This document shows, piece by piece, positions 1-64,000 of a stretch of DNA of 64,000 bases. Origin of the DNA: Longitalea arenae (GTDB lineage Bacteria; Bacteroidota; Bacteroidia; Chitinophagales; Chitinophagaceae); assembly GCF_016924755.1 (NCBI RefSeq), contig NZ_JAFFJX010000001.1:744001-808000 (forward strand). The letters are read 5' to 3'. The notes under the pieces are model-generated. The model saw only the letters and a program-made list of their open reading frames with translations. It did no database searches and was not told where the DNA came from. Within the stretch, counting starts at the first letter, position 1. Each line of letters begins with the position of its first letter. The position numbers and the translations under genes are program-made.

Positions 1-140
1 TTTAACCGGGTCAATAAGTGCAGAATCAACATTTAAAAGCGCTCATCGGTTGAAAGTGTCAGAATGGTGCAAACGAACAACTGTTTGTAGTGCCTAATGT
101 TAAATGCCGCTTTTAGTCCACTCGATTGGTAGAAAAAATT

Positions 141-170
141 TTTGATATCCGCCTTTCTGTGTTATCTTTG
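141..170 (+). promoter_or_regulatory. Candidate promoter of the sulfate assimilation operon
   Basis: TTTG at 141-144 is followed after 18 bp by TATCTTTG at 163-170, matching the Bacteroidota -33/-7 pattern TTTG and TAnnTTTG. It points toward cysH and would give a leader of about 160 nt. No mapped start supports it; the match is by eye. Confidence 0.5.
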
Positions 171-331
171 ACCTACAAATTGAGTAGACTTAATATGTTT
201 CGCTCCCACGCCATACAAATAATGTATATCTCCTGTTGCAACAAATACTGTTGTTGTTAAGCCCCGCTACTCGCTTGTCCATCAAGTTCACTTGCTTTCC
301 AGGTTCCAGATTAATGAATGAATGAAATTGA
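171..331 (+). promoter_or_regulatory. Operon leader with candidate sulfur operator half-sites
   Basis: Just after the -7 box, CTAC at 173-176 and GTAG at 184-187 form an imperfect palindrome around AAATTGA. The right half extends to GTAGACT at 184-190, related to the AGTCTATT half-sites before the TonB receptor at 11314-11334. The rest of the leader has a short inverted repeat TGTTGCAACA near 234-243 and no riboswitch I recognise. Upstream of 141 I see nothing I can name. Confidence 0.4.
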
Positions 332-1060
332 ATGATAATCCATATGAGCTCAACATTACAGGCACACCTGTCAGAATTAACCCACAAATCAGATAGACTA
401 AATATTCACGAATTTATAAAATTGCTGACGGAACAGTTTCCGGGCCAGGTTACTTTTTCAACCAGCTTCAGTTATGAAGACCAGGTAATTGCCCATGAGG
501 TCCTGAACCACCAGCTGCCGGTAAGCATTTTTACCTTAGACACCGGGCGGTTATTTGCAGAAACTTACTCTGTTTGGAACAATACCAACGAAAAATATCA
601 CACCCAGATAACAGCATACTATCCCGATTATCGCTTACTGGAAGAGTTTGTGACCGATAAGGGCCCCAATGCTTTTTATGAATCGGTAGATAATCGTAAA
701 CAATGCTGCTTTATCCGCAAGGTAGAGCCCCTGAAAAGGGCCCTGGCCGGCAATGCCGTCTGGATCACCGGGCTGCGTGCAGAACATTCACCCGACAGAA
801 AAGACCTCAGTGTGATCGAGTGGGACGAAACCAACCAGGTCATTAAATACAATCCGATCCTGCACTGGACCACAGAGCAGGTGAAAAAATACATCGATGA
901 AAACAATGTGCCTTACAATCCGCTGCATGACCGTGGTTTTGTAAGCATTGGATGCGCACCCTGTACACGAGCCATCCGGCCCGGCGAAGATTTCAGAGCC
1001 GGCCGCTGGTGGTGGGAAGATGCGGCCAAAAAGGAATGTGGCCTGCATATTCATAAATAA
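332..1060 (+). CDS. cysH: Assimilatory adenylyl-sulfate (APS) reductase
   Basis: Reduces adenylyl sulfate to sulfite with thiols as electron donor, in the cytoplasm. The 242-residue protein carries the two cysteine pairs of the iron-sulfur APS-type enzymes (CC at 125-126 and CxxC at 208-211) and the C-terminal ECGLH motif whose Cys236 is the catalytic nucleophile in this family. The motif ITGLRAEHSP near 145-154 is also typical. The cysteine pairs predict use of APS rather than PAPS, which agrees with the absence of a cysC gene in the operon. First gene of the cys operon, 29 bp before cysD. ATG 344 is an equally possible start. Confidence 0.93.
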   Translation: MIIHMSSTLQAHLSELTHKSDRLNIHEFIKLLTEQFPGQVTFSTSFSYEDQVIAHEVLNHQLPVSIFTLDTGRLFAETYSVWNNTNEKYHTQITAYYPDYRLLEEFVTDKGPNAFYESVDNRKQCCFIRKVEPLKRALAGNAVWITGLRAEHSPDRKDLSVIEWDETNQVIKYNPILHWTTEQVKKYIDENNVPYNPLHDRGFVSIGCAPCTRAIRPGEDFRAGRWWWEDAAKKECGLHIHK

Positions 1061-1089
1061 TTATTAACTGAATTCCTGAAAACAGAAAT

Positions 1090-1998
1090 ATGAGTAAGTA
1101 TAGTTTAGATTATTTAGATCATTTGGAATCGGAAGCTATTCATATCTTCCGCGAAGTAGCAGGGCAATTTGAAAGACCGGCTTTATTATTTTCCGGTGGT
1201 AAGGATTCTATTACCCTGGTGCAACTGGCACTGAAAGCATTTCGCCCTGGAAAATTTCCCTTCCCATTGGTGCATATCGATACCGGCCACAACTTCCCCG
1301 AAGCGCTGGCATACCGCGATGAACTGGCAAAAAAGATCGGTGAAAAATTGATCGTACGGAACGTAGAAGATACCATTAAAGCAAAACACCTTACTGAACC
1401 CAAAGGCAAGTTTGCCAGCCGCAACGCTTTGCAAACCTACACCCTGCTCGATACCATCGAGGAGTTCAAGTTTGATGCCTGCATTGGTGGCGCCCGCCGC
1501 GATGAAGAGAAAGCAAGAGCTAAAGAACGCATATTTTCTGTACGGGATGAATTCGGTCAATGGGACCCCAAACTGCAAAGGCCCGAACTCTGGAATACCT
1601 ATAATGGCAGGATCAACAAAGGCGAGAACGTTCGCGTGTTCCCCATCAGTAACTGGACCGAACTGGACGTTTGGAATTATATCCGCCGCGAAAAAATAGA
1701 ACTGCCCTCTATTTATTTCTCACACGAGCGCGATGTGATCGATCACGAAGGGCAACTGGTTGCTGTAAGTGATTTTATCAAGCTCGATCCTACCGATAAA
1801 GTGTTACGGAAAAAAGTGCGTTACCGTACGGTAGGGGATATGACCTGCACCGCAGCTGTAGAATCGCATGCATCGAACATCGATGATATCATAAGCGAGA
1901 TCACTGCTACGAAGACCAGTGAACGTGGTGAAACCCGTATCGATGATAAAGTATCGGAAGCAGCGATGGAAGACAGAAAGAAGAACGGCTATTTCTAA
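1090..1998 (+). CDS. cysD: Sulfate adenylyltransferase subunit 2 (ATP sulfurylase, small subunit)
   Basis: Catalyses adenylation of sulfate to APS together with the GTPase CysN. The 302-residue length is normal for CysD. The PP-loop SGGKDS lies at residues 35-40 and is followed by HIDTGHNFPE, which is characteristic of the CysD branch. The conserved C-terminal region ends KKNGYF, as usual in this family. It sits between cysH and cysN, and the 78-bp gap to cysN holds an inverted pair of 8-bp repeats rather than the tight junction common for cysD-cysN. Confidence 0.96.
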   Translation: MSKYSLDYLDHLESEAIHIFREVAGQFERPALLFSGGKDSITLVQLALKAFRPGKFPFPLVHIDTGHNFPEALAYRDELAKKIGEKLIVRNVEDTIKAKHLTEPKGKFASRNALQTYTLLDTIEEFKFDACIGGARRDEEKARAKERIFSVRDEFGQWDPKLQRPELWNTYNGRINKGENVRVFPISNWTELDVWNYIRREKIELPSIYFSHERDVIDHEGQLVAVSDFIKLDPTDKVLRKKVRYRTVGDMTCTAAVESHASNIDDIISEITATKTSERGETRIDDKVSEAAMEDRKKNGYF

Positions 1999-2068
1999 TT
2001 TCTGATTTCTTGATTTCGGGATTTACGATTTCAAATCCCATAATCACTAAATCCCAAAATCTCAAAAT
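1999..2068. repeat. Octad repeat array, inverted pair (cysD-cysN gap)
   Basis: From 2001 the sequence runs in 8-bp units of form NNNGATTT (2001-2031) and then in units of form AAATCNNN (2033-2068), the reverse complement. The array starts at the cysD stop codon and ends 8 bp before the cysN start. The two arms could pair as an imperfect hairpin in the transcript. Confidence 0.85.
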
Positions 2069-2076
2069 TACTTACA

Positions 2077-3315
2077 ATGGATTTACTCAGATTTATAACC
2101 GCAGGCAGTGTAGATGATGGCAAAAGCACATTGATCGGCCGTTTATTATACGATAGCAAAAGCATTATGATCGACCAGCTGGCTGCTATTGAAAAACAAA
2201 GTAAAAACAAAGAGCAGGGAGAAATTGATCTGGCCCTGTTAACAGATGGTCTGCGTGCCGAACGCGAGCAGGGTATTACCATCGATGTGGCGTATAAATA
2301 TTTTTCTACGCCCAAACGCAAATTCATTATTGCCGACGCACCTGGTCATATTCAATATACGCGCAACATGGTCACCGGCGCTTCTACCGCCGACCTGGCC
2401 ATTATCTTAATAGATGCCCGTAACGGCGTGGTGGAACAGACCCGCCGCCATTCGATCATCACTTCTTTATTGAATATTCCGCATGTGGTGGTGGCCATCA
2501 ATAAAATGGACCTGGTTGATTATTCGCAGGATGTTTACAACAATATCGTGATCGATTATGCCGAGGTGGCAAAATCACTGGGACTGAAAGATGTAACCTA
2601 TATTCCCATCAGTGCCGCATTTGGTGATAACATCGTTGAAAAATCACCGAAGATGAGCTGGTTTGAAGGTTCTTCTTTGCTGCAATTCCTGGAATCGGTA
2701 GAAGTAGAAAAAGATATTAATCTCACCAACCCGCGTTTCCCGGTACAATATGTTATTCGTCCGCAAACCGACGATCTGCACGATTACCGTGGTTATGCAG
2801 GAAAGGTGATCAGTGGCATTTACCGTAAAGGCGACGCCATTACCGTGCTTCCTTCCGGACAAACCAGTACGATCAGGGCCATTGAGCACAATGGGAAAGA
2901 AGTAGATGAAGTATTTGCACCGCAAAGCGCCATCCTTCACCTGGAAGATGATATCGATATCAGCCGCGGCGATGTTATTGCAAAAAGCGATGACCTGCCC
3001 AAAACAACCCAGGAACTGGATGTGCTGTTATGCTGGATGGATAATAAACCCCTGGTAACCGGTAATAAATATTTATTGCAGATCAACAGCCGCGTAGTAA
3101 GAAGCGTGGTGAAAGAGATTGAATACAAGCTGGATGTAAACACCCTGCAGAAAACAGATGCAACATCAGCTGTATTGAACGATGTAATAAAAGTAAAAAT
3201 AAAAACAGCTTCGCCTGTTCCGTACGATTCCTACAGCGAATTGCGCGAGAACGGTGGTGCTATCCTGATAGACGAAACAAGCCATGTAACAGTAGGGGCC
3301 TGTATGATTCAATAG
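2077..3315 (+). CDS. cysN: Sulfate adenylyltransferase subunit 1 (regulatory GTPase)
   Basis: GTP hydrolysis by CysN drives the unfavourable formation of APS by CysD. The 412-residue protein has the P-loop GSVDDGKST at 10-18, the G3 motif DAPGH at 87-91 and NKMD at 142-145, followed by elongation-factor-like beta-barrel domains. It ends after these domains with no C-terminal APS kinase, unlike the CysN-CysC fusions of other bacteria. This fits direct APS reduction by the upstream CysH. Confidence 0.96.
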   Translation: MDLLRFITAGSVDDGKSTLIGRLLYDSKSIMIDQLAAIEKQSKNKEQGEIDLALLTDGLRAEREQGITIDVAYKYFSTPKRKFIIADAPGHIQYTRNMVTGASTADLAIILIDARNGVVEQTRRHSIITSLLNIPHVVVAINKMDLVDYSQDVYNNIVIDYAEVAKSLGLKDVTYIPISAAFGDNIVEKSPKMSWFEGSSLLQFLESVEVEKDINLTNPRFPVQYVIRPQTDDLHDYRGYAGKVISGIYRKGDAITVLPSGQTSTIRAIEHNGKEVDEVFAPQSAILHLEDDIDISRGDVIAKSDDLPKTTQELDVLLCWMDNKPLVTGNKYLLQINSRVVRSVVKEIEYKLDVNTLQKTDATSAVLNDVIKVKIKTASPVPYDSYSELRENGGAILIDETSHVTVGACMIQ

Positions 3316-3348
3316 TTGAGCAGTAACCAGATTGTTTAACCTTGAACA

Positions 3349-4185
3349 ATGAATAGTATGAGTACGAGTGAGTTTATACAGCATTTATTTACGCAGCATA
3401 AAAAAGTGGATCGGTCATTTCCCGATAAGGAATTGGCAGAACAGTTCATTGATCAGGTTTTTAACTTCTTGTTTTTGCCTAATAAAAAACATCAGCAGGT
3501 AAGTGATCTCGAAAGAGAGCTCAATTTATTAAAGAGCCACCTGTCGAGCCTCGCATACGATGTGGTGCATAAGGAAGAAAAAGCAGTGCATATTACGGAA
3601 ACCTTCTTTGCTGCTATTCCTGCCCTGTATGCAAAGCTGATAAAAGATGCTGAGGCCCTGTTGCAGTTTGATCCTGCCGCCCGTTCTGTTGAAGAAGTGC
3701 TGGTGGCTTATCCGGGGTTTTATGCAACTGCTGTTTATCGCTTATCGCACCAGTTATGGGAGCAGGGCGTAGAAATACTGCCCAGGTTGTTCACCGAATA
3801 TGCGCATAGCAAAACAGGGGTTGATATTCATCCCGGCGCCCGCATTGGGGAAGCTTTTTGCATTGACCATGGAACCGGCATAGTGATCGGTGAAACAACA
3901 GAGATCGGTAACAACGTGAAAATATATCAGGGTGTAACCCTGGGCGCATTAAGCGTATCGAAAGATAATGTGGCAAAACGTCACCCGACCATTGAAGATA
4001 ATGTGACCATTTATTCAGGCGCTACTATTTTAGGTGGTACCACGATCATAGGAAAGGAAAGTATCATTGGTGGTAATGTTTGGCTAACGTACAGCGTGCC
4101 CTCATTCTCGGTGGTGTATCATAAAAGTGAAGTAAAGGTGCGGGATAAAAATCCATTTCCTGAACCATTGAATTTTGTCATTTAA
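3349..4185 (+). CDS. cysE: Serine O-acetyltransferase
   Basis: Acetylates L-serine with acetyl-CoA to O-acetylserine, the carbon acceptor for sulfide. The 278 residues comprise an alpha-helical N-terminal domain and a left-handed beta-helix from about residue 158, with the hallmark HPGARIG, the catalytic-region His174 in [11 protein letters not shown] and the GVTLGA loop. It lies between cysN (33 bp) and cysK (121 bp). ATG codons at 3349 and 3358 are both usable. I chose the first. Confidence 0.92.
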
Positions 4186-4306
4186 AACAAGCTGTGCCAC
4201 CCGTCTGAAGGATGGCGCTCCTGGCAACACAAAACAGATTAATATGATTACGGAAGAAAAACAGGTTTCAACAAATAATATAAACCACAACCAAAACAAC
4301 CAGAGA

Positions 4307-5221
4307 ATGAGAGCCGGTAATATTCTGGAAACGATCGGCCAAACGCCGCATGTTAAGATCAACAGGCTGTATGGCGATAGTCATGAGGTCTGGATCAAGC
4401 TGGAACGCAACAATCCGGGCAACAGCATTAAAGATCGTATTGCATTATCAATGATCGAAGATGCAGAAAAAAAGGGTATTCTGAATAAAGACAGTGTGAT
4501 CATTGAACCTACATCGGGTAATACCGGTATCGGCTTGGCAATGGTAGCAGCGGTAAAAGGATACAAATTGATCCTGGTGATGCCGGAGTCGATGAGTGTG
4601 GAAAGAAGACAACTGATGGAATTGTACGGCGCCACCTTTGAATTGACGCCGCGGGAGAAAGGCATGAAAGGCGCTATTGAAAAAGCAAAAGAGCTGGTTG
4701 AAAAAACACCCAACGCCTGGATGCCGCAACAATTCGATAATGCAGCAAACGTAAAAGTACACCGGGAAACAACTGCAAAAGAAATCCTCGACAGCTTTCC
4801 TGACGGCATCGATTACCTGATCACCGGCGTGGGAACAGGCGGACATATCACCGGTGTTGCTGAAGTGCTGAAAGAAAAATTTCCTAACCTGAAAGTATTT
4901 GCCGTAGAGCCTGAGCTGTCTGCTGTCATCAGCGGTGGCGCTCCCGGTCCGCATCCTTTACAAGGCCTGGGCGCTGGTTTTATTCCTTCTATCCTGAATA
5001 CAAAATTGCTCGATGGCACCGTACAGGTAGGAAAAGACGAGTCTTTCGTATATGCCCAAAGGCTGGCTAAAGAAGAAGGGATCCTGGCCGGTATTTCAAC
5101 CGGTGCGGCGCTGGCTGCAGTAGCAAAAAAATTAGCCGAGATCCCTAAAGGCGCCCGGGTATTGACCTTCAATTATGATACCGGGGAGCGGTATTTATCA
5201 ATTGATGGCTTATATAAATAG
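4307..5221 (+). CDS. cysK: Cysteine synthase (O-acetylserine thiol-lyase)
   Basis: PLP enzyme that joins O-acetylserine and sulfide to give cysteine. Counting from ATG 4307, Lys42 in NSIKDR is the PLP Schiff-base lysine and PTSGNTG near 68-74 is the substrate/phosphate loop. GTGGHITG binds the PLP phosphate. The open frame continues upstream to 4175 inside cysE, but the family normally begins with M(K/R)AGNILETIG, so 4307 is preferred; ATG 4244 is the alternative. CysM-type enzymes are hard to exclude from sequence alone. Confidence 0.9.
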
Positions 5222-5231
5222 TATAAGGTAG

Positions 5232-6095
5232 ATGCAAACGAACCAGACATATGGTAAAGTAATATTGGCTGCTGCCGGTCCCGGTGATCCGGAACTGGTA
5301 ACGGTTAAAACGGTGCGTTACCTGCAGCAGGCAGAAGTCGTGTTGGCCGATCGCCTGGTAAGCGAGGTACTGTTACAGGAATATGTGAACAGCCAGGCCG
5401 AGATCGTTTTTGTAGGTAAGCAATGCAGCCGCGGTTCAAGCACCCCGCAGTATACGATCAATGAACTGATGGTGCACTATGCTTTGCAGGGCAAGCTGGT
5501 CGTGCGGTTAAAGGGCGGCGATGTATCTATATTCTCGAACATCCTCGATGAACTGCAAACCCTGGTACAGCACAATATACCTTACGAAATTATCCCGGGT
5601 GTTACTGCTGCGCTTGGTGCTGCGGCATATGCAGGCATTCCGTTAACGGCCAGGGGATTCACCACCTCAGTTCGCTTTTTGACCAGTTATAAGCTGGATA
5701 TTGTTACAGACACTTACTGGAAAGAGCTGGCGCAAACGAACGATACCCTGGTGTTTTATATGTCGTCTGAAACATTGGATCATGTAGTGGACAACCTGGT
5801 TAAGAATAAGATCAGCAGTGATAAATTACTGGCAGTTATAGAGCAGGCTACCACGCCTTTGCAACATGTGCACGTAACCAATCTATATAAATACGATGAC
5901 CAGCTTCGGGGAAAGACATTTGTTTCCCCATCGCTGGTGATCATTGGAAAAGTAGTGGCATTGCACGAACAGTTCAAGTGGATCGCGAACAGCAATAGTG
6001 CAGCCCATTATTTCAAACCCCTGGCAAAACTGATTACAACAACATCCGATTCTGAAAATGCGGAAAAAGTAAATAAACATGTTAGCAGAGCATAA
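5232..6095 (+). CDS. cobA: Uroporphyrinogen-III C-methyltransferase (SUMT)
   Basis: Methylates uroporphyrinogen III twice with SAM to give precorrin-2, the precursor of the siroheme needed by CysI. The 287-residue tetrapyrrole methylase has the SAM-site motif GPGDPELVT at 16-24 and VRLKGGD near 91-97; the usual following Pro is Val here (GGDVSIF). The IPGVTAALGAAAYAGIPLT motif is intact. The final steps are supplied by the N-terminal half of the fused gene at 9644. It overlaps cysJ by 17 nt, suggesting translational coupling. Confidence 0.9.
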   Translation: MQTNQTYGKVILAAAGPGDPELVTVKTVRYLQQAEVVLADRLVSEVLLQEYVNSQAEIVFVGKQCSRGSSTPQYTINELMVHYALQGKLVVRLKGGDVSIFSNILDELQTLVQHNIPYEIIPGVTAALGAAAYAGIPLTARGFTTSVRFLTSYKLDIVTDTYWKELAQTNDTLVFYMSSETLDHVVDNLVKNKISSDKLLAVIEQATTPLQHVHVTNLYKYDDQLRGKTFVSPSLVIIGKVVALHEQFKWIANSNSAAHYFKPLAKLITTTSDSENAEKVNKHVSRA

Positions 6096-7836
6096 ATTGA
6101 AATTGTTACAGGATTTAGTAAGGTCTTCTACCAAAGAAGAACTGGTTTGGATGAATGGATTCCTGGCCGGCGTGTTAATGAATTGTCACGACCAGTCCTC
6201 ATTGGCATCAACAACAGCGTCCGCTGCAGCACCTGCAACAGCCGCCGCACCTGTTGCTGCACCCGCTGAAAGCAAACCATCCGTATCGAAGATCACCATC
6301 GCTTATGGTACTGAAACCGGTAACTCAAAAAAGCTGGCTACCGACCTGGCTGCTAAAGCGAAGAAAAGTGGTATTCAGGCCAAAGTAGTAAGCCTTGATC
6401 AATATCGCCTGAATGACCTGGCCAAAGAAGAATACTTCTTTACCATTATCAGCACCCAGGGCGAAGGCGAACCGCCTGCTACTGCAAAGAAATTTTATGA
6501 CCACATTCATCAGAATGGTTTTAAGTTGAATCAATTGAAGTTCGGGGTGCTCGCATTGGGCGATACATCGTATCCCCTGTTCTGCAAGGCCGGCGAAGAC
6601 GTAGACCAACAGTTACAAAAGCTGGGCGGACAACGCATCGCTCCATTGATCAAATGCGATACCGATTACCAGGGTGATGCAGAAGGCTGGTTCTCCCAGG
6701 TACTGCATTCATTAACGACCACTACCAGCAGCAATGGTACTGCGAGTGTGGGCACCGTAGTGGCCAAAAAGCCAACCGGAAAAAAAGTATATACCGGTAA
6801 TATCATTACCAATGTAAATCTGAACGACAGGGGCTCTAACAAAGCCACTCATCATATTGAGATAGTAGCAGACGAGCTGGAATACCAGCCCGGTGATTCC
6901 ATCGGAATAGTTCCGGAAAATGCACCGGCTGCGGTAGATGCTATTATTGGCCTCACCGGTATCGATCCTAAAAAGACATTGCCTTTCCGCAATGAAACAC
7001 ATACTGTTCTTGAGTTATTGAAGAAAAAACTCAACATCGCTTATTTACCTGAGCGCGTGGTGAAGCAGTATGCAGCCATTGTTAAACAGGATATTCCCGA
7101 AACAAAGATCAGTTTACTCGACCTGTTGAAGATCTACCCGGTTAATAATGCCGCCCAGTTCGAGGATGTGATCGCGATTCTGGAGCCTATCACACCGCGC
7201 CTGTATTCCATTTCTTCTTCGCCCGAAGCGCATAGCGGTGAAGTGCATGTGACCGTAGCCCGCGATAATTTCAAAGTGAATGGCGAAGTAAAACATGGCC
7301 TCTGCTCTAATTTCCTGGCCGATCTGCCTGTTGACAGCGCGCTGGAATTTTATGTGCATAAGAACAATCAATTCCGTTTGCCGGCGCCTAATAAAGATGT
7401 GATCATGATCGGACCCGGTACAGGTATTGCGCCATTCAGATCATTCATTGCAGAACGCGATGCTACAGGTGCTACCGGCCGTAACTGGCTGTTCTTCGGC
7501 GACCAGCACTTTACAACCGACTTCCTGTATCAGACAGAAATTCAGAACTGGATCCAAACAGGCGTTTTGACGAAAGTGAACGTAGCCTTTTCAAGGGACC
7601 AGAAATCAAAAATATATGTACAGCATAAAATGCTCGAGAACGCCAGGGCATTTTATGAATGGTTACAGAATGGCGCTTATGTATACATCTGCGGCGCGAA
7701 AGAGCCCATGAGCGTGGATGTTGAAAACACCCTGTTACAGATCATTGAACGTTTTGGCAGTAAAACAAGCGCCCAGGCTGTTGAATATCTGAACAAGCTG
7801 AAAGAAGAAGGAAGGTTCCTAAAGGATGTATATTAG
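6079..7836 (+). CDS. cysJ: Sulfite reductase flavoprotein (diflavin NADPH reductase, CysJ type)
   Basis: Passes electrons from NADPH through FAD and FMN to the sulfite reductase hemoprotein. In order: a short helical N-terminus, an Ala/Pro-rich linker (about 45-65), a flavodoxin domain starting with YGTETGNSKK near 76, an FAD domain with RLYSISSSPE near 375, and an NADPH domain with GPGTGIAPFRSF and YVYICGAKEPM. At 585 residues it is normal for CysJ. It starts inside the end of cobA and precedes cysI by 110 bp. Confidence 0.92.
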   Translation: MLAEHKLKLLQDLVRSSTKEELVWMNGFLAGVLMNCHDQSSLASTTASAAAPATAAAPVAAPAESKPSVSKITIAYGTETGNSKKLATDLAAKAKKSGIQAKVVSLDQYRLNDLAKEEYFFTIISTQGEGEPPATAKKFYDHIHQNGFKLNQLKFGVLALGDTSYPLFCKAGEDVDQQLQKLGGQRIAPLIKCDTDYQGDAEGWFSQVLHSLTTTTSSNGTASVGTVVAKKPTGKKVYTGNIITNVNLNDRGSNKATHHIEIVADELEYQPGDSIGIVPENAPAAVDAIIGLTGIDPKKTLPFRNETHTVLELLKKKLNIAYLPERVVKQYAAIVKQDIPETKISLLDLLKIYPVNNAAQFEDVIAILEPITPRLYSISSSPEAHSGEVHVTVARDNFKVNGEVKHGLCSNFLADLPVDSALEFYVHKNNQFRLPAPNKDVIMIGPGTGIAPFRSFIAERDATGATGRNWLFFGDQHFTTDFLYQTEIQNWIQTGVLTKVNVAFSRDQKSKIYVQHKMLENARAFYEWLQNGAYVYICGAKEPMSVDVENTLLQIIERFGSKTSAQAVEYLNKLKEEGRFLKDVY

Positions 7837-7911
7837 TTCGCTGGTATTAGCAGCATTAAATATTTTGAAATAAACGAATTGTAATAGCGCAGGAGGCCGG
7901 GCCGGTAAAGC

Positions 7912-7939
7912 CCTGAAACCTGCAACTTGAAACCTGGAA
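7912..7939. repeat. Four heptads of form CYTGNAA before cysI
   Basis: Four in-phase 7-bp units fill 7912-7939, seven bases before the cysI start codon. It is a short member of the periodic intergenic arrays seen throughout the window. Confidence 0.7.
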
Positions 7940-7946
7940 CATCAAA

Positions 7947-9638
7947 ATGAGTACAAACGATAATAAGAATTTATCTTCTACCGAGAGAATAAAAATGGCC
8001 AGTGATGGCCTGCGCGGTACCTTAAAACAGAGCCTGCATGATGAGTTAACGGGCGCCCTGCGCGAAGACGACCAGGCGCTGGTGAAATTTCATGGCATGT
8101 ATCAGCAGGATGATCGCGACCGCCGCGAAGAGCGCAGTGCCAAAAAACTCGAATGGCTGTATTCCTATATGCTCCGGTTGCGTTTGCCCGGTGGTTTCAT
8201 CAACAGTGAGCAATGGATCGGCATGCATAATATTGCCGGTGAACATGCGACTGGTGTTATAAAGATCACCACCCGTCAAACCATCCAGCTGCATGGGATC
8301 TTAAAATCGCATGTAAAGCCAACCATCCAGGCTTTTAACACCATACACCTCGATTCTATTTCTGCCTGCGGCGATGTGAACCGGAATGTGATTTGCGCGG
8401 CTCATCCCAAGTTCTCGCCGCTACATGAGGAGATCTTCGCTTATGCCGGTAAAATAAGTCAGCTCGGTTTGCCGAAAACGAAAGCTTATTATGAAATATG
8501 GCTCGATGAAAAGCCATTGCACGATACCAAAGAAAAGGAAGAGGTAGAAAAAGATCCGTTATACCAGGATCGTTACCTGCCCCGTAAATTCAAAGTGGCG
8601 ATCGCTATTCCACCAAACAATGATGTGGATGTATTTGCCAATGACCTGGGCCTGATAGCGATCGTAGAGAACAATAAATTGATCGGATTCAATATAGCAG
8701 CCGGCGGTGGCCTGGGGGCTACGCATGGCAACGCACAAACCTACCCGCGGCTCGCATCCATGCTCGGTTTTGTACGCGGTGAAGAGAACACCCTGAAAGC
8801 GGTGCTGGAAGTGATCACTATTCAGCGCGACTATGGTAACCGCAGCGACCGTAAGCTGTCGAGGTTAAAATATACCATCGACAAAATGGGCGTGGAAGCA
8901 TTTAAAGCAGAACTGGAAAAACGTTGTGGTTTCAAACTCGAAGAACCAAAGCCGTATACCTTTACCAGGAGGCATGATGATTATGGCTGGCATAAGAACC
9001 ACGAAGGCAAATGGTATTATACCGTATTCGTGGAGAATGGCCGGGTGCTCGACGATGAGAAGATCGCTTTAAAGACAGCATTGCTGGAGGTGGCCAAAAC
9101 GGGTAAAGCCAATTTCCGTTTCACCTGTAACCAGAACGTGATCGTGAGTGATATCGCCCAGAAGGATAAAAAAGTGGTTGAAAAGATCTTGCAGGACTTT
9201 GGCGTGATCGCGCATACCGACAACGCGGGTGCCGTACGCAAAAGCGCCATTGCTTGCGTGGCCTTCAATACCTGTCCGCTGGCATTGGCCGAAGCACAGC
9301 GTTATATGCCAACGCTCATCACTAAAATTGAGCCTATCCTGGCAAAACACGGGCTGGAAAATGATGAAATATCTATGCGCATGACCGGTTGCCCGAATGG
9401 TTGTGGAAGGCCCTATGCCGCTGAGATCGGTTTTGTTGGCACTGCGTATGGCCGTTATAACTTACATTTGGGGGGTGACCGTGAAGGTTTCCGTTTAAAT
9501 AAAAAGTACAAAGAAAACATAGACGAACCTGCAATTTTGAAGGAGCTTGATGAGCTGTTCGAAAAATACAGCAAGAATAAACAGGCTGGCGAAACCTTTG
9601 GCGATTTTGCAGTTCGCGAAAAGTTGGTAACGATTTAA
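7947..9638 (+). CDS. cysI: Sulfite reductase hemoprotein (siroheme / 4Fe-4S)
   Basis: Six-electron reduction of sulfite to sulfide. The 563-residue protein has the siroheme/4Fe-4S ligand set: C-x5-C near 437-443 (CVAFNTC) and C-x3-C near 482-486 (GCPNGCGRP). The ferredoxin-like repeat contains RQTIQLHGI. The gene context (CysJ-type partner, siroheme genes, cysteine synthesis) argues for sulfite rather than nitrite as substrate. It lies six bases before the siroheme/exporter fusion gene. Confidence 0.93.
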   Translation: MSTNDNKNLSSTERIKMASDGLRGTLKQSLHDELTGALREDDQALVKFHGMYQQDDRDRREERSAKKLEWLYSYMLRLRLPGGFINSEQWIGMHNIAGEHATGVIKITTRQTIQLHGILKSHVKPTIQAFNTIHLDSISACGDVNRNVICAAHPKFSPLHEEIFAYAGKISQLGLPKTKAYYEIWLDEKPLHDTKEKEEVEKDPLYQDRYLPRKFKVAIAIPPNNDVDVFANDLGLIAIVENNKLIGFNIAAGGGLGATHGNAQTYPRLASMLGFVRGEENTLKAVLEVITIQRDYGNRSDRKLSRLKYTIDKMGVEAFKAELEKRCGFKLEEPKPYTFTRRHDDYGWHKNHEGKWYYTVFVENGRVLDDEKIALKTALLEVAKTGKANFRFTCNQNVIVSDIAQKDKKVVEKILQDFGVIAHTDNAGAVRKSAIACVAFNTCPLALAEAQRYMPTLITKIEPILAKHGLENDEISMRMTGCPNGCGRPYAAEIGFVGTAYGRYNLHLGGDREGFRLNKKYKENIDEPAILKELDELFEKYSKNKQAGETFGDFAVREKLVTI

Positions 9639-9643
9639 ATATA

Positions 9644-11179
9644 ATGCTGACGGGCATGTCAACAGAACAAAAGATACCGGTAAAACAAACAACTGTCGCT
9701 TCTGCCGACCAGGGCAATCTTTTATTTCCTGTTTTTCTTAAACTGGAAGATCTGAAAGTATTGCTGGTAGGCGGTGGTAAAGTAGGGTTGGAGAAATTAT
9801 CAGCCCTGCTGGGCAATTCACCTGCCGCTCCGGTCACTGTTGTCGCTAAAAGCATTTCAGATGAGGTCCGCAAGCTGGCAAAACATCATCCCAACGTTAC
9901 CCTGCATGAGCGCGCTTTCCAGGAAACAGACCTGGAGAACAAAGACCTGGTGGTGATTGCGGTAAACGAAAAGGAGTCAAGCCTCGCCATCCGGGCGGCA
10001 GCCAAGGAAAAGAAAATCCTCGTGAACGTGGCCGACACACCGGAGCAATGCGATTTTTACCTGAGCTCGATCGTGCAGAAAGGCAACCTGAAGATCGCTA
10101 TTTCAACCAATGGAAAATCGCCAACAGCTGCCAAGCGGATCAAGGAAGTATTGAACCATGCGTTGCCAAACGAGCTCGACGACATGATCAATAACCTGCA
10201 TGCCGTCAGGAACAAGCTCAATGGCAATTTTGAATATAAGGTCAAAAAGCTGAATGAGCTTACACGCATACTGGTTGAAAAGGATAATGTAGAAAGGGAA
10301 AGACGCTGGCGTAAGATTGCTACTTATTCCCTGATCGCTTTCGGCCTCATGCTGATCGGCCATTTTATATTCTCCTATTTGCCTTTCCAGCGCATAGCCG
10401 ATGATACGGTAAGATGGTATCAGCACCTGGATAAGAATTTCCACTGGATGTTACTGGCCGGATTCCTGGCGCAACTGGTAGATGGTGCATTGGGGATGGG
10501 CTATGGAGTAACCAGCGCGACGATCCTTTTATCGGCAGGGGTGAGCCCCGCTGCGATGAGTGGCAGTATTCACACCGCAGAAATGTTTGCGAGCGGTGCT
10601 TCGGGGTACAGCCACTATAAATTTGGCAACGTAAACAAGAAACTCTTTAAGGCATTGGTGATCCCCGGCGTATTGGGAGCCGTGCTGGGAGCTTATTTAT
10701 TGTATAAGTTGACCAACATCGGGTTGAATGCAGATTATGTAAGGCCGGTGGTTGCCTGTTATACCATGCTGCTGGGTTTACGTATACTTTGGAATGCATT
10801 TAAGAACGAGAAGATAAAAAAGAAATTCAAACATTATGGCTGGCTGGCCGGCATCGGCGGTTTCCTCGATTCATTCGGCGGCGGCGGATGGGGCCCTATT
10901 GTAACTACTACATTGATCACCAAAGGCCGCAGCCCGCGCTTTGTAATAGGTTCTGTTAGTTTAACAGAGTTCTTTGTTACATTGGCCAGCGCATTTACAT
11001 TTTTTACGCTAATGGGTCTCGAGCACTGGCAGGTGATCGTTGCGTTGGTGATAGGCGGTTTACTGGCTGCACCGCTGGCTGCGAAACTGGCTGGCAGGTT
11101 ACCCCGTAAAACCTCCCTGATCTTATTAGGGTTATTGGTAATATTCTGGAGCCTTAGGATCATCGTAAAGATCTTTTAA
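9644..11179 (+). CDS. Fusion: precorrin-2 dehydrogenase/ferrochelatase (CysG N-terminal type) plus TauE/SafE sulfite exporter family membrane domain
   Basis: Residues about 20-220 match the CysG-N/Met8 siroheme synthase module: a Rossmann motif VLLVGGGKVGLEK, then NVADTPEQCDFYLSS and the STNGKSPT region. It oxidises precorrin-2 and inserts iron. One membrane helix follows near 228-247 and then a TauE/SafE (TSUP) permease with the family motif GFLAQLVDGALGMGYGVTS near 270 and its second-half counterpart GGFLDSFGGGGWGP. This joins cofactor synthesis for CysI to probable export or import of sulfite or a related anion. The frame is continuous through the junction. ATG 9656 is an alternative start. 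Last gene of the cys operon. Confidence 0.88.
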   Translation: MLTGMSTEQKIPVKQTTVASADQGNLLFPVFLKLEDLKVLLVGGGKVGLEKLSALLGNSPAAPVTVVAKSISDEVRKLAKHHPNVTLHERAFQETDLENKDLVVIAVNEKESSLAIRAAAKEKKILVNVADTPEQCDFYLSSIVQKGNLKIAISTNGKSPTAAKRIKEVLNHALPNELDDMINNLHAVRNKLNGNFEYKVKKLNELTRILVEKDNVERERRWRKIATYSLIAFGLMLIGHFIFSYLPFQRIADDTVRWYQHLDKNFHWMLLAGFLAQLVDGALGMGYGVTSATILLSAGVSPAAMSGSIHTAEMFASGASGYSHYKFGNVNKKLFKALVIPGVLGAVLGAYLLYKLTNIGLNADYVRPVVACYTMLLGLRILWNAFKNEKIKKKFKHYGWLAGIGGFLDSFGGGGWGPIVTTTLITKGRSPRFVIGSVSLTEFFVTLASAFTFFTLMGLEHWQVIVALVIGGLLAAPLAAKLAGRLPRKTSLILLGLLVIFWSLRIIVKIF

Positions 11180-11195
11180 TCAATCTATCCAGGAC

Positions 11196-11225
11196 ATCCC
11201 GGTAAAATATTCACCGGGATTTTAA
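11196..11225 (+). terminator. Rho-independent terminator of the cys operon
   Basis: ATCCCGGT at 11196-11203 pairs perfectly with ACCGGGAT at 11213-11220, followed by TTTAAAT. It lies 17 bp after the last cys gene. Confidence 0.7.
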
Positions 11226-11234
11226 ATATTCTAT

Positions 11235-11263
11235 TAGTCCATTAAAATAATGGACTATATTTG
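11235..11263 (+). promoter_or_regulatory. Palindromic operator overlapping a -7 box
   Basis: A perfect inverted repeat with 9-bp arms, TAGTCCATT / AATGGACTA, spaced by AAAAT, occupies 11235-11257. Its right end overlaps TATATTTG (11256-11263), a perfect TAnnTTTG -7 box. A bound repressor would block this promoter. No clear -33 TTTG is visible. Confidence 0.6.
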
Positions 11264-11274
11264 TGCGCGATTTC

Positions 11275-11301
11275 GCCCGGTTGGATATTAGCCGGGTTTT
11301 T
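11275..11301 (+). terminator. Leader hairpin with T-run (possible attenuator)
   Basis: CCCGG near 11276-11280 pairs with CCGGG at 11292-11296, immediately followed by five T. It lies between the promoter and the second operator, in the leader of the TonB receptor, so it could terminate early transcripts. Confidence 0.45.
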
Positions 11302-11313
11302 CAATAGCATTTT

Positions 11314-11334
11314 AGTCTATTAAATTAATAGGCT
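11314..11334 (+). promoter_or_regulatory. Second copy of the palindromic operator
   Basis: AGTCTATT at 11314-11321 and AATAGGCT at 11327-11334 form an inverted repeat with one mismatch and a 5-bp spacer AAATT, the same geometry as the copy at 11235. It ends 20 bp before the receptor gene. Confidence 0.55.
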
Positions 11335-11353
11335 TTACGTCAAAACTAAACGA

Positions 11354-14300
11354 ATGAATATGAAGATTGCAACTTCATCAGGCCGGCTATCTTTATCTCA
11401 AATGCTCTACAGCAGCCTTTTTGCACGATCCCGGAAGTTCAAAAAATTAAAATATGGCGTATTAACGTTAACGGCCCTCCTGCTTGGCTCCTTCTCTTAT
11501 TCGCAGGCAGTGGCCCTTATTGAGATCTCGGGAACGGTTATCAACCAGGAAAAAAATGAGCCATTGCCCGATGTAAGTGTGCAGATCAAAGGATCGGTAA
11601 CAGGTACGATAACGGACAATGCGGGCAGTTTTATATTACGCACAAAACAGAAGTTACCCTTTACCCTGGTCTTTTCTTCAGTAGGATTTAAGCCCCAGGA
11701 GTTGGAAGTTAAAAGCCTGGGCTCCAAATTACAGGTAGCCATGGTTACCCAAACGGTGCTGGGCAACGAAGTGGTAGTAACCGCATCACGGGTGCCTGAA
11801 AGCATCCTGAAATCACCGGTAGCCATTGAAAAGCTGGATATCAGGGCGATTCGCGAAACGCCGGCGCCCAATTTTTACGATGCGCTTGAAAACGTGAAGG
11901 GCGTGCAAATGACCACTTCCAGCTTAACATTTAAAGTGCCGAATACCCGTGGTTTTAATATTCCGAATAATTTCCGCTTTATGCAGCTGGTGGATGGGGT
12001 AGATATGCAGGCGGCCACCCTGGGTGTGCCCCTGGGGAACGCCATTGGTCCCACCGAGCTCGATATCCAGAGCGTTGAAATTACGCCCGGCGCAGCCTCT
12101 GCTTTGTACGGTATGAATGCCATTAACGGGATGGCCAACCTGCTTACCAAAAATCCCTTTAATTCCCAGGGTTTGAGCGTTTATCACAAAACCGGCGTTA
12201 ACCATGTTGACAATATTGATCACAGTGCGGCCATCCTAACGGAATCGGCCATTCGCTACGCCAAAGCATTTAATAATAAGTTTGCGTTCAAAGTGAATTT
12301 GGGTTATATGCAGGGGATCGACTGGCGCTCCAATACCCGCCTCGATCAAAATCCGAATAGCCTGAAAAGTGCGAACCCTAATTTTCCTTCCCTCGACGGA
12401 GCCAGTAATGTTGCATTCGACGGGTGGAACAAATATGGTGACGATGCACTCGCAGGTAGTAATACTTCTTCTATCAGCGGGCTCACCATCGATGGCAAAC
12501 CCAACCAAACCTTGCGGGTAGTGCGCACAGGATATTGGGAAACTGATCTGGTAAGCCCTAAAGTGAGTAACCTGAAAATTGATGCCGCTGCGCATTACCG
12601 CATTACAGAAAATGCCGAGTTGTCTTACTCCTATCGTTTCGGACAAATGGACGGCGTATTTCAGCGGGGTAATAAGATCCGCCTCGATAATGTGAAAGTG
12701 CAGAATCACCACCTGGAACTGAAAGGCACCAACTATGTGGTTCGCAGTTATGTATCCATAGAGAACACCGGTGATTCATACAATGTAAAACCATTGGCCG
12801 ATAACCTCGACCTGGCCAGCGGTGGTTCCAGCAGCGCCTGGGCTGCCAAATACAAGAACGCGCTTGCAGAATATGCAAACAACAATGGCGGCCTCACCTC
12901 GGCGAACCTGGCAGCTGCCAATCAATTCGCCCGCGAAAAGGCCGATGCCGGCCGTGTTGAGCCCGGCACACCGGAATTTGATCAGTTGAAGAATACGATC
13001 ATCAGGATCAACAACTGGGATATTCGATCAGGCACGATTCCCGATGCGCCCGTCACCGGTGGGGCGGCCCTGATACAAAAAAGCCGCATGTACCATACCG
13101 AAGGCCAATGGGATCTGTCGAAATATGTGAAGGTGATCGATCTGCTGGTGGGTGGAGATGCGCGAATTTATGAAGTCATTCCCGATGGAAATAATTTCGT
13201 GGATTTCAGCCGGCCTATTGAAGAAAGGAACAAACCCGTGATGGTTGATGGCAAGGTACCAGATAGCAATGATTTCGGCAGCAATGTATATTATAAAAAA
13301 TTCGGCGGCTTTGCACAGGTGACCAAGACCTTCTTCAAGGAGAAATTGAAATTGTTTGGTTCCTTACGGTATGATTACAATCCGGAATTTGATCCCAAAT
13401 TCACGCCCCGTTTAGCGGCAGTTTATACGGCCAATCAGCGGCATAATTTCCGCTTCACCTATCAGCAGGGATTCCGTTTCCCGGCGCTGTTCGAAGCATT
13501 GTCTTACGTAAATAACGGCCGGGTAAAACGCGTGGGCAGCTTATCCTATATCAACGATGGATTGGGCTATCTGGAGAATAGCTATACCCAGGCTTCGGTC
13601 ATCAATTTTAATGCAGCGGTAAGTGCGGCTGGCAATACCGATGCGGCTGCATTAGCGAATCGTGACCTGCTGGTAGTAGCCAACCTGCCCAAGGCGCGTC
13701 CGGAAAGGATCACATCCTTCGAGATCGGTTATAAGAGTATTCTCTTCAATAACAAACTGATCATTGATGTGGATGCTTATACCAACCAATACGACGGTTT
13801 CCTGGGACAGGTGCAGGTTTATGTGCCCAAGGGCGAAACAGTAGGTTCCGATGCGGCGGTGATCGCGATGCTCGACCGTAACCGCGATGCAACTACGGCG
13901 AGTGGCGGCAATGCGGCCAGCCAGGGGCAGGACCGTTACCGCGTGTATACGAATGCCAAGAATATTTATTACAACTATGGTTCCGCGTTGGGCATTACTT
14001 ATAATTTCTATAAGAAATATACCATTGCCGGGAATGTGAATTTCAATCAAATGAAATCGAACAAGACCGATGATATTTTCGTAACAGGCTTCAATACGCC
14101 AAAATGGACCACCAATCTTTCCTTTGGTAATCGCGAAGTAATTAAGAATGTTGGGTTTAATATCGTGTGGAGATGGCAGGATGCTTTCCTGTGGGAAAGC
14201 CCGCTCGTAACCGGCACTATTGCCTCATATAATACGATCGATGCGCAGGTGACCTACCGCATACCGAAAGTAAATGCAAGCATCAAAGCCGGCGGCGCCA

Positions 14301-14395
14301 ACCTGTTTAACAAGCGCTATATTCAATATGCCGGCGGACCAACCATCGGTGGTTTATATTATGTGGCTTTTACTGTTGATGGCTTGTTGAAGTAG
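11354..14395 (+). CDS. TonB-dependent outer membrane receptor, probably for a sulfur source
   Basis: A 1013-residue outer membrane transporter energised by TonB. After a long basic N-terminus and signal segment (about 30-60) comes a carboxypeptidase-regulatory-like domain (ISGTVINQEKNEPLPDVSVQ), a plug domain with VTASRVPESILKSPVAIEKL and ELDIQSVEITPGAASALYG, and a C-terminal beta-barrel. The substrate cannot be read from the protein. A sulfur compound is inferred from its place behind the cys operon and the shared palindrome. The second ATG at 11360 is possible. Confidence 0.85.
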   Translation: MNMKIATSSGRLSLSQMLYSSLFARSRKFKKLKYGVLTLTALLLGSFSYSQAVALIEISGTVINQEKNEPLPDVSVQIKGSVTGTITDNAGSFILRTKQKLPFTLVFSSVGFKPQELEVKSLGSKLQVAMVTQTVLGNEVVVTASRVPESILKSPVAIEKLDIRAIRETPAPNFYDALENVKGVQMTTSSLTFKVPNTRGFNIPNNFRFMQLVDGVDMQAATLGVPLGNAIGPTELDIQSVEITPGAASALYGMNAINGMANLLTKNPFNSQGLSVYHKTGVNHVDNIDHSAAILTESAIRYAKAFNNKFAFKVNLGYMQGIDWRSNTRLDQNPNSLKSANPNFPSLDGASNVAFDGWNKYGDDALAGSNTSSISGLTIDGKPNQTLRVVRTGYWETDLVSPKVSNLKIDAAAHYRITENAELSYSYRFGQMDGVFQRGNKIRLDNVKVQNHHLELKGTNYVVRSYVSIENTGDSYNVKPLADNLDLASGGSSSAWAAKYKNALAEYANNNGGLTSANLAAANQFAREKADAGRVEPGTPEFDQLKNTIIRINNWDIRSGTIPDAPVTGGAALIQKSRMYHTEGQWDLSKYVKVIDLLVGGDARIYEVIPDGNNFVDFSRPIEERNKPVMVDGKVPDSNDFGSNVYYKKFGGFAQVTKTFFKEKLKLFGSLRYDYNPEFDPKFTPRLAAVYTANQRHNFRFTYQQGFRFPALFEALSYVNNGRVKRVGSLSYINDGLGYLENSYTQASVINFNAAVSAAGNTDAAALANRDLLVVANLPKARPERITSFEIGYKSILFNNKLIIDVDAYTNQYDGFLGQVQVYVPKGETVGSDAAVIAMLDRNRDATTASGGNAASQGQDRYRVYTNAKNIYYNYGSALGITYNFYKKYTIAGNVNFNQMKSNKTDDIFVTGFNTPKWTTNLSFGNREVIKNVGFNIVWRWQDAFLWESPLVTGTIASYNTIDAQVTYRIPKVNASIKAGGANLFNKRYIQYAGGPTIGGLYYVAFTVDGLLK

Positions 14396-14415
14396 TTACA
14401 GCATTTTGTTTCATT

Positions 14416-14446
14416 AGGGTGACTGGTACTTAGGTCACCCTATTTT
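14416..14446 (+). terminator. Terminator of the TonB receptor gene
   Basis: AGGGTGAC at 14416-14423 pairs perfectly with GTCACCCT at 14434-14441, followed by ATTTTA. Confidence 0.7.
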
Positions 14447-14601
14447 ATGGCAGAAATTCTTCCTTTATCATACATAATACCCTGGATGTTACTACAAGTT
14501 TGCCAAACAATTACAAGTGTTTTTCACGGTTTTTGAATAAGTGATTTTGTTTTTAAGGATGCAAAAGAATCGTTTTAAGCGGCAGCTCTGTGTCTGACAA
14601 C

Positions 14602-14629
14602 AAAAAACGGGGCTGCGCAAGCAGCCCCG
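14602..14629 (-). terminator. Terminator of the small FnIII-like gene
   Basis: CGGGGCTGC at 14608-14616 pairs with GCAGCCCCG at 14621-14629 around a 4-nt loop. On the minus strand it is followed by a T-run (14602-14607), so it ends the gene at 14667. Confidence 0.8.
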
Positions 14630-14666
14630 AAGCAATCCTGTGTTCAGGACAATGTGATATGTAAGG

Positions 14667-15275
14667 TTATTGAATAACCCTTGAAACAACTGGCGAGTTG
14701 GCCGTTTGCCGGTTAAAGCCAATGGCCACAACGCGGAACCAGTAGCGCTTATCGGAACTCAGGTCCTTGAATGTATAAACACTCTCTGAACTGAATTCAC
14801 TACTCCAAATGGTGTTCAAGCCTGGTGGCTCGGTGGTGTACTGGTGGGCATAACTTTTCGCGCCTGTTACACTTTTAGCGCGGATGGTAGCTTCACCGGA
14901 TGGACCTAGTTCAACCTCCAATTTATCGATTGAAGGGGGCAGCGTACTGCCGCGGCTTTCATTAGTAGCGTCGAAACCGCTGTTAAAGATCAGGGTTCTG
15001 TCGCCTTTGCTGGTTGCTGTTACATAGTCAGCCAACTCCTGCAGTAAAGCCAGAATGATCGCCTTCTTATCGTTCTTAATAGACACCATCTCCTTGTCCC
15101 GTCCTTCAGCGTTGGACAGCGCTGCCTGGAACTCTGGCAAGAGTTTTTTTAGTTCTGCCAGCGCGGCTGGAGGATTTGGGAAGACGGTGTTGTTTTCCAT
15201 TTTTTCAATAACGCGTTGACCTATTGTCATAAGGTCGTTTTGGCGTTTCTTGAATTTTGCAACTATGCGTGCCAT
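14667..15275 (-). CDS. Unknown protein with C-terminal fibronectin type III-like domain
   Basis: A 202-residue protein with no signal peptide. The N-terminal half (to about 115) is helical and charged. The second half (about 120-200) reads like a fibronectin III fold, with an A-strand PPSIDKLEVELG and a closing segment YTFKDLSSDKRYWFRVVAIG. ATG 15275 is used; the frame extends to a TTG at 15284. It is monocistronic, ends in a strong terminator, and is flanked on its upstream side by about 600 bp without a gene. I know similar small FnIII proteins in Bacteroidota but no function. Confidence 0.75.
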   Translation of the reverse strand: MARIVAKFKKRQNDLMTIGQRVIEKMENNTVFPNPPAALAELKKLLPEFQAALSNAEGRDKEMVSIKNDKKAIILALLQELADYVTATSKGDRTLIFNSGFDATNESRGSTLPPSIDKLEVELGPSGEATIRAKSVTGAKSYAHQYTTEPPGLNTIWSSEFSSESVYTFKDLSSDKRYWFRVVAIGFNRQTANSPVVSRVIQ

Positions 15276-15892
15276 GATTGACAAGTTTTAAAGATTAAAA
15301 AATGGGTGAATTACGCTACTGACAGAACCTGTAACCGGTTAAGTTATTTCAAGGTCCGGGCTATATAAAGTTTGCCTTTGCCACCGTGTTCCGGTAGAAG
15401 AACTTTGGCGTAACCGCTAAAGCTGTTTGACTAATAGTCATTGAACGTGGGTGGATCAGGGCCGGGTGGAAATATGTATTGGCCAATACATAAGGAACTG
15501 AATCGCCTGGTTGCAACTTCTTTTACTGTTGGATCCTTGGGTTAAGTCAAGCAATTTCGTTTACCGGTTTAACGTAACTGATCTTTTAACCTTCTACGTA
15601 GTGAACAGTAATTTCGGTTATTCGTTTAGGTGTCATTCTTCCATACAAATATAACAGCACCTCGAGGCGAAATCCAAATTCATACCTCGTTATCGGCGTT
15701 TACCGCGCAATCCGCGTATTTCGCGTAATCCGCGCTAACCGCGTTTATCGCGGTAGAATTAAAGCCCCTTGCGGGTAGTTTGCGACAGGCTTTTTTTGTC
15801 AGAATTGAGATATGTCAAGGCATGCTAACGGCATTTTTATAAACAGCTACAGCAAGAGGTGCTGGAACCGGTAATTTTGCAATTGCAAAGGT
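15276..15892. other. Intergenic stretch without a recognisable gene
   Basis: No convincing open frame on either strand. It holds the 9-bp array at 15703-15756 and then an orphan hairpin candidate, AAAGCC (15761-15766) to GGCTTTTTTT near 15790-15799. The promoter of the minus-strand gene at 15275 should lie in the first 100 bases, but I see no strong TAnnTTTG match. Confidence 0.6.
15703..15756. repeat. Six 9-bp CG-rich units (YCGCGNNNN)
   Basis: Six exact in-phase 9-bp units, each starting CCGCG or TCGCG followed by four variable bases. This is the CG-rich, 9-bp member of the periodic array class, with no flanking coding gene on the same side. Confidence 0.8.
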
Positions 15893-15948
15893 AGTGTCTA
15901 ATTGTTTGTGTAAATAAAATATAAGTAACTGTATTAGAGAGATTAATC

Positions 15949-16012
15949 CCCGGGCTGGTGAGCGAAGTGAGGCGGAGCGTAGCGGAGCCGAACGAAGCGA
16001 AGCCAGCCCGGG
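15949..16012. repeat. GC-rich stem-loop inside the IS, upstream of the transposase
   Basis: CCCGGGCTGG at 15949-15958 pairs perfectly with CCAGCCCGGG at 16003-16012. The 44-nt loop is a degenerate run of GCGAAG and GCGGAGC motifs. It lies 50 bp before the transposase start and could limit read-through or translation of the transposase. Confidence 0.7.
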
Positions 16013-16062
16013 AGCGGCGGCCACGATGGCCCCCGCTTTTTTATTACCTTTAAATACAGTTT

Positions 16063-17271
16063 ATGGACAATCAGCAATCAAACTTACCCAAGGACTTTTT
16101 CAAACAGTTCAAAAGCAAGGAAGACTTTCAATCGTTTTTCAGTGAGCTATACAAGCAAGGAGTGGAAGAAATGCTCAAAGCAGAGCTGGATGAGCATCTG
16201 GGCTATGAAAAACACAGTAAAGATGGGCATAACAGTGGCAACAGTCGTAACGGCACCTACACAAAAAAGGTCAAAACTGAGTCTCTTGGCGACCTGGTAT
16301 TAAATATTCCCCGTGATCGTAACAGTGAGTTCACTCCCCAATTGATTCCTAAAGGTTCGCGCATGAGCGAAAAGCTGGAAGAGTCCATTATTGGCATGTA
16401 CAGCCGGGGTATGACAACTTCCGACATCTCCCGGCAGGTCAGAGAAGTCTATGGAGTGGAAGTAAGTGAGGGAACGATTTCCAACGTTACCAACCGTATC
16501 ATTGAACATGTAAAAGAATGGCAAAACCGGCCTTTGGAATCGGTTTATTTTACTGTTTGGATGGATGGCATTGTGTTAAAAGTAAGGCACAATAATAAAT
16601 ACATAAACAAGTGTGTTTATTTAGTAATCGGCTTAAAAAATGATGGGTATAGAGAGGTGCTGGGTATGTGGATGGCAGAAACAGAATCTGCGTCGTTTTG
16701 GCTATCGGTGTTAACTGATCTGAAAGCCCGGGGTGTAGAAGATATATTAATTGCCTGCACAGATAACCTCAAAGGCTTTACAGACGCTATTAAAGGGGCT
16801 TTTCCTAATGCAGTAACCCAGTTATGCATTGTTCATCAAATCCGTAATAGCTGTAAGTATGTGGTTTATAAAGATCGTAAAGCCTTTTGTGATGATCTTA
16901 GAAAAATTTATACTGCAGTAAACCGAGATCACGCTGCTGATGCGCTGGAAGAATTTGACAAAAATTGGGGAACAAAATACAAACATGCTGTCCAATCGTG
17001 GCGCACTAACTGGGATAACCTGACTAATTATTTTGATTTTCCCCTGGAAATTAGAAAAATCATTTATACCACCAATACTATTGAAAACCTCAATCGGGGA
17101 ATCCGGAAGTACACCAAAACAAAGGTCCAGTTTCCTGATGAATCGTCAGCTTTGAAAGCCGTTTACCTGGCTATTACAAACATTGAAGCAAAATGGAGTT
17201 CCCCTATGCAAAATTGGGGGTTCATTCAACATCAATTCTTAACTATCTTTGAAAATAGATGCCGCATATAA
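16063..17271 (+). CDS. IS256 (Mutator) family transposase
   Basis: DDE transposase of 402 residues, full length for the family. Candidate catalytic residues are Asp168 (WMDGI), Asp234 (CTDNLKG) and Glu341 (NTIENLNR), with the family motif CIVHQIRNS at 255-263. The N-terminal region ends in the usual EMLKAELDEHLGYEKH. There are no internal stops, so the element may still be active. Confidence 0.95.
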   Translation: MDNQQSNLPKDFFKQFKSKEDFQSFFSELYKQGVEEMLKAELDEHLGYEKHSKDGHNSGNSRNGTYTKKVKTESLGDLVLNIPRDRNSEFTPQLIPKGSRMSEKLEESIIGMYSRGMTTSDISRQVREVYGVEVSEGTISNVTNRIIEHVKEWQNRPLESVYFTVWMDGIVLKVRHNNKYINKCVYLVIGLKNDGYREVLGMWMAETESASFWLSVLTDLKARGVEDILIACTDNLKGFTDAIKGAFPNAVTQLCIVHQIRNSCKYVVYKDRKAFCDDLRKIYTAVNRDHAADALEEFDKNWGTKYKHAVQSWRTNWDNLTNYFDFPLEIRKIIYTTNTIENLNRGIRKYTKTKVQFPDESSALKAVYLAITNIEAKWSSPMQNWGFIQHQFLTIFENRCRI

Positions 17272-17375
17272 TACAGTTACTTCTCACTTACACAAAATAT
17301 TAGACACTCTCGGATAAAAAGAAAACAGGCTATTTTTGAAGTGTATTGTGGCCGGTTGCACATGGAGACGTGTCG

Positions 17376-17434
17376 GTAATTAAAAAGCCTTCTAACGGGA
17401 AACAAGTGGTTTCGTTAGAAGGCTTTTTAATTAC
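17376..17434. terminator. Bidirectional terminator with perfect 22-bp arms
   Basis: Bases 17376-17397 and 17413-17434 are exact reverse complements with a 15-nt loop. The arms contain AAAAAGCC and GGCTTTTT, so it can act both ways. It lies 27 bp past the stop of the minus-strand gene at 17462. Confidence 0.8.
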
Positions 17435-17461
17435 TCCTTGTTGCTTGTGTAATGAAATATT

Positions 17462-17905
17462 TTATTTAATTCTGAAATTAGGTGGGATATCGCGTAATGC
17501 TCTGCGGGCATCCTCTTCGTCGAGCTCATTGATTTTACAAAATTCTTTTACACTCACATACCGGTTTTCTGCTTTGCCTAACAGCTGTCGGGTGACTTTT
17601 AACAGTTCCTGGGCCGTCCGAATAGGTATATCAAGCAACTGGGCCACCTGGTTGGCATGAATCACAAACTGGTAGCCATCGTTCCGGCTGTACATCGGTT
17701 CGCCAAGCGGCCATTCGTCGAACCATTCCTGTCCTCTCTGAGTTAGAATGGCTATAGTTTCAGCTGTGAGGTATTCCAACCCGTTTACAACAGCCCATAC
17801 TTTTTTAGAAGGTTTTAGCCTGGCGGCAGATTTTAAAGCCTTTTTTTTATTTTTTTCTGCAATTGCCCTGGCTTCAGGGGTGTTGAACATGTCTTCTACT
17901 TTCAT
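17462..17905 (-). CDS. Unknown small protein with a helix-turn-helix-like C-terminus
   Basis: A 147-residue protein from ATG 17905 (the frame stays open to 17953). The first 35 residues are Lys/Ala-rich. The middle holds GYQFVIHANQVAQLLDIPIRTAQELLKVTRQLLGK, of which HANQVAQLLDIPIRTAQELL resembles a helix-turn-helix. A second helical unit, VSVKEFCKINELDEEDARRAL, follows. No signal peptide or membrane segment. A DNA-binding role is a guess from shape. It sits next to the IS256 copy and ends at a strong terminator. Confidence 0.65.
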   Translation of the reverse strand: MKVEDMFNTPEARAIAEKNKKKALKSAARLKPSKKVWAVVNGLEYLTAETIAILTQRGQEWFDEWPLGEPMYSRNDGYQFVIHANQVAQLLDIPIRTAQELLKVTRQLLGKAENRYVSVKEFCKINELDEEDARRALRDIPPNFRIK

Positions 17906-18051
17906 GGTAAAAGTTTTGGTTAGTGTAGAAATAACATTACCTGGTTTTACCAATCAGAGCGGCGTTTGCATAGAGGCAGGAAGTGCTGGGCAGACCATAA
18001 GATATAAATATACTGACTAATCGATTTATGATGAAGGATTTTACAAATAAT

Positions 18052-18077
18052 AAAGCATGGCCTTAAGCCATGCTTTT
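18052..18077. terminator. Bidirectional terminator after the TonB receptor
   Basis: AAAGCATGGC at 18052-18061 pairs with GCCATGCTTT at 18067-18076. On the minus strand the arm ends in a short T-run, 27 bp past the receptor stop. Confidence 0.65.
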
Positions 18078-18103
18078 ATCCGTATAGTAATTGTCTCCGT
18101 CCC

Positions 18104-20263
18104 TTACAGGCTGATCTTCACGCCGCCATTCATGATAAATCCTTCTACCGGTGCATAAATGTCTCTGAATACAGGATTGTCGATAGTGCCTGTATAGATC
18201 GTATCAAATCTCGACTGCCGGGTGTCGGTGAAATTTTCAAAATTGATGTACAGAGAAAATCTTTCCCAAACCCTTTCGGCCATAAAACCGGTTATCCAGT
18301 ACGATTTTCCAAAGCTGCCATCATTCAATCGTTGCCTGCTGAAATAATATCCTTCCAGTCCTAATTTCCATTTTTCGTCTTTCTCATACATCAGTACATT
18401 GTTCAACCGGTGGCGCGCGGTCAATGGCATCCATTCCATTTTATTATCGAAATGCGTATTTGCATCCGTATACGTATAACCGATAAACAATTTGAGATCA
18501 CCATAGATCAATCGCAGGTTAGTTTCCATACCCCTGGTATCGAGGTGGCCGCCTGAGTTGGTAAATGTTGAAGCGCCGCCCGCCCCAACACTAATGACCA
18601 ATGGATTATTTAACCGGGTATAAAAGAACAAATGATTCAGGCTGATGCCAAGCTGGCCGATACTCGTGCGGTAATTGATATCCCAGTTGCCACCGGTCGA
18701 CCGTTCATTTTTTGATTGATCGGTGGCTATTGGCAACAGGTTCTTAAAATGCATCCGTTCTGCTTCTTCCGTAAAAATGGTAGGGGTTTTATAACCATAA
18801 CCGCCGCCGATCCGGGTCGTAAGATTCGGCAATAGTTTGATCATCGCTGATATTCTGGGTAACAATTCAAAACCATATTCATTTACATAATCACCCCGCA
18901 GGCCGGTTTCCAACACGAGCTTATCTGAAACCGTCCAGGCATTTTGCACGAACATGCCGAAGGTATTGTAATGATAATCGCGCGATGGGTTCGGGTTGTG
19001 CTCCACTTCATCCAGGTCATCTGTCAATACATTGGCGCCTATCACCCAGTCGGCTTTTTCACCTTTTCTGTTCCAGGTGAGCTCAGAAAAAGAAGATTGT
19101 TGCAGCGCATCGAACCGGTAACCCGGAATGGTGATCACCCGGTCGAAACGGCTATAACTGTTCTTGAGCTGCAGGGTGCTGTGCTCATTCAACCGGTGCG
19201 CAATACCGAATTGGGTAATGATGCGGTCGGTATTGTTCTTTTCAAAAAAACCGCTGTCGCCGTTTTTGATATAGTTCATGCTGCCCCCCGTACGGTCTTC
19301 GGTGATATAGGTTATCCCTGCATCCGCCGTCGTCTTTTTCCCATAGAGGAATAAGCGCGGATTGATCGTATAGCGTTCATATTTGGGTATGGCAGTGAAA
19401 CCGATGTCTGCCGGGTCATAGGCCTTATTACTATTGCGGGATGCAAAAACGGTAAGGCCCGCTTTGCCATATCGTTCACTGTAGAATCCGCTTAGATCAA
19501 GTCCGCCGGCAGAGGTGCCGTTGGCCATAAAATTCAACGACCGTTTTTCACCGGGTGTTTTTGATACCAGGTTTACCAGTCCGGCAATAGCGCCGCCGCC
19601 GTATAAAGTAGATGCCGATCCTTTAATCACCTCCACCTGTTTCAGATCGAGGGGTGCAATTTGCAGAATGGAAAGGCCGCCGGAGAAACCTGCATACAGC
19701 GGATAACCATCGCGCAGCATTTGCGTATAGCGGCCGTCCAAGCCCTGGATGCGGATGCCGGCATTGAAAGAAGTAGCCGAGGTCTGCTGTGTTTGAATGC
19801 CGGTGCTTTCTGTCAGCAGCATCCTGATATCGCCGGGTTTCATATTGGCTTTTTCAGCGAGCTCTTCACCGGAAATAACCTCCACCCGCGTAGGAATATT
19901 GGCAATGGTCCGGCTGATGCGGGTGGCCGTTACAACCACTTCCTCTTCATGTTCTTCTTCCTCCTGCTCCAGCTCAATATCAACGATGGCTGAATCGGTC
20001 AATGGAAAGGTATAACTAATAGTTCTTTCTTCGAATCCCACAAATGTGATGAGGAAGCTTTGTTTGCCGGCACTGATGCCGGTCATAGCGGCCACGCCAT
20101 TGCTATCGGCCGCAACGGATCTGTTCTGTTCTTTCCAAAAAACGGTAGCTCCGGGGAGCGGCGTTTTTTCTTCACCGCCCAGGATCCTTGCTTTAAATGT
20201 ATACTGTGCCTGTGCTGCAATAGTAAGGCAGCACAGGATAATGCCTGTCAATAGGTACTTCAT
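18104..20263 (-). CDS. TonB-dependent outer membrane receptor, possibly metal uptake
   Basis: A 719-residue receptor: signal peptide (about 1-20, cleaving after AQA), a carboxypeptidase-regulatory-like domain (FKARILGGEEKTPLPGATVF), a Glu-rich stretch EQEEEEHEEE near 94-103, then a TonB-box-like VVVTATR, a plug with GIRIQGLDGRYTQMLRDGYP and VEVIKGSASTLYGGGAIAG, and a barrel ending GGVKISL. The architecture resembles siderophore/vitamin/metal receptors (FepA/BtuB type). The substrate is not determined. It lies 45 bp after a small Cys-rich exported protein, presumably in one operon, which hints at a metal. Confidence 0.85.
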   Translation of the reverse strand: MKYLLTGIILCCLTIAAQAQYTFKARILGGEEKTPLPGATVFWKEQNRSVAADSNGVAAMTGISAGKQSFLITFVGFEERTISYTFPLTDSAIVDIELEQEEEEHEEEVVVTATRISRTIANIPTRVEVISGEELAEKANMKPGDIRMLLTESTGIQTQQTSATSFNAGIRIQGLDGRYTQMLRDGYPLYAGFSGGLSILQIAPLDLKQVEVIKGSASTLYGGGAIAGLVNLVSKTPGEKRSLNFMANGTSAGGLDLSGFYSERYGKAGLTVFASRNSNKAYDPADIGFTAIPKYERYTINPRLFLYGKKTTADAGITYITEDRTGGSMNYIKNGDSGFFEKNNTDRIITQFGIAHRLNEHSTLQLKNSYSRFDRVITIPGYRFDALQQSSFSELTWNRKGEKADWVIGANVLTDDLDEVEHNPNPSRDYHYNTFGMFVQNAWTVSDKLVLETGLRGDYVNEYGFELLPRISAMIKLLPNLTTRIGGGYGYKTPTIFTEEAERMHFKNLLPIATDQSKNERSTGGNWDINYRTSIGQLGISLNHLFFYTRLNNPLVISVGAGGASTFTNSGGHLDTRGMETNLRLIYGDLKLFIGYTYTDANTHFDNKMEWMPLTARHRLNNVLMYEKDEKWKLGLEGYYFSRQRLNDGSFGKSYWITGFMAERVWERFSLYINFENFTDTRQSRFDTIYTGTIDNPVFRDIYAPVEGFIMNGGVKISL

Positions 20264-20308
20264 TTTCCTGTAGTGATAATGATTAATAAAAATGGGAACC
20301 GGTCAATA

Positions 20309-20617
20309 TCAGCTGCAGCGGGGCGGTTGAAAAAGCGAAGGATGATAGGTAGACAATTGTGCTACATAGAAATGGTAGTACGTAGTTCTTACCGCATATT
20401 CGGGCAGCGTTATGCTTACCGGTGAAATGGTCTCGATGGCATGGCTACAGGTGCCACAGGCAAAAAAGGGCGAACAATTGCCTTTTTCTTCGTTATCCGC
20501 CGGGTGCGGTTTATGTAAGGCGCTGTTTTTAGTATTACAATCATCTGCCATACAACAGGGAATGATAGTTCCCGTCATAGTAACGATCAGTAATAATAAA
20601 ACCAGGCATTTTTTCAC
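20309..20617 (-). CDS. Small exported Cys-rich protein (DUF6660-like)
   Basis: A 102-residue protein with GTG start, a signal peptide of about 18-24 residues and six further cysteines in motifs CCMADDC and CSPFFACGTC, plus several histidines. Bacteroidota small proteins of this shape (I recall the label DUF6660) are found just upstream of TonB receptors. Metal binding is inferred from the Cys/His content only. A -7 box ends four bases before the start codon. Confidence 0.7.
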   Translation of the reverse strand: MKKCLVLLLLIVTMTGTIIPCCMADDCNTKNSALHKPHPADNEEKGNCSPFFACGTCSHAIETISPVSITLPEYAVRTTYYHFYVAQLSTYHPSLFQPPRCS

Positions 20618-20621
20618 GGCT

Positions 20622-20629
20622 CAAAGATA
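20622..20629 (-). promoter_or_regulatory. -7 box four bases before a start codon
   Basis: TATCTTTG on the minus strand matches TAnnTTTG exactly and ends four bases upstream of GTG 20617. Transcription would begin at or near the start codon. No good -33 TTTG is visible. Confidence 0.45.
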
Positions 20630-20722
20630 GTATTTATTGCTTGTAACGGAGAAGCGGGGTATAAGCCGGTTCTTTCAGCAGCAATGCTGATTTTCTACAA
20701 AATTCATCGCTAGCTTTATACA

Positions 20723-21922
20723 ATGAGCACCCATGCTACCATTCGCCGGTTGACCGAATTCCTGGGACTGAAAAGAAACGTTGTATATCTTTTTGGCCTT
20801 ACGGTGTTAATGATCACCGGTGAAAAGCTGTGGGATCGCTTCCTGCCCAAATACCTGGAGGGTATTGGCGCTACGACACTTATCATCGGCGCCCTCGGTT
20901 TCCTGCAAAACCTGCTGAACGCATTCTGGTCATTGCCCGGCGGCTACCTGGCCGACAGGCTGGGGCACCGAAGGTCCTTCCTGCTTTTTAATCTGATGGC
21001 CATTACCGGTTACCTGGTTGCTATTTTCTTTACCAACTGGATAGCCGTGTTCATCGGTATCATTTTCTTTTCAGCCTGGAGCGCCGTATCGCTGCCGGCA
21101 AGCATGTCGCTGATAGCCGCTTCCCTGGGAAATAATAAAACGGCCATGGGCATTTCAATGCATGCCATTATCAGGCGTATTCCGATGGCCGTTGGGCCGG
21201 TCATGGGCGGCGTATTAATTACATCGTATGGACTCATCGCGGGCATCAGGGCTGCTTTTATTGTTTCAATTATCTTTTGTTTACTCGGCATGGTGCTGCA
21301 GTTATTTTTAAAGGATACTGTTAACCGTTCTTACCAGGCCATTCAACCGCTGGTATTGTGGCGGCAGTTGGATCCCCGCCTGAAGAACCTGCTGGTATCA
21401 GATATACTTATTCGCTTTTGTGAACAGATACCCTATGTTTTTGTGGTTATCTGGTGTCTCGATGTAAAAAAGATCTCCGCGGAGCAATTCGGATGGCTTA
21501 CCGCCATTGAAATGATAACGGCCGCCCTCATCTATATTCCCGTCGCCAGTCTTTCCGACAGAACCGAAAGAAAGCCGTTTGTAGTGATCACTTTTATATT
21601 CTTTACGATCTTCCCGGTGATCCTGTTCTTCAGTAATAGCTTTGCAGCGCTTATTGTTGCTTTCATCGTGCGCGGATTGAAAGAGTTTGGTGAACCCACC
21701 CGCAAGGCGATCATCCTGGATCTTTGTCCGGCCAACGCCAAAGCAAGGGCTTATGGCCTTTATTATTTTGTGCGCGATGTCATCGTTTCCTTTGCCGCTT
21801 TTCTCGGCGGTTTTATCTGGACAATAGGACCGGCATTCAATTTCTTTACCGCGGCCGCTTTTGGCGCGATTGGCACCCTGGTTTTTGTAGTTTATGGCAA
21901 AGGCAGCAATGTCAGGCAGTAA
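20723..21922 (+). CDS. MFS transporter
   Basis: A 399-residue inner-membrane protein with about 12 hydrophobic segments and the MFS loop motif GGYLADRLGHRRSF between helices 2 and 3, mirrored by SLSDRTERKPF in the second half. It resembles drug/solute antiporters of the MFS_1 type. The substrate is unknown. It is divergent from the Cys-rich protein/TonB operon (about 105 bp apart), so shared regulation is possible but not shown. Confidence 0.85.
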   Translation: MSTHATIRRLTEFLGLKRNVVYLFGLTVLMITGEKLWDRFLPKYLEGIGATTLIIGALGFLQNLLNAFWSLPGGYLADRLGHRRSFLLFNLMAITGYLVAIFFTNWIAVFIGIIFFSAWSAVSLPASMSLIAASLGNNKTAMGISMHAIIRRIPMAVGPVMGGVLITSYGLIAGIRAAFIVSIIFCLLGMVLQLFLKDTVNRSYQAIQPLVLWRQLDPRLKNLLVSDILIRFCEQIPYVFVVIWCLDVKKISAEQFGWLTAIEMITAALIYIPVASLSDRTERKPFVVITFIFFTIFPVILFFSNSFAALIVAFIVRGLKEFGEPTRKAIILDLCPANAKARAYGLYYFVRDVIVSFAAFLGGFIWTIGPAFNFFTAAAFGAIGTLVFVVYGKGSNVRQ

Positions 21923-22013
21923 AAGGCTGTACAGATAACAATAACACTATTATGCAGGCGGGTAAGATCTGTAAAAGCTCTTTTGTATTTTTATAAAAAA
22001 TACGAATAAGGCA

Positions 22014-22508
22014 ATGATAGTACCGGTAAAGAATAGCGACTTTACAATCGTTCATGAGATCATTAATGACGGGGCTTCGGCATACAAAGGTATTATTCCG
22101 GCAGATAGGTGGCACGAGCCTTATATGTCTGTAGAAGAGTTGCAGGCCCAGATCAACGATGGTGTAAAGTTCTGGTGTTATCTCGACGACGGAAAAATGA
22201 TCGCTGTCATGGGCATCCAGGATAAGGGAGATGTTACTTTAATAAGGCATGCCTATGTTCGTACCACTGCCAGAAATAAAGGTATTGGCGGCAAGCTGCT
22301 TCAACACCTGGCTTCCATGGTATCAACACCCATATTGATTGGCACCTGGGCAGATGCAGACTGGGCCATCGGCTTCTATAAAAAACATGGTTACCGGCTG
22401 GTGTCATTTGATGAAAAAGAGCAATTGCTCCGCAAATACTGGAACATTCCCCTCCGGCAGATCGATACTTCGGTTGTGTTGGCAAGCGCCGATTGGCCAG
22501 GCGCTTAA
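22014..22508 (+). CDS. GNAT family N-acetyltransferase
   Basis: A 164-residue cytoplasmic acetyltransferase. The acetyl-CoA loop (motif A) is visible as VRTTARNKGIGGKLLQHL near 82-99, followed by the C-terminal FYKKHGYRLV typical of GNATs. The acceptor substrate cannot be inferred. It ends 12 bp before the end of convergent metX. Confidence 0.85.
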   Translation: MIVPVKNSDFTIVHEIINDGASAYKGIIPADRWHEPYMSVEELQAQINDGVKFWCYLDDGKMIAVMGIQDKGDVTLIRHAYVRTTARNKGIGGKLLQHLASMVSTPILIGTWADADWAIGFYKKHGYRLVSFDEKEQLLRKYWNIPLRQIDTSVVLASADWPGA

Positions 22509-22520
22509 AGGCATAATCAT

Positions 22521-23534
22521 CTAATCTTTCAGCCATTTTTTCAACACCTCGCCAATCTTCTGCACTTCCACCATAAACCCGTCATGCCCATAGGCTGAAT
22601 CAATTTCCACCAGGGTGCAATCGGGCAGGTGTCGCTGCATATGGCGCTGTTCTTCGAGCGGACAAAGTATATCGCTGGAAATACCGATCAGTAAAGTTGG
22701 TTGTTTTATCGTCTTCAGCACAGCTTCTGCATTACCGCCGCGGCCGCGGCCAATATGATGAGTGTCCAGGGCCTTGGTAAGCAGCCAGTAACTGTAGGCA
22801 TTAAAACGCTTCACCAGTTTATCGCCCTGGTAATTGATATAGGAAGCTGCGCGGTAGTCGTCCAGCTTTTCAGTATCTGTATCGGTTTGTTTTTGCACCA
22901 TAATGCCATAGTTGCGGTAAGTAAGCATTCCGATGGCGCGGGCGGCTTTTAAACCTTTCTGCCCGGCTTCGGGCGAATCCTGCTGCCAGCTGCAGTCGGC
23001 CTCAATGGCGAGCCGCTGGGTGGCATGTACCGCAATGCCCCAGGCGCTTTCGGTGGGCGAGGTAGCCAGCAGGAAGAGGTTTTTGATGACGGCTGGTTCA
23101 AGCAGGCTCCATTCCATGGCCTGGTAACCGCCCATGCTGCCACCCATCAGCAGGTGAATGGAGGCGATGCCCAGGTGCCGGCGCAGCAGGATGTGGGCAT
23201 TTACCATATCGCGGATGGTGATCAGGGGAAATTCATGGCACCAGGGTTTTCCGCGTAGGGGGTTGATACTCAAAGGCCCTGTAGTGCCGTAGCAGGAGCC
23301 GAGAATGTTGGCGCAAACAATAAAGTACTTTTCGGGGTTAATTACACAGCCGGTACCAACCACTCCTTTCCACCAGTCGGCGGCATCGGAGTTGGCAGTA
23401 AGTGCATGACATACCCAGATCACGTTGTTTTTTTCGGCATTTAAGGTTCCATAAGTATGATATGCAATGGTTAATGAAGGCAGTTCTTGCCCGTTTTCGA
23501 GTTTGAAAGGTTGATTATATTCAAATTGCTTCAT
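22521..23534 (-). CDS. metX: Homoserine O-acetyltransferase
   Basis: Transfers acetyl from acetyl-CoA to homoserine, the first step of methionine synthesis from aspartate. The 337-residue alpha/beta hydrolase has the oxyanion/nucleophile motif GGSMGG with Ser133, a late Asp in SSDILCP and His in YGHDGF. The frame extends upstream to 23672, but that part overlaps the divergent OsmC gene and lacks family similarity, so ATG 23534 (MKQFEYNQPF) is used. The partner sulfhydrylase metZ lies beyond OsmC on the other strand. Confidence 0.93.
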   Translation of the reverse strand: MKQFEYNQPFKLENGQELPSLTIAYHTYGTLNAEKNNVIWVCHALTANSDAADWWKGVVGTGCVINPEKYFIVCANILGSCYGTTGPLSINPLRGKPWCHEFPLITIRDMVNAHILLRRHLGIASIHLLMGGSMGGYQAMEWSLLEPAVIKNLFLLATSPTESAWGIAVHATQRLAIEADCSWQQDSPEAGQKGLKAARAIGMLTYRNYGIMVQKQTDTDTEKLDDYRAASYINYQGDKLVKRFNAYSYWLLTKALDTHHIGRGRGGNAEAVLKTIKQPTLLIGISSDILCPLEEQRHMQRHLPDCTLVEIDSAYGHDGFMVEVQKIGEVLKKWLKD

Positions 23535-23581
23535 TGGCCCCTGGCTATAATTAAGGGTGCAAAGTAAATGCCTGCATGAAT

Positions 23582-23589
23582 TACATTTG
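23582..23589 (+). promoter_or_regulatory. Candidate -7 box for the OsmC gene
   Basis: TACATTTG matches TAnnTTTG exactly, 14 bp before the ATG at 23604. No TTTG at the -33 position is clear. The metX promoter must lie in the same 70-bp divergent gap. Confidence 0.4.
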
Positions 23590-23603
23590 CAAAAATCTTT
23601 ACC

Positions 23604-24038
23604 ATGATAAAAATTGAATTGGAAAGGGTCGAAGGTGACTATGGATTTGAAGCGAAAGATGCCAATGGTCATACCGTACGTTTAGACACCAGCCCGGAGG
23701 GCGGAGGCACTAATTTTGGCGTTCGCCCGATGCAAATGCTATTGATGGGCCTCGGCGGGTGCAGCGGTATAGATATCGTAAATATCCTAAAAAAGCAGCG
23801 CCAGACCATTGAAGGTTTTAGCATGAAGATAGAAGGGGAGCGGGAAGCCGGTAAAGAACCCTCTATCTGGAAAAATGTTACCATTGTTTTTGAGCTCACC
23901 GGAAATATCGATCCCGATAAGGCCCGCCGCGCCTGCGAGCTGTCGATGGATAAATACTGCTCAGTAGCCGAAACCCTGCGCCGCGCAGGCGGAGACTTGA
24001 AATGGGAGCTGCGGGTGAACCAGGGGCAGAAGGCATAA
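23604..24038 (+). CDS. OsmC family protein
   Basis: A 144-residue OsmC/Ohr-fold protein; members reduce organic hydroperoxides with paired cysteines. Cys53 (GLGGCSGIDI) and Cys119 (DKYCSV) are at the expected positions, with an additional Cys111. The motif RPMQMLLMGLGGCSG is typical of the OsmC branch rather than Ohr. It sits between metX and metZ, so a link to sulfur or thiol metabolism is possible. Confidence 0.87.
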   Translation: MIKIELERVEGDYGFEAKDANGHTVRLDTSPEGGGTNFGVRPMQMLLMGLGGCSGIDIVNILKKQRQTIEGFSMKIEGEREAGKEPSIWKNVTIVFELTGNIDPDKARRACELSMDKYCSVAETLRRAGGDLKWELRVNQGQKA

Positions 24039-24332
24039 CAAAGGCATAAAGGCATAAACCGAAAGAGGCAAAGAGGCATAAAGACGCACAAGTACAAGGC
24101 AAAACAACAGGTAACTGGTAACCGGTAACTGGTAACAGGTAACCGGCAACCGGTAACTGGCAACCGGTAACTGGCAACCGGTAACTGGTAACCGGTAACT
24201 GGTAACTGGTAACTGGTAACAGGTAACCGGTAACCGGTAACTGGCAACCGGTAACTGGCAACTGGTAACTGGTAACCGGTAACTAAGGGAAAGCCAACAA
24301 TAAACTGTAAACAATAAACCATAAACATTTTC
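24039..24332. repeat. OsmC-metZ gap: 25 heptads of form GGYAACN plus NNTAAAC units
   Basis: After a short run of GGCATAAA-like units (24043-24090), 24110-24284 is an unbroken series of 25 in-phase 7-bp units (GGTAACT, GGTAACC, GGCAACC, GGTAACA). Four further heptads of form NNTAAAC occupy 24299-24326, ending just before the metZ start. Minus-strand open frames across it are artefacts of a 7-nt period giving a 7-residue repeat. Confidence 0.9.
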
Positions 24333-25496
24333 ATGCATCCCATAACCAAAGCAATACGCATTCATACCGACCGTACCAACGAAATGGAACATTCTTCGCC
24401 CATGTTCCTTACCAGCAGTTTCTGCTTCGATAATGCCGAAGATATGCGGGCTGCCTTTGCCGATGAGACCGACGATAATATTTACAGCCGTTTCAGCAAT
24501 CCGACCGTACAGGAGTTTATCGACAGAATGTGTGCTCTCGAAGGCGCGGAGGCGGGTTATGCCACGGCATCGGGTATGAGCGCCATCTTTGCTTCGTTCA
24601 TGGCATTGCTGAAAAAAGGCGATCACCTGCTCTCCTGTAATGCGATCTTCGGCAGCACCCATACCGTGATCACCAAATACCTGCCTAAATTCGGCATCGA
24701 ATATACCTATGTGCCGGCCGATAAACCTGAGGAATGGGAAAAAGCCATCAGGCCTAACACCAAAATGATCTACGTTGAAACGCCTACCAATCCAGGGCTC
24801 GAGATCGTAGACCTGGAAGCCGTGTCGGCCATCGCCAAAAAGCATGATCTTATTTTGAATGTCGACAATTGTTTTGCCACCCCGGTGAACCAGCGGCCCA
24901 TTGATTTTGGCGCCGACCTGGTAGTGCATTCCGCCACCAAATGGATCGATGGGCAGGGCCGTGTACTCGGTGGCGTTATTGTAGGCAAAAAATCACTGAT
25001 CCACGATATCTATTTATTCTGCCGCAGCACCGGTCCCGCCTTATCGGCCTTTAACGCCTGGGTATTGAGCAAGAGCCTGGAAACCCTCGATGTTCGGATG
25101 GAAAGGCATGGCAACAATGCATTGCAACTGGCTAAAGCACTGGAAGGACATCCCAAGATCAAATCGGTAAAATATCCTTTTCTGAGCAGTCATCCCCAGC
25201 ACCGTATTGCTTTGAAGCAAATGAAGAACGGCGGCGGCATTGTATGTTTTGAGCTGACAGGCGGTTTACAAAGCGGCCGCAAATTTCTTGATAATTTGAA
25301 AATGTTATCGCTCACCGCCAACCTGGGCGATACCAAAAGTATTGCTTCACACCCAGCCAGTACCACCCATGCCAAACTCACCGAAGAAGAAAGACTGGCC
25401 GTAAATATTACGCCCGGTTTAATCAGGATCTCGGTTGGACTGGAACATGCAGAAGATATAATTAACGATGTTCGCCAGGCATTGGAAAACTGTTAA
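24333..25496 (+). CDS. metZ: O-acyl-homoserine sulfhydrylase (Cys/Met metabolism PLP enzyme)
   Basis: PLP enzyme of the cystathionine-synthase family. It probably makes homocysteine directly from O-acetylhomoserine and sulfide. The 387-residue protein has the PLP lysine Lys203 in VVHSATKW, Asp178 in [10 protein letters not shown] and YSRFSNPTV near 51-59. Motifs and length fit MetZ better than MetY (about 430 residues). MetX nearby supplies the acetylated substrate and the cys operon the sulfide. Cystathionine gamma-synthase activity (metB) is the alternative. Confidence 0.85.
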
Positions 25497-25656
25497 TGCA
25501 GGTTTGCCGCACTTTCAAACTGTGGCACCGTTCTTATGCCGCAGTGACGATAATCATCGTTTTGAATGCCTGTCATCATAGCATCTTTTATTTTAGAAGA
25601 GTAACTTTATTACTGATTCTTTTTCATAATAAAAAGTTTTAAAAATTGAGCTGGTA

Positions 25657-25688
25657 AACGGGTTGGTTCTCCAACCCGTTTGTATTTT
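25657..25688 (+). terminator. Terminator downstream of metZ
   Basis: AACGGGTTGG at 25657-25666 pairs exactly with CCAACCCGTT at 25671-25680, followed by TGTATTTT. It lies 160 bp after metZ and just before the CHAD gene. Confidence 0.7.
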
Positions 25689-25728
25689 ATGAAGAGGCAG
25701 GAAAATTGTATCTTATAGGAAAAAGGAT

Positions 25729-26535
25729 ATGAACCGCGAGGCGCTGGAAAAAGTGATTGTGAAATATCTCAACAGTATAAAAAACCATAGCGATCGCCTG
25801 CCTGGTTCTTTTGATCATGAAGATATCCATGACCTCCGCGTCGATTACAAAAAAGCAAGAGCATTTCTGCGCCTCCTTCAGTTGGAAAAAGATGCCGGCG
25901 ATCTTGGCATGCCGGCTAAATTGCGATCGCTGTACCATCATTGTGGTAAAGTAAGAGACCTGCAATTATTCCTCATCGAGCTGCAGGCATTACCCGTTGC
26001 CGCCTTTTTACCGGTTTGCATCAGTCAATGGAAGCAGCAACTGTTTACCTATAAAGAAGAAACCGTTCGGGCCATTGAAGCAATGGATTTTAAAAAAATA
26101 AGGAATACCCTGTTAAAGAAATTGCCTCGCCAGCTGCAGGAGCAAACCATCATTCAGTTTGCACATGAAAAAATTGCGGCTGTGCATATCGTACTCCTGG
26201 CGGCCGATCATGAAGATGATCTGCATACCACTCGCAAGCAAATAAAGGATCTCATCTACAATATCCGCATCTTCGAGGGCGACTGGGGCATTCCCTTCCC
26301 GGTCAGTGGCTGGAAAAGTGAAAAAAGTTTGAGCAATATGGCTTCCCGCCTGGGTGACTTCAATGATCGCTGCATAGCGCTTTCGCTTTTGCAATCGGGT
26401 TATAGCGCCAACTGCCATGAAAAAGAGAAACTGGCTTTACAGGAATTACAGGCAGGCTGGCAGCAGAATAAAGAGACCAGGCAACAACAATTACTGCAGC
26501 AGGTGCATTTGCTGCAATTGGAGCATAGATTCTGA
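25729..26535 (+). CDS. CHAD domain protein
   Basis: A 268-residue helical protein of the CHAD family (conserved histidine alpha-helical domain), which in characterised cases binds polyphosphate. Two CHAD half-repeats are visible: HEDIHDLRVDYKKARAFLRLL near 25-45 and DLHTTRKQIKDLIYNIRIF near 165-184, each with the basic and His residues of the family. No CYTH/triphosphatase domain is fused. Monocistronic, followed by heptad repeats. Confidence 0.85.
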   Translation: MNREALEKVIVKYLNSIKNHSDRLPGSFDHEDIHDLRVDYKKARAFLRLLQLEKDAGDLGMPAKLRSLYHHCGKVRDLQLFLIELQALPVAAFLPVCISQWKQQLFTYKEETVRAIEAMDFKKIRNTLLKKLPRQLQEQTIIQFAHEKIAAVHIVLLAADHEDDLHTTRKQIKDLIYNIRIFEGDWGIPFPVSGWKSEKSLSNMASRLGDFNDRCIALSLLQSGYSANCHEKEKLALQELQAGWQQNKETRQQQLLQQVHLLQLEHRF

Positions 26536-26585
26536 GATATTGAATCGCCTGCGGATATCTGTAGGATTAGAGACAAGACGATCTG

Positions 26586-26744
26586 TTACAAATTATAAGT
26601 TACAGGTTACAGGTTACTGGTTCCAGGGTGAAACCAATTCATGTGTTCCCTTGTAACTTGTAACCTGGAACGTATTTCAGCCAATTGCAGCAGTCATCAT
26701 CAACAACCCGCAAACTGGTAACTGGTAACCGGTAACTGGTAACC
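26586..26744. repeat. Heptad arrays between the CHAD gene and murF
   Basis: Six 7-bp units TTNCNGG-like at 26586-26627, a reverse-complement arm CCTTGTA/ACTTGTA/ACCTGGA at 26649-26669, and four GGTAACY units at 26717-26744 that abut the end of murF. The last belong to the same unit family as the arrays at 24110 and 50495. Confidence 0.85.
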
Positions 26745-26745
26745 G

Positions 26746-28026
26746 TCAAGCCAGCACCTTCTCCATTTGCATACTCCTCGATCCCTTGATCAAAAAATAC
26801 GTATCGTTAAAGGATTGATCCTGGAACCAGCTGGCTGCCTCGGCCGAATTGTTCATTGTAATGAACGGATGATCGATCTTCAAAAAATCACCACCCACCA
26901 GTACAACCGCTTTCCAATGATGTTGTTTAATGAGCTCAATAATGGCCTCATGCTCCTGCAGGCTTTCCTGGCCTAATTCGGCCATGCCGCCCAGCATCAG
27001 CACTTTATTGCTGGCCTGAATGCCGGCAAAATTCTCGATGGCGGCCTTCATGCTGGTAGGGTTGGCATTATAGGCATCCAGGATGAATTTATTGCCATTT
27101 TTCTCTATCAGCTGCGAGCGGCTGTTCGATGGAGTATAGTTTTCGATCGCGCTTTTTATCTTTTCATCCGGCACTTTAAAGAACTTACCGGCAGTTACTG
27201 CTACCAGTACATTGGGTAAATTATAAGCGCCCACCAGTTGCGTTTTAATGACGGGCAGCTCAGCGCCTTTGGTAATGGCAACGGTTAAAAAGGGTTCGCT
27301 TTGTTCAACCGTGCCGCTGATATCCGCTGCTGCGGATGTACCGTATTTAATAACCCTGCCTATGCCTTTGCTCATGCTTTGCAGATAGTCATAATCCCAC
27401 ATCACGAAAGCAGTTCCATCATGGGCGCGCAGGAAATCGTAGAGTTCGCCTTTTCCTTTACGTACGCCTTCAATGCTGCCAAATCCTTCGAGGTGCGCTT
27501 TGCCGCAGTTGGTAATAATTCCATGCGTGGGCAGTGTGTACTCGCAGTAGCTGGCAATTTCACGCAGGTGATTGGCTCCCATTTCGATCACGGCCATTTC
27601 AGCGTCGCTTTTAACCGATAAGATCGTGAGGGGAATACCGATATGATTGTTCAGGTTGCCCTGGGTAGTATAGGTCTTGTAACCGGCTGATAACACGGCA
27701 TGCACCAGTTCCTTGGTAGTGGTCTTACCATTGCTGCCGGTAATGGCAATAAAGGGAATATCGAACTGCTGGCGATGGTATTTGGCCAATTGCTGCAGGG
27801 TGGTGAGCACATCCTCTACAACAATGATCCGGCTGTCGGCATTGGCCGGCGCTTCGTCTACAACGGCATAGGCCGATCCGGCTGCCAGGGCGGCCTCGGC
27901 AAATTGATTACCGTTGAAATTGGGACCTTTCAGGGCAAAGAATATATCGCCTGCCTGAAGCTTGCGGGTATCGGTTTGTACCGAAGGATATTTCCTGTAT
28001 ATATCGTAAAGTTCTTCAATCGTCAT
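26746..28026 (-). CDS. murF: UDP-N-acetylmuramoyl-tripeptide--D-alanyl-D-alanine ligase
   Basis: Adds D-Ala-D-Ala to the UDP-MurNAc tripeptide, the last cytoplasmic step of the peptidoglycan precursor. The 426-residue Mur ligase has the ATP loop GSNGKTTTKE at 97-106, GNLNNHIGIPLT, the NCGKAHLEGFGS segment and the C-terminal LDAYNANPTSM motif typical of MurF. It stands alone, away from a mur cluster. A full -33/-7 promoter ends four bases before its start codon. Confidence 0.93.
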   Translation of the reverse strand: MTIEELYDIYRKYPSVQTDTRKLQAGDIFFALKGPNFNGNQFAEAALAAGSAYAVVDEAPANADSRIIVVEDVLTTLQQLAKYHRQQFDIPFIAITGSNGKTTTKELVHAVLSAGYKTYTTQGNLNNHIGIPLTILSVKSDAEMAVIEMGANHLREIASYCEYTLPTHGIITNCGKAHLEGFGSIEGVRKGKGELYDFLRAHDGTAFVMWDYDYLQSMSKGIGRVIKYGTSAAADISGTVEQSEPFLTVAITKGAELPVIKTQLVGAYNLPNVLVAVTAGKFFKVPDEKIKSAIENYTPSNSRSQLIEKNGNKFILDAYNANPTSMKAAIENFAGIQASNKVLMLGGMAELGQESLQEHEAIIELIKQHHWKAVVLVGGDFLKIDHPFITMNNSAEAASWFQDQSFNDTYFLIKGSRSMQMEKVLA

Positions 28027-28030
28027 ATAG

Positions 28031-28061
28031 CAAATTTAAGTGACAACGCCTGCCCCACAAA
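28031..28061 (-). promoter_or_regulatory. murF promoter, probably leaderless
   Basis: On the minus strand TTTG (28058-28061) is followed after 19 bp by TAAATTTG (28031-28038), an exact Bacteroidota promoter. Only four bases (28027-28030) separate the -7 box from ATG 28026, so the transcript should start at or beside the start codon. Confidence 0.65.
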
Positions 28062-28080
28062 CAGGGAGTTTATAGTTTAT

Positions 28081-28220
28081 GGTTTATGGTTTATGGTTTG
28101 TGGTTTATGGTTTGTGGTTTATGGTTTGTGGTTTATGGTTTGTGGTTTATGGTTTGTGGTTTATGGTTTGTGGTTTATGGTTTATGGTTTATGGTTTGTG
28201 GTTTGTGGTTTATGGTTTCT
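28081..28220. repeat. Twenty heptads of form GGTTTRT
   Basis: Units GGTTTAT and GGTTTGT repeat in perfect phase from 28081 to 28220, the last changed to GGTTTCT. The reverse-complement arm (units ACAAACC) lies at 28290-28400. Between them is a non-repetitive 60-bp segment. Confidence 0.9.
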
Positions 28221-28278
28221 TTTAATGCAGAAGGCGCTGCATCATTCGGCATCCTGAATGCGCAAGCGAGTTGCAAAG

Positions 28279-28374
28279 CGCGGCAGCAACAACAAACTAC
28301 AAACCACAAACCACAAACCCCTATATCGCGGCAGCAACAACAAACTACAAACCACAAACCACAAACCCCTATAT
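28279..28374. repeat. 48-bp direct tandem duplication
   Basis: Bases 28279-28326 and 28327-28374 are two copies of a 48-bp unit beginning CGCGGCAGCAAC and ending CCCCTATAT, with a third copy beginning at 28375. Each copy includes the reverse complement of the GGTTTGT heptads. Confidence 0.85.
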
Positions 28375-28405
28375 CGCGGCAACGATAAACATTAAACCAT
28401 AAACT

Positions 28406-28436
28406 AAAAAACCCCTCGATGCATCGAGGGGTTTTT
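28406..28436. terminator. Bidirectional terminator at the gldJ 3' end
   Basis: CCCCTCGAT at 28412-28420 pairs with ATCGAGGGG at 28423-28431, flanked by A6 and T6. On the minus strand it ends gldJ, 20 bp past the stop. Confidence 0.8.
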
Positions 28437-28456
28437 TAAAGAATTTGAAAGTAACC

Positions 28457-30040
28457 TTATCGTTTTCTGGTATTCTGGCGTCTTGAGGGGTAATTGATAC
28501 CGGTTTTGCGGCCATTACCTTCGGGGCTACCCAGGCGATCCATTGCGCAACGGAAACCTACAGTAGAGCTTCCCTGATCTTCTTCCAGGTAGCGGCGTGT
28601 ACCGGGGCTTAACCAGTAAGGACGGTCATTCCAGCTACCACCTTTAATTACTCTTGATTTATCGCTGATCAGCGTGCTAACACCATAACCACGGCCGGTC
28701 TTCAGGTTTTCCTGAACATCGGTAGTACCGTAAGCAACACCAGTGATGAGGGAGTCACCATCGAGGTAGTTGATCACATTACCTTTTTGATAGTTGCGGC
28801 GGTTTTTGCTTTCTTCATCTGTTACGAATACTGTCTTAACGCGGCCTACACTGTCTTTTTCAAATTCACCGTCTTTATTGCGGTAAACGTTTTGGTAGCG
28901 GTTACCACGGTAAGGAGATACGTCATCGGCATCGGTGGGTGACAGCGGACGATAAACGTCGCCAGTCCACTCGCTCACGTTACCCGACATATTATATAAA
29001 CCGAATGAGTTAGGATAGAAAGAAGTAACCGGGGCAGTATACACAGCGCGGTCGTTCAAACCACCGGCCACACCCATGTTATCACCGTTACCGCGTTTGA
29101 AGTTGGCCAGGAAGGTACCTTGCCATGCGCCGCGGCGGCTGTCGCGTAAACCGTTCACGTTTTGTGTCCAGGCGTACACTTGTTTGTTGGTGATCAACTC
29201 CTCACCACGTTTGCCTTCTTTGCGGCTGGGGTTGGGGTTTTGACCAACCAGACCCATCGCTGCATATTCCCACTCAGCTTCTGTCGGCAGGCGGTAGTTC
29301 GGTAACAGGATACCGTCTTCGAAAGTAACCTGTGTTCTGGGCGTACCGTTCGGGTTCTTTAAAGGATTCTTTTTAGAACGAACCTGGTTGCCGGGGGTAG
29401 GTGTCGTTAAGCCAAGCAGGTATGCTTTGGTATTGAACGACTCAGGACCTTGGCCCTGCAGGTTTTTCAGCGCGGTCTTGTTGATAAAGCCTTTGTCATA
29501 CAAAGCTTTTTCGTTTACGCGGTCACTGCGCCACAAACAAAAGTCATGCGCCTGTCTCCAGGTTACACCCACAACAGGGTAGTAGTTATAAGAGGGGTGG
29601 CGAAAGTAGTATTCAACCAAAGGCTCGTTGTAAGCCAGCTCGCTGCGCCATACCAGGGTATCGGGCAATGCAGCTGCTCTTACATCTTTATATTCATCTC
29701 CATCAAAAACCGTATTTACCCAGTACAAATATTCACGATAGTGAATATTGGCAACCTCGGTACGGTCGATGTAGAACGAGTTTACAGTTTTACGGGTAGG
29801 AATGTTATTCCAGTCGCCCATAACATCTTCTTCAGTGGCCCCCATAGTGAAGGTACCACCCTGAACAAATACCAGTCCTGGACCGGTACGTTGTTCTTTC
29901 TCCCGGGATACCTGGTATCCACCCATGTTTTTGTCATTGTAATTCCAACCGGTAACGTCAGATTTCTCCTTCTTGTTGGACTTACACGCAGTAACTGCGG
30001 CTGCGCAGGATAATACGATAAATAGGTTTTTCAAATTCAT
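28457..30040 (-). CDS. gldJ: Gliding motility lipoprotein GldJ
   Basis: Outer-membrane-associated lipoprotein essential for gliding and for type IX secretion stability in Flavobacterium. The 527-residue protein has a lipoprotein signal with lipobox Cys19 (VTACKSN), and then a formylglycine-generating-enzyme-like (FGE-sulfatase) fold: GLVFVQGGTFTMGATEED, NYRLPTEAEWEYAAMG, SFGLYNMSGNVSEWTGD and VIKGGSWND. The pathway context is strong, with porU divergent about 300 bp away. GldK is related; the GldJ-like insertions and length favour gldJ. Confidence 0.9.
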   Translation of the reverse strand: MNLKNLFIVLSCAAAVTACKSNKKEKSDVTGWNYNDKNMGGYQVSREKEQRTGPGLVFVQGGTFTMGATEEDVMGDWNNIPTRKTVNSFYIDRTEVANIHYREYLYWVNTVFDGDEYKDVRAAALPDTLVWRSELAYNEPLVEYYFRHPSYNYYPVVGVTWRQAHDFCLWRSDRVNEKALYDKGFINKTALKNLQGQGPESFNTKAYLLGLTTPTPGNQVRSKKNPLKNPNGTPRTQVTFEDGILLPNYRLPTEAEWEYAAMGLVGQNPNPSRKEGKRGEELITNKQVYAWTQNVNGLRDSRRGAWQGTFLANFKRGNGDNMGVAGGLNDRAVYTAPVTSFYPNSFGLYNMSGNVSEWTGDVYRPLSPTDADDVSPYRGNRYQNVYRNKDGEFEKDSVGRVKTVFVTDEESKNRRNYQKGNVINYLDGDSLITGVAYGTTDVQENLKTGRGYGVSTLISDKSRVIKGGSWNDRPYWLSPGTRRYLEEDQGSSTVGFRCAMDRLGSPEGNGRKTGINYPSRRQNTRKR

Positions 30041-30314
30041 TTTGATGACTTTTGCCTTTAGTTCAATTTGGTTAAACGCTATTAAGTTGCAAATATTGTA
30101 CGGCTTTTATATTGCTTTTCCACAAACCGGGGAAGGACGGCGAATATACCTGTTTTTAGTAAAACAACCTGTATTACAGGCTGTTTCAGCTTCGTTAATT
30201 TCTTGAAAGGGGACCGCACTTTTAGCTGCGTATTCCCACATTCAATAATTGAGCCGGGCCGGCAGGAAAGCGGATTATTTTTTTGCCACCTGCGTCTTTC
30301 CCACATTACCATGG

Positions 30315-30336
30315 TTCAAAATAAACTATTTTTGAA
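30315..30336 (+). promoter_or_regulatory. -7 box within an inverted repeat before porU
   Basis: TATTTTTG (30327-30334) matches TAnnTTTG and ends five bases before ATG 30340. It is the right half of a near-palindrome TTCAAAATA / TATTTTTGAA. Either the porU transcript is leaderless or translation begins at ATG 30367. Confidence 0.45.
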
Positions 30337-30339
30337 CGG

Positions 30340-33300
30340 ATGCGTAGCAAACCTGTTATCCGCCTTATGAGAACAGGCATATTGATCATGTACTGTACGG
30401 TTGTGATGAATATGCCCGTACTGCCCCAACGATCATATACGGCCAATTCGGTGCTGGCGATGGGTAATTGGCATAAAATAAGTACAGCTTCGCCCGGCAT
30501 CTACAGGATCGACCTGCCTTTTCTCCATTCCATCGGCATAAATACCGCCAACCTGCCTTCTTCCAGCATCAGGTTATACGGCAACGGCGGACAAATGCTT
30601 CCTGAAAAACCGCTCAATACCGTGCCTGATGACCTGGTCGAAAATGCCATCTGGGTAGAAGACGGCGGCGACGGTCTGTTCAACGGCTCTGATTATCTGT
30701 TGTTCTACGCCCCCGGCGCCCATGCCTGGATCAAAGATTCAGCCAACAAAAGCTTTCGGCATCAAAGGAATATATATAGCGACACTGCTTATTATTACCT
30801 TACCATCCGGCCTAACGGTAAAAGAGTAACCACCCTCAATACAACGGCCACGCCCAATACAACGATCACCCAGGCCACCCAACGCTGGTTTTATGAACTG
30901 GATACAGTGAATTTCCTCAGCAGCGGCCGCCAATGGTATGGGGAAGAATTCTCCGGCAATACCGGAAGAACCCTTAGCCGCACGTACATGGTGAACCTGC
31001 CCAATATGCTGCCCCAGCCGGCTGCCATCACCGCTGCCGGTGTTGCCCGTTCCTTCGGAACCACCAGCCGCTTTACCGTAACGGTTAATAATCAGCAGGC
31101 CATGCAGGTAGTGATGCCTGCCACCGGCAATGGCGCTTACGATGCATTTGCGATGGCGGCGCAGTCATCGGGAACCTTCAGCACCACGCATTCGCCGCTG
31201 GCTGTAAGGTTCGACTATACGCCCGGAAGCCCGGGCAGCCAGGGCTGGCTCGACTGGTTCGAAATTCTGGCCCGTGTTGACCTGTCGATGACCGGTAATG
31301 ACCAGCTGCTCTTTTGCGACTGGAACAGTGTAGGCCCGGGGAACAACGGCCAGTTCATCATTAAAAATGCGCCGGCGGGTATCCAGGTCTGGGATGTCAC
31401 CAATGCATTGGAACCGGTTCGTATGCAGGGCAGTTTACAGGGTAGCGAATGGCGCTTTGTAAATGATTGCAGCCGCCTGCGCGAATACATTGCATTCGGC
31501 CAATCCGGTTTTTTAACTCCGGTGGCGGCTGGCGCCGTCCCCAATCAGAATTTACATGGGGCGGCTATACCCCAATACATCATCATCACCCATCCCAGCC
31601 TGCTGGGGCAGGCCAACCGGCTCGCCCAATATCACCAGCAGCGCGATAACCTCAGCAGCCTGGTGGTAACTGTAAACCAGGTGTACAACGAATTCTCTTC
31701 CGGTTCACCCGATCCGGCCGCGCTGCGCGATATGGTAAAAATGTTTTACGACCGCGCCGGTGGCGATTCTGCCAAAGCACCCCAATACCTGCTGCTGTTT
31801 GGCGACGCTTCCTTCGATTACCGGGCCCGCATCAGCAACAATACCAACCTGGTTCCGGCCTGGGAAAGCCTCGTATCACTCGATCCTTTAGCCACTTACA
31901 CCTCCGACGATTTTTTCGGCCTGCTGAACGATGGGGATGATATCAATGGAAGCGGTACTTATCTGCTGGATCTGGGCATTGGCCGCATTCCGGCAAAAAA
32001 CGAACGGGAGGCGCAGGCCATTGTTGATAAGATCATCGCCTACAACGATGTAAAAAGCCTGGGCCCCTGGCGCAATGAATGCACTTTCGTGGCCGATGAT
32101 GAAGATAATAACCTGCACCTGCAGGATGCCGAGATCATGACCCGGGCGGTAAATGCCGCGGCTCCACAGCAAAATATCGAAAAACTTTACCTGGACGCCT
32201 TCCCACAGGAAAGCAATTCGGCAGGCAGCCGTTACCCGGCCGTGAACCAGGCCATCAGTAATAAGATCTTCAATGGAACCCTCGTATGGAACTATACCGG
32301 CCATGGCGGCTACCGGCGGCTGGCAGAAGAAGTGGTGCTTGACCAGGACATGATCAATGGTTTTAACAATGCCGCCAAACTGCCTTTATTTGTTACCGCC
32401 ACCTGCGATGTGGCGCCCTTCGACAATCCCCTGGTAAGCTCCATAGGCGAGAACCTGCTCTTACGCGAAAAGACGGGCGCCATTGCCCTTATGACCACCA
32501 CCCGCCTGGTATTCGCATTCAGTAACCGGATAATGAATGAAAATTATCTGAGAACGGCTTTTCAGAAAAAGCCCGATAGCAGTTACCGCACCCTGGGTGA
32601 AGCAGTTCGCCAGGCCAAGAATGTGACCTATAACTATTTGACCGATGTGGTGAACAACCGTAAATTCACCCTCCTGGGCGACCCTGCGCTAAGTCTTGCC
32701 TTCCCCGCTTACCAGGTGAAGACCACCTCGGTAAACGGACAGCCGGTCAGCAGTACACCAGATACGCTCAAAGCGCTGTCGGAATACACGATCAGCGGAA
32801 CGGTGGTAGACAAAACCGGCAACCTGCTGAACGATTTCAATGGAACGATCTATCCCACCATTTTCGATAAAGTACAACCGGTAAATACCCTCGGCAATGA
32901 TGCAGGCAGTGTGCCGGTACCCATCCAGGTACAGAAGAATATCCTGTTTAAGGGTAAGGCCACAGTGAACAATGGCCGCTTTTCTTTCAGTTTTATTGTG
33001 CCCAAAGACATCAGCTACCAATATGGGTATGGCAGGGTCAGTTATTATACCGATAATGGCAGCAAAGATGGCAATGGGGTATTGACCAACCTGGTCATTG
33101 GCGGTTCAGGCAATGGCGTAAGCGATCTGGAGGGGCCCGCCATAAAGGCCTATTTAAACGATGAAAAGTTTGTGAATGGCAGCATTACCAATGAACGGCC
33201 GGTCTTATTGGTTAAGCTGGCCGATTCATCGGGTATCAATATCCTGGGTACCGGCATAGGCCATAACCTGGTGGCCATACTTGATAATGATCAAAAAAAT

Positions 33301-33783
33301 GAATATGTGTTGAATGAGTTCTATGAAAGTGATCTCAATAATTACCGGCAGGGAACGGTGCGTTTTCAGCTGCCGGCATTAGCACCCGGTATGCATAGCC
33401 TAAGCATAAAAGCCTGGGATGTAGCGAATAACTCTGGGGAGGCCACGCTTGACTTCAGGGTGGTTAACCAGCAGCAGTTTGCCCTGGATCATGTATTGAA
33501 TTATCCCAACCCCTTCACCACGCAAACCACCTTTTGGTTTGAGCATAACAGGCCTGGGGAAGAATTAGTTATACAGATCCAGGTATATACGATTACAGGA
33601 AAGCTGGTAAAAACATTGCGGAAAACAATATTTTCGCCCGGAAACCGTTCGAGTGACGTGGAATGGAATGGCAGGGATGAATATGGTGATAAAATCGGTC
33701 GGGGAGTGTATCTTTACCGCTTAAGGGTACAAACAGCTGACGGAAAAGCAGCGGAAAAGCTCGAAAAGTTGTTTATATTATAG
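30340..33783 (+). CDS. porU: Type IX secretion system sortase PorU
   Basis: Cell-surface gingipain-family (C25) cysteine protease that cleaves the C-terminal signal of type IX cargo and attaches cargo to the surface. The 1147-residue protein starts with a signal segment (basic, then hydrophobic to about 30). The His-Cys dyad is visible as His655 (NYTGHGGY) and Cys689 (TATCDVAPFDNP). It ends with a sorting-domain-like region, NYPNPFTTQTTF and GRGVYLYRLRV. It is followed by porV, the usual order. ATG 30367 is an alternative start. Confidence 0.93.
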   Translation: MRSKPVIRLMRTGILIMYCTVVMNMPVLPQRSYTANSVLAMGNWHKISTASPGIYRIDLPFLHSIGINTANLPSSSIRLYGNGGQMLPEKPLNTVPDDLVENAIWVEDGGDGLFNGSDYLLFYAPGAHAWIKDSANKSFRHQRNIYSDTAYYYLTIRPNGKRVTTLNTTATPNTTITQATQRWFYELDTVNFLSSGRQWYGEEFSGNTGRTLSRTYMVNLPNMLPQPAAITAAGVARSFGTTSRFTVTVNNQQAMQVVMPATGNGAYDAFAMAAQSSGTFSTTHSPLAVRFDYTPGSPGSQGWLDWFEILARVDLSMTGNDQLLFCDWNSVGPGNNGQFIIKNAPAGIQVWDVTNALEPVRMQGSLQGSEWRFVNDCSRLREYIAFGQSGFLTPVAAGAVPNQNLHGAAIPQYIIITHPSLLGQANRLAQYHQQRDNLSSLVVTVNQVYNEFSSGSPDPAALRDMVKMFYDRAGGDSAKAPQYLLLFGDASFDYRARISNNTNLVPAWESLVSLDPLATYTSDDFFGLLNDGDDINGSGTYLLDLGIGRIPAKNEREAQAIVDKIIAYNDVKSLGPWRNECTFVADDEDNNLHLQDAEIMTRAVNAAAPQQNIEKLYLDAFPQESNSAGSRYPAVNQAISNKIFNGTLVWNYTGHGGYRRLAEEVVLDQDMINGFNNAAKLPLFVTATCDVAPFDNPLVSSIGENLLLREKTGAIALMTTTRLVFAFSNRIMNENYLRTAFQKKPDSSYRTLGEAVRQAKNVTYNYLTDVVNNRKFTLLGDPALSLAFPAYQVKTTSVNGQPVSSTPDTLKALSEYTISGTVVDKTGNLLNDFNGTIYPTIFDKVQPVNTLGNDAGSVPVPIQVQKNILFKGKATVNNGRFSFSFIVPKDISYQYGYGRVSYYTDNGSKDGNGVLTNLVIGGSGNGVSDLEGPAIKAYLNDEKFVNGSITNERPVLLVKLADSSGINILGTGIGHNLVAILDNDQKNEYVLNEFYESDLNNYRQGTVRFQLPALAPGMHSLSIKAWDVANNSGEATLDFRVVNQQQFALDHVLNYPNPFTTQTTFWFEHNRPGEELVIQIQVYTITGKLVKTLRKTIFSPGNRSSDVEWNGRDEYGDKIGRGVYLYRLRVQTADGKAAEKLEKLFIL

Positions 33784-33953
33784 TCCCAATTTTTGAACAT
33801 TATATTAGCCATCTATCGACAGGAGATTTACCCAAAACCATTATTGTTCCGCATCAACACGCTTTGATACAAAAGCAAGGGTAATTTTCATTATACCAAA
33901 CTGCTATAGAGAAGAAGGTTGGAGCGGTCTGATCCTTAAAGACAATTCAAAAA

Positions 33954-35123
33954 ATGAAACGAAACATCTTGAAACTAACTGTAGGTATGGGCCTGCTGTT
34001 GGGTGGAATTTCCGTAAAAGCACAAACTGATTCGATTAACGTGGTAACCACGGCCGTACCTTTTTTACGGATATCTCCGGATGCCCGTGCCGGTGGTATG
34101 GGTGATTTAGGTGTGGCTACATCGGCTGATGCAAATTCCCCGTTCTGGAACCTGGCAAAAGTACCTTTTGCCCAGAAGAATTTCAGCATAGGGTTAACAT
34201 ATACGCCCTGGTTAAAAGACCTCGGACTGAATGATGTGTACCTGCTGGCATTAAGTGGTTATTATAAACTCGATGAAGAGGCTGCCCTGGCCGGATCTGT
34301 TCGGTATTTCAGCCTGGGTAATATTCAGTTCACCGATGGAAGCGGTAACGATTTCGGCTCGGGCCGTCCCCGCGAATTTGGTGTTGACTTCGGTTATACA
34401 CGCAAATTATCTGATAAAATAGGCCTGGGTGTTGCCTTGCGCTATATCCATTCGAACCTGGCCGGTAACCTGGCCCAAACGGGCACCACCTATAAACCTG
34501 GTAATGCGATCGCCGGTGACCTGTCTTTCTTTTATACAGGGATAGGCGAAGATGGCAGTGGCTGGAATTTCGGCGCTACCGTCACCAACCTGGGTACCAA
34601 GATCGGTTATACGAACGATGCAACCCAGAAAGATTATATTCCTGCCAACTTCAGCCTGGGTACTACCTACACCAAAGCTTTTGATGAAGCCAATAAGATC
34701 ACTTTCGGCGTAGACCTGCACAAACTGCTGGTGCCTACACCGCCAAAATGGACAGGCAATTCAAGCGAAGATTCGGCACTGGTAGCTGGTTATAGAAATA
34801 AATCGGTCGTGAACAGCTGGTTCAGCTCATTCAACGATGCGCCCAACGGATTTAAAGAAGAAATAAAAGAGTTCCAGGTATCACTGGGTGCTGAATATGC
34901 CTACAATGATCAGTTCTTTTTCCGCGCCGGTTATTTTTATGAAGATAAAACCAAGGGCAACCGTAAATACTTTACTGTTGGTTTAGGTGTTAAATACAAT
35001 GTGTTTGGTTTGAACTTCTCTTACCTCGTGCCTTCCGGTTCAGGTGTTAACCGCAACCCATTGTCAAACACCCTGCGTTTTGGTCTCATCTTCGATCTGG
35101 ATGATATCGGAACCATGGAATAA
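33954..35123 (+). CDS. porV: Type IX secretion outer membrane protein PorV (LptO)
   Basis: Outer-membrane beta-barrel of the FadL-like type that carries cargo from the translocon to PorU. The 389-residue protein has a signal peptide ending VKAQ and then the PorV hallmark PFLRISPDARAGGMGDLGVAT near 36-56, followed by SPFWNLAKVPF. It ends LRFGLIFDLDDIGTME. Directly after porU on the same strand, with a strong terminator behind it. Confidence 0.93.
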   Translation: MKRNILKLTVGMGLLLGGISVKAQTDSINVVTTAVPFLRISPDARAGGMGDLGVATSADANSPFWNLAKVPFAQKNFSIGLTYTPWLKDLGLNDVYLLALSGYYKLDEEAALAGSVRYFSLGNIQFTDGSGNDFGSGRPREFGVDFGYTRKLSDKIGLGVALRYIHSNLAGNLAQTGTTYKPGNAIAGDLSFFYTGIGEDGSGWNFGATVTNLGTKIGYTNDATQKDYIPANFSLGTTYTKAFDEANKITFGVDLHKLLVPTPPKWTGNSSEDSALVAGYRNKSVVNSWFSSFNDAPNGFKEEIKEFQVSLGAEYAYNDQFFFRAGYFYEDKTKGNRKYFTVGLGVKYNVFGLNFSYLVPSGSGVNRNPLSNTLRFGLIFDLDDIGTME

Positions 35124-35124
35124 T

Positions 35125-35264
35125 TTGATAATTAGCTGATTTGCTGATTAGCTGATTTGCTAATGTGCTAATACAACATAGAATTGAATATATTTGAAGC
35201 GTTCCGGCGTAGCCGGAACGCTTTTTTTTCATTAGCACATCAGCACATCAGCAAATTATCACAT
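35125..35264. repeat. Octad inverted pair around the porV terminator
   Basis: Units ATTAGCTG/ATTTGCTG/ATTTGCTA run from 35131 to 35170, and the reverse-complement units ATTAGCAC/ATCAGCAC/ATTATCAC from 35231 to 35262. The ispF start codon (35266) is contained in the last partial unit. The rho-independent terminator lies between the arms. Confidence 0.88.
35197..35229 (+). terminator. porV terminator
   Basis: GCGTTCCGGC at 35199-35208 pairs exactly with GCCGGAACGC at 35212-35221 around a 3-nt loop, followed by eight T. Confidence 0.88.
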
Positions 35265-35265
35265 T

Positions 35266-35748
35266 ATGCGTATTGGTTTCGGCATAGATTTTCATCAGTT
35301 GGTTGAAGGCAGGGATCTTTGGATAGGCGGTGTTAAGATCCCGCATCACAAAGGCTCGCTGGGGCACAGCGATGCCGATGTATTGTTACACGCTATCTGC
35401 GATGCGCTGCTGGGCGCCCTGGCGCTGGGCGATATCGGCATGCATTTCCCCAATACAGATCCGGCGTATAAGGGTATCGACAGCAAAATACTGCTGCAAA
35501 GAACGTATGAATTAATTAAGGCGCGCAATTACCGGGTGGTCAATGTAGATTCCTCCATTTGCCTTGAAGCTCCCAAGATCAAAAAATATTCAGATCAAAT
35601 GCGCAGTATTATTGCCGGTATCCTTGAGATCACCGGGCAGGAAGTATCGGTAAAAGCCACTACCACCGAAACGATGGGTTTTGTGGGCCGCGAAGAAGGC
35701 CTGGTGGCGTATGCAACGGTGCTGTTGGAACCAGTTAAAGTAATTTGA
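35266..35748 (+). CDS. ispF: 2-C-methyl-D-erythritol 2,4-cyclodiphosphate synthase
   Basis: Fifth enzyme of the MEP pathway to IPP/DMAPP, which feeds quinones and the carotenoids made at the right end of the window. The 160-residue protein has the metal-site motif GFGIDFHQL (Asp8, His10), HSDADVLLHAICDALLGA and DIGMHFPNTDP, and the C-terminal KATTTETMGFVGREEG. Its stop codon TGA is also the end of the first octad of the following array. Confidence 0.96.
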   Translation: MRIGFGIDFHQLVEGRDLWIGGVKIPHHKGSLGHSDADVLLHAICDALLGALALGDIGMHFPNTDPAYKGIDSKILLQRTYELIKARNYRVVNVDSSICLEAPKIKKYSDQMRSIIAGILEITGQEVSVKATTTETMGFVGREEGLVAYATVLLEPVKVI

Positions 35749-35883
35749 TAATTCGATAATTTGATAATGTGATAATTGAATACAGGTTTTGTGGGTGCTG
35801 GCGCGTGAAGTGTGGCTATGAAAATAAGGCCCGCCATTGAGGCATTATCGAATTATCACATTATCACATTATCACATTATCAC
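35741..35883. repeat. Octad inverted pair between ispF and dut
   Basis: TAATTTGA/TAATTCGA/TAATGTGA units occupy 35741-35780, overlapping the ispF stop. The reverse-complement units ATTATCGA and four ATTATCAC follow at 35844-35883, leading directly into the dut -7 box. Confidence 0.9.
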
Positions 35884-35885
35884 AT

Positions 35886-35893
35886 TATTTTTG
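35886..35893 (+). promoter_or_regulatory. -7 box four bases before the dut start
   Basis: TATTTTTG matches TAnnTTTG and ends four bases before ATG 35898. It abuts the octad array, and no -33 TTTG is visible inside the array. Confidence 0.45.
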
Positions 35894-35897
35894 CGGC

Positions 35898-36341
35898 ATG
35901 TCAAAAGTAAAAGTCAGGATCATTAACCAGTCAAATAATCCCTTGCCCGAATATGCCACGGAAGATGCTGCCGGTATGGATATACGCGCTTTCCTGGAGG
36001 CGCCCATCGTTCTCAATCCCCTGGAACGGTTTTTAGTGCCTACCGGTTTATTCATTGAACTGCCCAGGGGCTATGAAGCACAGATCCGCCCCCGCAGTGG
36101 ACTGGCCATCAAACAGGGACTAACCTGCTTGAACAGTCCGGGTACCATCGATGCCGACTATCGCGGCGAGGTAAAAATTATTCTGATAAATTTATCACAG
36201 GAAGCCCAAACCATTCACCCCGGCGATCGTGTTGCTCAAATGGTTGTACACGAAGTAGAACGTGTAAAATGGAAACCTGTTAAATCAATTTCGGTAACAA
36301 AACGTCATGATGGCGGCTTTGGTCATACCGGTAAATCATAA
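35898..36341 (+). CDS. dut: dUTP diphosphatase
   Basis: Hydrolyses dUTP to dUMP, keeping uracil out of DNA. The 147-residue trimeric dUTPase shows the family motifs: AAGMDIRA near 24-31, RPRSGLAIK near 66-74, [26 protein letters not shown] and the C-terminal P-loop-like GGFGHTGKS that closes over the substrate. It is followed after three bases by the DUF4292 lipoprotein gene. Confidence 0.95.
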
Positions 36342-36344
36342 TAC

Positions 36345-37163
36345 ATGAAATATTTTGTAGGCATTGGAATTATTGCCCTGGTCACGGCTGCAACCACCAG
36401 TTGCCGGTCAACGAAAACAATTCAAACGGCAATTGCGAAAAAAGATACCGCCCAGGTAATTCCGGTAGTTGATCACCGCGCTGATTCCATGCTGTATATT
36501 AAACAAGTTTGGGATAACATTCATAAGAATACCATCGATTTTCAGACCTTCTCCGCCAAGATCAAGGTCGACTTTGAAGGCAGTGATGGCAAGAAGAACG
36601 ATTTCAACGCATTTGTGCGCATCAAAAAAGACAGCATTATGTGGATCAACATCAATGCGGCCCTGGGCTTCGATGCCTTCCGGGTATTGGTGACGCCCGA
36701 CAGCGTGAAAGTGATCAACAAGCTCAATAAAACTGTACAATTAAGGTCGGTAGAATCGCTGCAGGAAGTAACCAAAATGCCCATGTCGTTCAGCGACCTG
36801 CAAAATCTGATCATCGGCAATCCGATTTTTCTCGATAGTAATATAAATTCGTATAAGAAAGACGAACGGTCCATTTCGCTCATCAGCCTGGGCACGCTGT
36901 TCAAGCACCTGCTTACCGTGAACCGGGAAGATTATACCCTGCAGCAGAGCAAGCTCGACGATGTGGATGCCATCAGGGCCCGTACGGCTTATCTTAGCTA
37001 CGGCAATTACCAGAGTAAGAACAATATTCGTTTTTCAACCTATCGTAAAATTACGGTATCGGAAAAATCGAAGCTGGATATAGTAATGGAATTCAAACAA
37101 TTTGACTTTAACGTCGATTTAAGTTTTCCTTTTACGATCCCGAAAAATTATAAACGCAAATAA
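36345..37163 (+). CDS. DUF4292 lipoprotein
   Basis: A 272-residue predicted outer-membrane lipoprotein: hydrophobic signal and lipobox with Cys20 (TTSCRST). The following domain, FSAKIKVDFEGSDGKKNDFNAFVRIKKDSIMWININAALGFDAFRVLVTPDSV in outline, is the DUF4292 signature, related in shape to LolA/LolB carriers. It is common in Bacteroidota, next to dut and an EnvC-like gene. A role in envelope lipoprotein handling is inferred by resemblance only. Confidence 0.85.
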   Translation: MKYFVGIGIIALVTAATTSCRSTKTIQTAIAKKDTAQVIPVVDHRADSMLYIKQVWDNIHKNTIDFQTFSAKIKVDFEGSDGKKNDFNAFVRIKKDSIMWININAALGFDAFRVLVTPDSVKVINKLNKTVQLRSVESLQEVTKMPMSFSDLQNLIIGNPIFLDSNINSYKKDERSISLISLGTLFKHLLTVNREDYTLQQSKLDDVDAIRARTAYLSYGNYQSKNNIRFSTYRKITVSEKSKLDIVMEFKQFDFNVDLSFPFTIPKNYKRK

Positions 37164-37256
37164 GCGTTATATTATACAGTACTTTCAACCCTATAGAAAC
37201 CGGCCCAAGAGACCAATGCCCTGCCCAAACCTGTTAACACTTAAAAATCTTTCAGT

Positions 37257-38660
37257 ATGCTGAAAAGGATGTTTACCTGTTTTTTGGCCATGGCAGTTTC
37301 CCTTGCCCTGTATGCGCAACAACAACCCGGCAGCAGTGACGAACTGAAAAAAAAGCAGGCGGAGATCCAGCGTGAAATTGATGAATTGAGAAACACGCTG
37401 AAAACTACGAAGAAGAATACCAAGGCGGGCTTGTTGCAGCTGACCATGGTGCAGAAGAAACTGCGCTTGCGGGAACAGGCTATCAACAACATCAATCAGC
37501 AGATCAATATTATCGAGGGCACCATTTCCAAATCGAAAAATGAGATCGAGCGCTATAAGCAGGAGCTGGATACGCTTAAACAGCAATATGCCAAAAGCAT
37601 CGTGTATGCGTATAAGAACCGCAGCAACTACGATTTCCTGAACTTTATATTTTCCGCCTCCAGCTTTAACGATGCCTTGCGCCGGGTACAATACCTGCGC
37701 GCTTACCGCCTCTACCGCGAAGAGCAGGCCGCTACGATCAAGAACACCCAGCAGGTACTGCATGATAAAATAGCCAGCCTCGAGAGCACCCGTAAAGAAA
37801 AGGATGCCGTACTGCAAAAGCAGGAAAAGCAGAAAGTAGAGCTGGAAGACGAGAAAAAAGAGAAGAATGAGATTCTGAGCAAATTGAAAGCCCGTGAAAA
37901 GGAGATCTCCAAAGAGCTCACCGCCAAACAAAGGGCCGATAAAAAATTAAAATCAGCTATCAAATCTGCCATTGACCGCGAGATCAGGCTTGCCCGCGAA
38001 AAAGCGCTGGCGGAAGCAAAAGCCCGTGAAGCAGCAGAGGCGGCTGAAAATGCAAAGAAGGTTGCAGCGGCAGAAGCAGCGCGAAAAGCAGCAGCCGAGA
38101 AAGCAGAAAGGGAAAAAGCAGGAAACGCAGCTTCCCCGGCCACATCCCCGGCCGCTACCGCGCCTATAGCGAAAGCAGAACCTAAAAAAGAAGCCCCCAA
38201 AAAACCTGCCTCGGAGAGTGTACTGGAATCAACGCCGGAAGGATTCCGCATCAGCGGCAGCTTCGAAAGCAATAAGGGCCGCTTGCCCTGGCCGGTGGAA
38301 AAAGGCAATGTGAAGATCCACTTCGGCACCTATTCCATTGAAGGAACGAAACTGCGTGGGAACAATCCCGGTATAACCCTGGCCACCGAACCGGGCGCTG
38401 TAGTAAGAGCGGTGTTTGAGGGAGAAGTGTCGCGCATTTTCGACATCGATGGCAACTGGAGTGTGCTTGTTCGTCATGGTAAATACTTCACTGTATATAG
38501 TAACCTGTCATCTGTAAGCGTCTCAAAAGATCAGAAAATAGCCGGTGGCACCATGCTGGGCCGCGCTGCTGCCAATGATGAGGGCAATGGCGAGATCGAA
38601 TTCCTGCTGATGCAGGAGAACCGGAACCTCGATCCCGAAAGCTGGATCCGCAGAAGGTAA
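37257..38660 (+). CDS. EnvC-like coiled-coil protein with degenerate M23 domain (copy 1)
   Basis: A 467-residue exported protein: signal peptide (about 1-20), coiled coil from about 25 to 250, an Ala/Lys/Glu-rich linker (about 240-310), and a C-terminal LytM/M23 fold. The zinc ligands of active M23 enzymes appear lost: RGNNPGI stands where HxGxD is expected, YSNLSS where Y(A/S)HL is expected, and EIEFLL replaces HLHFE. It should therefore activate an amidase, as EnvC does, rather than cut peptidoglycan. A close paralog follows directly. Confidence 0.88.
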   Translation: MLKRMFTCFLAMAVSLALYAQQQPGSSDELKKKQAEIQREIDELRNTLKTTKKNTKAGLLQLTMVQKKLRLREQAINNINQQINIIEGTISKSKNEIERYKQELDTLKQQYAKSIVYAYKNRSNYDFLNFIFSASSFNDALRRVQYLRAYRLYREEQAATIKNTQQVLHDKIASLESTRKEKDAVLQKQEKQKVELEDEKKEKNEILSKLKAREKEISKELTAKQRADKKLKSAIKSAIDREIRLAREKALAEAKAREAAEAAENAKKVAAAEAARKAAAEKAEREKAGNAASPATSPAATAPIAKAEPKKEAPKKPASESVLESTPEGFRISGSFESNKGRLPWPVEKGNVKIHFGTYSIEGTKLRGNNPGITLATEPGAVVRAVFEGEVSRIFDIDGNWSVLVRHGKYFTVYSNLSSVSVSKDQKIAGGTMLGRAAANDEGNGEIEFLLMQENRNLDPESWIRRR

Positions 38661-38666
38661 AATAAT

Positions 38667-38834
38667 CAATCAGCAATTGGCAATATGCCATTGGCAAGCT
38701 GCGTTTCAGGTTTTGCCTATTGCCTATTTTAAACCAATTTTCAATATGCACTAAGCCATTGGCAGGGCCTGCCGAAAACCGGCTTCCGGGCTTCACAGAT
38801 TTGCCTCTTGCTCATTGTCTATTGCTTATTGATA
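38667..38834. repeat. Heptad arrays between the two EnvC-like genes
   Basis: CAATNNG units at 38667-38701, shorter TGCCTAT units near 38714-38727, and reverse-complement-type units ATTGTCT/ATTGCTT/ATTGATA at 38807-38834, just before the start of the second gene. Confidence 0.8.
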
Positions 38835-38847
38835 AAACTCAGCCCCT

Positions 38848-40095
38848 ATGCCAAAATGGATGGTTCCGTGCTTTATAGCATTGTTGATGGCAAGTGCCCT
38901 GTCTGCTCAAACGGGCAGCGAGTCATTAAAACAGCAGCAGCTCGAGCTCCAGCAGGAGATCGAGGAATTGAAGAATACACTCAAGGATTCCAGGAAGCAG
39001 TCCCGCGCAAGTATCAGGCAACTGGAGCTGGTAAAGGAAAAACTCAGGCTGCGCGAAAAAGCCATTCACAATATCAACAGGCAGGTGAGTATGCTGGAAG
39101 GCAATATCGGCAAATCGAAAAAAGAGATCGACAGCCTGCGGAACCGGCTCGATACCATGAAAGCGCAATATGCACGCAATATTGTATATGCCTACAAGAT
39201 GCGCAACAATTACGCCTTCCTCAATTTTATCTTCTCAGCTCCTACTTTCAATGATGCCTTAAAACGGGTACATTATTTCCGCTCATACCATACGTATTGT
39301 GAAGAACAGGTGGTGGCTATTAAGAAAACCCAACAGCTTTTAAGCGGAAAGATCAACGGACTGGAATTGGTGCGCCGGGAAAAGGATGCGGCCATGCAAA
39401 AGCAGGAAAAGCAAATGGAAGCGCTGGAAGAAGAGAAGCGCGAGAAGAATGAAGTGGTTAAAACCCTTAAAAGCCGCGAGAAGGAAATTGCCAAAGAGCT
39501 GGCTGCCAAGAAGAAGGCCGATAGCAAATTAAGAAGCGAGATCCAGCGCATCATTATGCGCGAAATGCGCGATGAAGATAATAAAGCCAATGCAACGGTG
39601 GCCCGCACACCGCGAAACAAAAGTTCAGAGAGCAAAAAAGTGGTAAAGAACAGTGTGCTGGCGAATACGCCGGAAGGTATCCGCATCAGCGGCAGTTTTG
39701 AAAAGAATAAAGGCAAATTACCCTGGCCTGTTGAAAAAGCGCTGGTGAAATTACATTTTGGCCCTAATCACATCGACGGTAGCACCGTTATTACTTATAA
39801 CCCGGGGCTGACACTGGAAACGGAAAAAAGCGCTTCGGTAAAAGCCATTTTCGAAGGCGATGTAACGGCTGTATTTCCCGTAGAAGGTACCTGGACTGTA
39901 ATGGTTCGCCACGGTAAATACTTTACGGTTTATGGTAGTTTGTCTTCGGTAAACGTTTCCAGAAATCAAAAAGTGAGCGGCGGCCAGTTGCTGGGTACTG
40001 CAGCTACCAACGACAATGGCTATGGGGAGCTTGAATTTATATTGATGCTGGAAAGAAAGAATATTGATCCCGCCAAATGGATCAGGAAACGATAA
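38848..40095 (+). CDS. EnvC-like coiled-coil protein with degenerate M23 domain (copy 2)
   Basis: A 415-residue paralog of the preceding gene with the same order: signal peptide (to about 20), coiled coil (about 25-230), short linker, degenerate M23 domain. Matching landmarks include NFIFSAPTFNDALKRV and SVLANTPEGIRISGSFEKNKGKLPWPVEK. The zinc-site positions are again changed (VITYNPGLTL, YGSLSS, ELEFIL). It is shorter mainly because the Ala-rich linker is missing. The two probably arose by tandem duplication. Confidence 0.87.
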   Translation: MPKWMVPCFIALLMASALSAQTGSESLKQQQLELQQEIEELKNTLKDSRKQSRASIRQLELVKEKLRLREKAIHNINRQVSMLEGNIGKSKKEIDSLRNRLDTMKAQYARNIVYAYKMRNNYAFLNFIFSAPTFNDALKRVHYFRSYHTYCEEQVVAIKKTQQLLSGKINGLELVRREKDAAMQKQEKQMEALEEEKREKNEVVKTLKSREKEIAKELAAKKKADSKLRSEIQRIIMREMRDEDNKANATVARTPRNKSSESKKVVKNSVLANTPEGIRISGSFEKNKGKLPWPVEKALVKLHFGPNHIDGSTVITYNPGLTLETEKSASVKAIFEGDVTAVFPVEGTWTVMVRHGKYFTVYGSLSSVNVSRNQKVSGGQLLGTAATNDNGYGELEFILMLERKNIDPAKWIRKR

Positions 40096-40097
40096 CT

Positions 40098-40179
40098 TAA
40101 TTAGCTAATTAGCTAATGTGCTAATTAGCTGATTAAATACAACATTAATAACATTAGCACATCAGCACATCAGCTAATT
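40098..40179. repeat. Octad inverted pair between the EnvC-like gene and bshA
   Basis: TAATTAGC/TAATGTGC units at 40098-40129 and reverse-complement-type units ATTAGCAC/ATCAGCAC/ATCAGCTA at 40153-40176. It lies between two convergent genes. Same unit family as the array at 35131. Confidence 0.88.
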
Positions 40180-40185
40180 GTTCTT

Positions 40186-41325
40186 TTATACCCGGCTGGT
40201 TATATTTTGCAGAAAACGATTGTACAAGGCTTCATACCGGGGTACAATGGTCTCTATATCGTACAAACGCGCATGCGCAGCGGCTTTCGTTTTAAATTTC
40301 TCTAATTTATTTTCATCCGATAACAACTCAACGGCGCGCTGGCTCATGGTATTTACATCGCCCACATCGGCCAGGTAACCGGTTTCTCCTTCCACATTGA
40401 TCTCGGGCAAACCACCTGCATTACTCGAGATCACCGGTACGCCGGCTGCCATTGCTTCCAGCGCCGCCAGCCCAAAGCTTTCATAATCGGAAGGCAGCAT
40501 GAACAGGTCGGAAATAGCCAGTACCTCTTCAATTTGTTCCTGCCGGCCTACAAAACGGGTTTCATCATAAATACCCAGTTCTCGGGCCAGGCTTTCAGCC
40601 GCCGGACGTTCAGGTCCGTCACCTACGAACAATAATTTGCTGGGTACTTTTTTGTTCAATTCAGCAAATACGCGTACCACATCGTTTACGCGTTTCAGCT
40701 TCCTGAAGTTGGACGCATGTAATACTACTTTTTCATTATGCGGCGCGATCACGCGGCGAAAAGCATCGATGGGTTTTTTACGAAAGCGTTTTACATCTAC
40801 AAAGTTCTGAATGACCTTGATCTCTTTTTCGATCTTGAAATTGCGGTAGGTCTCATCGCGCAGGTTCTGCGAAACGGCAGTGATGGCATCGCTTTCATTG
40901 ATGGAAAAAGTGACTACCGGCGCAAAGGTCTTATCCTTACCTACCAGGGTTATATCAGTGCCATGCAGGGTCGTGATCACCGGTATGATCTTACCTTGTT
41001 TTTCGAGGATCTTTTTAGCCATATACGCAGCCGAGGCATGGGGAATGGCATAATGCACATGCAGGAGGTCGATATTATTATTTACAATAACGTCAACCAT
41101 GGTGCTCGACAAAGCCGTTTCATAAGGCGGATAATCGAACAGGGGATAGGTGGGCACCCGAACCTCGTGATAAAAAATATTGGCATTAAATTCACTCAGT
41201 CGTACCGGTTGCTGATAGGTAATAAAATGAACCTGATGTCCTTTATCAGCCAGGGCCTTTCCCAATTCCGTTGCTAAAACCCCACTTCCACCAAACGTAG
41301 GATAGCATACAATTCCAATGCGCAT
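40186..41325 (-). CDS. bshA: N-acetyl-alpha-D-glucosaminyl L-malate synthase
   Basis: GT4 glycosyltransferase that joins GlcNAc from UDP-GlcNAc to L-malate, the first step of bacillithiol synthesis. From ATG 41325 the 379-residue protein begins MRIGIVCYPTFGGSG, the BshA hallmark, and contains LHVHYAIPHASAAY and the GT4 donor site ESFGLAALEAMAAGVPVISS. The frame extends 14 residues upstream without family similarity. The other bsh genes are not in this window. Confidence 0.93.
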   Translation of the reverse strand: MRIGIVCYPTFGGSGVLATELGKALADKGHQVHFITYQQPVRLSEFNANIFYHEVRVPTYPLFDYPPYETALSSTMVDVIVNNNIDLLHVHYAIPHASAAYMAKKILEKQGKIIPVITTLHGTDITLVGKDKTFAPVVTFSINESDAITAVSQNLRDETYRNFKIEKEIKVIQNFVDVKRFRKKPIDAFRRVIAPHNEKVVLHASNFRKLKRVNDVVRVFAELNKKVPSKLLFVGDGPERPAAESLARELGIYDETRFVGRQEQIEEVLAISDLFMLPSDYESFGLAALEAMAAGVPVISSNAGGLPEINVEGETGYLADVGDVNTMSQRAVELLSDENKLEKFKTKAAAHARLYDIETIVPRYEALYNRFLQNITSRV

Positions 41326-41368
41326 ACAGCGGTATAAATTAAGTGTGTGAAGGTAAAAATAAAACAAT

Positions 41369-41479
41369 CATATAGGTCATATAAGTCAAATTGGTCAAAT
41401 AAGTTTAACACCTTCATCCCTCTATTAGCCGTTTTCATTCATTCACTTATATGACTGATTGGCTATTTTGACTGATATT
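41369..41479. repeat. Nonad inverted pair between bshA and an M28 peptidase
   Basis: 9-bp units CATATAGGT/CATATAAGT/CAAATTGGT/CAAATAAGT at 41369-41404 and reverse-complement-type units ACTTATATG/ACTGATTGG/ACTGATATT at 41445-41479 (one unit 8 bp). It lies between divergent genes, so here it may contain both promoters. Confidence 0.82.
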
Positions 41480-41496
41480 AGCGTAAAATAACGCAC

Positions 41497-42855
41497 ATGA
41501 GGATCAAATTGTTTACGCTGCTTTTAATTATGTCCGTTTCGGGTTATGCCCGGAACGAGGACTCCGTAAAAATACGGGCTATAGCCAATGAAATCCTGCT
41601 GCATGGCAAAGCCTATGAAAATTTGCGGGTTCTTACGAAACAAATAGGGGCCCGGCTTACGGGTTCGCCACAAACCTATAAGGCAGAAGCCTGGGGGCAG
41701 AAAGCCCTGCAACAGGCGGGCGCCGACCGGGTGATCACCCAGTCATGCCTGGTGCCGCACTGGATCCGCGGTGGCAAAGAGGAAGCATGGATAGTGGGTA
41801 AAAAAAATCAGCCGCTCGATATCCTGGCCCTGGGCAATTCCATGGGCACTGGCGCCAAAGGCATTCAGGCGCCCGTGCTGCTCGTGAACTCTTTTGAAGA
41901 GCTGGAACAAAAGAAGGCTTCGGTAAAAGGAAAGATTGTTTTCTATAATTATAAATTCAACGATACTTATGTAAGGACCTTTGAAGCTTACCGCGATGCA
42001 GTTGGTTACCGGGCACAAGGCCCCGGCCAGGCAGCCCGGTATGGCGCTGTAGGTGTATTGATCCGCTCGATGAGCCATGCGGCTGATAACAACCCGCATA
42101 CAGGTTCTACCCGTTATAACGATTCATTCCCCAAGATCCCTGCGGCTGCCCTGGGCCTGCAGGATGCCGACCGCCTGGCAGCCTTGCTGGAAAAAGAACC
42201 GGCAACTGTTTTTCTGAAAACAAACGGTAAAATGCTGCCGGATACCGTAGCGCATAATATTATCGGTGAGATCACCGGCAGTGAATTTCCCGAGCAGATC
42301 ATTACCGTTGGCGGTCACCTCGACTCCTGGGACCCTGCCGAGGGTGCGCATGATGATGGTAGTGGCTGCGTGCAGTCAATAGAAGTGATCCGCGTGCTCA
42401 AAGCCATTGGTTATAAACCAAAACGTACCATCAGGGCTGTATTATTCGCAAATGAAGAGAATGGCTTGCGCGGTGGAAGTAAGTATGCCGAAGAAGCCCG
42501 CACAAAAAAAGAGAAACATATTTTTGCGCTGGAAAGCGATGCCGGTGGTTTTACGCCGCGTGGTTTTGGCGTTACCATGTCGCCTGAGCTGCTGAACAAA
42601 TTGCGCAGCTGGCTGCCTTTACTGGAACCCTATGGCATTACCGAGATCAGTAATGGCGGTGGCGGTTCAGATATAGGCCCGCTGAACCGGGAACTGGGAA
42701 CCCCGCTGGCCGGCCTTCAACCCGATTCACAACGATACTTTGATATTCATCATGCCCGCAGTGATGTATTTGAAACCGTTAATAAACGGGAACTGGAGCT
42801 GGGCGCTGTATCTATGGCCGCATTGATCTATCTTGTGGATAAATATGGTTTGTAA
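41497..42855 (+). CDS. Exported M28 family zinc aminopeptidase (copy 1)
   Basis: A 452-residue secreted or periplasmic peptidase with signal peptide (about 1-19), a PA-type insert (about 125-235) and an M28 catalytic domain. Zinc ligands are visible: His and Asp in GGHLDSWDPAEGAHDDGSG, the catalytic Glu pair in FANEENGLRGG, Asp in LESDAGG and His in DIHHARSD. It fits aminopeptidases of the glutamate carboxypeptidase/PSMA-like group. Substrate unknown. A second M28 protein lies at 50691. Confidence 0.88.
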   Translation: MRIKLFTLLLIMSVSGYARNEDSVKIRAIANEILLHGKAYENLRVLTKQIGARLTGSPQTYKAEAWGQKALQQAGADRVITQSCLVPHWIRGGKEEAWIVGKKNQPLDILALGNSMGTGAKGIQAPVLLVNSFEELEQKKASVKGKIVFYNYKFNDTYVRTFEAYRDAVGYRAQGPGQAARYGAVGVLIRSMSHAADNNPHTGSTRYNDSFPKIPAAALGLQDADRLAALLEKEPATVFLKTNGKMLPDTVAHNIIGEITGSEFPEQIITVGGHLDSWDPAEGAHDDGSGCVQSIEVIRVLKAIGYKPKRTIRAVLFANEENGLRGGSKYAEEARTKKEKHIFALESDAGGFTPRGFGVTMSPELLNKLRSWLPLLEPYGITEISNGGGGSDIGPLNRELGTPLAGLQPDSQRYFDIHHARSDVFETVNKRELELGAVSMAALIYLVDKYGL

Positions 42856-42856
42856 G

Positions 42857-42980
42857 CGCCAAACGCCGAAGGCTTAAGGCCAAACGCCTGCCTCCGAATT
42901 TCGAGCCGATTGGAGTTTACTCGGGAAGCTGCTATTACGGCAATAGCGTTAAGCCTTCGGCGTTAAGCATTCAGCCTTGA
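42857..42980. repeat. Heptad inverted pair after the M28 peptidase
   Basis: CGCCAAA/CGCCGAA/GGCTTAA/GGCCAAA/CGCCTGC at 42857-42891 and GCGTTAA/GCCTTCG/GCGTTAA/GCATTCA/GCCTTGA at 42946-42980. The array begins one base after the peptidase stop codon. Confidence 0.88.
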
Positions 42981-42993
42981 GCATATTCATTTT

Positions 42994-43368
42994 ATGAGAA
43001 AGATAATTTATATAGTAGTTGCCTTACTATTAACGGGAGCCGGCATACTGATCTACTGGAAGTATTTTTACGTATTCGGCGAAGGGGTAAAATCCGGCCA
43101 TCTGAATTACGTGGTCTTGAAAGGCGATCTGTTCAAGACCTATGAAGGTAAACTGATCCAGGAAGGCATCCGGTCACGTACAGCCGGCAGCATACAATCC
43201 TATGAGTTCGAGTTTTCAGTCGTTAACAAAGGCATTGCTGAAAAGCTGATGGCCAACAGCGGCAAATGGTTCGATCTGCATTACAGGGAATTTCATAATG
43301 TTGTTCCCTGGCGGGGCAATACGACATATATTGTTGACAGCATTCTTTCCATGCGCGAAGCACGTTAG
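42994..43368 (+). CDS. Small membrane-anchored protein of unknown function
   Basis: A 124-residue protein with one N-terminal transmembrane helix (about 4-22) and a mostly beta, soluble remainder (FGEGVKSGHLNYVVLKGDLFKTYEGKL in outline). Similar Bacteroidota proteins have been labelled 6-phosphogluconate dehydrogenase, which the sequence does not support. No catalytic motif is visible. Starts 13 bp after one heptad array and ends at another. Confidence 0.72.
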   Translation: MRKIIYIVVALLLTGAGILIYWKYFYVFGEGVKSGHLNYVVLKGDLFKTYEGKLIQEGIRSRTAGSIQSYEFEFSVVNKGIAEKLMANSGKWFDLHYREFHNVVPWRGNTTYIVDSILSMREAR

Positions 43369-43370
43369 AC

Positions 43371-43485
43371 TAAGTTTTAAGTAAAAAGTTATAAGTAATA
43401 AGTTTTAAGTGCGGAGTGACCGGAAAAAAGGCAGTCTGCTTGAATGTGAAAACAAAAAACAATAAACTATAAACCATAAACTATT
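43371..43485. repeat. Two heptad arrays between the small membrane protein and the methylase
   Basis: Six units TAAGTNN (one AAAGTTA) at 43371-43412, two bases after a stop codon, and five units AACNATA-like at 43451-43485 that overlap the stop codon of the minus-strand methylase gene. Confidence 0.85.
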
Positions 43486-44191
43486 CCGAAAGCATGCAGA
43501 AAATGGTTGGCCGCTTGTGTAGATCAGGAACTTTGTTCTTCCACTGCGCCAGTGTTTTGGTTTGAATGAATTCGCCAGGAGCGGTAAGATCTGCAGCAAT
43601 GCACAGGCGGGTACCCGGTTTTGCGGTTTTGATCAATATTTCCAGTAACTGGTTATTCCGGTAAGGCGTTTCAATAAAGATCTGCGTACAATTCTTCCTG
43701 GCCGACTCCACTTCCAGGTCTTTAATGGCCTTGCTGCGCTGCGCAGCATCGATGGGTAAATAACCTACAAACTGAAATTGTTGTCCATTCATGCCACTGG
43801 CCATTAAGGCCAGTAAAATACTGCTGGGGCCTACCAGTGGTTTAATGGTAGCGCCGGCGGCATGCGCCGCTTCCGTCAACACCTGGCCCGGGTCAGCTAC
43901 GCCCGGGCAGCCGGCTTCACTGATGATGCCAATGGTCTTGTTCTCCTTTACATGTTTATTGAAGGTGGAAAGCGTAGCCAGGTTATTGGTCTTATCGATC
44001 AGCACCCAGGTGTAGTTATCGATCACCATTTCTTTCCAGATGCTTTTTAAATAGCGGCGGGCGCTGCGTTCATTCTCCACAAAAAATACCTGGCACTGGC
44101 TCACTGCCTCCCGCACATATGCCGGAATGGTTTGTGTAGCGGACTCCTCTAAAACAGAGGGGATCAGATATATAATGCTTGTTGAAGACAA
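43481..44191 (-). CDS. Tetrapyrrole-methylase-fold SAM methyltransferase (RsmI-like)
   Basis: A 236-residue SAM-dependent methylase. It has the RsmI-like features FFVENERSARRYLKSIW, GIISEAGCPGVADPG and IETPYRNNQLLEILI. RsmI methylates the ribose of C1402 in 16S rRNA; this shorter Bacteroidota branch may differ in target. The start is TTG 44191 (protein begins SSTSIIYLIPSVLEES); no ATG is near and the family starts close to this point. Confidence 0.82.
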   Translation of the reverse strand: MSSTSIIYLIPSVLEESATQTIPAYVREAVSQCQVFFVENERSARRYLKSIWKEMVIDNYTWVLIDKTNNLATLSTFNKHVKENKTIGIISEAGCPGVADPGQVLTEAAHAAGATIKPLVGPSSILLALMASGMNGQQFQFVGYLPIDAAQRSKAIKDLEVESARKNCTQIFIETPYRNNQLLEILIKTAKPGTRLCIAADLTAPGEFIQTKTLAQWKNKVPDLHKRPTIFCMLSE

Positions 44192-44212
44192 AGAAACTAT
44201 TTGTAGTTAAGA

Positions 44213-44312
44213 ATGGGTTACAAGTTACAAGCGTACAGGTTACAGGGATGTTCACTTTCCGGTTTGCTATCATAGGACCCCGGATACAGGCCATGACACC
44301 TGGAACCGGTAA
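44213..44312. repeat. Loose heptad repeats between two minus-strand genes
   Basis: GGTTACA/AGTTACA/AGGTTAC units at 44215-44247 and a short ACCTGGAACCGGTAACT stretch near 44290-44307. It is a degenerate member of the GGTAACY family with phase breaks. Confidence 0.6.
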
Positions 44313-45083
44313 CTAATGTACCCCGATTTTATCATCCCGGTGATACAAACTGATCGTGGCTGCCACAACAGCATAGGCGGGAGCTAATACCCAACCCAGA
44401 AAGGGGATGAGATGCATCAGGTAAAACACCAGCCCATTGCCAATGGCCAGTCCTTTATGTTTGCCAATAAAAGCAATGCTTTCTGAAGGGGACAGCTTGT
44501 GGCGTTCGCAACTGTAATCCAGCATCGAAAAGCCATAGTAATAACATTCCACCAGCAGGGTGGTCACCGGTACTATCCAGCCAACGACCGGGATAAAAGA
44601 AAGGATCAGTAAGGAAATGGTATACACCGACTGCCAAAGCGCATTGCGAAATGCCAGTTTTATTCCCCGTAGAATATCGGCCATCAGCTGTTTAAAGCTG
44701 AAAGGAAAGTCTTTGCCTTCCATGATCGATTCGGTCTTTTCACTCAGGTAAGCAAAAACCGGCGACCCGATGATGAGGAAAAGATATTTGAAAAGGGAAA
44801 AATAGAACAACATCATGATGAGCCGGATCATGATCTCACCCATCAGGAAGAGAAAACTCAGGATCTGGCTGCGTTGCTGATTGAGCCATCTGTCGATGCC
44901 TAACCAGTGCATAAAGGAAGAAACCACCTGGTTGGAAGAGATCCAGAAAAGGATAAACCCCGCTACAAATAACAAGGTATAAATGATCCCCGGCACTACG
45001 ATCCATTTCCAGAGCCGGTGCTCTTTGATAAAGCGATGCGCCCTGGCATATGACTGAATGGCTGTAACGATTTCTTTCAGCAA
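44313..45083 (-). CDS. EI24/CysZ-family inner membrane protein
   Basis: A 256-residue integral membrane protein with about four to six hydrophobic segments, of the EI24/CysZ superfamily. CysZ of enterobacteria mediates sulfate uptake, so a link to the cys operon is possible, but the superfamily is diverse. Landmarks: LWKWIVVPGIIYTLLFVAGF near 24-43 and IPVVGWIVPVTTLLVECYYYGFSMLDY near 168-194. Single gene. Confidence 0.78.
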   Translation of the reverse strand: MLKEIVTAIQSYARAHRFIKEHRLWKWIVVPGIIYTLLFVAGFILFWISSNQVVSSFMHWLGIDRWLNQQRSQILSFLFLMGEIMIRLIMMLFYFSLFKYLFLIIGSPVFAYLSEKTESIMEGKDFPFSFKQLMADILRGIKLAFRNALWQSVYTISLLILSFIPVVGWIVPVTTLLVECYYYGFSMLDYSCERHKLSPSESIAFIGKHKGLAIGNGLVFYLMHLIPFLGWVLAPAYAVVAATISLYHRDDKIGVH

Positions 45084-45235
45084 GTTTTATAAATTTGAAT
45101 TTTTCCTATAGTATTGTTGGGCGGGCTCAAACTTAGTAAATATTTCAATTAGGGCGTAGAATGTGAATCGGTAATCACAAAATTTTGAGTATAATACATG
45201 CTAATGTTGTTATAATTGTCAATAAACCGGGGTAG

Positions 45236-45859
45236 ATGAAAAAACTGGATAAGGATTTCTATAATCGTGCCGATGTGGTGAAGATAGCAAAAGAATTGAT
45301 CGGCAAAGTGTTGGTTACCCAATTTGGCGAAGTTATAACGTCGGGCCGTATTGTAGAAACTGAAGCATATGCAGGCGCCATTGACAGGGCTTCACATGCT
45401 TTTGGCGGCAGAAGGACGAACAGAACGGAAGTAATGTATCAGCCTGGCGGAACCGCTTACGTGTACCTCTGTTATGGCATCCATCATTTATTCAATGTGG
45501 TCACTAACCAGAAAGACGTTCCGCATGCGATCCTGATCCGGGCCCTTGACCCGCTGCAAGGCTTAAACACTATGTTGCAAAGGACCGGCAAGAAAAAAGC
45601 CGATTATACCCTTACCAAAGGCCCCGGCAATGTCTCCAAAGCATTGGGCATTCATACCGGTCATACCGGCTGGAATTTGCTGGACGATGAGATATTCATT
45701 GCTTCGGATGATTTTTCGCTAAATAAAAAAGATATTATTGCTACCCCCCGAATTGGGGTTGACTATGCAGGGGAAGACGCGAAACTGCCTTACCGCTTTA
45801 TTTTGAGAGACAACCCATATGTGAGCGGAAAAAAAATAAACCATACCTTATCTGTCTAA
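45236..45859 (+). CDS. 3-methyladenine DNA glycosylase (AAG/MPG family)
   Basis: Excises alkylated purines from DNA. The 207-residue protein has the family core GRIVETEAYAGAIDRASHAFGGRRTNRTEVMYQPGGTAYVYLCYG in outline, including the general-base Glu in VETEAY, and KGPGNVSKALGI. Length and motifs are standard. It is followed by the DASS transporter with only a few bases between. Confidence 0.93.
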   Translation: MKKLDKDFYNRADVVKIAKELIGKVLVTQFGEVITSGRIVETEAYAGAIDRASHAFGGRRTNRTEVMYQPGGTAYVYLCYGIHHLFNVVTNQKDVPHAILIRALDPLQGLNTMLQRTGKKKADYTLTKGPGNVSKALGIHTGHTGWNLLDDEIFIASDDFSLNKKDIIATPRIGVDYAGEDAKLPYRFILRDNPYVSGKKINHTLSV

Positions 45860-45866
45860 ATTGAGC

Positions 45867-47327
45867 ATGAAACCAATGACCAAACAACTGCGCAACCAAT
45901 TGGCCCTGGGGGCCGGCCTGATCTTATTCCTGATCCTGTTTTTTGTAAATCCTTTTCATTTCGATACCAAAGCGGCCAGGGTGCTGGCTGTTGCTGTTTT
46001 AATGATCACCTGGTGGGTGTCGGAAGCCCTGCCCATGCCGGTGGTGGCGCTGATCCCCCTCGTATTATTTCCATTATTGAATATCATGCCCATTAAAGAA
46101 GTGTCGGCGGGTTATGCCGACTCGAATATCTTTCTGTTCATGGGTGGATTTATGATCGGCCTGGCCATTGAAAAATGGAACCTGCACAAACGCATTGCCC
46201 TCACGATTGTGAACATTACCGGTACCAGCGGCAACCGCATTGTGCTGGGCTTTATTCTGGCCACGGGTTTATTGAGTATGTGGTTGAGCAATACCGCTAC
46301 AACCATGATGATGTATCCCATTGCCGCCTCGGTGATCGCTGTCATTAAAGAAAATCATAAAGGCAATGCCCGGCTCGATAACCTGGCCATATGTATTATG
46401 CTGGCCATTGCCTACGCCAGTAATTTCGGTGGCATAGCAACCATTGTAGGCACACCGCCCAATGTTGCCTTTGTAAGTTTCATTAAAGAAAAATACAATT
46501 ATGCGGTACAGTTTGCCGACTGGATGCTGATCTGTACCCCGCTTTCCCTGTTACTGTTATTCTCGCTGTATTTTTTAATGACAAAATGGTTATACCCCAG
46601 CCGCCTGGGCAGCGACGGCGCCACAAAGGAGCTTATAAAATATGAACTGCAGCAACTTGGCCCGCTGACGGCTTCTGAAAAAAGAGTACTGACCATTTTC
46701 GTTTCCACGGCCCTGTTATGGATCACCAAAGACCTGATCAACCGGCTCAACGTAGTTAAACTCGATGATACTATGATCGCAATGGCGGGCGCCCTTGCTT
46801 TATTCATCTGCCCTGCCGGTGATGGCAGCAAAGAAGGCAGCAGGCGAAAGATCCTCGAATGGGCCGATACATCTAAAATGGCCTGGGGCATCTTGTTGTT
46901 ATTTGGCGGTGGCATTGCGCTGGCCGGGGCCCTTGAAAAGGCAGGGCTGATAAAACAACTGGGGCAATGGATCGCCGGGTTTTCGGGCAGTGGCGGACTG
47001 ATGCTGGTGTTCGTAATTGCGTTGGTATCCTTATTCGTGAGCGAAGTAATGAGCAATATTGCGCAGGTGATCGTATTCTCCCCGGTGATCGGCGGTATTG
47101 CCGATGCCATGCAAATTAATCCGATCCTGCTGGGATTACCTATGTGCCTGGGCGCCAGTTGTGCGAGTATGATGCCCATGGGTACGCCGCCCAATGCCAT
47201 CGTATTTGCCAGCGGTCATATTAAATTCAACCAGATGGTAAAAGCAGGATTTGTAATGAATGTGATCGCGGTCATTCTGATCACCTTGTTTTGCTGGTAC
47301 CTCGTGCCGTTCTTGATGAATTTGTAG
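45867..47327 (+). CDS. DASS/SLC13 family sodium-coupled anion transporter
   Basis: A 486-residue inner membrane transporter of the divalent anion:sodium symporter family (dicarboxylates, sometimes sulfate). The SNT motifs expected in both halves are visible as WLSNTATTMMM near 136 and SNIAQV near 400, and the family signature MGTPPNAIVFASGHI is near 441-455. Around 12 hydrophobic segments. ATG 45867 is used (the frame is open from TTG 45861). Dicarboxylate is the default guess for substrate. Confidence 0.9.
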   Translation: MKPMTKQLRNQLALGAGLILFLILFFVNPFHFDTKAARVLAVAVLMITWWVSEALPMPVVALIPLVLFPLLNIMPIKEVSAGYADSNIFLFMGGFMIGLAIEKWNLHKRIALTIVNITGTSGNRIVLGFILATGLLSMWLSNTATTMMMYPIAASVIAVIKENHKGNARLDNLAICIMLAIAYASNFGGIATIVGTPPNVAFVSFIKEKYNYAVQFADWMLICTPLSLLLLFSLYFLMTKWLYPSRLGSDGATKELIKYELQQLGPLTASEKRVLTIFVSTALLWITKDLINRLNVVKLDDTMIAMAGALALFICPAGDGSKEGSRRKILEWADTSKMAWGILLLFGGGIALAGALEKAGLIKQLGQWIAGFSGSGGLMLVFVIALVSLFVSEVMSNIAQVIVFSPVIGGIADAMQINPILLGLPMCLGASCASMMPMGTPPNAIVFASGHIKFNQMVKAGFVMNVIAVILITLFCWYLVPFLMNL

Positions 47328-47344
47328 TTATTTACGCGTTACGG

Positions 47345-48373
47345 TTAAAAATGCGGGCAGGGTATGCCTTTACTGCCCGGCGGACGTTTAATAAAGATGA
47401 GCGAGATCTCGATACCGCCACGGCTTTGTGAAGCTGCTTTCAGGCTCGAGATATTGACATCGTAGGAAGCTCCCAGCCGGAAACCGCCGAATTCGAGACC
47501 CAGGTAAGGAATGAGAGCGTCGTTAACGTTATTGAAACGGGTCCATACACCTGCATAGAAATTGGTGGGGTTTTCTTCATCGTCATTCATATTGAAACCA
47601 ACAGCACCGCCCGCTACAATATTGGTAGCGCCTGCCTGCCGGCTGAACAATGAACTTACGTATACGGTGCGCGTATTGTTCGCTACGGGTATTGCGCCGC
47701 CAGCGTGCACGGTCAAACGGGGATTTAACGTATAAAAGATATCACCGGTGAAGGATTCTTTTGGCTTATTGAGGTGATAACCGGCAACACCGAGGTAATA
47801 GTTGTTATAGCCGTCGGTGGAACCATTGAAGAGGGCGCCTACGGAAACATCAAAATAACTGAGGTTGATCTGGCGGTCGTTTACAGATTCCCCGCTGGGG
47901 TTCGTCCAGCCCCCGAACTGATCCAGTTCATCTTCGAAATGCAGTTTGGTTCCATCAAGCCTTTTGGTATTATAGGTTCCCTGGAAGCCGACGCCTATTG
48001 AATTCAGTCCATCTTCATCGATGCCTTTGTGGTAAGAGGTGGAGATGGATAACAAATTAGTGGATAGGATACCGTTAGCTGTTTTATCTGTCATTGCCAG
48101 CACACCAACACCCCAGGTATCGAGCTCGGAGATGCGGCTGCGCAAAATGGGTGCGTCGAAAGATGCTGTGGAAGTAACAAATGCCTTACTGATTGCGGGC
48201 CATTGATCGCGGTAATTGCCGGCTATGCGGAAATCGCCATTGAATTTACCGGTCAAAGCAGGGTTCAGTGTAAGGGGAGAAACGAAGAACTGTGAAAAAT
48301 TGGGGTCTTGTGCTGCAGCTGTCTTCAGCAGGGTGCAAGCTAAGATGGCTATATAAAATTTCCTCATCCGCAT
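47345..48373 (-). CDS. PorP/SprF family type IX secretion membrane protein
   Basis: A 342-residue outer-membrane protein. It has a signal peptide (to about 22), then the family hallmark QDPNFSQFFVSPLTLNPALTG, GNYRDQWP and repeated beta-strands to the end. In the family, SprF partners SprB-like adhesins in gliding, and other copies are linked to PorU-dependent secretion. No adhesin gene is adjacent here. ATG 48367 is a possible start. Confidence 0.9.
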   Translation of the reverse strand: MRMRKFYIAILACTLLKTAAAQDPNFSQFFVSPLTLNPALTGKFNGDFRIAGNYRDQWPAISKAFVTSTASFDAPILRSRISELDTWGVGVLAMTDKTANGILSTNLLSISTSYHKGIDEDGLNSIGVGFQGTYNTKRLDGTKLHFEDELDQFGGWTNPSGESVNDRQINLSYFDVSVGALFNGSTDGYNNYYLGVAGYHLNKPKESFTGDIFYTLNPRLTVHAGGAIPVANNTRTVYVSSLFSRQAGATNIVAGGAVGFNMNDDEENPTNFYAGVWTRFNNVNDALIPYLGLEFGGFRLGASYDVNISSLKAASQSRGGIEISLIFIKRPPGSKGIPCPHF

Positions 48374-48504
48374 AGGTTTCGAGTCTTATAACAAAATACG
48401 AAAAAAAACGACATGTCTCAATTAATATGAGCACAATCAACCATTAATTTTTCGCACGGGATGTGCCTGCACAAAAAAAGAATTCTCTAAAGTATAAACC
48501 CCTA

Positions 48505-49155
48505 TCACATCTGCACTTTGGTACCGAAAGCGAGATCGCCGGCATCACCCAGCCCCGGAACGATATATCCCTTGGCGGTAAGCTCCTCATCGATGGCGCC
48601 GCACCAGATCTTTACATTGGGTTCACTGCGCTGTACATATTCAATGCCCACGGTGCAGGCAATGGCCACCACCACATGAATTTCACTCGGGTGCCCTTCA
48701 TCGCGCAGGTATTGAATGGTTTTTACCAGGGAAGAACCGGTGGCAAGCATGGGATCTGAAATGATCACCACCCGGTTTTCGAGCTCGGGACAGGAAACAT
48801 AATCCAGGCTGATCTCGAAGCTGCCATCGAGCTGGTGCTTGCGGTAGGCGGATATGAATGCATTGTCGGCTTTGTCAAAATAATTCAGCAAACCCTGGTG
48901 CAGGGGTAAGCCCGCCCGCAAAATGGTGGCCAGTACCGGCTGTTCGCGCAGCACTTTACATTGGGAGATGCCCAGGGGTGTTTGTACTTCTTTCTCAATA
49001 TAAGGAAGGCGGCGGCTGATCTCATAAGCGGCTATTTCACCGATCCGTTCCAGATTACGCCTGAACCGCATGCGGTCCTGCTGGATCTGAACATCCCGGA
49101 TCTCACTGATCCACTCACAAACCAGTGAACATTCATTGCTGAGGTTAATAACCAT
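48505..49155 (-). CDS. upp: Uracil phosphoribosyltransferase
   Basis: Salvages uracil with PRPP to UMP. The 216-residue type I PRTase has ILRAGLPLHQGLL near 79-91, the PRPP loop DPMLATGSSLV near 133-143 and the uracil-binding C-terminus YIVPGLGDAGDLAFGT. Divergent from anmK (97 bp apart). Confidence 0.93.
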   Translation of the reverse strand: MVINLSNECSLVCEWISEIRDVQIQQDRMRFRRNLERIGEIAAYEISRRLPYIEKEVQTPLGISQCKVLREQPVLATILRAGLPLHQGLLNYFDKADNAFISAYRKHQLDGSFEISLDYVSCPELENRVVIISDPMLATGSSLVKTIQYLRDEGHPSEIHVVVAIACTVGIEYVQRSEPNVKIWCGAIDEELTAKGYIVPGLGDAGDLAFGTKVQM

Positions 49156-49252
49156 TTATAAGAGTTTTGGATTTTGGGTGGCGATAGCTGAAATTTGACG
49201 GGCAAATCTATTCCAAATATTCTTTTTTAATAACAGAAATCTACCAAACGCT

Positions 49253-50362
49253 ATGATATATCGGGCAATTGGCATAATGAGCGGCAGTTCACTCGACGGA
49301 TTGGATATCGCTTTCGTTGAATTTCACGAAAGTGCAGGTAAATGGCAGTATGAAATAAAGGCGGCTGATTGCTACCCCTATTCCGAAGAATGGGTGAAAA
49401 AGCTGAAAGGTGCTATTCACCTTAACGCATTGGATTATCATCTTTTGCACACCGAATACGGGCATTATATCGGGGAACAGGTGAATGCCTTCATAAACCA
49501 CCACAACCTGCAATACCAGGTGCAGCTGATCGCTTCGCACGGGCATACCACCTTTCATGCCCCGGCCAAAAAAATGACCGGGCAATTGGGCGATGGCGCC
49601 GCTATAGCGGCGGTTACCGGTATAAATGTGGTAAGCGATCTGCGGGCCATGGATATTGCCCTTGGCGGCCAGGGCGCTCCCATTGTGCCCATCGGCGAGA
49701 AATTACTGCTGGGTGATTATGCGTTTTTCCTCAACCTGGGCGGAATTGCCAATATTTCCTACAACCACCCCGAAAAATATATCGCATTTGATGTTTGTCC
49801 GGCCAACCGGGTCATGAACATGCTGGCGCACGATGCGGGCAAAGCTTTCGACGAAGGCGGACAAATTGCCGCTTCCGGAAAATTACAGGAAGGGTTGTTC
49901 ACCATGCTGAACGACCAGGAGTATTACAGTATGCCTTATCCCAAATCGCTGGCCAATGATTTTGGCACCGATGTCTTGTATCCATTGATAAAAAGCAGCG
50001 GCGTATCCACCCGCGATGCGATGCGCACCATGGTTGAACATATTGCCTACCAGATCAGCAAACCTGTTTTGGAGATACTTGAGAAAATGCCCCCGGTCAA
50101 TGGTTCTGCCGGTTTGAAACTGCTGGCTACCGGCGGCGGCGCCCACAATGGTTTTTTGATGGAACGTTTACAGGCCGTATTACAGCCTGCCGGCGTGGAA
50201 GTGGAGATGACGCATAAAATACTGATCGATTTTAAAGAGGCCCTTATTATGGCGCTGATAGGCGTTCTGCGCTGGCGCGAAGAGTATAATGTGCTGGCTT
50301 CGGTTACCGGCGCTTCCCGCAGCAGCATTGGCGGTGCGGTTTGGATAGGGCAGGAGGCGTGA
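49253..50362 (+). CDS. anmK: Anhydro-N-acetylmuramic acid kinase
   Basis: Phosphorylates and opens anhydroMurNAc in peptidoglycan recycling. The 369-residue kinase starts with GIMSGSSLDGLDIAFVEF (ATP site), contains ASHGHTTFHAP, GDGAAIAAVTGINVVSDLRAMDIALGGQGAPIVPIGE in outline and CPANRVMN, and the late LLATGGGAHN. Length and motifs are standard. Confidence 0.93.
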   Translation: MIYRAIGIMSGSSLDGLDIAFVEFHESAGKWQYEIKAADCYPYSEEWVKKLKGAIHLNALDYHLLHTEYGHYIGEQVNAFINHHNLQYQVQLIASHGHTTFHAPAKKMTGQLGDGAAIAAVTGINVVSDLRAMDIALGGQGAPIVPIGEKLLLGDYAFFLNLGGIANISYNHPEKYIAFDVCPANRVMNMLAHDAGKAFDEGGQIAASGKLQEGLFTMLNDQEYYSMPYPKSLANDFGTDVLYPLIKSSGVSTRDAMRTMVEHIAYQISKPVLEILEKMPPVNGSAGLKLLATGGGAHNGFLMERLQAVLQPAGVEVEMTHKILIDFKEALIMALIGVLRWREEYNVLASVTGASRSSIGGAVWIGQEA

Positions 50363-50367
50363 GAACA

Positions 50368-50439
50368 ATGTGCTGATTTGCTAATGTGCTGATGTGCTAA
50401 TGTGATAATGTGATAATTCGATAATGTGATAATTCGATA
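50368..50439. repeat. Nine octads (ATNNGCTR / ATNNGATA) after anmK
   Basis: Nine in-phase 8-bp units start five bases after the anmK stop and change from the GCTG/GCTA type to the GATA type (reverse complement of the ATTATCAC family). The gap to 50690 continues with a heptad array and has no gene. Confidence 0.9.
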
Positions 50440-50494
50440 ATTTATTGATGTAAGCATCGGAAACGATGACTGGCTTCAGCTGAATGTAAAGCCT

Positions 50495-50669
50495 GGTAAC
50501 CAGCAACCGGTAACCGGCAACTGGTAACCGGCAACCGGTAACTGGTACCCGGCAACCGGTAACCGGCAACCGGTAACTGGTATCCGGCAACCGGCAACTG
50601 GTACCTGGTAACCGGTAACCGGCAACCGGTAACTGGTACCCGGCAACCGGTAACCGGTAACTGGTAACA
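50495..50669. repeat. 25 heptads of form GGYANCN before an M28 gene
   Basis: Units GGTAACC, GGCAACC, GGTAACT, GGTACCC and similar run in phase for 175 bp, the same unit family and the same number of units (25) as the array at 24110-24284. It ends 21 bp before the next start codon. Confidence 0.9.
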
Positions 50670-50690
50670 AAGAAGTATATTAGCTTACCG

Positions 50691-52448
50691 ATGTTTTCAT
50701 CGATCAAAAACCTTATCATGACCAGGAACCTTACTTTATCCTTTAAACTTCTCCTGCTGCTATTGACGAGCAGCTCCGCCTGGGCGCAGCCTGCTGCCCT
50801 TGAAAAAAAATACTTTAAAATTCTGCAGAAGACTTTCGATGAGCAACAAGCCTACAACACTGTATGGTTTGTTGAACAGCGCTGGCGCCTGGCCGGCAAT
50901 AGTGGTTTCAATGAAAGTATTTACCATGTAGAAAAAATACTGCAACAGGCGGGATTTAAAAAAGAGACCAGCGGCGAAGCAACGGGAACGCTTACCTATC
51001 GCATTGAGAAAAGACCCATGAAGCGCCTGACCTGGGAACCCATTGACGCCAGTTTGTATATCGTGGGCGAAAAAGAACCGCTGCTGCAGTTCAAGACCAA
51101 TCGCAATATGATCGCCATGTATTCGGCATCTACACCGGCGGAAGGCGTAACCGCCGAACTGGTGTATGCCGGCAATGGTGCTGCCAAAGAGCTGGAAGGC
51201 GCAGCGGTGAAGGGCAAAATTGTAATGGCAGAAACCGGTATTGGCAGTGTATATAATAATGCCATCAAAAACGGGGCGCTGGGAGCGCTGGCCTATTCCA
51301 TGCCGGCTTATAACCAACCGGCAAAATACACCCACTCCATTCAATTCCAGGGCATCGGTTATACAGATTCCATCAATCAGAAATGGGGCATTTTGTTATC
51401 CTATGCGGCCAAGGAAAAGCTGAAAGCGGCGCTGGCAAAAGGGCCTGTTACGGTAAAAGTGGTGGTGAAAACCCGGATATATGCTTCAGAAGAATTGACC
51501 CTGGTAGCCAATGTGCGTGGCCGGAGCCGTCCCGACGAACGCTTTGTATTCAGCGCACATGTGCAGGAGCCGGGCGCCAATGATAATGCGTCAGGTGTAG
51601 GGGCGCTGGCTGAAATGGCCCGTACCACAGCTGCATTGGTGCAGAAACGCAAACTAAAACCCGAACGCACCCTTACTTTTTTGTGGGGCGATGAGATCGT
51701 TTCCACGCGCCGTTATATCGAGGACGATTCCATCAGGGCCACTGGTATAAAGTGGGGGTTGAGCCTGGATATGGTAGGCGAAGACATTCAAAAGACCGGC
51801 GGCAGTTTCCTGATTGAAAAAATGCCCGATCCTTCGGCTATCTGGACCCGTGGCAATGAAAAGCACAGCGAATGGGGCGGCAGCCCGATGAAGGAATCGG
51901 AGATGTTCCCGCATTATTTTAACGACCTGCTGTTGAACAGGTGTTTATTTGAGGCAGCGGGCACCGGCTGGGTGGTAAAAACCAATCCGTTTGAGGGTGG
52001 CAGTGATCATACCCCTTTTCTGGCCGCAAAAATCCCCGGTTTACTCATGTGGCATTTTACCGATGTATTCTATCATACCGATGCCGACCGCCTCGACATG
52101 GTATCGCCGGTTGAAATGAAACATGTTGCCAAAAGCGCGCTGGCTACTGCTTACCTGCTTACGACGGCTAACGACAAGACCGCAGCGGCCCTGATCAAAG
52201 ACCTTACGCGCAACGCCTTAGAACGCCTGCAAACCGAATTTCACCTCAGTAAAAAAGCGGTTGAAGCAGGTGGTGATAAAACCAAAGAGCAGCATATCCT
52301 GGAAGTGTGGGGCGACTGGTATCTGAAAGCCCTGGCTACGGCGATAGACATTCCGGCCGGAGACCCAGGTTGGCGGGTTTTGCATGCCATTGAAAAAGGA
52401 CAGCAATTGGTTAAGGAGCATACCGCGTCTTATATTTCGAGGCTGTAG
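50691..52448 (+). CDS. Exported M28 family peptidase (copy 2)
   Basis: A 585-residue protein with a signal peptide ending SSAWAQ (ATG 50718 may be the true start). It has a PA-type insert (about 150-225) and an M28 domain. The zinc-site sequence is SAHVQEPGANDNASGVGAL: His and the first Asp-equivalent deviate from HxD (HVQ), while NDNASG and WGDEIVSTRRY are near-canonical, and GGSDHTPF supplies a late His. A weakened or altered metal site is possible. Substrate unknown. Confidence 0.82.
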   Translation: MFSSIKNLIMTRNLTLSFKLLLLLLTSSSAWAQPAALEKKYFKILQKTFDEQQAYNTVWFVEQRWRLAGNSGFNESIYHVEKILQQAGFKKETSGEATGTLTYRIEKRPMKRLTWEPIDASLYIVGEKEPLLQFKTNRNMIAMYSASTPAEGVTAELVYAGNGAAKELEGAAVKGKIVMAETGIGSVYNNAIKNGALGALAYSMPAYNQPAKYTHSIQFQGIGYTDSINQKWGILLSYAAKEKLKAALAKGPVTVKVVVKTRIYASEELTLVANVRGRSRPDERFVFSAHVQEPGANDNASGVGALAEMARTTAALVQKRKLKPERTLTFLWGDEIVSTRRYIEDDSIRATGIKWGLSLDMVGEDIQKTGGSFLIEKMPDPSAIWTRGNEKHSEWGGSPMKESEMFPHYFNDLLLNRCLFEAAGTGWVVKTNPFEGGSDHTPFLAAKIPGLLMWHFTDVFYHTDADRLDMVSPVEMKHVAKSALATAYLLTTANDKTAAALIKDLTRNALERLQTEFHLSKKAVEAGGDKTKEQHILEVWGDWYLKALATAIDIPAGDPGWRVLHAIEKGQQLVKEHTASYISRL

Positions 52449-52625
52449 CGGATGAGTTGATAGAGTTGATATAACGGATAATGTTTACCGGAGTTATTAG
52501 GTTGTTGAGTTGTTCAGTTGTTGAGTTATTGAGTGAATAAGTGGTGTAAGATGGATAAAAGCAGTGGAAAAAAAGGTTTCGCTAACTGCCAACTGCAAAC
52601 TGTGAACTTTGAACTGTGAACTGCC
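52449..52625. repeat. Octad (GTTGTTNA) and heptad (AACTGNN) arrays
   Basis: Seven 8-bp units GTTGTTGA-like at 52493-52548 and six exact 7-bp units AACTGCC/AACTGCA/AACTGTG/AACTTTG at 52584-52625, between the M28 gene and a convergent small gene. Confidence 0.85.
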
Positions 52626-52631
52626 ATTCAC

Positions 52632-52661
52632 AAAAAAAGCACCCCGGAAAACCGGAATGCT
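52632..52661 (-). terminator. Terminator of the small exported protein gene
   Basis: AGCACCCCGG at 52639-52648 pairs with CCGGAATGCT at 52652-52661 (two mismatches). Read on the minus strand it is followed by seven T. Confidence 0.7.
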
Positions 52662-52706
52662 CTTTTCTAAATTACTATTGATAGTTGAATGACTGGACGC
52701 TGTTCT

Positions 52707-53108
52707 TTATTTCAGTTTGTTTACTACTGTTTCTTCAACATAAGTATGGCTTCTGTTGATAGTATATACTTCAGTAGTATTGTTCTTTTTAGATTTAACA
52801 GATACGTTCAGGGCAGTATCACCGAATTCTTCCGTTTTCAACATGAACTTTTTAGTGATGTTGGCGCCTTTGAATTTATCGGTATACAGCACATTACCTG
52901 ATTCATCGCGGAAAGTTACAGTGAACTCATCATCTTCAGTATTGGTCAGGTTCAGCTCAAATACGGGCTGGTTTTCCATGTTTCCGATGAATCTTAATTC
53001 TGTATTATGTTGTTTTTTACCTCCGTCGTTAGCCAGTGTTACCGTTGAAGAACCTACGGTTAAAGTGATTAATGTGATAAGGGCGATTGCATAATTAACT
53101 GCTTTCAT
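52707..53108 (-). CDS. Small exported beta-rich protein of unknown function
   Basis: A 133-residue protein with a clear signal peptide (about 1-26) and an all-beta remainder: QPVFELNLTNTEDDEFTVTF, NVLYTDKFKGANITKKF and a final YTINRSHTYVEETVVNKLK. It looks like a single immunoglobulin-like or carboxypeptidase-regulatory-like domain, common as small periplasmic proteins in Bacteroidota. The frame is open to 53189, but ATG 53108 gives the signal peptide. No partner gene nearby. Confidence 0.75.
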   Translation of the reverse strand: MKAVNYAIALITLITLTVGSSTVTLANDGGKKQHNTELRFIGNMENQPVFELNLTNTEDDEFTVTFRDESGNVLYTDKFKGANITKKFMLKTEEFGDTALNVSVKSKKNNTTEVYTINRSHTYVEETVVNKLK

Positions 53109-53332
53109 AGTTGTAATGTTTATATGTATTGCTTTATTACGTTGGTTGTATGGGACAATCGCGGAGGCAGGCAAAACGTAGAATTTCAAGATGTGGGCAA
53201 CGTAGTTTTACGAGTTGTACACCCTTTTGGTGTGTTCGTTGCGTTTCGTAATGCAAACATACATCAGGTTTCACCAGCACGGAAATCAACTAAAGGCCTT
53301 TTTTAGGATGGGTAAGGCCCCATTGGAAAGTT

Positions 53333-53357
53333 AAAACCCGCTGTGGGAGCGGGTTTT
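53333..53357. terminator. Bidirectional terminator
   Basis: AAAACCCGCT at 53333-53342 pairs exactly with AGCGGGTTTT at 53348-53357. It lies 48 bp past the stop of the minus-strand frameshifted gene. Between here and 53108 I see no other feature. Confidence 0.72.
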
Positions 53358-53405
53358 GAGATGATCAGGTCATGATGTCCAACCGTTATTCACGTGTTGT
53401 AATAC

Positions 53406-54541
53406 TTATTTTTTCTGCATCTTTATTTTCCGGTTACCACTGCCTATAACATACATACCAGGTTGTAAATGAGATACATCAATCTTTAAAGAGTTGTTCA
53501 TGGCAGGTGCTGAGCGATATAAGCAGTTTCCATACAGATCTGTAATGGTTACCAGTTCACCGGCCATCATACCGGTTACCTGTATAACATTTGTAAATGG
53601 ATTTGGATAACACTGGATGGTTGTAGGGGTCCGCTGCTCAAAAGAAAGGGTTGTAGTATAACGTATATCCCCCGATGCTGTTGTCATTTTTAACCGGTAG
53701 AATGACTTGCCGGCTAAAGGATGTGCATCTATGAAGTTATATAAAGCAGTAACCTTGTTCATTTGCGTTACACCCGGTACGAGTTCCCATGTTCTTTCAT
53801 TGGCCGATCGTTCAACGGCTACCGACGTAGTTCCTTCGATAGCATTTGCTTTCCAGGATAGTTTGGCCGATTGGTTTGATCCATTCGTTACCAGGAGCTG
53901 AATTGTCCGGGCCGGCAGTATGGAAGGGTCGAGGTAATAAACGGTGATGCTGATATGATCGATCCGCGCAGCGGGCAGTAAGCCCACTATGCCAAGTATT
54001 TCTGCAGAAATGGCCACGCCAAAGTTGGTGCTGTTAATATCTGCGGGTGTCCAGGTGGTGCCCATAGGGCATTCGTATTGCCATAAGTTGAAATAGCATC
54101 AAGATCCTCGGACCATATGGTATTTTGCGCCATATTGGTACCGGTAATCGATCCGTTCTTGATAATGCGCACACTATGATCTGTTACACTGGTAAGATTG
54201 AGCAGCAGGTTGGTTGCACTTTTTTCTACATGTACTTCGATGCCGCAAATAGCCGCTGCCGTGGGAATGGAAAATCCGAAATTGGTGGCTTGCAGGTAAT
54301 CTGTTTGTCCGCTCAGCAGGCTAAGGATCGACGAAGCGGTAGAGCGGTTGTTGTCATTCGTTAGAATGTTCGAAGGATTGCTGAATGAATAGTCGCTTCC
54401 GGGAAATGAGGTGCTTGCAGAGGCGCCCGGACTATTAGGGCCTGAAGCAGTACATTGGGCTTGCGTAAAAACATTGATGAAAAGAGCACAAAGCGTTAGC
54501 ATGGCAATCTTGTTGCCGCTGGGTACGGTTAATGGATACAT
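53406..54541 (-). pseudogene. Frameshifted exported protein with type IX C-terminal sorting domain
   Basis: Two minus-strand frames belong to one gene. The first (from ATG 54541) has a signal peptide ending FTQAQC and a beta-rich domain to NTNALW. The second resumes at about 54065 with GTTWTPADIN and continues through a fibronectin-like region to a type A sorting domain (CYPNPFTNVIQVTG to PGMYVIGSGNRKIKMQKK). One missing G in the GGG at about 54061-54063 would restore a single frame. PorU and PorV in this window would handle the intact product. Sequencing error is the main alternative to a real break. Confidence 0.8.
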
Positions 54542-54727
54542 GATTAATAGGGTTAATGATAATTGAATGCCTGCACGCACATCCGGTCCAGCTTCACCAG
54601 GCATATATAAAAACACCGGATGCATACAGGAGAACCACTATTGCTTATCAAAAAAGCACCTATTAAGTGATATGTGTATTTATTTCTAAGTGTTAATTAT
54701 TATATGAGTAGAAAATACATATGTGTT

Positions 54728-55468
54728 TTAAATGCCCAGCACGCTTTTCAATTTCGCATAACCGGTTTTGCTAACCGGCACCTGTGCCCCGGTCTTTAGT
54801 TGCGCCAGAAAATTTTCTTTTTCATAGGGGTCGATCCGCGTAACCAGCTGAACGTTCACTATATAAGAGCGGTGGGTGCGTACAAACTGTTGGGTATTCA
54901 ATACCTTTTCAAAATGCCCCATGGTCTTGTTCTTGAGAAAGGCGCCTTCTTTGGTGTGGATCTTAACATAATCGTCTGCTGCTTCCAGGTAATGTACATC
55001 GTCGATGGGAATGATCTTTATCTTATTGCCGGTCTTAACAACGATCCGCTGGCTTTGCTGGGGCCCCTGGGCGGCTGTTTCCAGCAGTTCACGGGTATTG
55101 CCGGTTGAACTGGCTGCATCCCGTTCCTGTAACCGTTCAATGGCCTTATCAAAACGTTCCTGGCTGAAGGGCTTCAGCAGGTAATCTACCGCATGGCTTT
55201 CAAAGGCTTTAATGGCATACTCATCAAAGGCAGTGGTAAAGATCACGGCCGGCGGTTGTTCTACCAGTTCCAGCATTTCGAACCCATTGATCTTCGGCAT
55301 TTGTATATCGAGGAAGATCACATCGGGTTGGTGCTGCATAATGGCTTTGATGCCTTCGAAGCCATCATTGCATTCCTGTACTACGCTGATGGAAGTATGT
55401 TGTTGCAGGTATTCCTTTACAACCATCCGGGCAAGGGGCTCATCATCTACAATAATGGCTTTTTTCAT
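54728..55468 (-). CDS. LytTR family response regulator
   Basis: A 246-residue two-component regulator. The receiver domain (1-120) has DD at 8-9, the phospho-acceptor Asp in VIFLDIQMPKING near 55 and Lys in YLLKPF near 103. The LytTR DNA-binding domain (about 140-245) contains DVHYLEAADDYVKIHT and FVRTHRSYIVNV. It is 52 bp after the partner kinase. Targets unknown. Confidence 0.92.
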   Translation of the reverse strand: MKKAIIVDDEPLARMVVKEYLQQHTSISVVQECNDGFEGIKAIMQHQPDVIFLDIQMPKINGFEMLELVEQPPAVIFTTAFDEYAIKAFESHAVDYLLKPFSQERFDKAIERLQERDAASSTGNTRELLETAAQGPQQSQRIVVKTGNKIKIIPIDDVHYLEAADDYVKIHTKEGAFLKNKTMGHFEKVLNTQQFVRTHRSYIVNVQLVTRIDPYEKENFLAQLKTGAQVPVSKTGYAKLKSVLGI

Positions 55469-55520
55469 CTCGGGTCTTTTTTATAAGAATTCAGTTATTC
55501 AATACAAAGTTCGTGATCAG

Positions 55521-56561
55521 CTACACTGCCTGCGGAATTTTTATAACAGTGGTAAACTGGTTATCGATATGGTTTGTGCTCAGCAGATCGTTGCGGGCAA
55601 ACAGCAGGTATAAACGCCGCTGTACGGAACGCAGCCCGAATCCGGTTCCCAGTTTGGGCGATGATGTTTCCGGGTCGAAGGGATTTTCAATGGAAACAAC
55701 CAGGTAATTGTTCTCCCGCCTGGCGCTTATTGTTATGGTTACCGGTTCGGTGGTATCATAGAGGCCGAACTTAATGGCATTTTCGACCAATGGTTGCAAA
55801 AGCATGCTCGGCAATTGCAGTTTGCGGGTGCTTTCATCACTATATACCGCCGTGTTCAGGCGGTGGCCGAAACGCACTTTCTCGATGTCGAGGTATAACT
55901 GCAAATGTTGTAATTCGTCATCCAGGCTTATCCACTGGTGATCTTCTTTCTTTAATGTGCCTCGCAAAAATTCAGAGAGCTGTTGTATCATTTTACGCGC
56001 CTGCGCCGGTTGAATGGTTATTAAGGCGCTGATCGAGTTCAGGCTGTTGAATAGAAAATGCGGTTGTAATTGCTGGCGTAACTTATACAATTCTGCTTCC
56101 CGCGCCAGTTTCTCCGCGTCTGTTTTCCGGTGTTCACTGTCTTTTTGTTCATCCAGTGTATAATACAGTTCACTGACCAGGGCCATACAGAGGGTGATCA
56201 ATAAAGCAATATCGAACCGGATGGGCATGAATTTGTCGAGGAATTGCAGGTATTCGGTCTCATTGGGATAAATGTTGATCATGGCATATTTCACGATAGC
56301 GCTCCAGATCCCTGCTTTGGCAGCGCAAACAATGATCACATAAATATACTTTCCTCTCTTGGGCCGGTAATACCGGAGGTTATTAATAACAATGATGGTT
56401 ACCGATGCCAGCAATACATTACTCACCAGGCTGTCCATGGCAGATACATACCAGGCAAATCCCCAGTCATGTAGGATCTTCACCTGCATAAGCGACCAGG
56501 CAAGCCAGGCTGCTGCAAACAGGAGCTTATTTTTTAAAGTACCTAATGGAGATGCTGCCAC
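55521..56561 (-). CDS. LytS-type sensor histidine kinase
   Basis: A 346-residue membrane kinase starting at GTG 56561. Four N-terminal hydrophobic segments (to about 140) are followed by a short coil and a His_kinase domain with the phospho-acceptor in LQPHFLFNSLNSISAL near 170-185. The ATPase part has LLQPLVENAIKFG and LGTGFGLRSVQRRL. No large sensor domain, so the membrane part probably senses the signal or works with the LiaF-like protein upstream. Confidence 0.92.
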   Translation of the reverse strand: MAASPLGTLKNKLLFAAAWLAWSLMQVKILHDWGFAWYVSAMDSLVSNVLLASVTIIVINNLRYYRPKRGKYIYVIIVCAAKAGIWSAIVKYAMINIYPNETEYLQFLDKFMPIRFDIALLITLCMALVSELYYTLDEQKDSEHRKTDAEKLAREAELYKLRQQLQPHFLFNSLNSISALITIQPAQARKMIQQLSEFLRGTLKKEDHQWISLDDELQHLQLYLDIEKVRFGHRLNTAVYSDESTRKLQLPSMLLQPLVENAIKFGLYDTTEPVTITISARRENNYLVVSIENPFDPETSSPKLGTGFGLRSVQRRLYLLFARNDLLSTNHIDNQFTTVIKIPQAV

Positions 56562-56639
56562 TGTGTATATTTTTTTGTATGCTGTCTTGCGTTATGCGTT
56601 TCGCGCATGTATCGCCTTCGGCGGATGCTGCGTTTCGCG

Positions 56640-56999
56640 TTATAGTAACTGCAAATATTTGTGCGTATTGTTCGATTGGATGTGAGCGGCTTTTTTATGC
56701 ACCAGCTCTATGTATGTACCGGCGTTATCGGTTTCCTGGATGCGCGAATACAATTCGGCGCCATCGATCAGGGCTGATATTTTATACAGCTCACAAACAT
56801 TTATAAACTGCCAGGTGACCAGTTTTTGTTGCTGGTTCAGGAACATTTCCTGCTCCTGTTCTCCAATGGCTTTTGCTTTAGCAAACGCTTCCTGCTCATC
56901 GGCAGCCTGTACCAGTCGCAGCTGCTCGTCAAACTGTGCCGTGTGGTCACCTTCGCCACAAACGATCCTGTACACTATTTTAGCCAGAAACCAGTTCAT
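56640..56999 (-). CDS. DUF4288 protein
   Basis: A 119-residue cytoplasmic protein of the DUF4288 family, recognisable from its start (NWFLAKIVYRIVCGEGDHTAQFDEQLRLV in outline), the EAFAKAKAIGEQEQ helix and WQFINVCELYKISALIDGAELYSRI. No function is known. It sits between the LiaF-like gene and the kinase in one apparent operon. Confidence 0.8.
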   Translation of the reverse strand: MNWFLAKIVYRIVCGEGDHTAQFDEQLRLVQAADEQEAFAKAKAIGEQEQEMFLNQQQKLVTWQFINVCELYKISALIDGAELYSRIQETDNAGTYIELVHKKAAHIQSNNTHKYLQLL

Positions 57000-57035
57000 A
57001 CAATTATTTTTTAATGGTTGGGTGAAACTTTTGTA

Positions 57036-57944
57036 TCAATAGCTTTTTATTTCAATACCGCCGAATAAAGTAGTGCCGTTCAGCACGATCACTTTGTCTT
57101 CGTCATAGCTGGTTTGGGGCGGGCGTTTATCTTCTATGCCGCCAAATACGGCAACCATTGTTTCGGAACGTATCTGCCAGTGGGGGGGAACGATCAGTTT
57201 GGCGCCGCCAAAGATTTGTACCATTTCAATCACGATCGAGCCGTTGAAATCGGCATGGGTCAGATTGATCTCTGCACCGCCAAAGATGGATACGATATCG
57301 CCGCCCTTGAAGTTCTTCGAATAAACCATTTTTTTAACGTTACCGAAGATCGTCACTACATCGAGCCAGTTATCAGGACTTCTTCTCTTCCGGTCAACAG
57401 CGGGTGTGATGGTTGTTTCCTGGTTTTCCATTCGCGTAATATCTTCTGCGGCAGATGCTTCCAGTTCAGGCTCTGCTGGGCGTCCCCGTTCCCATTGCTG
57501 CAGGTATTGTTCTTTCTCGCTGTCGTTCAAAGCCCTGAACTTTTCCCAGCGTTCATGCCACTGGCGGTGACGGCGGGGAGCCAGGATGATAATAAAGCCT
57601 ACGGCTATAATAAGCACCGGCCAGATAAACATGTATATATTGGTATTGGGCCAGATCTGTTGCAGTAAGAATACCGAACCTACGCCGCAGATCACCACCC
57701 AGCCCGGGTCACGAAAGGCATTGCCGGCGCCGGCCAGTAAACCGAAGGCAACGATGATCATGGGCCAGGTAAAGAACCAGGTGGGAAAAGGCACTCCCAA
57801 TGCTCTCAGGAGAAGCAGGGTGCCAATACACAGTAAGAGCAGGCCGGCCAGCACACTACCGCTTTTTTTCCGCCTTTTCAGGAACTGTTTCCGGTGGGCT
57901 CTTCTGAAGGCTTTCCGCTGTTCCCTGAGAGTATTGTCGCGCAT
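57036..57944 (-). CDS. LiaF-like membrane protein (DUF5668 plus LiaF C-terminal domain)
   Basis: A 302-residue protein: basic N-terminus, four hydrophobic segments in pairs (about 28-120, the DUF5668 region), a charged linker, and a C-terminal right-handed repeat (about 200-300) with WLDVVTIFGNVKKMVYSKNFKGGDIVSIFGGAEINLTHADF in outline, the LiaF/cell-wall-response domain. LiaF in Bacillus inhibits the kinase LiaS. Here the kinase is LytS-type with a LytTR regulator. First gene of the four-gene operon. Confidence 0.85.
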   Translation of the reverse strand: MRDNTLREQRKAFRRAHRKQFLKRRKKSGSVLAGLLLLCIGTLLLLRALGVPFPTWFFTWPMIIVAFGLLAGAGNAFRDPGWVVICGVGSVFLLQQIWPNTNIYMFIWPVLIIAVGFIIILAPRRHRQWHERWEKFRALNDSEKEQYLQQWERGRPAEPELEASAAEDITRMENQETTITPAVDRKRRSPDNWLDVVTIFGNVKKMVYSKNFKGGDIVSIFGGAEINLTHADFNGSIVIEMVQIFGGAKLIVPPHWQIRSETMVAVFGGIEDKRPPQTSYDEDKVIVLNGTTLFGGIEIKSY

Positions 57945-58066
57945 CGATTAATAATTTTACACAAAGCTATTTCCCGGCGCACAGGGAGACAAGCGCCGGC
58001 CGCCAGACGGGAGGTAGAAGTCGGTAAAAGCGGATTTTTTACCGGTAAAAATGGCGGGTTGCTGGT

Positions 58067-58351
58067 TGCCGGTTACGGGTTGCCGGTTTCAGGTTACAGG
58101 TTACAGGTTTCAGGTTACAGGTTTCAGGGGCAGTTACCGGTTGCCGGTTCCAGGTTACAGGTTTCAGGTTTCAGGGGCAGTTACCGGTTGCCAGTTACCG
58201 GTTGCCGGTTACCAGTTGCCGGTTACCGGTTTCCGGTTACCAGTTACCGGTCGCCGGTCACCAGTGGCTGAACAATGGTCGCTGTCGCCCGTACCGGCGC
58301 CGCTGTATTCCATTATCGAATTATCACATTATCACATTATCACATTGTCAC
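58067..58351. repeat. Composite array: GGTTRCC heptads followed by ATTATCAC octads
   Basis: Heptads GGTTGCC, GGTTACA, GGTTTCA and similar run from about 58067 to 58266 with at least one phase break near 58137. Octads ATTATCGA, ATTATCAC (three) and ATTGTCAC occupy 58312-58351. The stop codon of the Crp-family gene (58348) is contained in the last octad. The order and strand are the reverse complement of the composite array at 50368-50669. Confidence 0.88.
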
Positions 58352-59001
58352 ATTACTTCATTAATGTTGCGGGATAACTTGCTCCTGATGCGGCTGAGCG
58401 TTTCCAGGGTCATGCCGAGGTAAGAGGCAATGAATTTCAACGGCACCCGGTTCAGCAGGTCGCTTTTAGTGGCGATAAAATGTTTGTATTTGCTGGTCGC
58501 TTCCATTAAGCGGGCAATGAAAGCTCTTTCTTCTGCATCGCGATAGTATTTCTCGAGGATCTTGCGGCCTACAATATTCGCTTCGGGAAAATGATCATAC
58601 AGGTATTGCAGGTCTTCGATGTTCAATGCAAAGAGTTCGCAATCTTCCAGGGCCTGGATATTCTCGCGTGCGGGTTGCTGTAAGCCAAAACTGGTTATGC
58701 AGGTAGCCAGTTCTTGTTCCCTGGAGATCCAGGTAGTGATCTCTTTCAAACCTTCTTTCACATAACTGCGAAGAATCCCCTTTTTGATCAGATAAATGCT
58801 GGAGCAGGTGCTGCCGGCGGTAACAAGCAATTCGCCTTTGGATAACTGGCTGCGGGACACTCTTTGATTCATGAAAGCTTGCGCTTCCGGACTAACAGGG
58901 TATATAGTTTTTACAAAATTAGTAAATGGCGATTCGGGAATTGCAGTTTTGGTTAACCATTGCTCTACTTCATGCGACGGGTTTACTGTTGATGTAGTCA
59001 T
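58348..59001 (-). CDS. Crp/Fnr family transcriptional regulator
   Basis: A 217-residue regulator with a cyclic-nucleotide-binding-like beta-roll (about 35-140, with KGELLVTAGSTCSSIYLIKKGILRSYV) and a C-terminal winged helix (about 165-215, with KFIASYLGMTLETLSRIRSKL). Like many Bacteroidota Crp-type proteins it lacks an obvious cAMP phosphate-binding cassette, so its ligand is unknown. Its neighbour across 240 bp is the carotenoid cluster, with no sign of a shared site. Confidence 0.88.
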   Translation of the reverse strand: MTTSTVNPSHEVEQWLTKTAIPESPFTNFVKTIYPVSPEAQAFMNQRVSRSQLSKGELLVTAGSTCSSIYLIKKGILRSYVKEGLKEITTWISREQELATCITSFGLQQPARENIQALEDCELFALNIEDLQYLYDHFPEANIVGRKILEKYYRDAEERAFIARLMEATSKYKHFIATKSDLLNRVPLKFIASYLGMTLETLSRIRSKLSRNINEVM

Positions 59002-59195
59002 CTCTAAGGTTTTTTGGTTCTGAATTGGTGTACGGTAAAAACCTTCTTGGCTTCAGAGGTAAGGCGCAGTATAGGTAAAGGGATAGCCTATTAAAGATAA
59101 TAAAGATTTTTAGTTTATCAGGAATTATAATATGAGACATGCGGGAGGCATTTCATTTAAACTGTAATCCAGTTGGTTAGGCTGAAAAATAAAAA

Positions 59196-59226
59196 TTTGG
59201 CCATGTAAGTTTGTTTAAATAATTTG
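59196..59226 (+). promoter_or_regulatory. Candidate promoter of the carH-like gene
   Basis: TTTG at 59196-59199 is followed after 19-20 bp by (A)TAATTTG at 59219-59226, close to TAnnTTTG. The -7 region lies inside the inverted repeat at 59213-59240. Confidence 0.45.
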
Positions 59227-59240
59227 TAATAAATTTAAAC
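59213..59240 (+). promoter_or_regulatory. Candidate CarH-type operator, copy 1 (autoregulation)
   Basis: GTTTAAA at 59213-59219 and TTTAAAC at 59234-59240 form a perfect inverted repeat with a 14-bp spacer, two bases before the GTG start. An identical element precedes crtI. The half-site spacing of 21 bp is two helical turns. Confidence 0.65.
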
Positions 59241-59242
59241 AA

Positions 59243-60139
59243 GTGGACCTGTTCTCTATTTCTCAGCTGCAACAGTTCTCGGGCATCAAGGCGCACACGA
59301 TCCGGATCTGGGAGCAACGGTACAATGCGCTGAAGCCCGGCCGCAGTGAAGGGAACACCCGGTATTACAGCGGAGATCAGTTAAGACGGCTGTTGAACAT
59401 TGTAAGCCTTTTGCATACAGATATGAAAATATCGGAGCTGTGCGCCCTTTCTGACGAAAAGTTGAACCGGTTAATAGAAAAGCAGGCTACCTTTGCACAA
59501 CCCGCTCATCCTGAATTTGAATTTTATATAGCGCAGATCAACGCGGCTGCTCTGGAATACAATGAGCTGCGTTTTGACAAGGTGTTTTCCAATGCTTTGC
59601 TGCGTTATGGATTGAAGGATACTTACATACATATTATTTATCCTTCACTCGACCGCCTTAGCCTGATGTGGTCGGCCAGTATGCTCGCTCCGGCGCAGGA
59701 ACACTTCATCACCGGACTGTTTCGTCAAAAGTTCCTGGCCGCCACCGATGCCCTGCCTGTTCCGACGGCCGCCACCGCAGCCAAAGACGCCTGGCTGCTT
59801 TTCCTGCCTGAGGATGAATGGCATGAACTCGGCCTGCTGCTGGCGAATTACCTCCTGCGGCTCGCGGGGAAAAAAGTATTCTATCTGGGACCTAATCTTC
59901 CGTACGATTCTCTTGTAGCTGCTGTGAAAGCGGTAAAGCCATCCAATCTCTTGTATTTCCTGGTCAGGAAAAATGATCCGGAAATCGACCAGGAACTGCT
60001 GACCCGTATCAGCCAGCAGTTTCACCACATTCATATTTATACGGCCTGCGATGTAGCGCGCGCTGCTGATCTTAAAAAGCCGAAGAATTGTACCCTGCTC
60101 CATGCAGTGGACGATCTCGTGGCTGTTTGGGAAAAGTAG
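59243..60139 (+). CDS. carH: CarH-type MerR regulator, predicted B12-dependent photoreceptor repressor of carotenoid genes
   Basis: A 298-residue protein with GTG start. Residues 1-70 are a MerR helix-turn-helix (FSISQLQQFSGIKAHTIRIWEQRY). The C-terminal part has both signatures of the CarH family: Trp143-x9-Glu153-His154, which caps the adenosyl group of AdoCbl, and Glu192-x-His194-x-x-Gly197 in the cobalamin-binding domain, His194 being the expected lower ligand. In characterised CarH, AdoCbl binding in the dark gives a DNA-bound tetramer that light breaks. It lies 36 bp before crtI, and identical inverted repeats precede both genes. Light sensing is inferred from motifs. Confidence 0.88.
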   Translation: MDLFSISQLQQFSGIKAHTIRIWEQRYNALKPGRSEGNTRYYSGDQLRRLLNIVSLLHTDMKISELCALSDEKLNRLIEKQATFAQPAHPEFEFYIAQINAAALEYNELRFDKVFSNALLRYGLKDTYIHIIYPSLDRLSLMWSASMLAPAQEHFITGLFRQKFLAATDALPVPTAATAAKDAWLLFLPEDEWHELGLLLANYLLRLAGKKVFYLGPNLPYDSLVAAVKAVKPSNLLYFLVRKNDPEIDQELLTRISQQFHHIHIYTACDVARAADLKKPKNCTLLHAVDDLVAVWEK

Positions 60140-60140
60140 T

Positions 60141-60168
60141 GTTTAAAAAAAATGCCTAAAATTTAAAC
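60141..60168 (+). promoter_or_regulatory. Candidate CarH-type operator, copy 2 (crtI promoter)
   Basis: GTTTAAA at 60141-60147 and TTTAAAC at 60162-60168, spacer 14 bp, identical arms and geometry to the copy at 59213. It fills the gap between the regulator stop codon and crtI. A TTTG at 60126-60129 could serve as a -33 element. Confidence 0.65.
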
Positions 60169-60175
60169 GATCCTG

Positions 60176-61669
60176 ATGCGAATTGGTATCATAGGCGCAG
60201 GCTTTGCGGGGCTGAGTGCTGCCTGTTATTTATCGGCTGCCGGGCACGAAGTGCATGTCTTTGAAAAAAATGCCGAAGCCGGTGGCCGGGCCAGGCAGTT
60301 ACGCACAGCCAACGGCTTTATATTCGATATGGGACCCAGTTGGTACTGGATGCCCGCTGTATTTGAAAAGTTCTTTAATGACTTTGGCTACCGCGTAAGC
60401 GATCTGTACCAGCTGCAGCTGCTCGATCCTGCATTCGAGATCGTATTCGAAAAAAAAGAAACCATCGTAATTCCCGGCACCAGTGACGATCTTCATAACC
60501 TGTTTGAATCTATACAACCGGGCGGCGCACGGGCCCTGGCCCGGTTCCTGGCAGAAGGGGAACAGAAATACCGCTTTGGTATGGAACAGCTGGTATATAA
60601 GCCGGCCCTCTCAATAACCGAATACCTCTCGGCGAAACTGATCTGGAGAAGCCTGCAGGTAGATGTATTCCTTCCTTTTAGTAAACATGTCAGAAAATTC
60701 TTTACCGATCCGCGCCTGATCGCATTGATGGAATTCCCCGTTTTGTTCCTGGGCGCCAAACCGGCGCAAACGCCCGCCCTGTACAGCCTGATGAACTATG
60801 CCGGTTTGCAGTTAGGAACCTGGTACCCCCAGGGGGGCTTTGGTAAGGTGATCGAAGCTATGCAGTTTATAGCCGAACAAAATGGTGTGACCTTCCATTT
60901 CAATACAAATGTTGAAAAGATCATTTCAACAACAAACCGGGTAAGCGGATTACAGGTGAATGGAAACTATTTTCCTTGTGACGGACTTATCGCAGCGGCT
61001 GATTATCATCATGTAGAAGAAAAGCTGTTGGCGGATGGCGAAAGGAATTATAACGGTAAGTACTGGAATAATAAAGTAATGGCGCCTTCCTGCCTGATCT
61101 TTTACCTGGGCATTGATAAAAAGCTGGCCCGCCTGAAACACCATACCCTGTTCTTTGACGAACGCCTGGATGATCATGCCGACCAGATCTACAAAGACCC
61201 TCAATGGCCCGACAAACCTTTGTTCTATGTTTGTTGTCCATCAAAAACAGATGACAGCGTAGCGCCGCCGGGGCATGAGAACCTCTTCCTGCTAATGCCT
61301 GTCGCCGCCGGATTGCAGGACAATGAATACACCCGCGAGAAGTATTATTCCATAATGATGAACAGGCTCGAAGCATTTGCCGGCGAATCCATTCACGATC
61401 ATATTGTATACAGGCGAAGCTATTGTATAAAGAATTTTATAAGCGATTACAATGCTTATAAAGGCAATGCCTATGGGTTGGCAAATACCCTGTCACAAAC
61501 CGCTGTTCTTAAACCGAAGATCAGGAACAAGCAGTTGAAGAATCTTTTTTATGCCGGGCAGTTGACCGTACCCGGACCGGGCGTGCCACCTTCCATTATT
61601 TCAGGTAAAATAGCCGCAGGTCTATTAGATAAACACCTAACAAAAAAGACGCATGAAATATTTGTTTGA
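60176..61669 (+). CDS. crtI: Phytoene desaturase
   Basis: FAD enzyme that introduces four double bonds into phytoene to give lycopene. The 497-residue protein starts with the dinucleotide-binding motif GIIGAGFAGLSAACYLSAAG and GGRARQL, and ends with FYAGQLTVPGPGVPPSIISGKIAAG, the typical CrtI C-terminus. First structural gene of the carotenoid operon. It overlaps crtB by 17 nt. Confidence 0.95.
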   Translation: MRIGIIGAGFAGLSAACYLSAAGHEVHVFEKNAEAGGRARQLRTANGFIFDMGPSWYWMPAVFEKFFNDFGYRVSDLYQLQLLDPAFEIVFEKKETIVIPGTSDDLHNLFESIQPGGARALARFLAEGEQKYRFGMEQLVYKPALSITEYLSAKLIWRSLQVDVFLPFSKHVRKFFTDPRLIALMEFPVLFLGAKPAQTPALYSLMNYAGLQLGTWYPQGGFGKVIEAMQFIAEQNGVTFHFNTNVEKIISTTNRVSGLQVNGNYFPCDGLIAAADYHHVEEKLLADGERNYNGKYWNNKVMAPSCLIFYLGIDKKLARLKHHTLFFDERLDDHADQIYKDPQWPDKPLFYVCCPSKTDDSVAPPGHENLFLLMPVAAGLQDNEYTREKYYSIMMNRLEAFAGESIHDHIVYRRSYCIKNFISDYNAYKGNAYGLANTLSQTAVLKPKIRNKQLKNLFYAGQLTVPGPGVPPSIISGKIAAGLLDKHLTKKTHEIFV

Positions 61670-62489
61670 CAAGGTTTCGATAACATGCAGCAGGCTGACG
61701 ACGAAAACCTATAGCACCAGTTTTTCATTGGGCATTCTTTTTCTGGGCAGGCGTATCCGAAATCCCATTTATGCTATTTATGGTTTTGTGCGCTTTGCCG
61801 ATGAAATTGTCGACAGCTTTCATGGCTATAACAAAAAAGAGCTGTTGGCTGCTTTCAGAAAGGATGCCAACACGGCCTTGCAGGATGGCATATCGCTGAA
61901 TCCTATTTTAAATGCATTCCAGGCGGTAGTACATCAATATGGGATCGATAAAAAATGGATCGATATTTTTCTCGACAGCATGGAGATGGACCTCTACTAT
62001 CAAACGTATACTGAAGAAAGCTATAAAAAATATATACTGGGGTCTGCTGAAGCGGTAGGTTTAATGTGCCTGCATGTTTTTACCAACGGCGATCCCGGGT
62101 CTTACGAGAAACTAAGTCCCTACGCTATGAGATTAGGGGCAGCTTTTCAAAAGGTAAATTTCCTGCGCGATGTGCAGGCAGATAACCTGCAGCTTGGCCG
62201 CACCTATTTCCCCTCCGTTAATCTGCGTAATTTCTCAAAGGCCGATAAAGAGAAGATCGAAGGGGAAATAGAAGAGGATTTTTTAGAAGCATTGAAAGGC
62301 ATAAAGATGTTGCCGGCATCTTCCAAAAAAGGGGTGTACCTTGCATATTACTACTATTGGGTGCTATTCAAGAAAATTAAACGGTTACCCGCTGAAAAGA
62401 TCCTCCATGAACGCATCCGTATCCCCAATTATCAGAAACTGGTATTAATGGTAAAATCGAATGTGAAATACCAGTTGAACATTATTTAA
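61653..62489 (+). CDS. crtB: Phytoene synthase
   Basis: Condenses two geranylgeranyl diphosphates to phytoene. The 278-residue squalene/phytoene synthase has both Asp-rich motifs: RFADEIVD near 49-56 and FLRDVQADNLQLGRTYFP near 170-187. MEP pathway gene ispF in this window would feed it. The start lies inside the end of crtI, suggesting coupled translation. Confidence 0.95.
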   Translation: MKYLFDKVSITCSRLTTKTYSTSFSLGILFLGRRIRNPIYAIYGFVRFADEIVDSFHGYNKKELLAAFRKDANTALQDGISLNPILNAFQAVVHQYGIDKKWIDIFLDSMEMDLYYQTYTEESYKKYILGSAEAVGLMCLHVFTNGDPGSYEKLSPYAMRLGAAFQKVNFLRDVQADNLQLGRTYFPSVNLRNFSKADKEKIEGEIEEDFLEALKGIKMLPASSKKGVYLAYYYYWVLFKKIKRLPAEKILHERIRIPNYQKLVLMVKSNVKYQLNII

Positions 62490-62509
62490 GAGCATAATAA
62501 TAAGTGAAT

Positions 62510-62971
62510 ATGGTAGTAGTGAATATCCTGATCGTATTGTTTGCATTTGCAGGTATGGAAATGGTAGCCTGGTTTACGCACAAGTATATTATGCATGGGC
62601 TGGGCTGGTTTTTGCATAAAGATCATCATCGTAAGGAATCGGAGGGCTTTTTTGAGCATAACGATTTCTTCTTTTTGATCTTTGCCTTACCGGGCATCGC
62701 TGGTTTATACTGGGGTATGCAAAACAATTATAACTGGGCATTCTGGGTAGGATTGGGCATTACACTTTATGGCCTGGCATATTTCCTGGTGCATGATGTT
62801 TTTATTCATCAGCGCTTTAAAATATTCCGGAATACCAACAATGCATATTTCAGGGCCATACGCCGGGCACATAAAGTGCATCATAAACATTTGGATAAAG
62901 AAGAAGGGGAGTGCTTTGGCATGTTGTGGGTGCCTTTCAAATATTTTAAAAAGACTGTACAGGGACAATAA
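62510..62971 (+). CDS. crtZ: Beta-carotene hydroxylase (CrtZ type)
   Basis: Di-iron membrane hydroxylase that adds 3-hydroxyl groups to beta-carotene, yielding zeaxanthin. The 153-residue protein has four hydrophobic segments and the His motifs HKYIMH near 24-29, HKDHH near 36-40, FVLVHDVFIHQR-like LVHDVFIHQRF and HKVHHKH. ATG 62510 is used, with an in-frame GTG at 62504 as alternative. Two bases separate it from the cyclase gene. Confidence 0.92.
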   Translation: MVVVNILIVLFAFAGMEMVAWFTHKYIMHGLGWFLHKDHHRKESEGFFEHNDFFFLIFALPGIAGLYWGMQNNYNWAFWVGLGITLYGLAYFLVHDVFIHQRFKIFRNTNNAYFRAIRRAHKVHHKHLDKEEGECFGMLWVPFKYFKKTVQGQ

Positions 62972-62972
62972 T

Positions 62973-63710
62973 ATGCAAGCTACTTACCTGATGATAAATT
63001 TTTTTTCTGCCATTGTCCCGTTCCTGTTCTCATTTTATCCGGCTATCAGGTTCGATAAACAGTTCCGGGCATTTTTTGCTGGCAATCTCATTGCTTCCGT
63101 TTGTTTTATTGCCTGGGATATATTATTTACTGCCTGGAAGGTTTGGGGCTTCAATGAACAGTATACGCTGGGGTATGAACTGTTTAACCTGCCGGGCGAA
63201 GAAATACTGTTTTTTGTTTGTATCCCTTTTGCCTGCGTGTTCACCTATCATTGTTTCAACACATTCTATACCATTCGCTGGCCGGCGAAAATAGAACGGA
63301 TCCTCGTTATCGTGCTTGCATGCCTGTTACTGGCCGGCGGCCTCGCGTTCATCAACAAAGCGTATACAGCAGCTGCGTTTATCAGCACATCACTGCTCCT
63401 GCTGGCTTTGGAATTTGTATTCAAAGTACAATGGCTGCCAGGATTTCTCACCATTTACCCATTATTGCTTATTCCTTTTTTAGTGGTCAACGGAATACTT
63501 ACAGGCACCGGCCTCGAACAGCCTGTGGTGTGGTACAATAATGCCGAGAACGTAAGCATCCGGGTGCTTACCATTCCGGTAGAGGATTTTGTATATGCAC
63601 TGGAATTGATGTTATTTAATCTCTTCTTCTACGAAAAGTTTAAACGGGTATTCAGTGCGCGGGCTGCATCAGCTGAAATGCGTCCCCATCAAACAAGCCC
63701 AGGTCGCTGA
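62973..63710 (+). CDS. Lycopene beta-cyclase, fused CrtYc-CrtYd type
   Basis: A 245-residue integral membrane protein with about seven hydrophobic segments and two lycopene-cyclase domains in tandem. Each has the conserved acidic motif: LPGEEILFF near 70 and IPVEDFVYALE near 205. This matches the single-chain form of the heterodimeric CrtYc/CrtYd cyclases, not the FAD-type CrtY. It converts lycopene to beta-carotene. The frame is open to 62769 inside crtZ, but ATG 62973 fits the family start. Its 3' end overlaps the convergent adenine deaminase gene by 59 bp. Confidence 0.9.
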   Translation: MQATYLMINFFSAIVPFLFSFYPAIRFDKQFRAFFAGNLIASVCFIAWDILFTAWKVWGFNEQYTLGYELFNLPGEEILFFVCIPFACVFTYHCFNTFYTIRWPAKIERILVIVLACLLLAGGLAFINKAYTAAAFISTSLLLLALEFVFKVQWLPGFLTIYPLLLIPFLVVNGILTGTGLEQPVVWYNNAENVSIRVLTIPVEDFVYALELMLFNLFFYEKFKRVFSARAASAEMRPHQTSPGR

Positions 63711-64000
63711 GTTTAAGATGCGGGATCACCAGTAACGCCATAAACGATAATGTCATAAAGGGCGAAGAAAGGGTAGCGCCCAGCCCTTTGGCCATAGCGT
63801 CAATGTCGGTATAGGACCTTGCGACGGCATATCCGTCCTCAGCGCTCATGAGGCCGGCAACGGGTAAGGGCAATACCTGCGAAGCTCCGCCACCCACGCA
63901 ACTTACGCCGCCCTCTTGTTCTATCACCAGGTTAACTGCCTGGCAAAGACTTTCATCGTCTACGCCTACTGCTACAATATTGTGACTGTCATGCGCCACC
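63652..64000 (-). CDS. ade: Adenine deaminase, C-terminal part (cut by window end)
   Basis: Only the last 116 or so residues lie in the window. AHDSHNIVAVGVDDESLCQAVNLVIEQEGG is typical of the C-terminal half of Ade-type adenine deaminases (adenine to hypoxanthine plus ammonia), and PFMTLSFMALLVIPHLKLSDLGLFD is the usual ending. Convergent with, and overlapping, the lycopene cyclase gene. Confidence 0.88.
   Translation of the reverse strand, partial: VAHDSHNIVAVGVDDESLCQAVNLVIEQEGGVSCVGGGASQVLPLPVAGLMSAEDGYAVARSYTDIDAMAKGLGATLSSPFMTLSFMALLVIPHLKLSDLGLFDGDAFQLMQPAH

Follow-up and report, generated by a model that had tools for sequence, protein, structure and literature searches.

The window, a stretch of 64,000 nucleotides, comes from a soil bacterium in which many intergenic gaps carry short arrays, often in mirror-image pairs. 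The arrays and related features of the window are as follows, with the strand where one is assigned.

1999–2076: tandem gap with period-8 arms, a GATTTNNG-type arm at about 2003–2024 (threshold 9 only) and an inverted AAATCNCA-type arm at 2034–2068; a similar pair in relative G007
15703–15752: weak period-9 array YCGCGNNNN (score 13.5)
24040–24058, plus: AAAGGCAT array, period 8, directly 3' of a stop codon
24106–24283: period-7 GGYAACN array of about 25 units
24301–24326, minus: AAACNATA-type array, period 7
26586–26622, plus: GTTACAG arm, period 7, in a convergent gap
26650–26671, minus: CTTGTAAC arm, period 7
26713–26743: GGTAACN array, period 7
28067–28218, plus: period-7 GTTTRTG arm of about 21 units
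28288–28319, minus: inverted CAAACNA arm, copy 1
28336–28367, minus: inverted CAAACNA arm, copy 2 (48-bp duplication)
35131–35172, plus: ATTNGCTG arm, period 8
35230–35265, minus: inverted period-8 arm; the loop towards the 35131 arm contains a T-run hairpin
35749–35776, plus: GATAATTT/GATAATGT arm, period 8
35777–35843: spacer whose left end carries GAATACAG; oriented alike in G007 and inverted in G006 and in G005
35844–35888, minus: ATTATCAC arm, period 8
40098–40135, plus: TAATTAGC arm, period 8, in a convergent gap
40151–40174, minus: inverted arm, period 8
41368–41400, plus: GTCAAATNN array, period 9; an array-free gap of 50–65 bp in eight of eight relatives compared
42856–42993: inverted pair of GCGTTNA words, below the array threshold of 9 in the window; in other species the two arms carry a different word, or a short hairpin stands here
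43371–43410, plus: AAGTTTT arm, period 7
43449–43480, minus: AAACNAT array, period 7
50368–50442, plus: ATGTGMTA array, period 8
50498–50668: GGYAACN array, period 7, of a family unlike its neighbour's
52493–52543, plus: GTTGTTGA array, period 8
52581–52623, minus: AACTGTG array, period 7, of a family unlike that of the neighbouring 52493 array
58054–58265, plus: GGTTRCN arrays, period 7, in three adjoining blocks
58312–58346, minus: ATTATCAC array, period 8, with GGAATACAG on its inner side at 58303–58311

Tandem Repeats Finder detected arrays at the sites named in an earlier, sequence-only reading of this DNA. That reading had counted at least 16 array gaps in the window; the arrays are there, but at the strict threshold they occupy 13 gaps, and gap 38661–38847 holds one array at threshold 9. 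By eye only, the array at 41368 was likened to ancestral promoter sequence.

The periodicity was confirmed by the autocorrelation of the 38 window gaps (8,464 bp), which, against 100 dinucleotide shuffles, is raised at lag 7 (z = 15.6), at lag 8 (z = 10.0) and also at lags 14, 21 and 28, and is not raised at lags 9–12. Scanned at a lower threshold, the intergenic gaps in 864 kb of the Niastella-like genome contain 76, 57 and 6 arrays of periods 7, 8 and 9, besides eight of period 11 and two of period 12; the background for periods 7, 8 and 9 was 0.3, 0.3 and 1.0 in shuffles and 1.1, 1.1 and 2.0 in coding DNA. A stricter lag-score threshold, applied to 464 kb, gave 60 arrays (31 of period 7, 23 of period 8, five of period 9 and one of period 11), spread over 42 of the 337 gaps, compared with none in shuffles (five per gap) and about 0.6 in an equal length of coding DNA. 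Nor is the periodicity lost in other assemblies, since orthologous gaps of other species also hold periodic arrays. The units, with a median of 4.6 per array, abut head to tail without unique spacers, which bears out the earlier view that they are not CRISPR. They had been described as strictly periodic; this is true of the phase but not of the units themselves, whose identity is 0.81 between neighbours, 0.80 two units apart and 0.74 five units apart.

The same word families had been thought to recur at distant loci, and they do so beyond chance: within one mismatch, 384 pairs of period-7 words were found across separate gaps (83 arrays) versus 59 expected from shuffled words, and 285 pairs of period-8 words (59 arrays) versus 20. 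Recurrence at separate gaps is 6 to 14 times that of shuffled words. An inverted partner is present in 46 of the 99 array gaps, compared with 6.6% in a control in which the rest of the gap was swapped in from other array gaps. The inverted arms are not exact copies of each other, and over 47 pairs the unit identity is 0.76 between arms, 0.83 within an arm and 0.51 with other gaps. The sequence-only reading gave the same period for both arms of an inverted pair; the two arrays of one gap do not always agree in period, with period-7 and period-8 families sharing gaps 50363–50690, 52449–52706 and 57945–58347.

Heptamer arrays of cyanobacteria, xanthomonads and Beggiatoaceae have no agreed function or origin; the cyanobacterial repeats go by the name of STRR. 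Although no name had been known for the arrays described here, the class has published relatives in Xanthomonas, Nostoc, cyanobacteria and Beggiatoaceae, and the present arrays are akin to it, with many words and periods of 7–9. Like STRRs and heptameric SSRs, they are built of short tandem intergenic units, although periods 8 and 9 occur too, and they form convergent inverted pairs able to fold into hairpins in the 46 gaps mentioned above (two of four gaps folded pair their arms). In Xanthomonas and Nostoc, heptameric SSR arrays (GGGAATC and GGGGA(C/T)T) have convergent inverted pairs, and DNA quadruplexes have been proposed for them; the layout, the position and the rule that the G-rich strand points outward are the same as in our arrays (PMC4692102). 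Unlike those heptamers, however, the present arrays have many words and also units of 8 and 9 bp. A G3+ quadruplex motif occurs in only two of 382 arrays and a G2+ motif in 68 of 382, so that they are not quadruplex heptamers, and none of three Xanthomonas/Nostoc-type tandem word pairs looked for occurs in 2.66 Mb. The STRR hairpins of filamentous cyanobacteria consist mostly of 7-bp tandem repeats between genes, with unknown function; compared by layout, our arrays are like them (tandem, able to form hairpins, intergenic), and unlike them in having several periods and words within one genome (PMC2670836). TAACTGA heptamers of Beggiatoaceae, Cyanobacteria and five Bacteroidetes also form intergenic arrays by gene edges; in Flexibacter litoralis most of them precede starts in forward orientation, and one set follows a stop in reverse. 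They are of a single word (PMC4679880), whereas ours are of many. TAACTGATAACTGA does not occur in 2.66 Mb, where no tandem pair of TAACTGA exists, and the arrays are not made of TAACTGA units. Some cyanobacterial genomes are rich in HIP1 (GCGATCGC); this candidate was rejected because the four sites in the window (0.99 in shuffles) are far too few for such a genome. Among the matches listed from the open-licence literature, no paper dealt with such arrays in Niastella or Chitinophagaceae.

Between species, arrays were recognized in 61 of 138 species-gaps at 16 orthologous gaps of variable length and in one of 70 at eight length-conserved gaps, a contrast that is partly circular because arrays themselves alter gap length. 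In gap 42856–42993 the two arms change their word jointly: within each of G005, G004 and G002 left and right arm pair (scores of 16–22), yet compared with the left arms of the GCGTTNA species the left arms of these three reach no more than 5. In gap 35749–35897 the spacer is inverted between G005 and G007 (55 bp, E-value = 1e-9), and in G006 relative to both G007 and the window, with the flanking genes unchanged. This is the only clear spacer inversion seen. At a second locus examined, the loop orientation is kept, as is the variant order of the left array in several species, and turnover is therefore not fast everywhere.

In short, the arrays are intergenic, have a period of 7–8 (or 9) bp, frequently form inverted pairs of the same word and are nearly absent from length-conserved gaps. 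We tentatively regard them, with a probability of about 0.48, as degenerate arrays of the STRR or heptameric-SSR type that evolve as DNA in weakly constrained spacer. The number and variants of the units would change through slippage or unequal exchange, as is suggested by neighbouring units being more alike than distant ones. Across the spacer, inverted arms would keep exchanging sequence by recombination or by fold-back template switching; this would maintain their likeness and could flip the spacer, and reading frames and promoters would set the limits to the arrays. In favour of this reading are the contrast between length-variable and length-conserved gaps, the joint word change at 42856–42993, the inverted spacer, the unit identities within and between arms, and, as set out below, the lack of a G:U excess in array hairpins and of loop matches for most array gaps; the inexact likeness of inverted arms and the single clear inversion speak against it.

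Alternatively, a need for the transcript to fold may maintain the paired arms, which would act between genes as a transcript stabiliser, a coupling element or a bidirectional terminator; roles of this kind are the usual suggestion for cyanobacterial STRRs, but seem rather unlikely here. Arrays are indeed most frequent in convergent gaps (among gaps of at least 80 bp, 64 of the 198 convergent ones carry them, as do 168 of the 862 tandem and 33 of the 297 divergent ones), and the joint change of word in both arms also fits such a role. When four window gaps were folded, each gave a better structure than its shuffles, by varying margins (z = -8.6, -2.7, -5.4 and -1.5): the first two pair their arms, with a T-run hairpin adding to the first, the left arm of the third folds on itself, and the arms of the fourth hardly pair. 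However, on the coding strand of tandem gaps the array hairpins have no excess of G:U over A:C mismatches (164:146; 38:32 gaps, p = 0.55), whereas the controls, hairpins with a T run (or A run) in tandem gaps, do (48:23; 21:5 gaps, p = 0.0025), in a test weakened by tandem redundancy; forward T-run hairpins of all gap classes gave 46:38. The ratio of 37:84 in convergent gaps, where the strand is arbitrary, implies that mismatches within an array are not independent and that the pooled p-values overstate. Just 27 of 177 array hairpins are followed by a T run or preceded by an A run; as a group they are not intrinsic terminators (a hairpin, then a T run). The loops are long (median 48 nt), and 53 of the 99 array gaps have no partner at a score of at least 11. 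Known RNA families were rejected, as Rfam recognized none at the gathering threshold in the window. The earlier reading also set the arrays apart from REP and BOX elements, which are families of a conserved palindrome; as far as this goes, the window has no Rfam match and few loops are common to different gaps.

Eukaryotic foldback transposons have long inverted ends of short tandem subrepeats and variable loops. In array architecture the present pairs are alike, with tandem subrepeats forming long inverted ends on either side of a variable loop, and an array with its inner-end word might constitute the repetitive end of a small non-autonomous element that spreads from gap to gap with the loop as cargo, though we think this improbable. 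Two short inner-end words, AATACAG and GCTCGCGA, recur beside differing array words. ATACAG lies beyond the 3' end of the G strand in 32 of 350 arrays (203 of 37,709 background 18-mers) and on the opposite side in two of 228, and CTCGCGA is found in 12 gaps, with 0.11 expected. The recurrence of words at separate gaps and a gain-like difference at 41368–41496, where all eight relatives compared are array-free, also favour such elements. On the other hand, a single inner word accompanies several array words, and loop matches are few. Among 1,753 gaps, 342 of them with arrays, there are 92 within-genome matches, namely 51 between array-free gaps, 18 mixed and 23 between array gaps; the last exceed the approximately 3.5 predicted from gap numbers, although some may be unmasked array remnants. 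The majority of array gaps have a loop without a match in any other gap, and mobile cassettes with long shared loops were rejected as the main account. The shared inner-end words and over-represented array-array matches nevertheless point to some copying between loci.

Likewise improbable is a single word-independent process that would build polar 7–9-bp arrays on both sides of a spacer in distant phyla, with the G-rich strand leading from the gene edge to a short conserved inner-end word. The pairs would then be either the terminal inverted repeats of bacterial foldback-type elements or the outcome of templated end addition, and would make the spacer invertible. Ku end joining was rejected as a prerequisite, since Ku is present in six of 16 genomes with an array locus and 12 of 29 without (45 of 74 non-Niastella loci, with arrays judged from loci of about 3.5–6.5 kb, many in metagenome assemblies). 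Of the genomes drawn, 32 of 60 from the family and 10 of 61 from the phylum have Ku.

The arrays also obey a strand rule. In 218 arrays near one gene edge, the G-richer strand points outward from the nearest edge (180 with G>C and 30 with G<C). This is so at both kinds of edge, 3' and 5', whether the gap is tandem, convergent or divergent (68:14, 58:7, 41:6 and 13:3). The rule extends to unpaired arrays that lie no more than 30 bp from an edge (31:8 at 3' and 14:4 at 5' edges), and in inverted pairs the G-rich arm comes first in 43 cases, with the opposite order in two. Many unrelated words of one genus share this geometry, which separates geometry from sequence, and quadruplexes are not needed for the rule. 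Selection of strand composition, by which transcripts leaving a gene would read a G-richer array and those entering it from outside an array rich in C and poor in G (serving Rho action, for example, or limiting antisense read-through), fits the reach of the rule and the lack of G/C skew at 3' edges of array-free gaps (232:240), but is very improbable given that array-free 5' edges are already skewed (473:253) and that Rho-type YC dinucleotides on the C strand, 133 per kb versus 156 in shuffles, are not enriched. The reading of the arrays as DNA evolving in spacer is itself weakened, because neutral slippage predicts neither the 43:2 order nor the outward rule for unpaired arrays. The strand rule, word recurrence and shared inner ends are real and are not accounted for by DNA turnover; they may come from selection on transcripts or from array ends copied between loci.

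Avoidance of spurious starts was rejected: inward-strand ATG is depleted relative to shuffles at both kinds of edge (3.4 versus 9.3 per kb at 3' and 4.1 versus 8.5 at 5' edges) and so does not single out 5' edges. Arrays hug stop codons, in 116 of 429 array-edge pairs compared with 33 expected. Arrays running into genes were also considered and rejected; of 99 arrays beginning no further than 6 bp from a stop, 33 can be extended across the stop-codon boundary, 12 of them by at least 6 nt.

The window (bases 744001-808000 of a 1.24-Mb contig, in a genome of 7.28 Mb) is Niastella-like, of the family Chitinophagaceae, and arrays of 7-, 8- or, more rarely, 9-bp units occupy its intergenic gaps. 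Lag-match scoring of gaps bounded by our own gene caller (start codons approximate) detected 76, 57 and 6 arrays with periods of 7, 8 and 9 bp, respectively, in 864 kb of the same genome, against 0.3, 0.3 and 1.0 after dinucleotide shuffling and 1.1, 1.1 and 2.0 in coding DNA of the same total length; the periodic filling of gaps proposed in the sequence-only reading is thus upheld. Nine Niastella genomes, sampled for 2.66 Mb in all, carry an array in 342 of 1,753 gaps (143/835 in the genome of the window, and 68/300, 74/298 and 5/66 in the relatives G005, G002 and G001). Triplicate GGYAACN was found in all 10 genomes of the genus versus one of 29 from other genera and families; the genome of the window has it at 579 overlapping places, versus 98 for the pattern read backward, which is itself array-like. 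Around one conserved gene, arrays exist in 20 of 80 loci (four of the six from Niastella), including Flavihumibacter and Pinibacter, where the words differ, and the arrays as a class are more widely spread than the GGYAACN word. Five other genomes of the family, sampled for 20-40 kb each, gave array gaps in 7/15, 1/25, 0/21, 0/27 and 0/11. A CGAAGCGAAGCCGAA-type repeat at 15963-16004, judged by eye to lie within a GC-rich inverted repeat, is dissimilar to the other arrays.

The arrays are often arranged as inverted pairs and their families recur at distant loci, as had been claimed from the sequence. A same-word inverted partner is present in 46 of 99 array gaps, compared with 6.6% in controls whose remaining gap sequence came from another array gap, and a direct partner in 17 of 99 (swapped-gap control, 7.1%). 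Unit identity in 47 pairs was 0.83 within an arm, 0.76 between arms and 0.51 with same-period arrays of other gaps, and array words recur at unlinked gaps far beyond shuffled words.

Synteny of the region is kept in eight relatives, which a 15-protein tree groups with the window as ((window,G007),G003), (G006,G002) and (G001,(G004,(G005,G009))), the placement of G001 being weakly supported. Of 24 orthologous gaps, each seen in at least six genomes, eight are conserved in length (variation below 15%), with arrays present in 1 of their 70 species-gaps, and 16 are more variable, with arrays present in 61 of 138, a split that is partly circular because arrays themselves alter gap length. Individual gaps behaved as follows.

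26536-26745: different word in most species; gap of just 9 or 15 bp in two
35749-35897: single array family in all seven array-bearing genomes
42856-42993: GCGTTNA in the window, G007, G003 and G006; CAATAGG in G005, G004 and G002; a short perfect hairpin of the GCGTTNA word in G009, the sister of G005

At 42856-42993, the word has thus changed in both arms jointly, and more than once. Other slots are stable, namely 35749-35897 and a second locus, at 668636 of the window's own contig, where the variant order of the left array is kept in several species.

In gap 35749-35897, a spacer (the DNA between two arms) that starts with GAATACAGGGTTTTGTGAGTGCT in G007 joins the left arm in the window and G007. 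In G006 and G005 it is reversed and adjoins the right arm. The order and strand of both flanking genes are unchanged between species. G007 was matched on the minus strand by G005 (78% over 55 bp, E = 1e-9), and also by G006 (86% over 36 bp, E = 1e-8). Among the best 40 of 70 minus-strand matches, three fall in this gap and one, weak and 20 bp long (E = 0.008), at 43369-43480; by eye, the others are near-palindromic hairpins or array remnants. The weak match, between two species, comes from a TTCTTTTATTCGG-like sequence and is perhaps a second inversion; such a sequence recurs at the inner, spacer-side end of GTTTATG arrays (loops beside arrays; 43369-43480 in G003 and G007). At the 668636 locus, spacer orientation is constant in the five genomes matched by eye. 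A single inversion provides a lead but no estimate of rate.

The most parsimonious account, to which we give a probability of about 0.48, is turnover at the DNA level in tolerated spacer: slippage would change units within arms, inverted arms would exchange sequence, which could also flip the spacer, and genes and promoters would limit where arrays extend. Three features would not be expected from turnover: array words that recur between loci, and the strand rule and inner ends described below. A perfect 48-bp direct duplication at 28279-28381, array arm included, suggests recent local duplication, and in the G004 orthologue of gap 50363-50690 a long, almost perfect CCGTCTG heptamer array amid degenerate ones is probably a young expansion. 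Ku has two matches in the genome of the window, on contigs C35 and C14.

It is rather unlikely that the stems are kept for pairing in RNA, in which case the coding strand should show more G:U than A:C mismatches. The ratio was 164:146 in array hairpins of tandem gaps (38 versus 32 by gaps) and 48:23 (21 versus 5) in control tandem hairpins that are followed by a T run or preceded by an A run, but this control is unclean (46:38 in forward T-run hairpins across all gap classes; 145:116 in other tandem hairpins), and the many registers in which a tandem array can pair weaken the comparison. RNA folding of four window gaps paired the arms in two. A separate T-run hairpin is rarer in array gaps than in others (convergent, 12/77 versus 30/121; tandem, 10/206 versus 53/656; divergent, 2/45 versus 18/252), so some arrays could stand in for terminators.

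Mobility of the foldback type is less probable still. Loop matches are over-represented between array gaps, which raises this reading slightly and lowers turnover slightly; apart from these counted matches, loops differ past the inner-end words.

The inner-end words are the most unexpected result. Where the G-rich strand ends 3', towards the spacer, ATACAG is found no more than 15 nt away in 32 of 350 arrays (background, 203 of 37,709 18-mers; the P-value is nominal because arrays in one gap are not independent); towards the gene, it is found in 2 of 228. It is mainly beside period-8 arrays (22/123; period 7, 9/203; period 9, 1/24), and GCTCGCGA accompanies several 7-bp words. An unbiased count in 295 gaps recovered CTCGCGA (12 gaps, 0.11 expected), GCTCGCG (9, 0.11), AATACAG (26, 1.45) and TGCCGCG (8, 0.44). 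AATACAG and GCTCGCGA stand at the spacer-side ends of arrays of different families (e.g., 35778-35785, 58303-58311, and 13100-13343 of locus L021), and some gaps have them in inverted orientation on their two arms.

Of 218 arrays with a single gene edge no more than 50 bp away, 180 had G>C and 30 had G<C on the strand read outward from that gene (3' edges: tandem 68:14, convergent 58:7; 5' edges: tandem 41:6, divergent 13:3). Array-free gaps were without such skew at 3' edges (232:240) and partly skewed at 5' edges (473:253). The G-richer array comes first in 43 of 45 gaps with two detected, pairing arrays, and the G-richer arm in 68:14 hairpins with both arms in arrays and 145:25 of all array hairpins, versus 55:66, 26:45 and 92:70 in T-run, other short-loop and other long-loop hairpins. 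Among single arrays that lack a partner, the outward rule holds up to 30 bp from an edge (3', 31:8; 5', 14:4) and hardly beyond (8:6, 7:3); it also fades with distance for partnered arrays (3', 29:23; 5', 23:12). That selection on strand composition explains the arrays seems improbable.

Array frequency falls from convergent (64/198) through tandem (168/862) to divergent gaps (33/297). The distance between an array and a given stop codon is 10 bp or less in 116 of 429 array-edge pairs (33 expected under uniform position); for start-codon edges the figure is 24 of 335 (21 expected). Most arrays end at the gene, but array matching continues across the stop-codon boundary for 33 of 99.

The sequence-only reading knew no name for the arrays; the class is in fact already known, and the arrays described here are a variant of it that uses many words and three periods and has almost no quadruplex motifs. 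In Xanthomonas and Nostoc, G-rich heptamers are reported to follow the same strand and position rule as the Niastella-group arrays (PMC4692102). This rule does not need quadruplexes, because just 2 of 382 arrays have a G3+ motif (G2+, 68 of 382). Among the papers listed by our searches of open-licence PMC, none dealt with such arrays in the Niastella group.

Bacteroidota promoters have a -7 box, which is resembled by TTTTGC-like sequence seen by eye about 10 nt or less from the ATG at 35889-35897 and several other starts. If, as this suggests, leaders are very short, 5' arrays would sit upstream of the transcription start. TAG is the stop codon of 34 of 99 genes with an array within 6 bp downstream, versus 331 of 1,603 others (Fisher p = 0.002).
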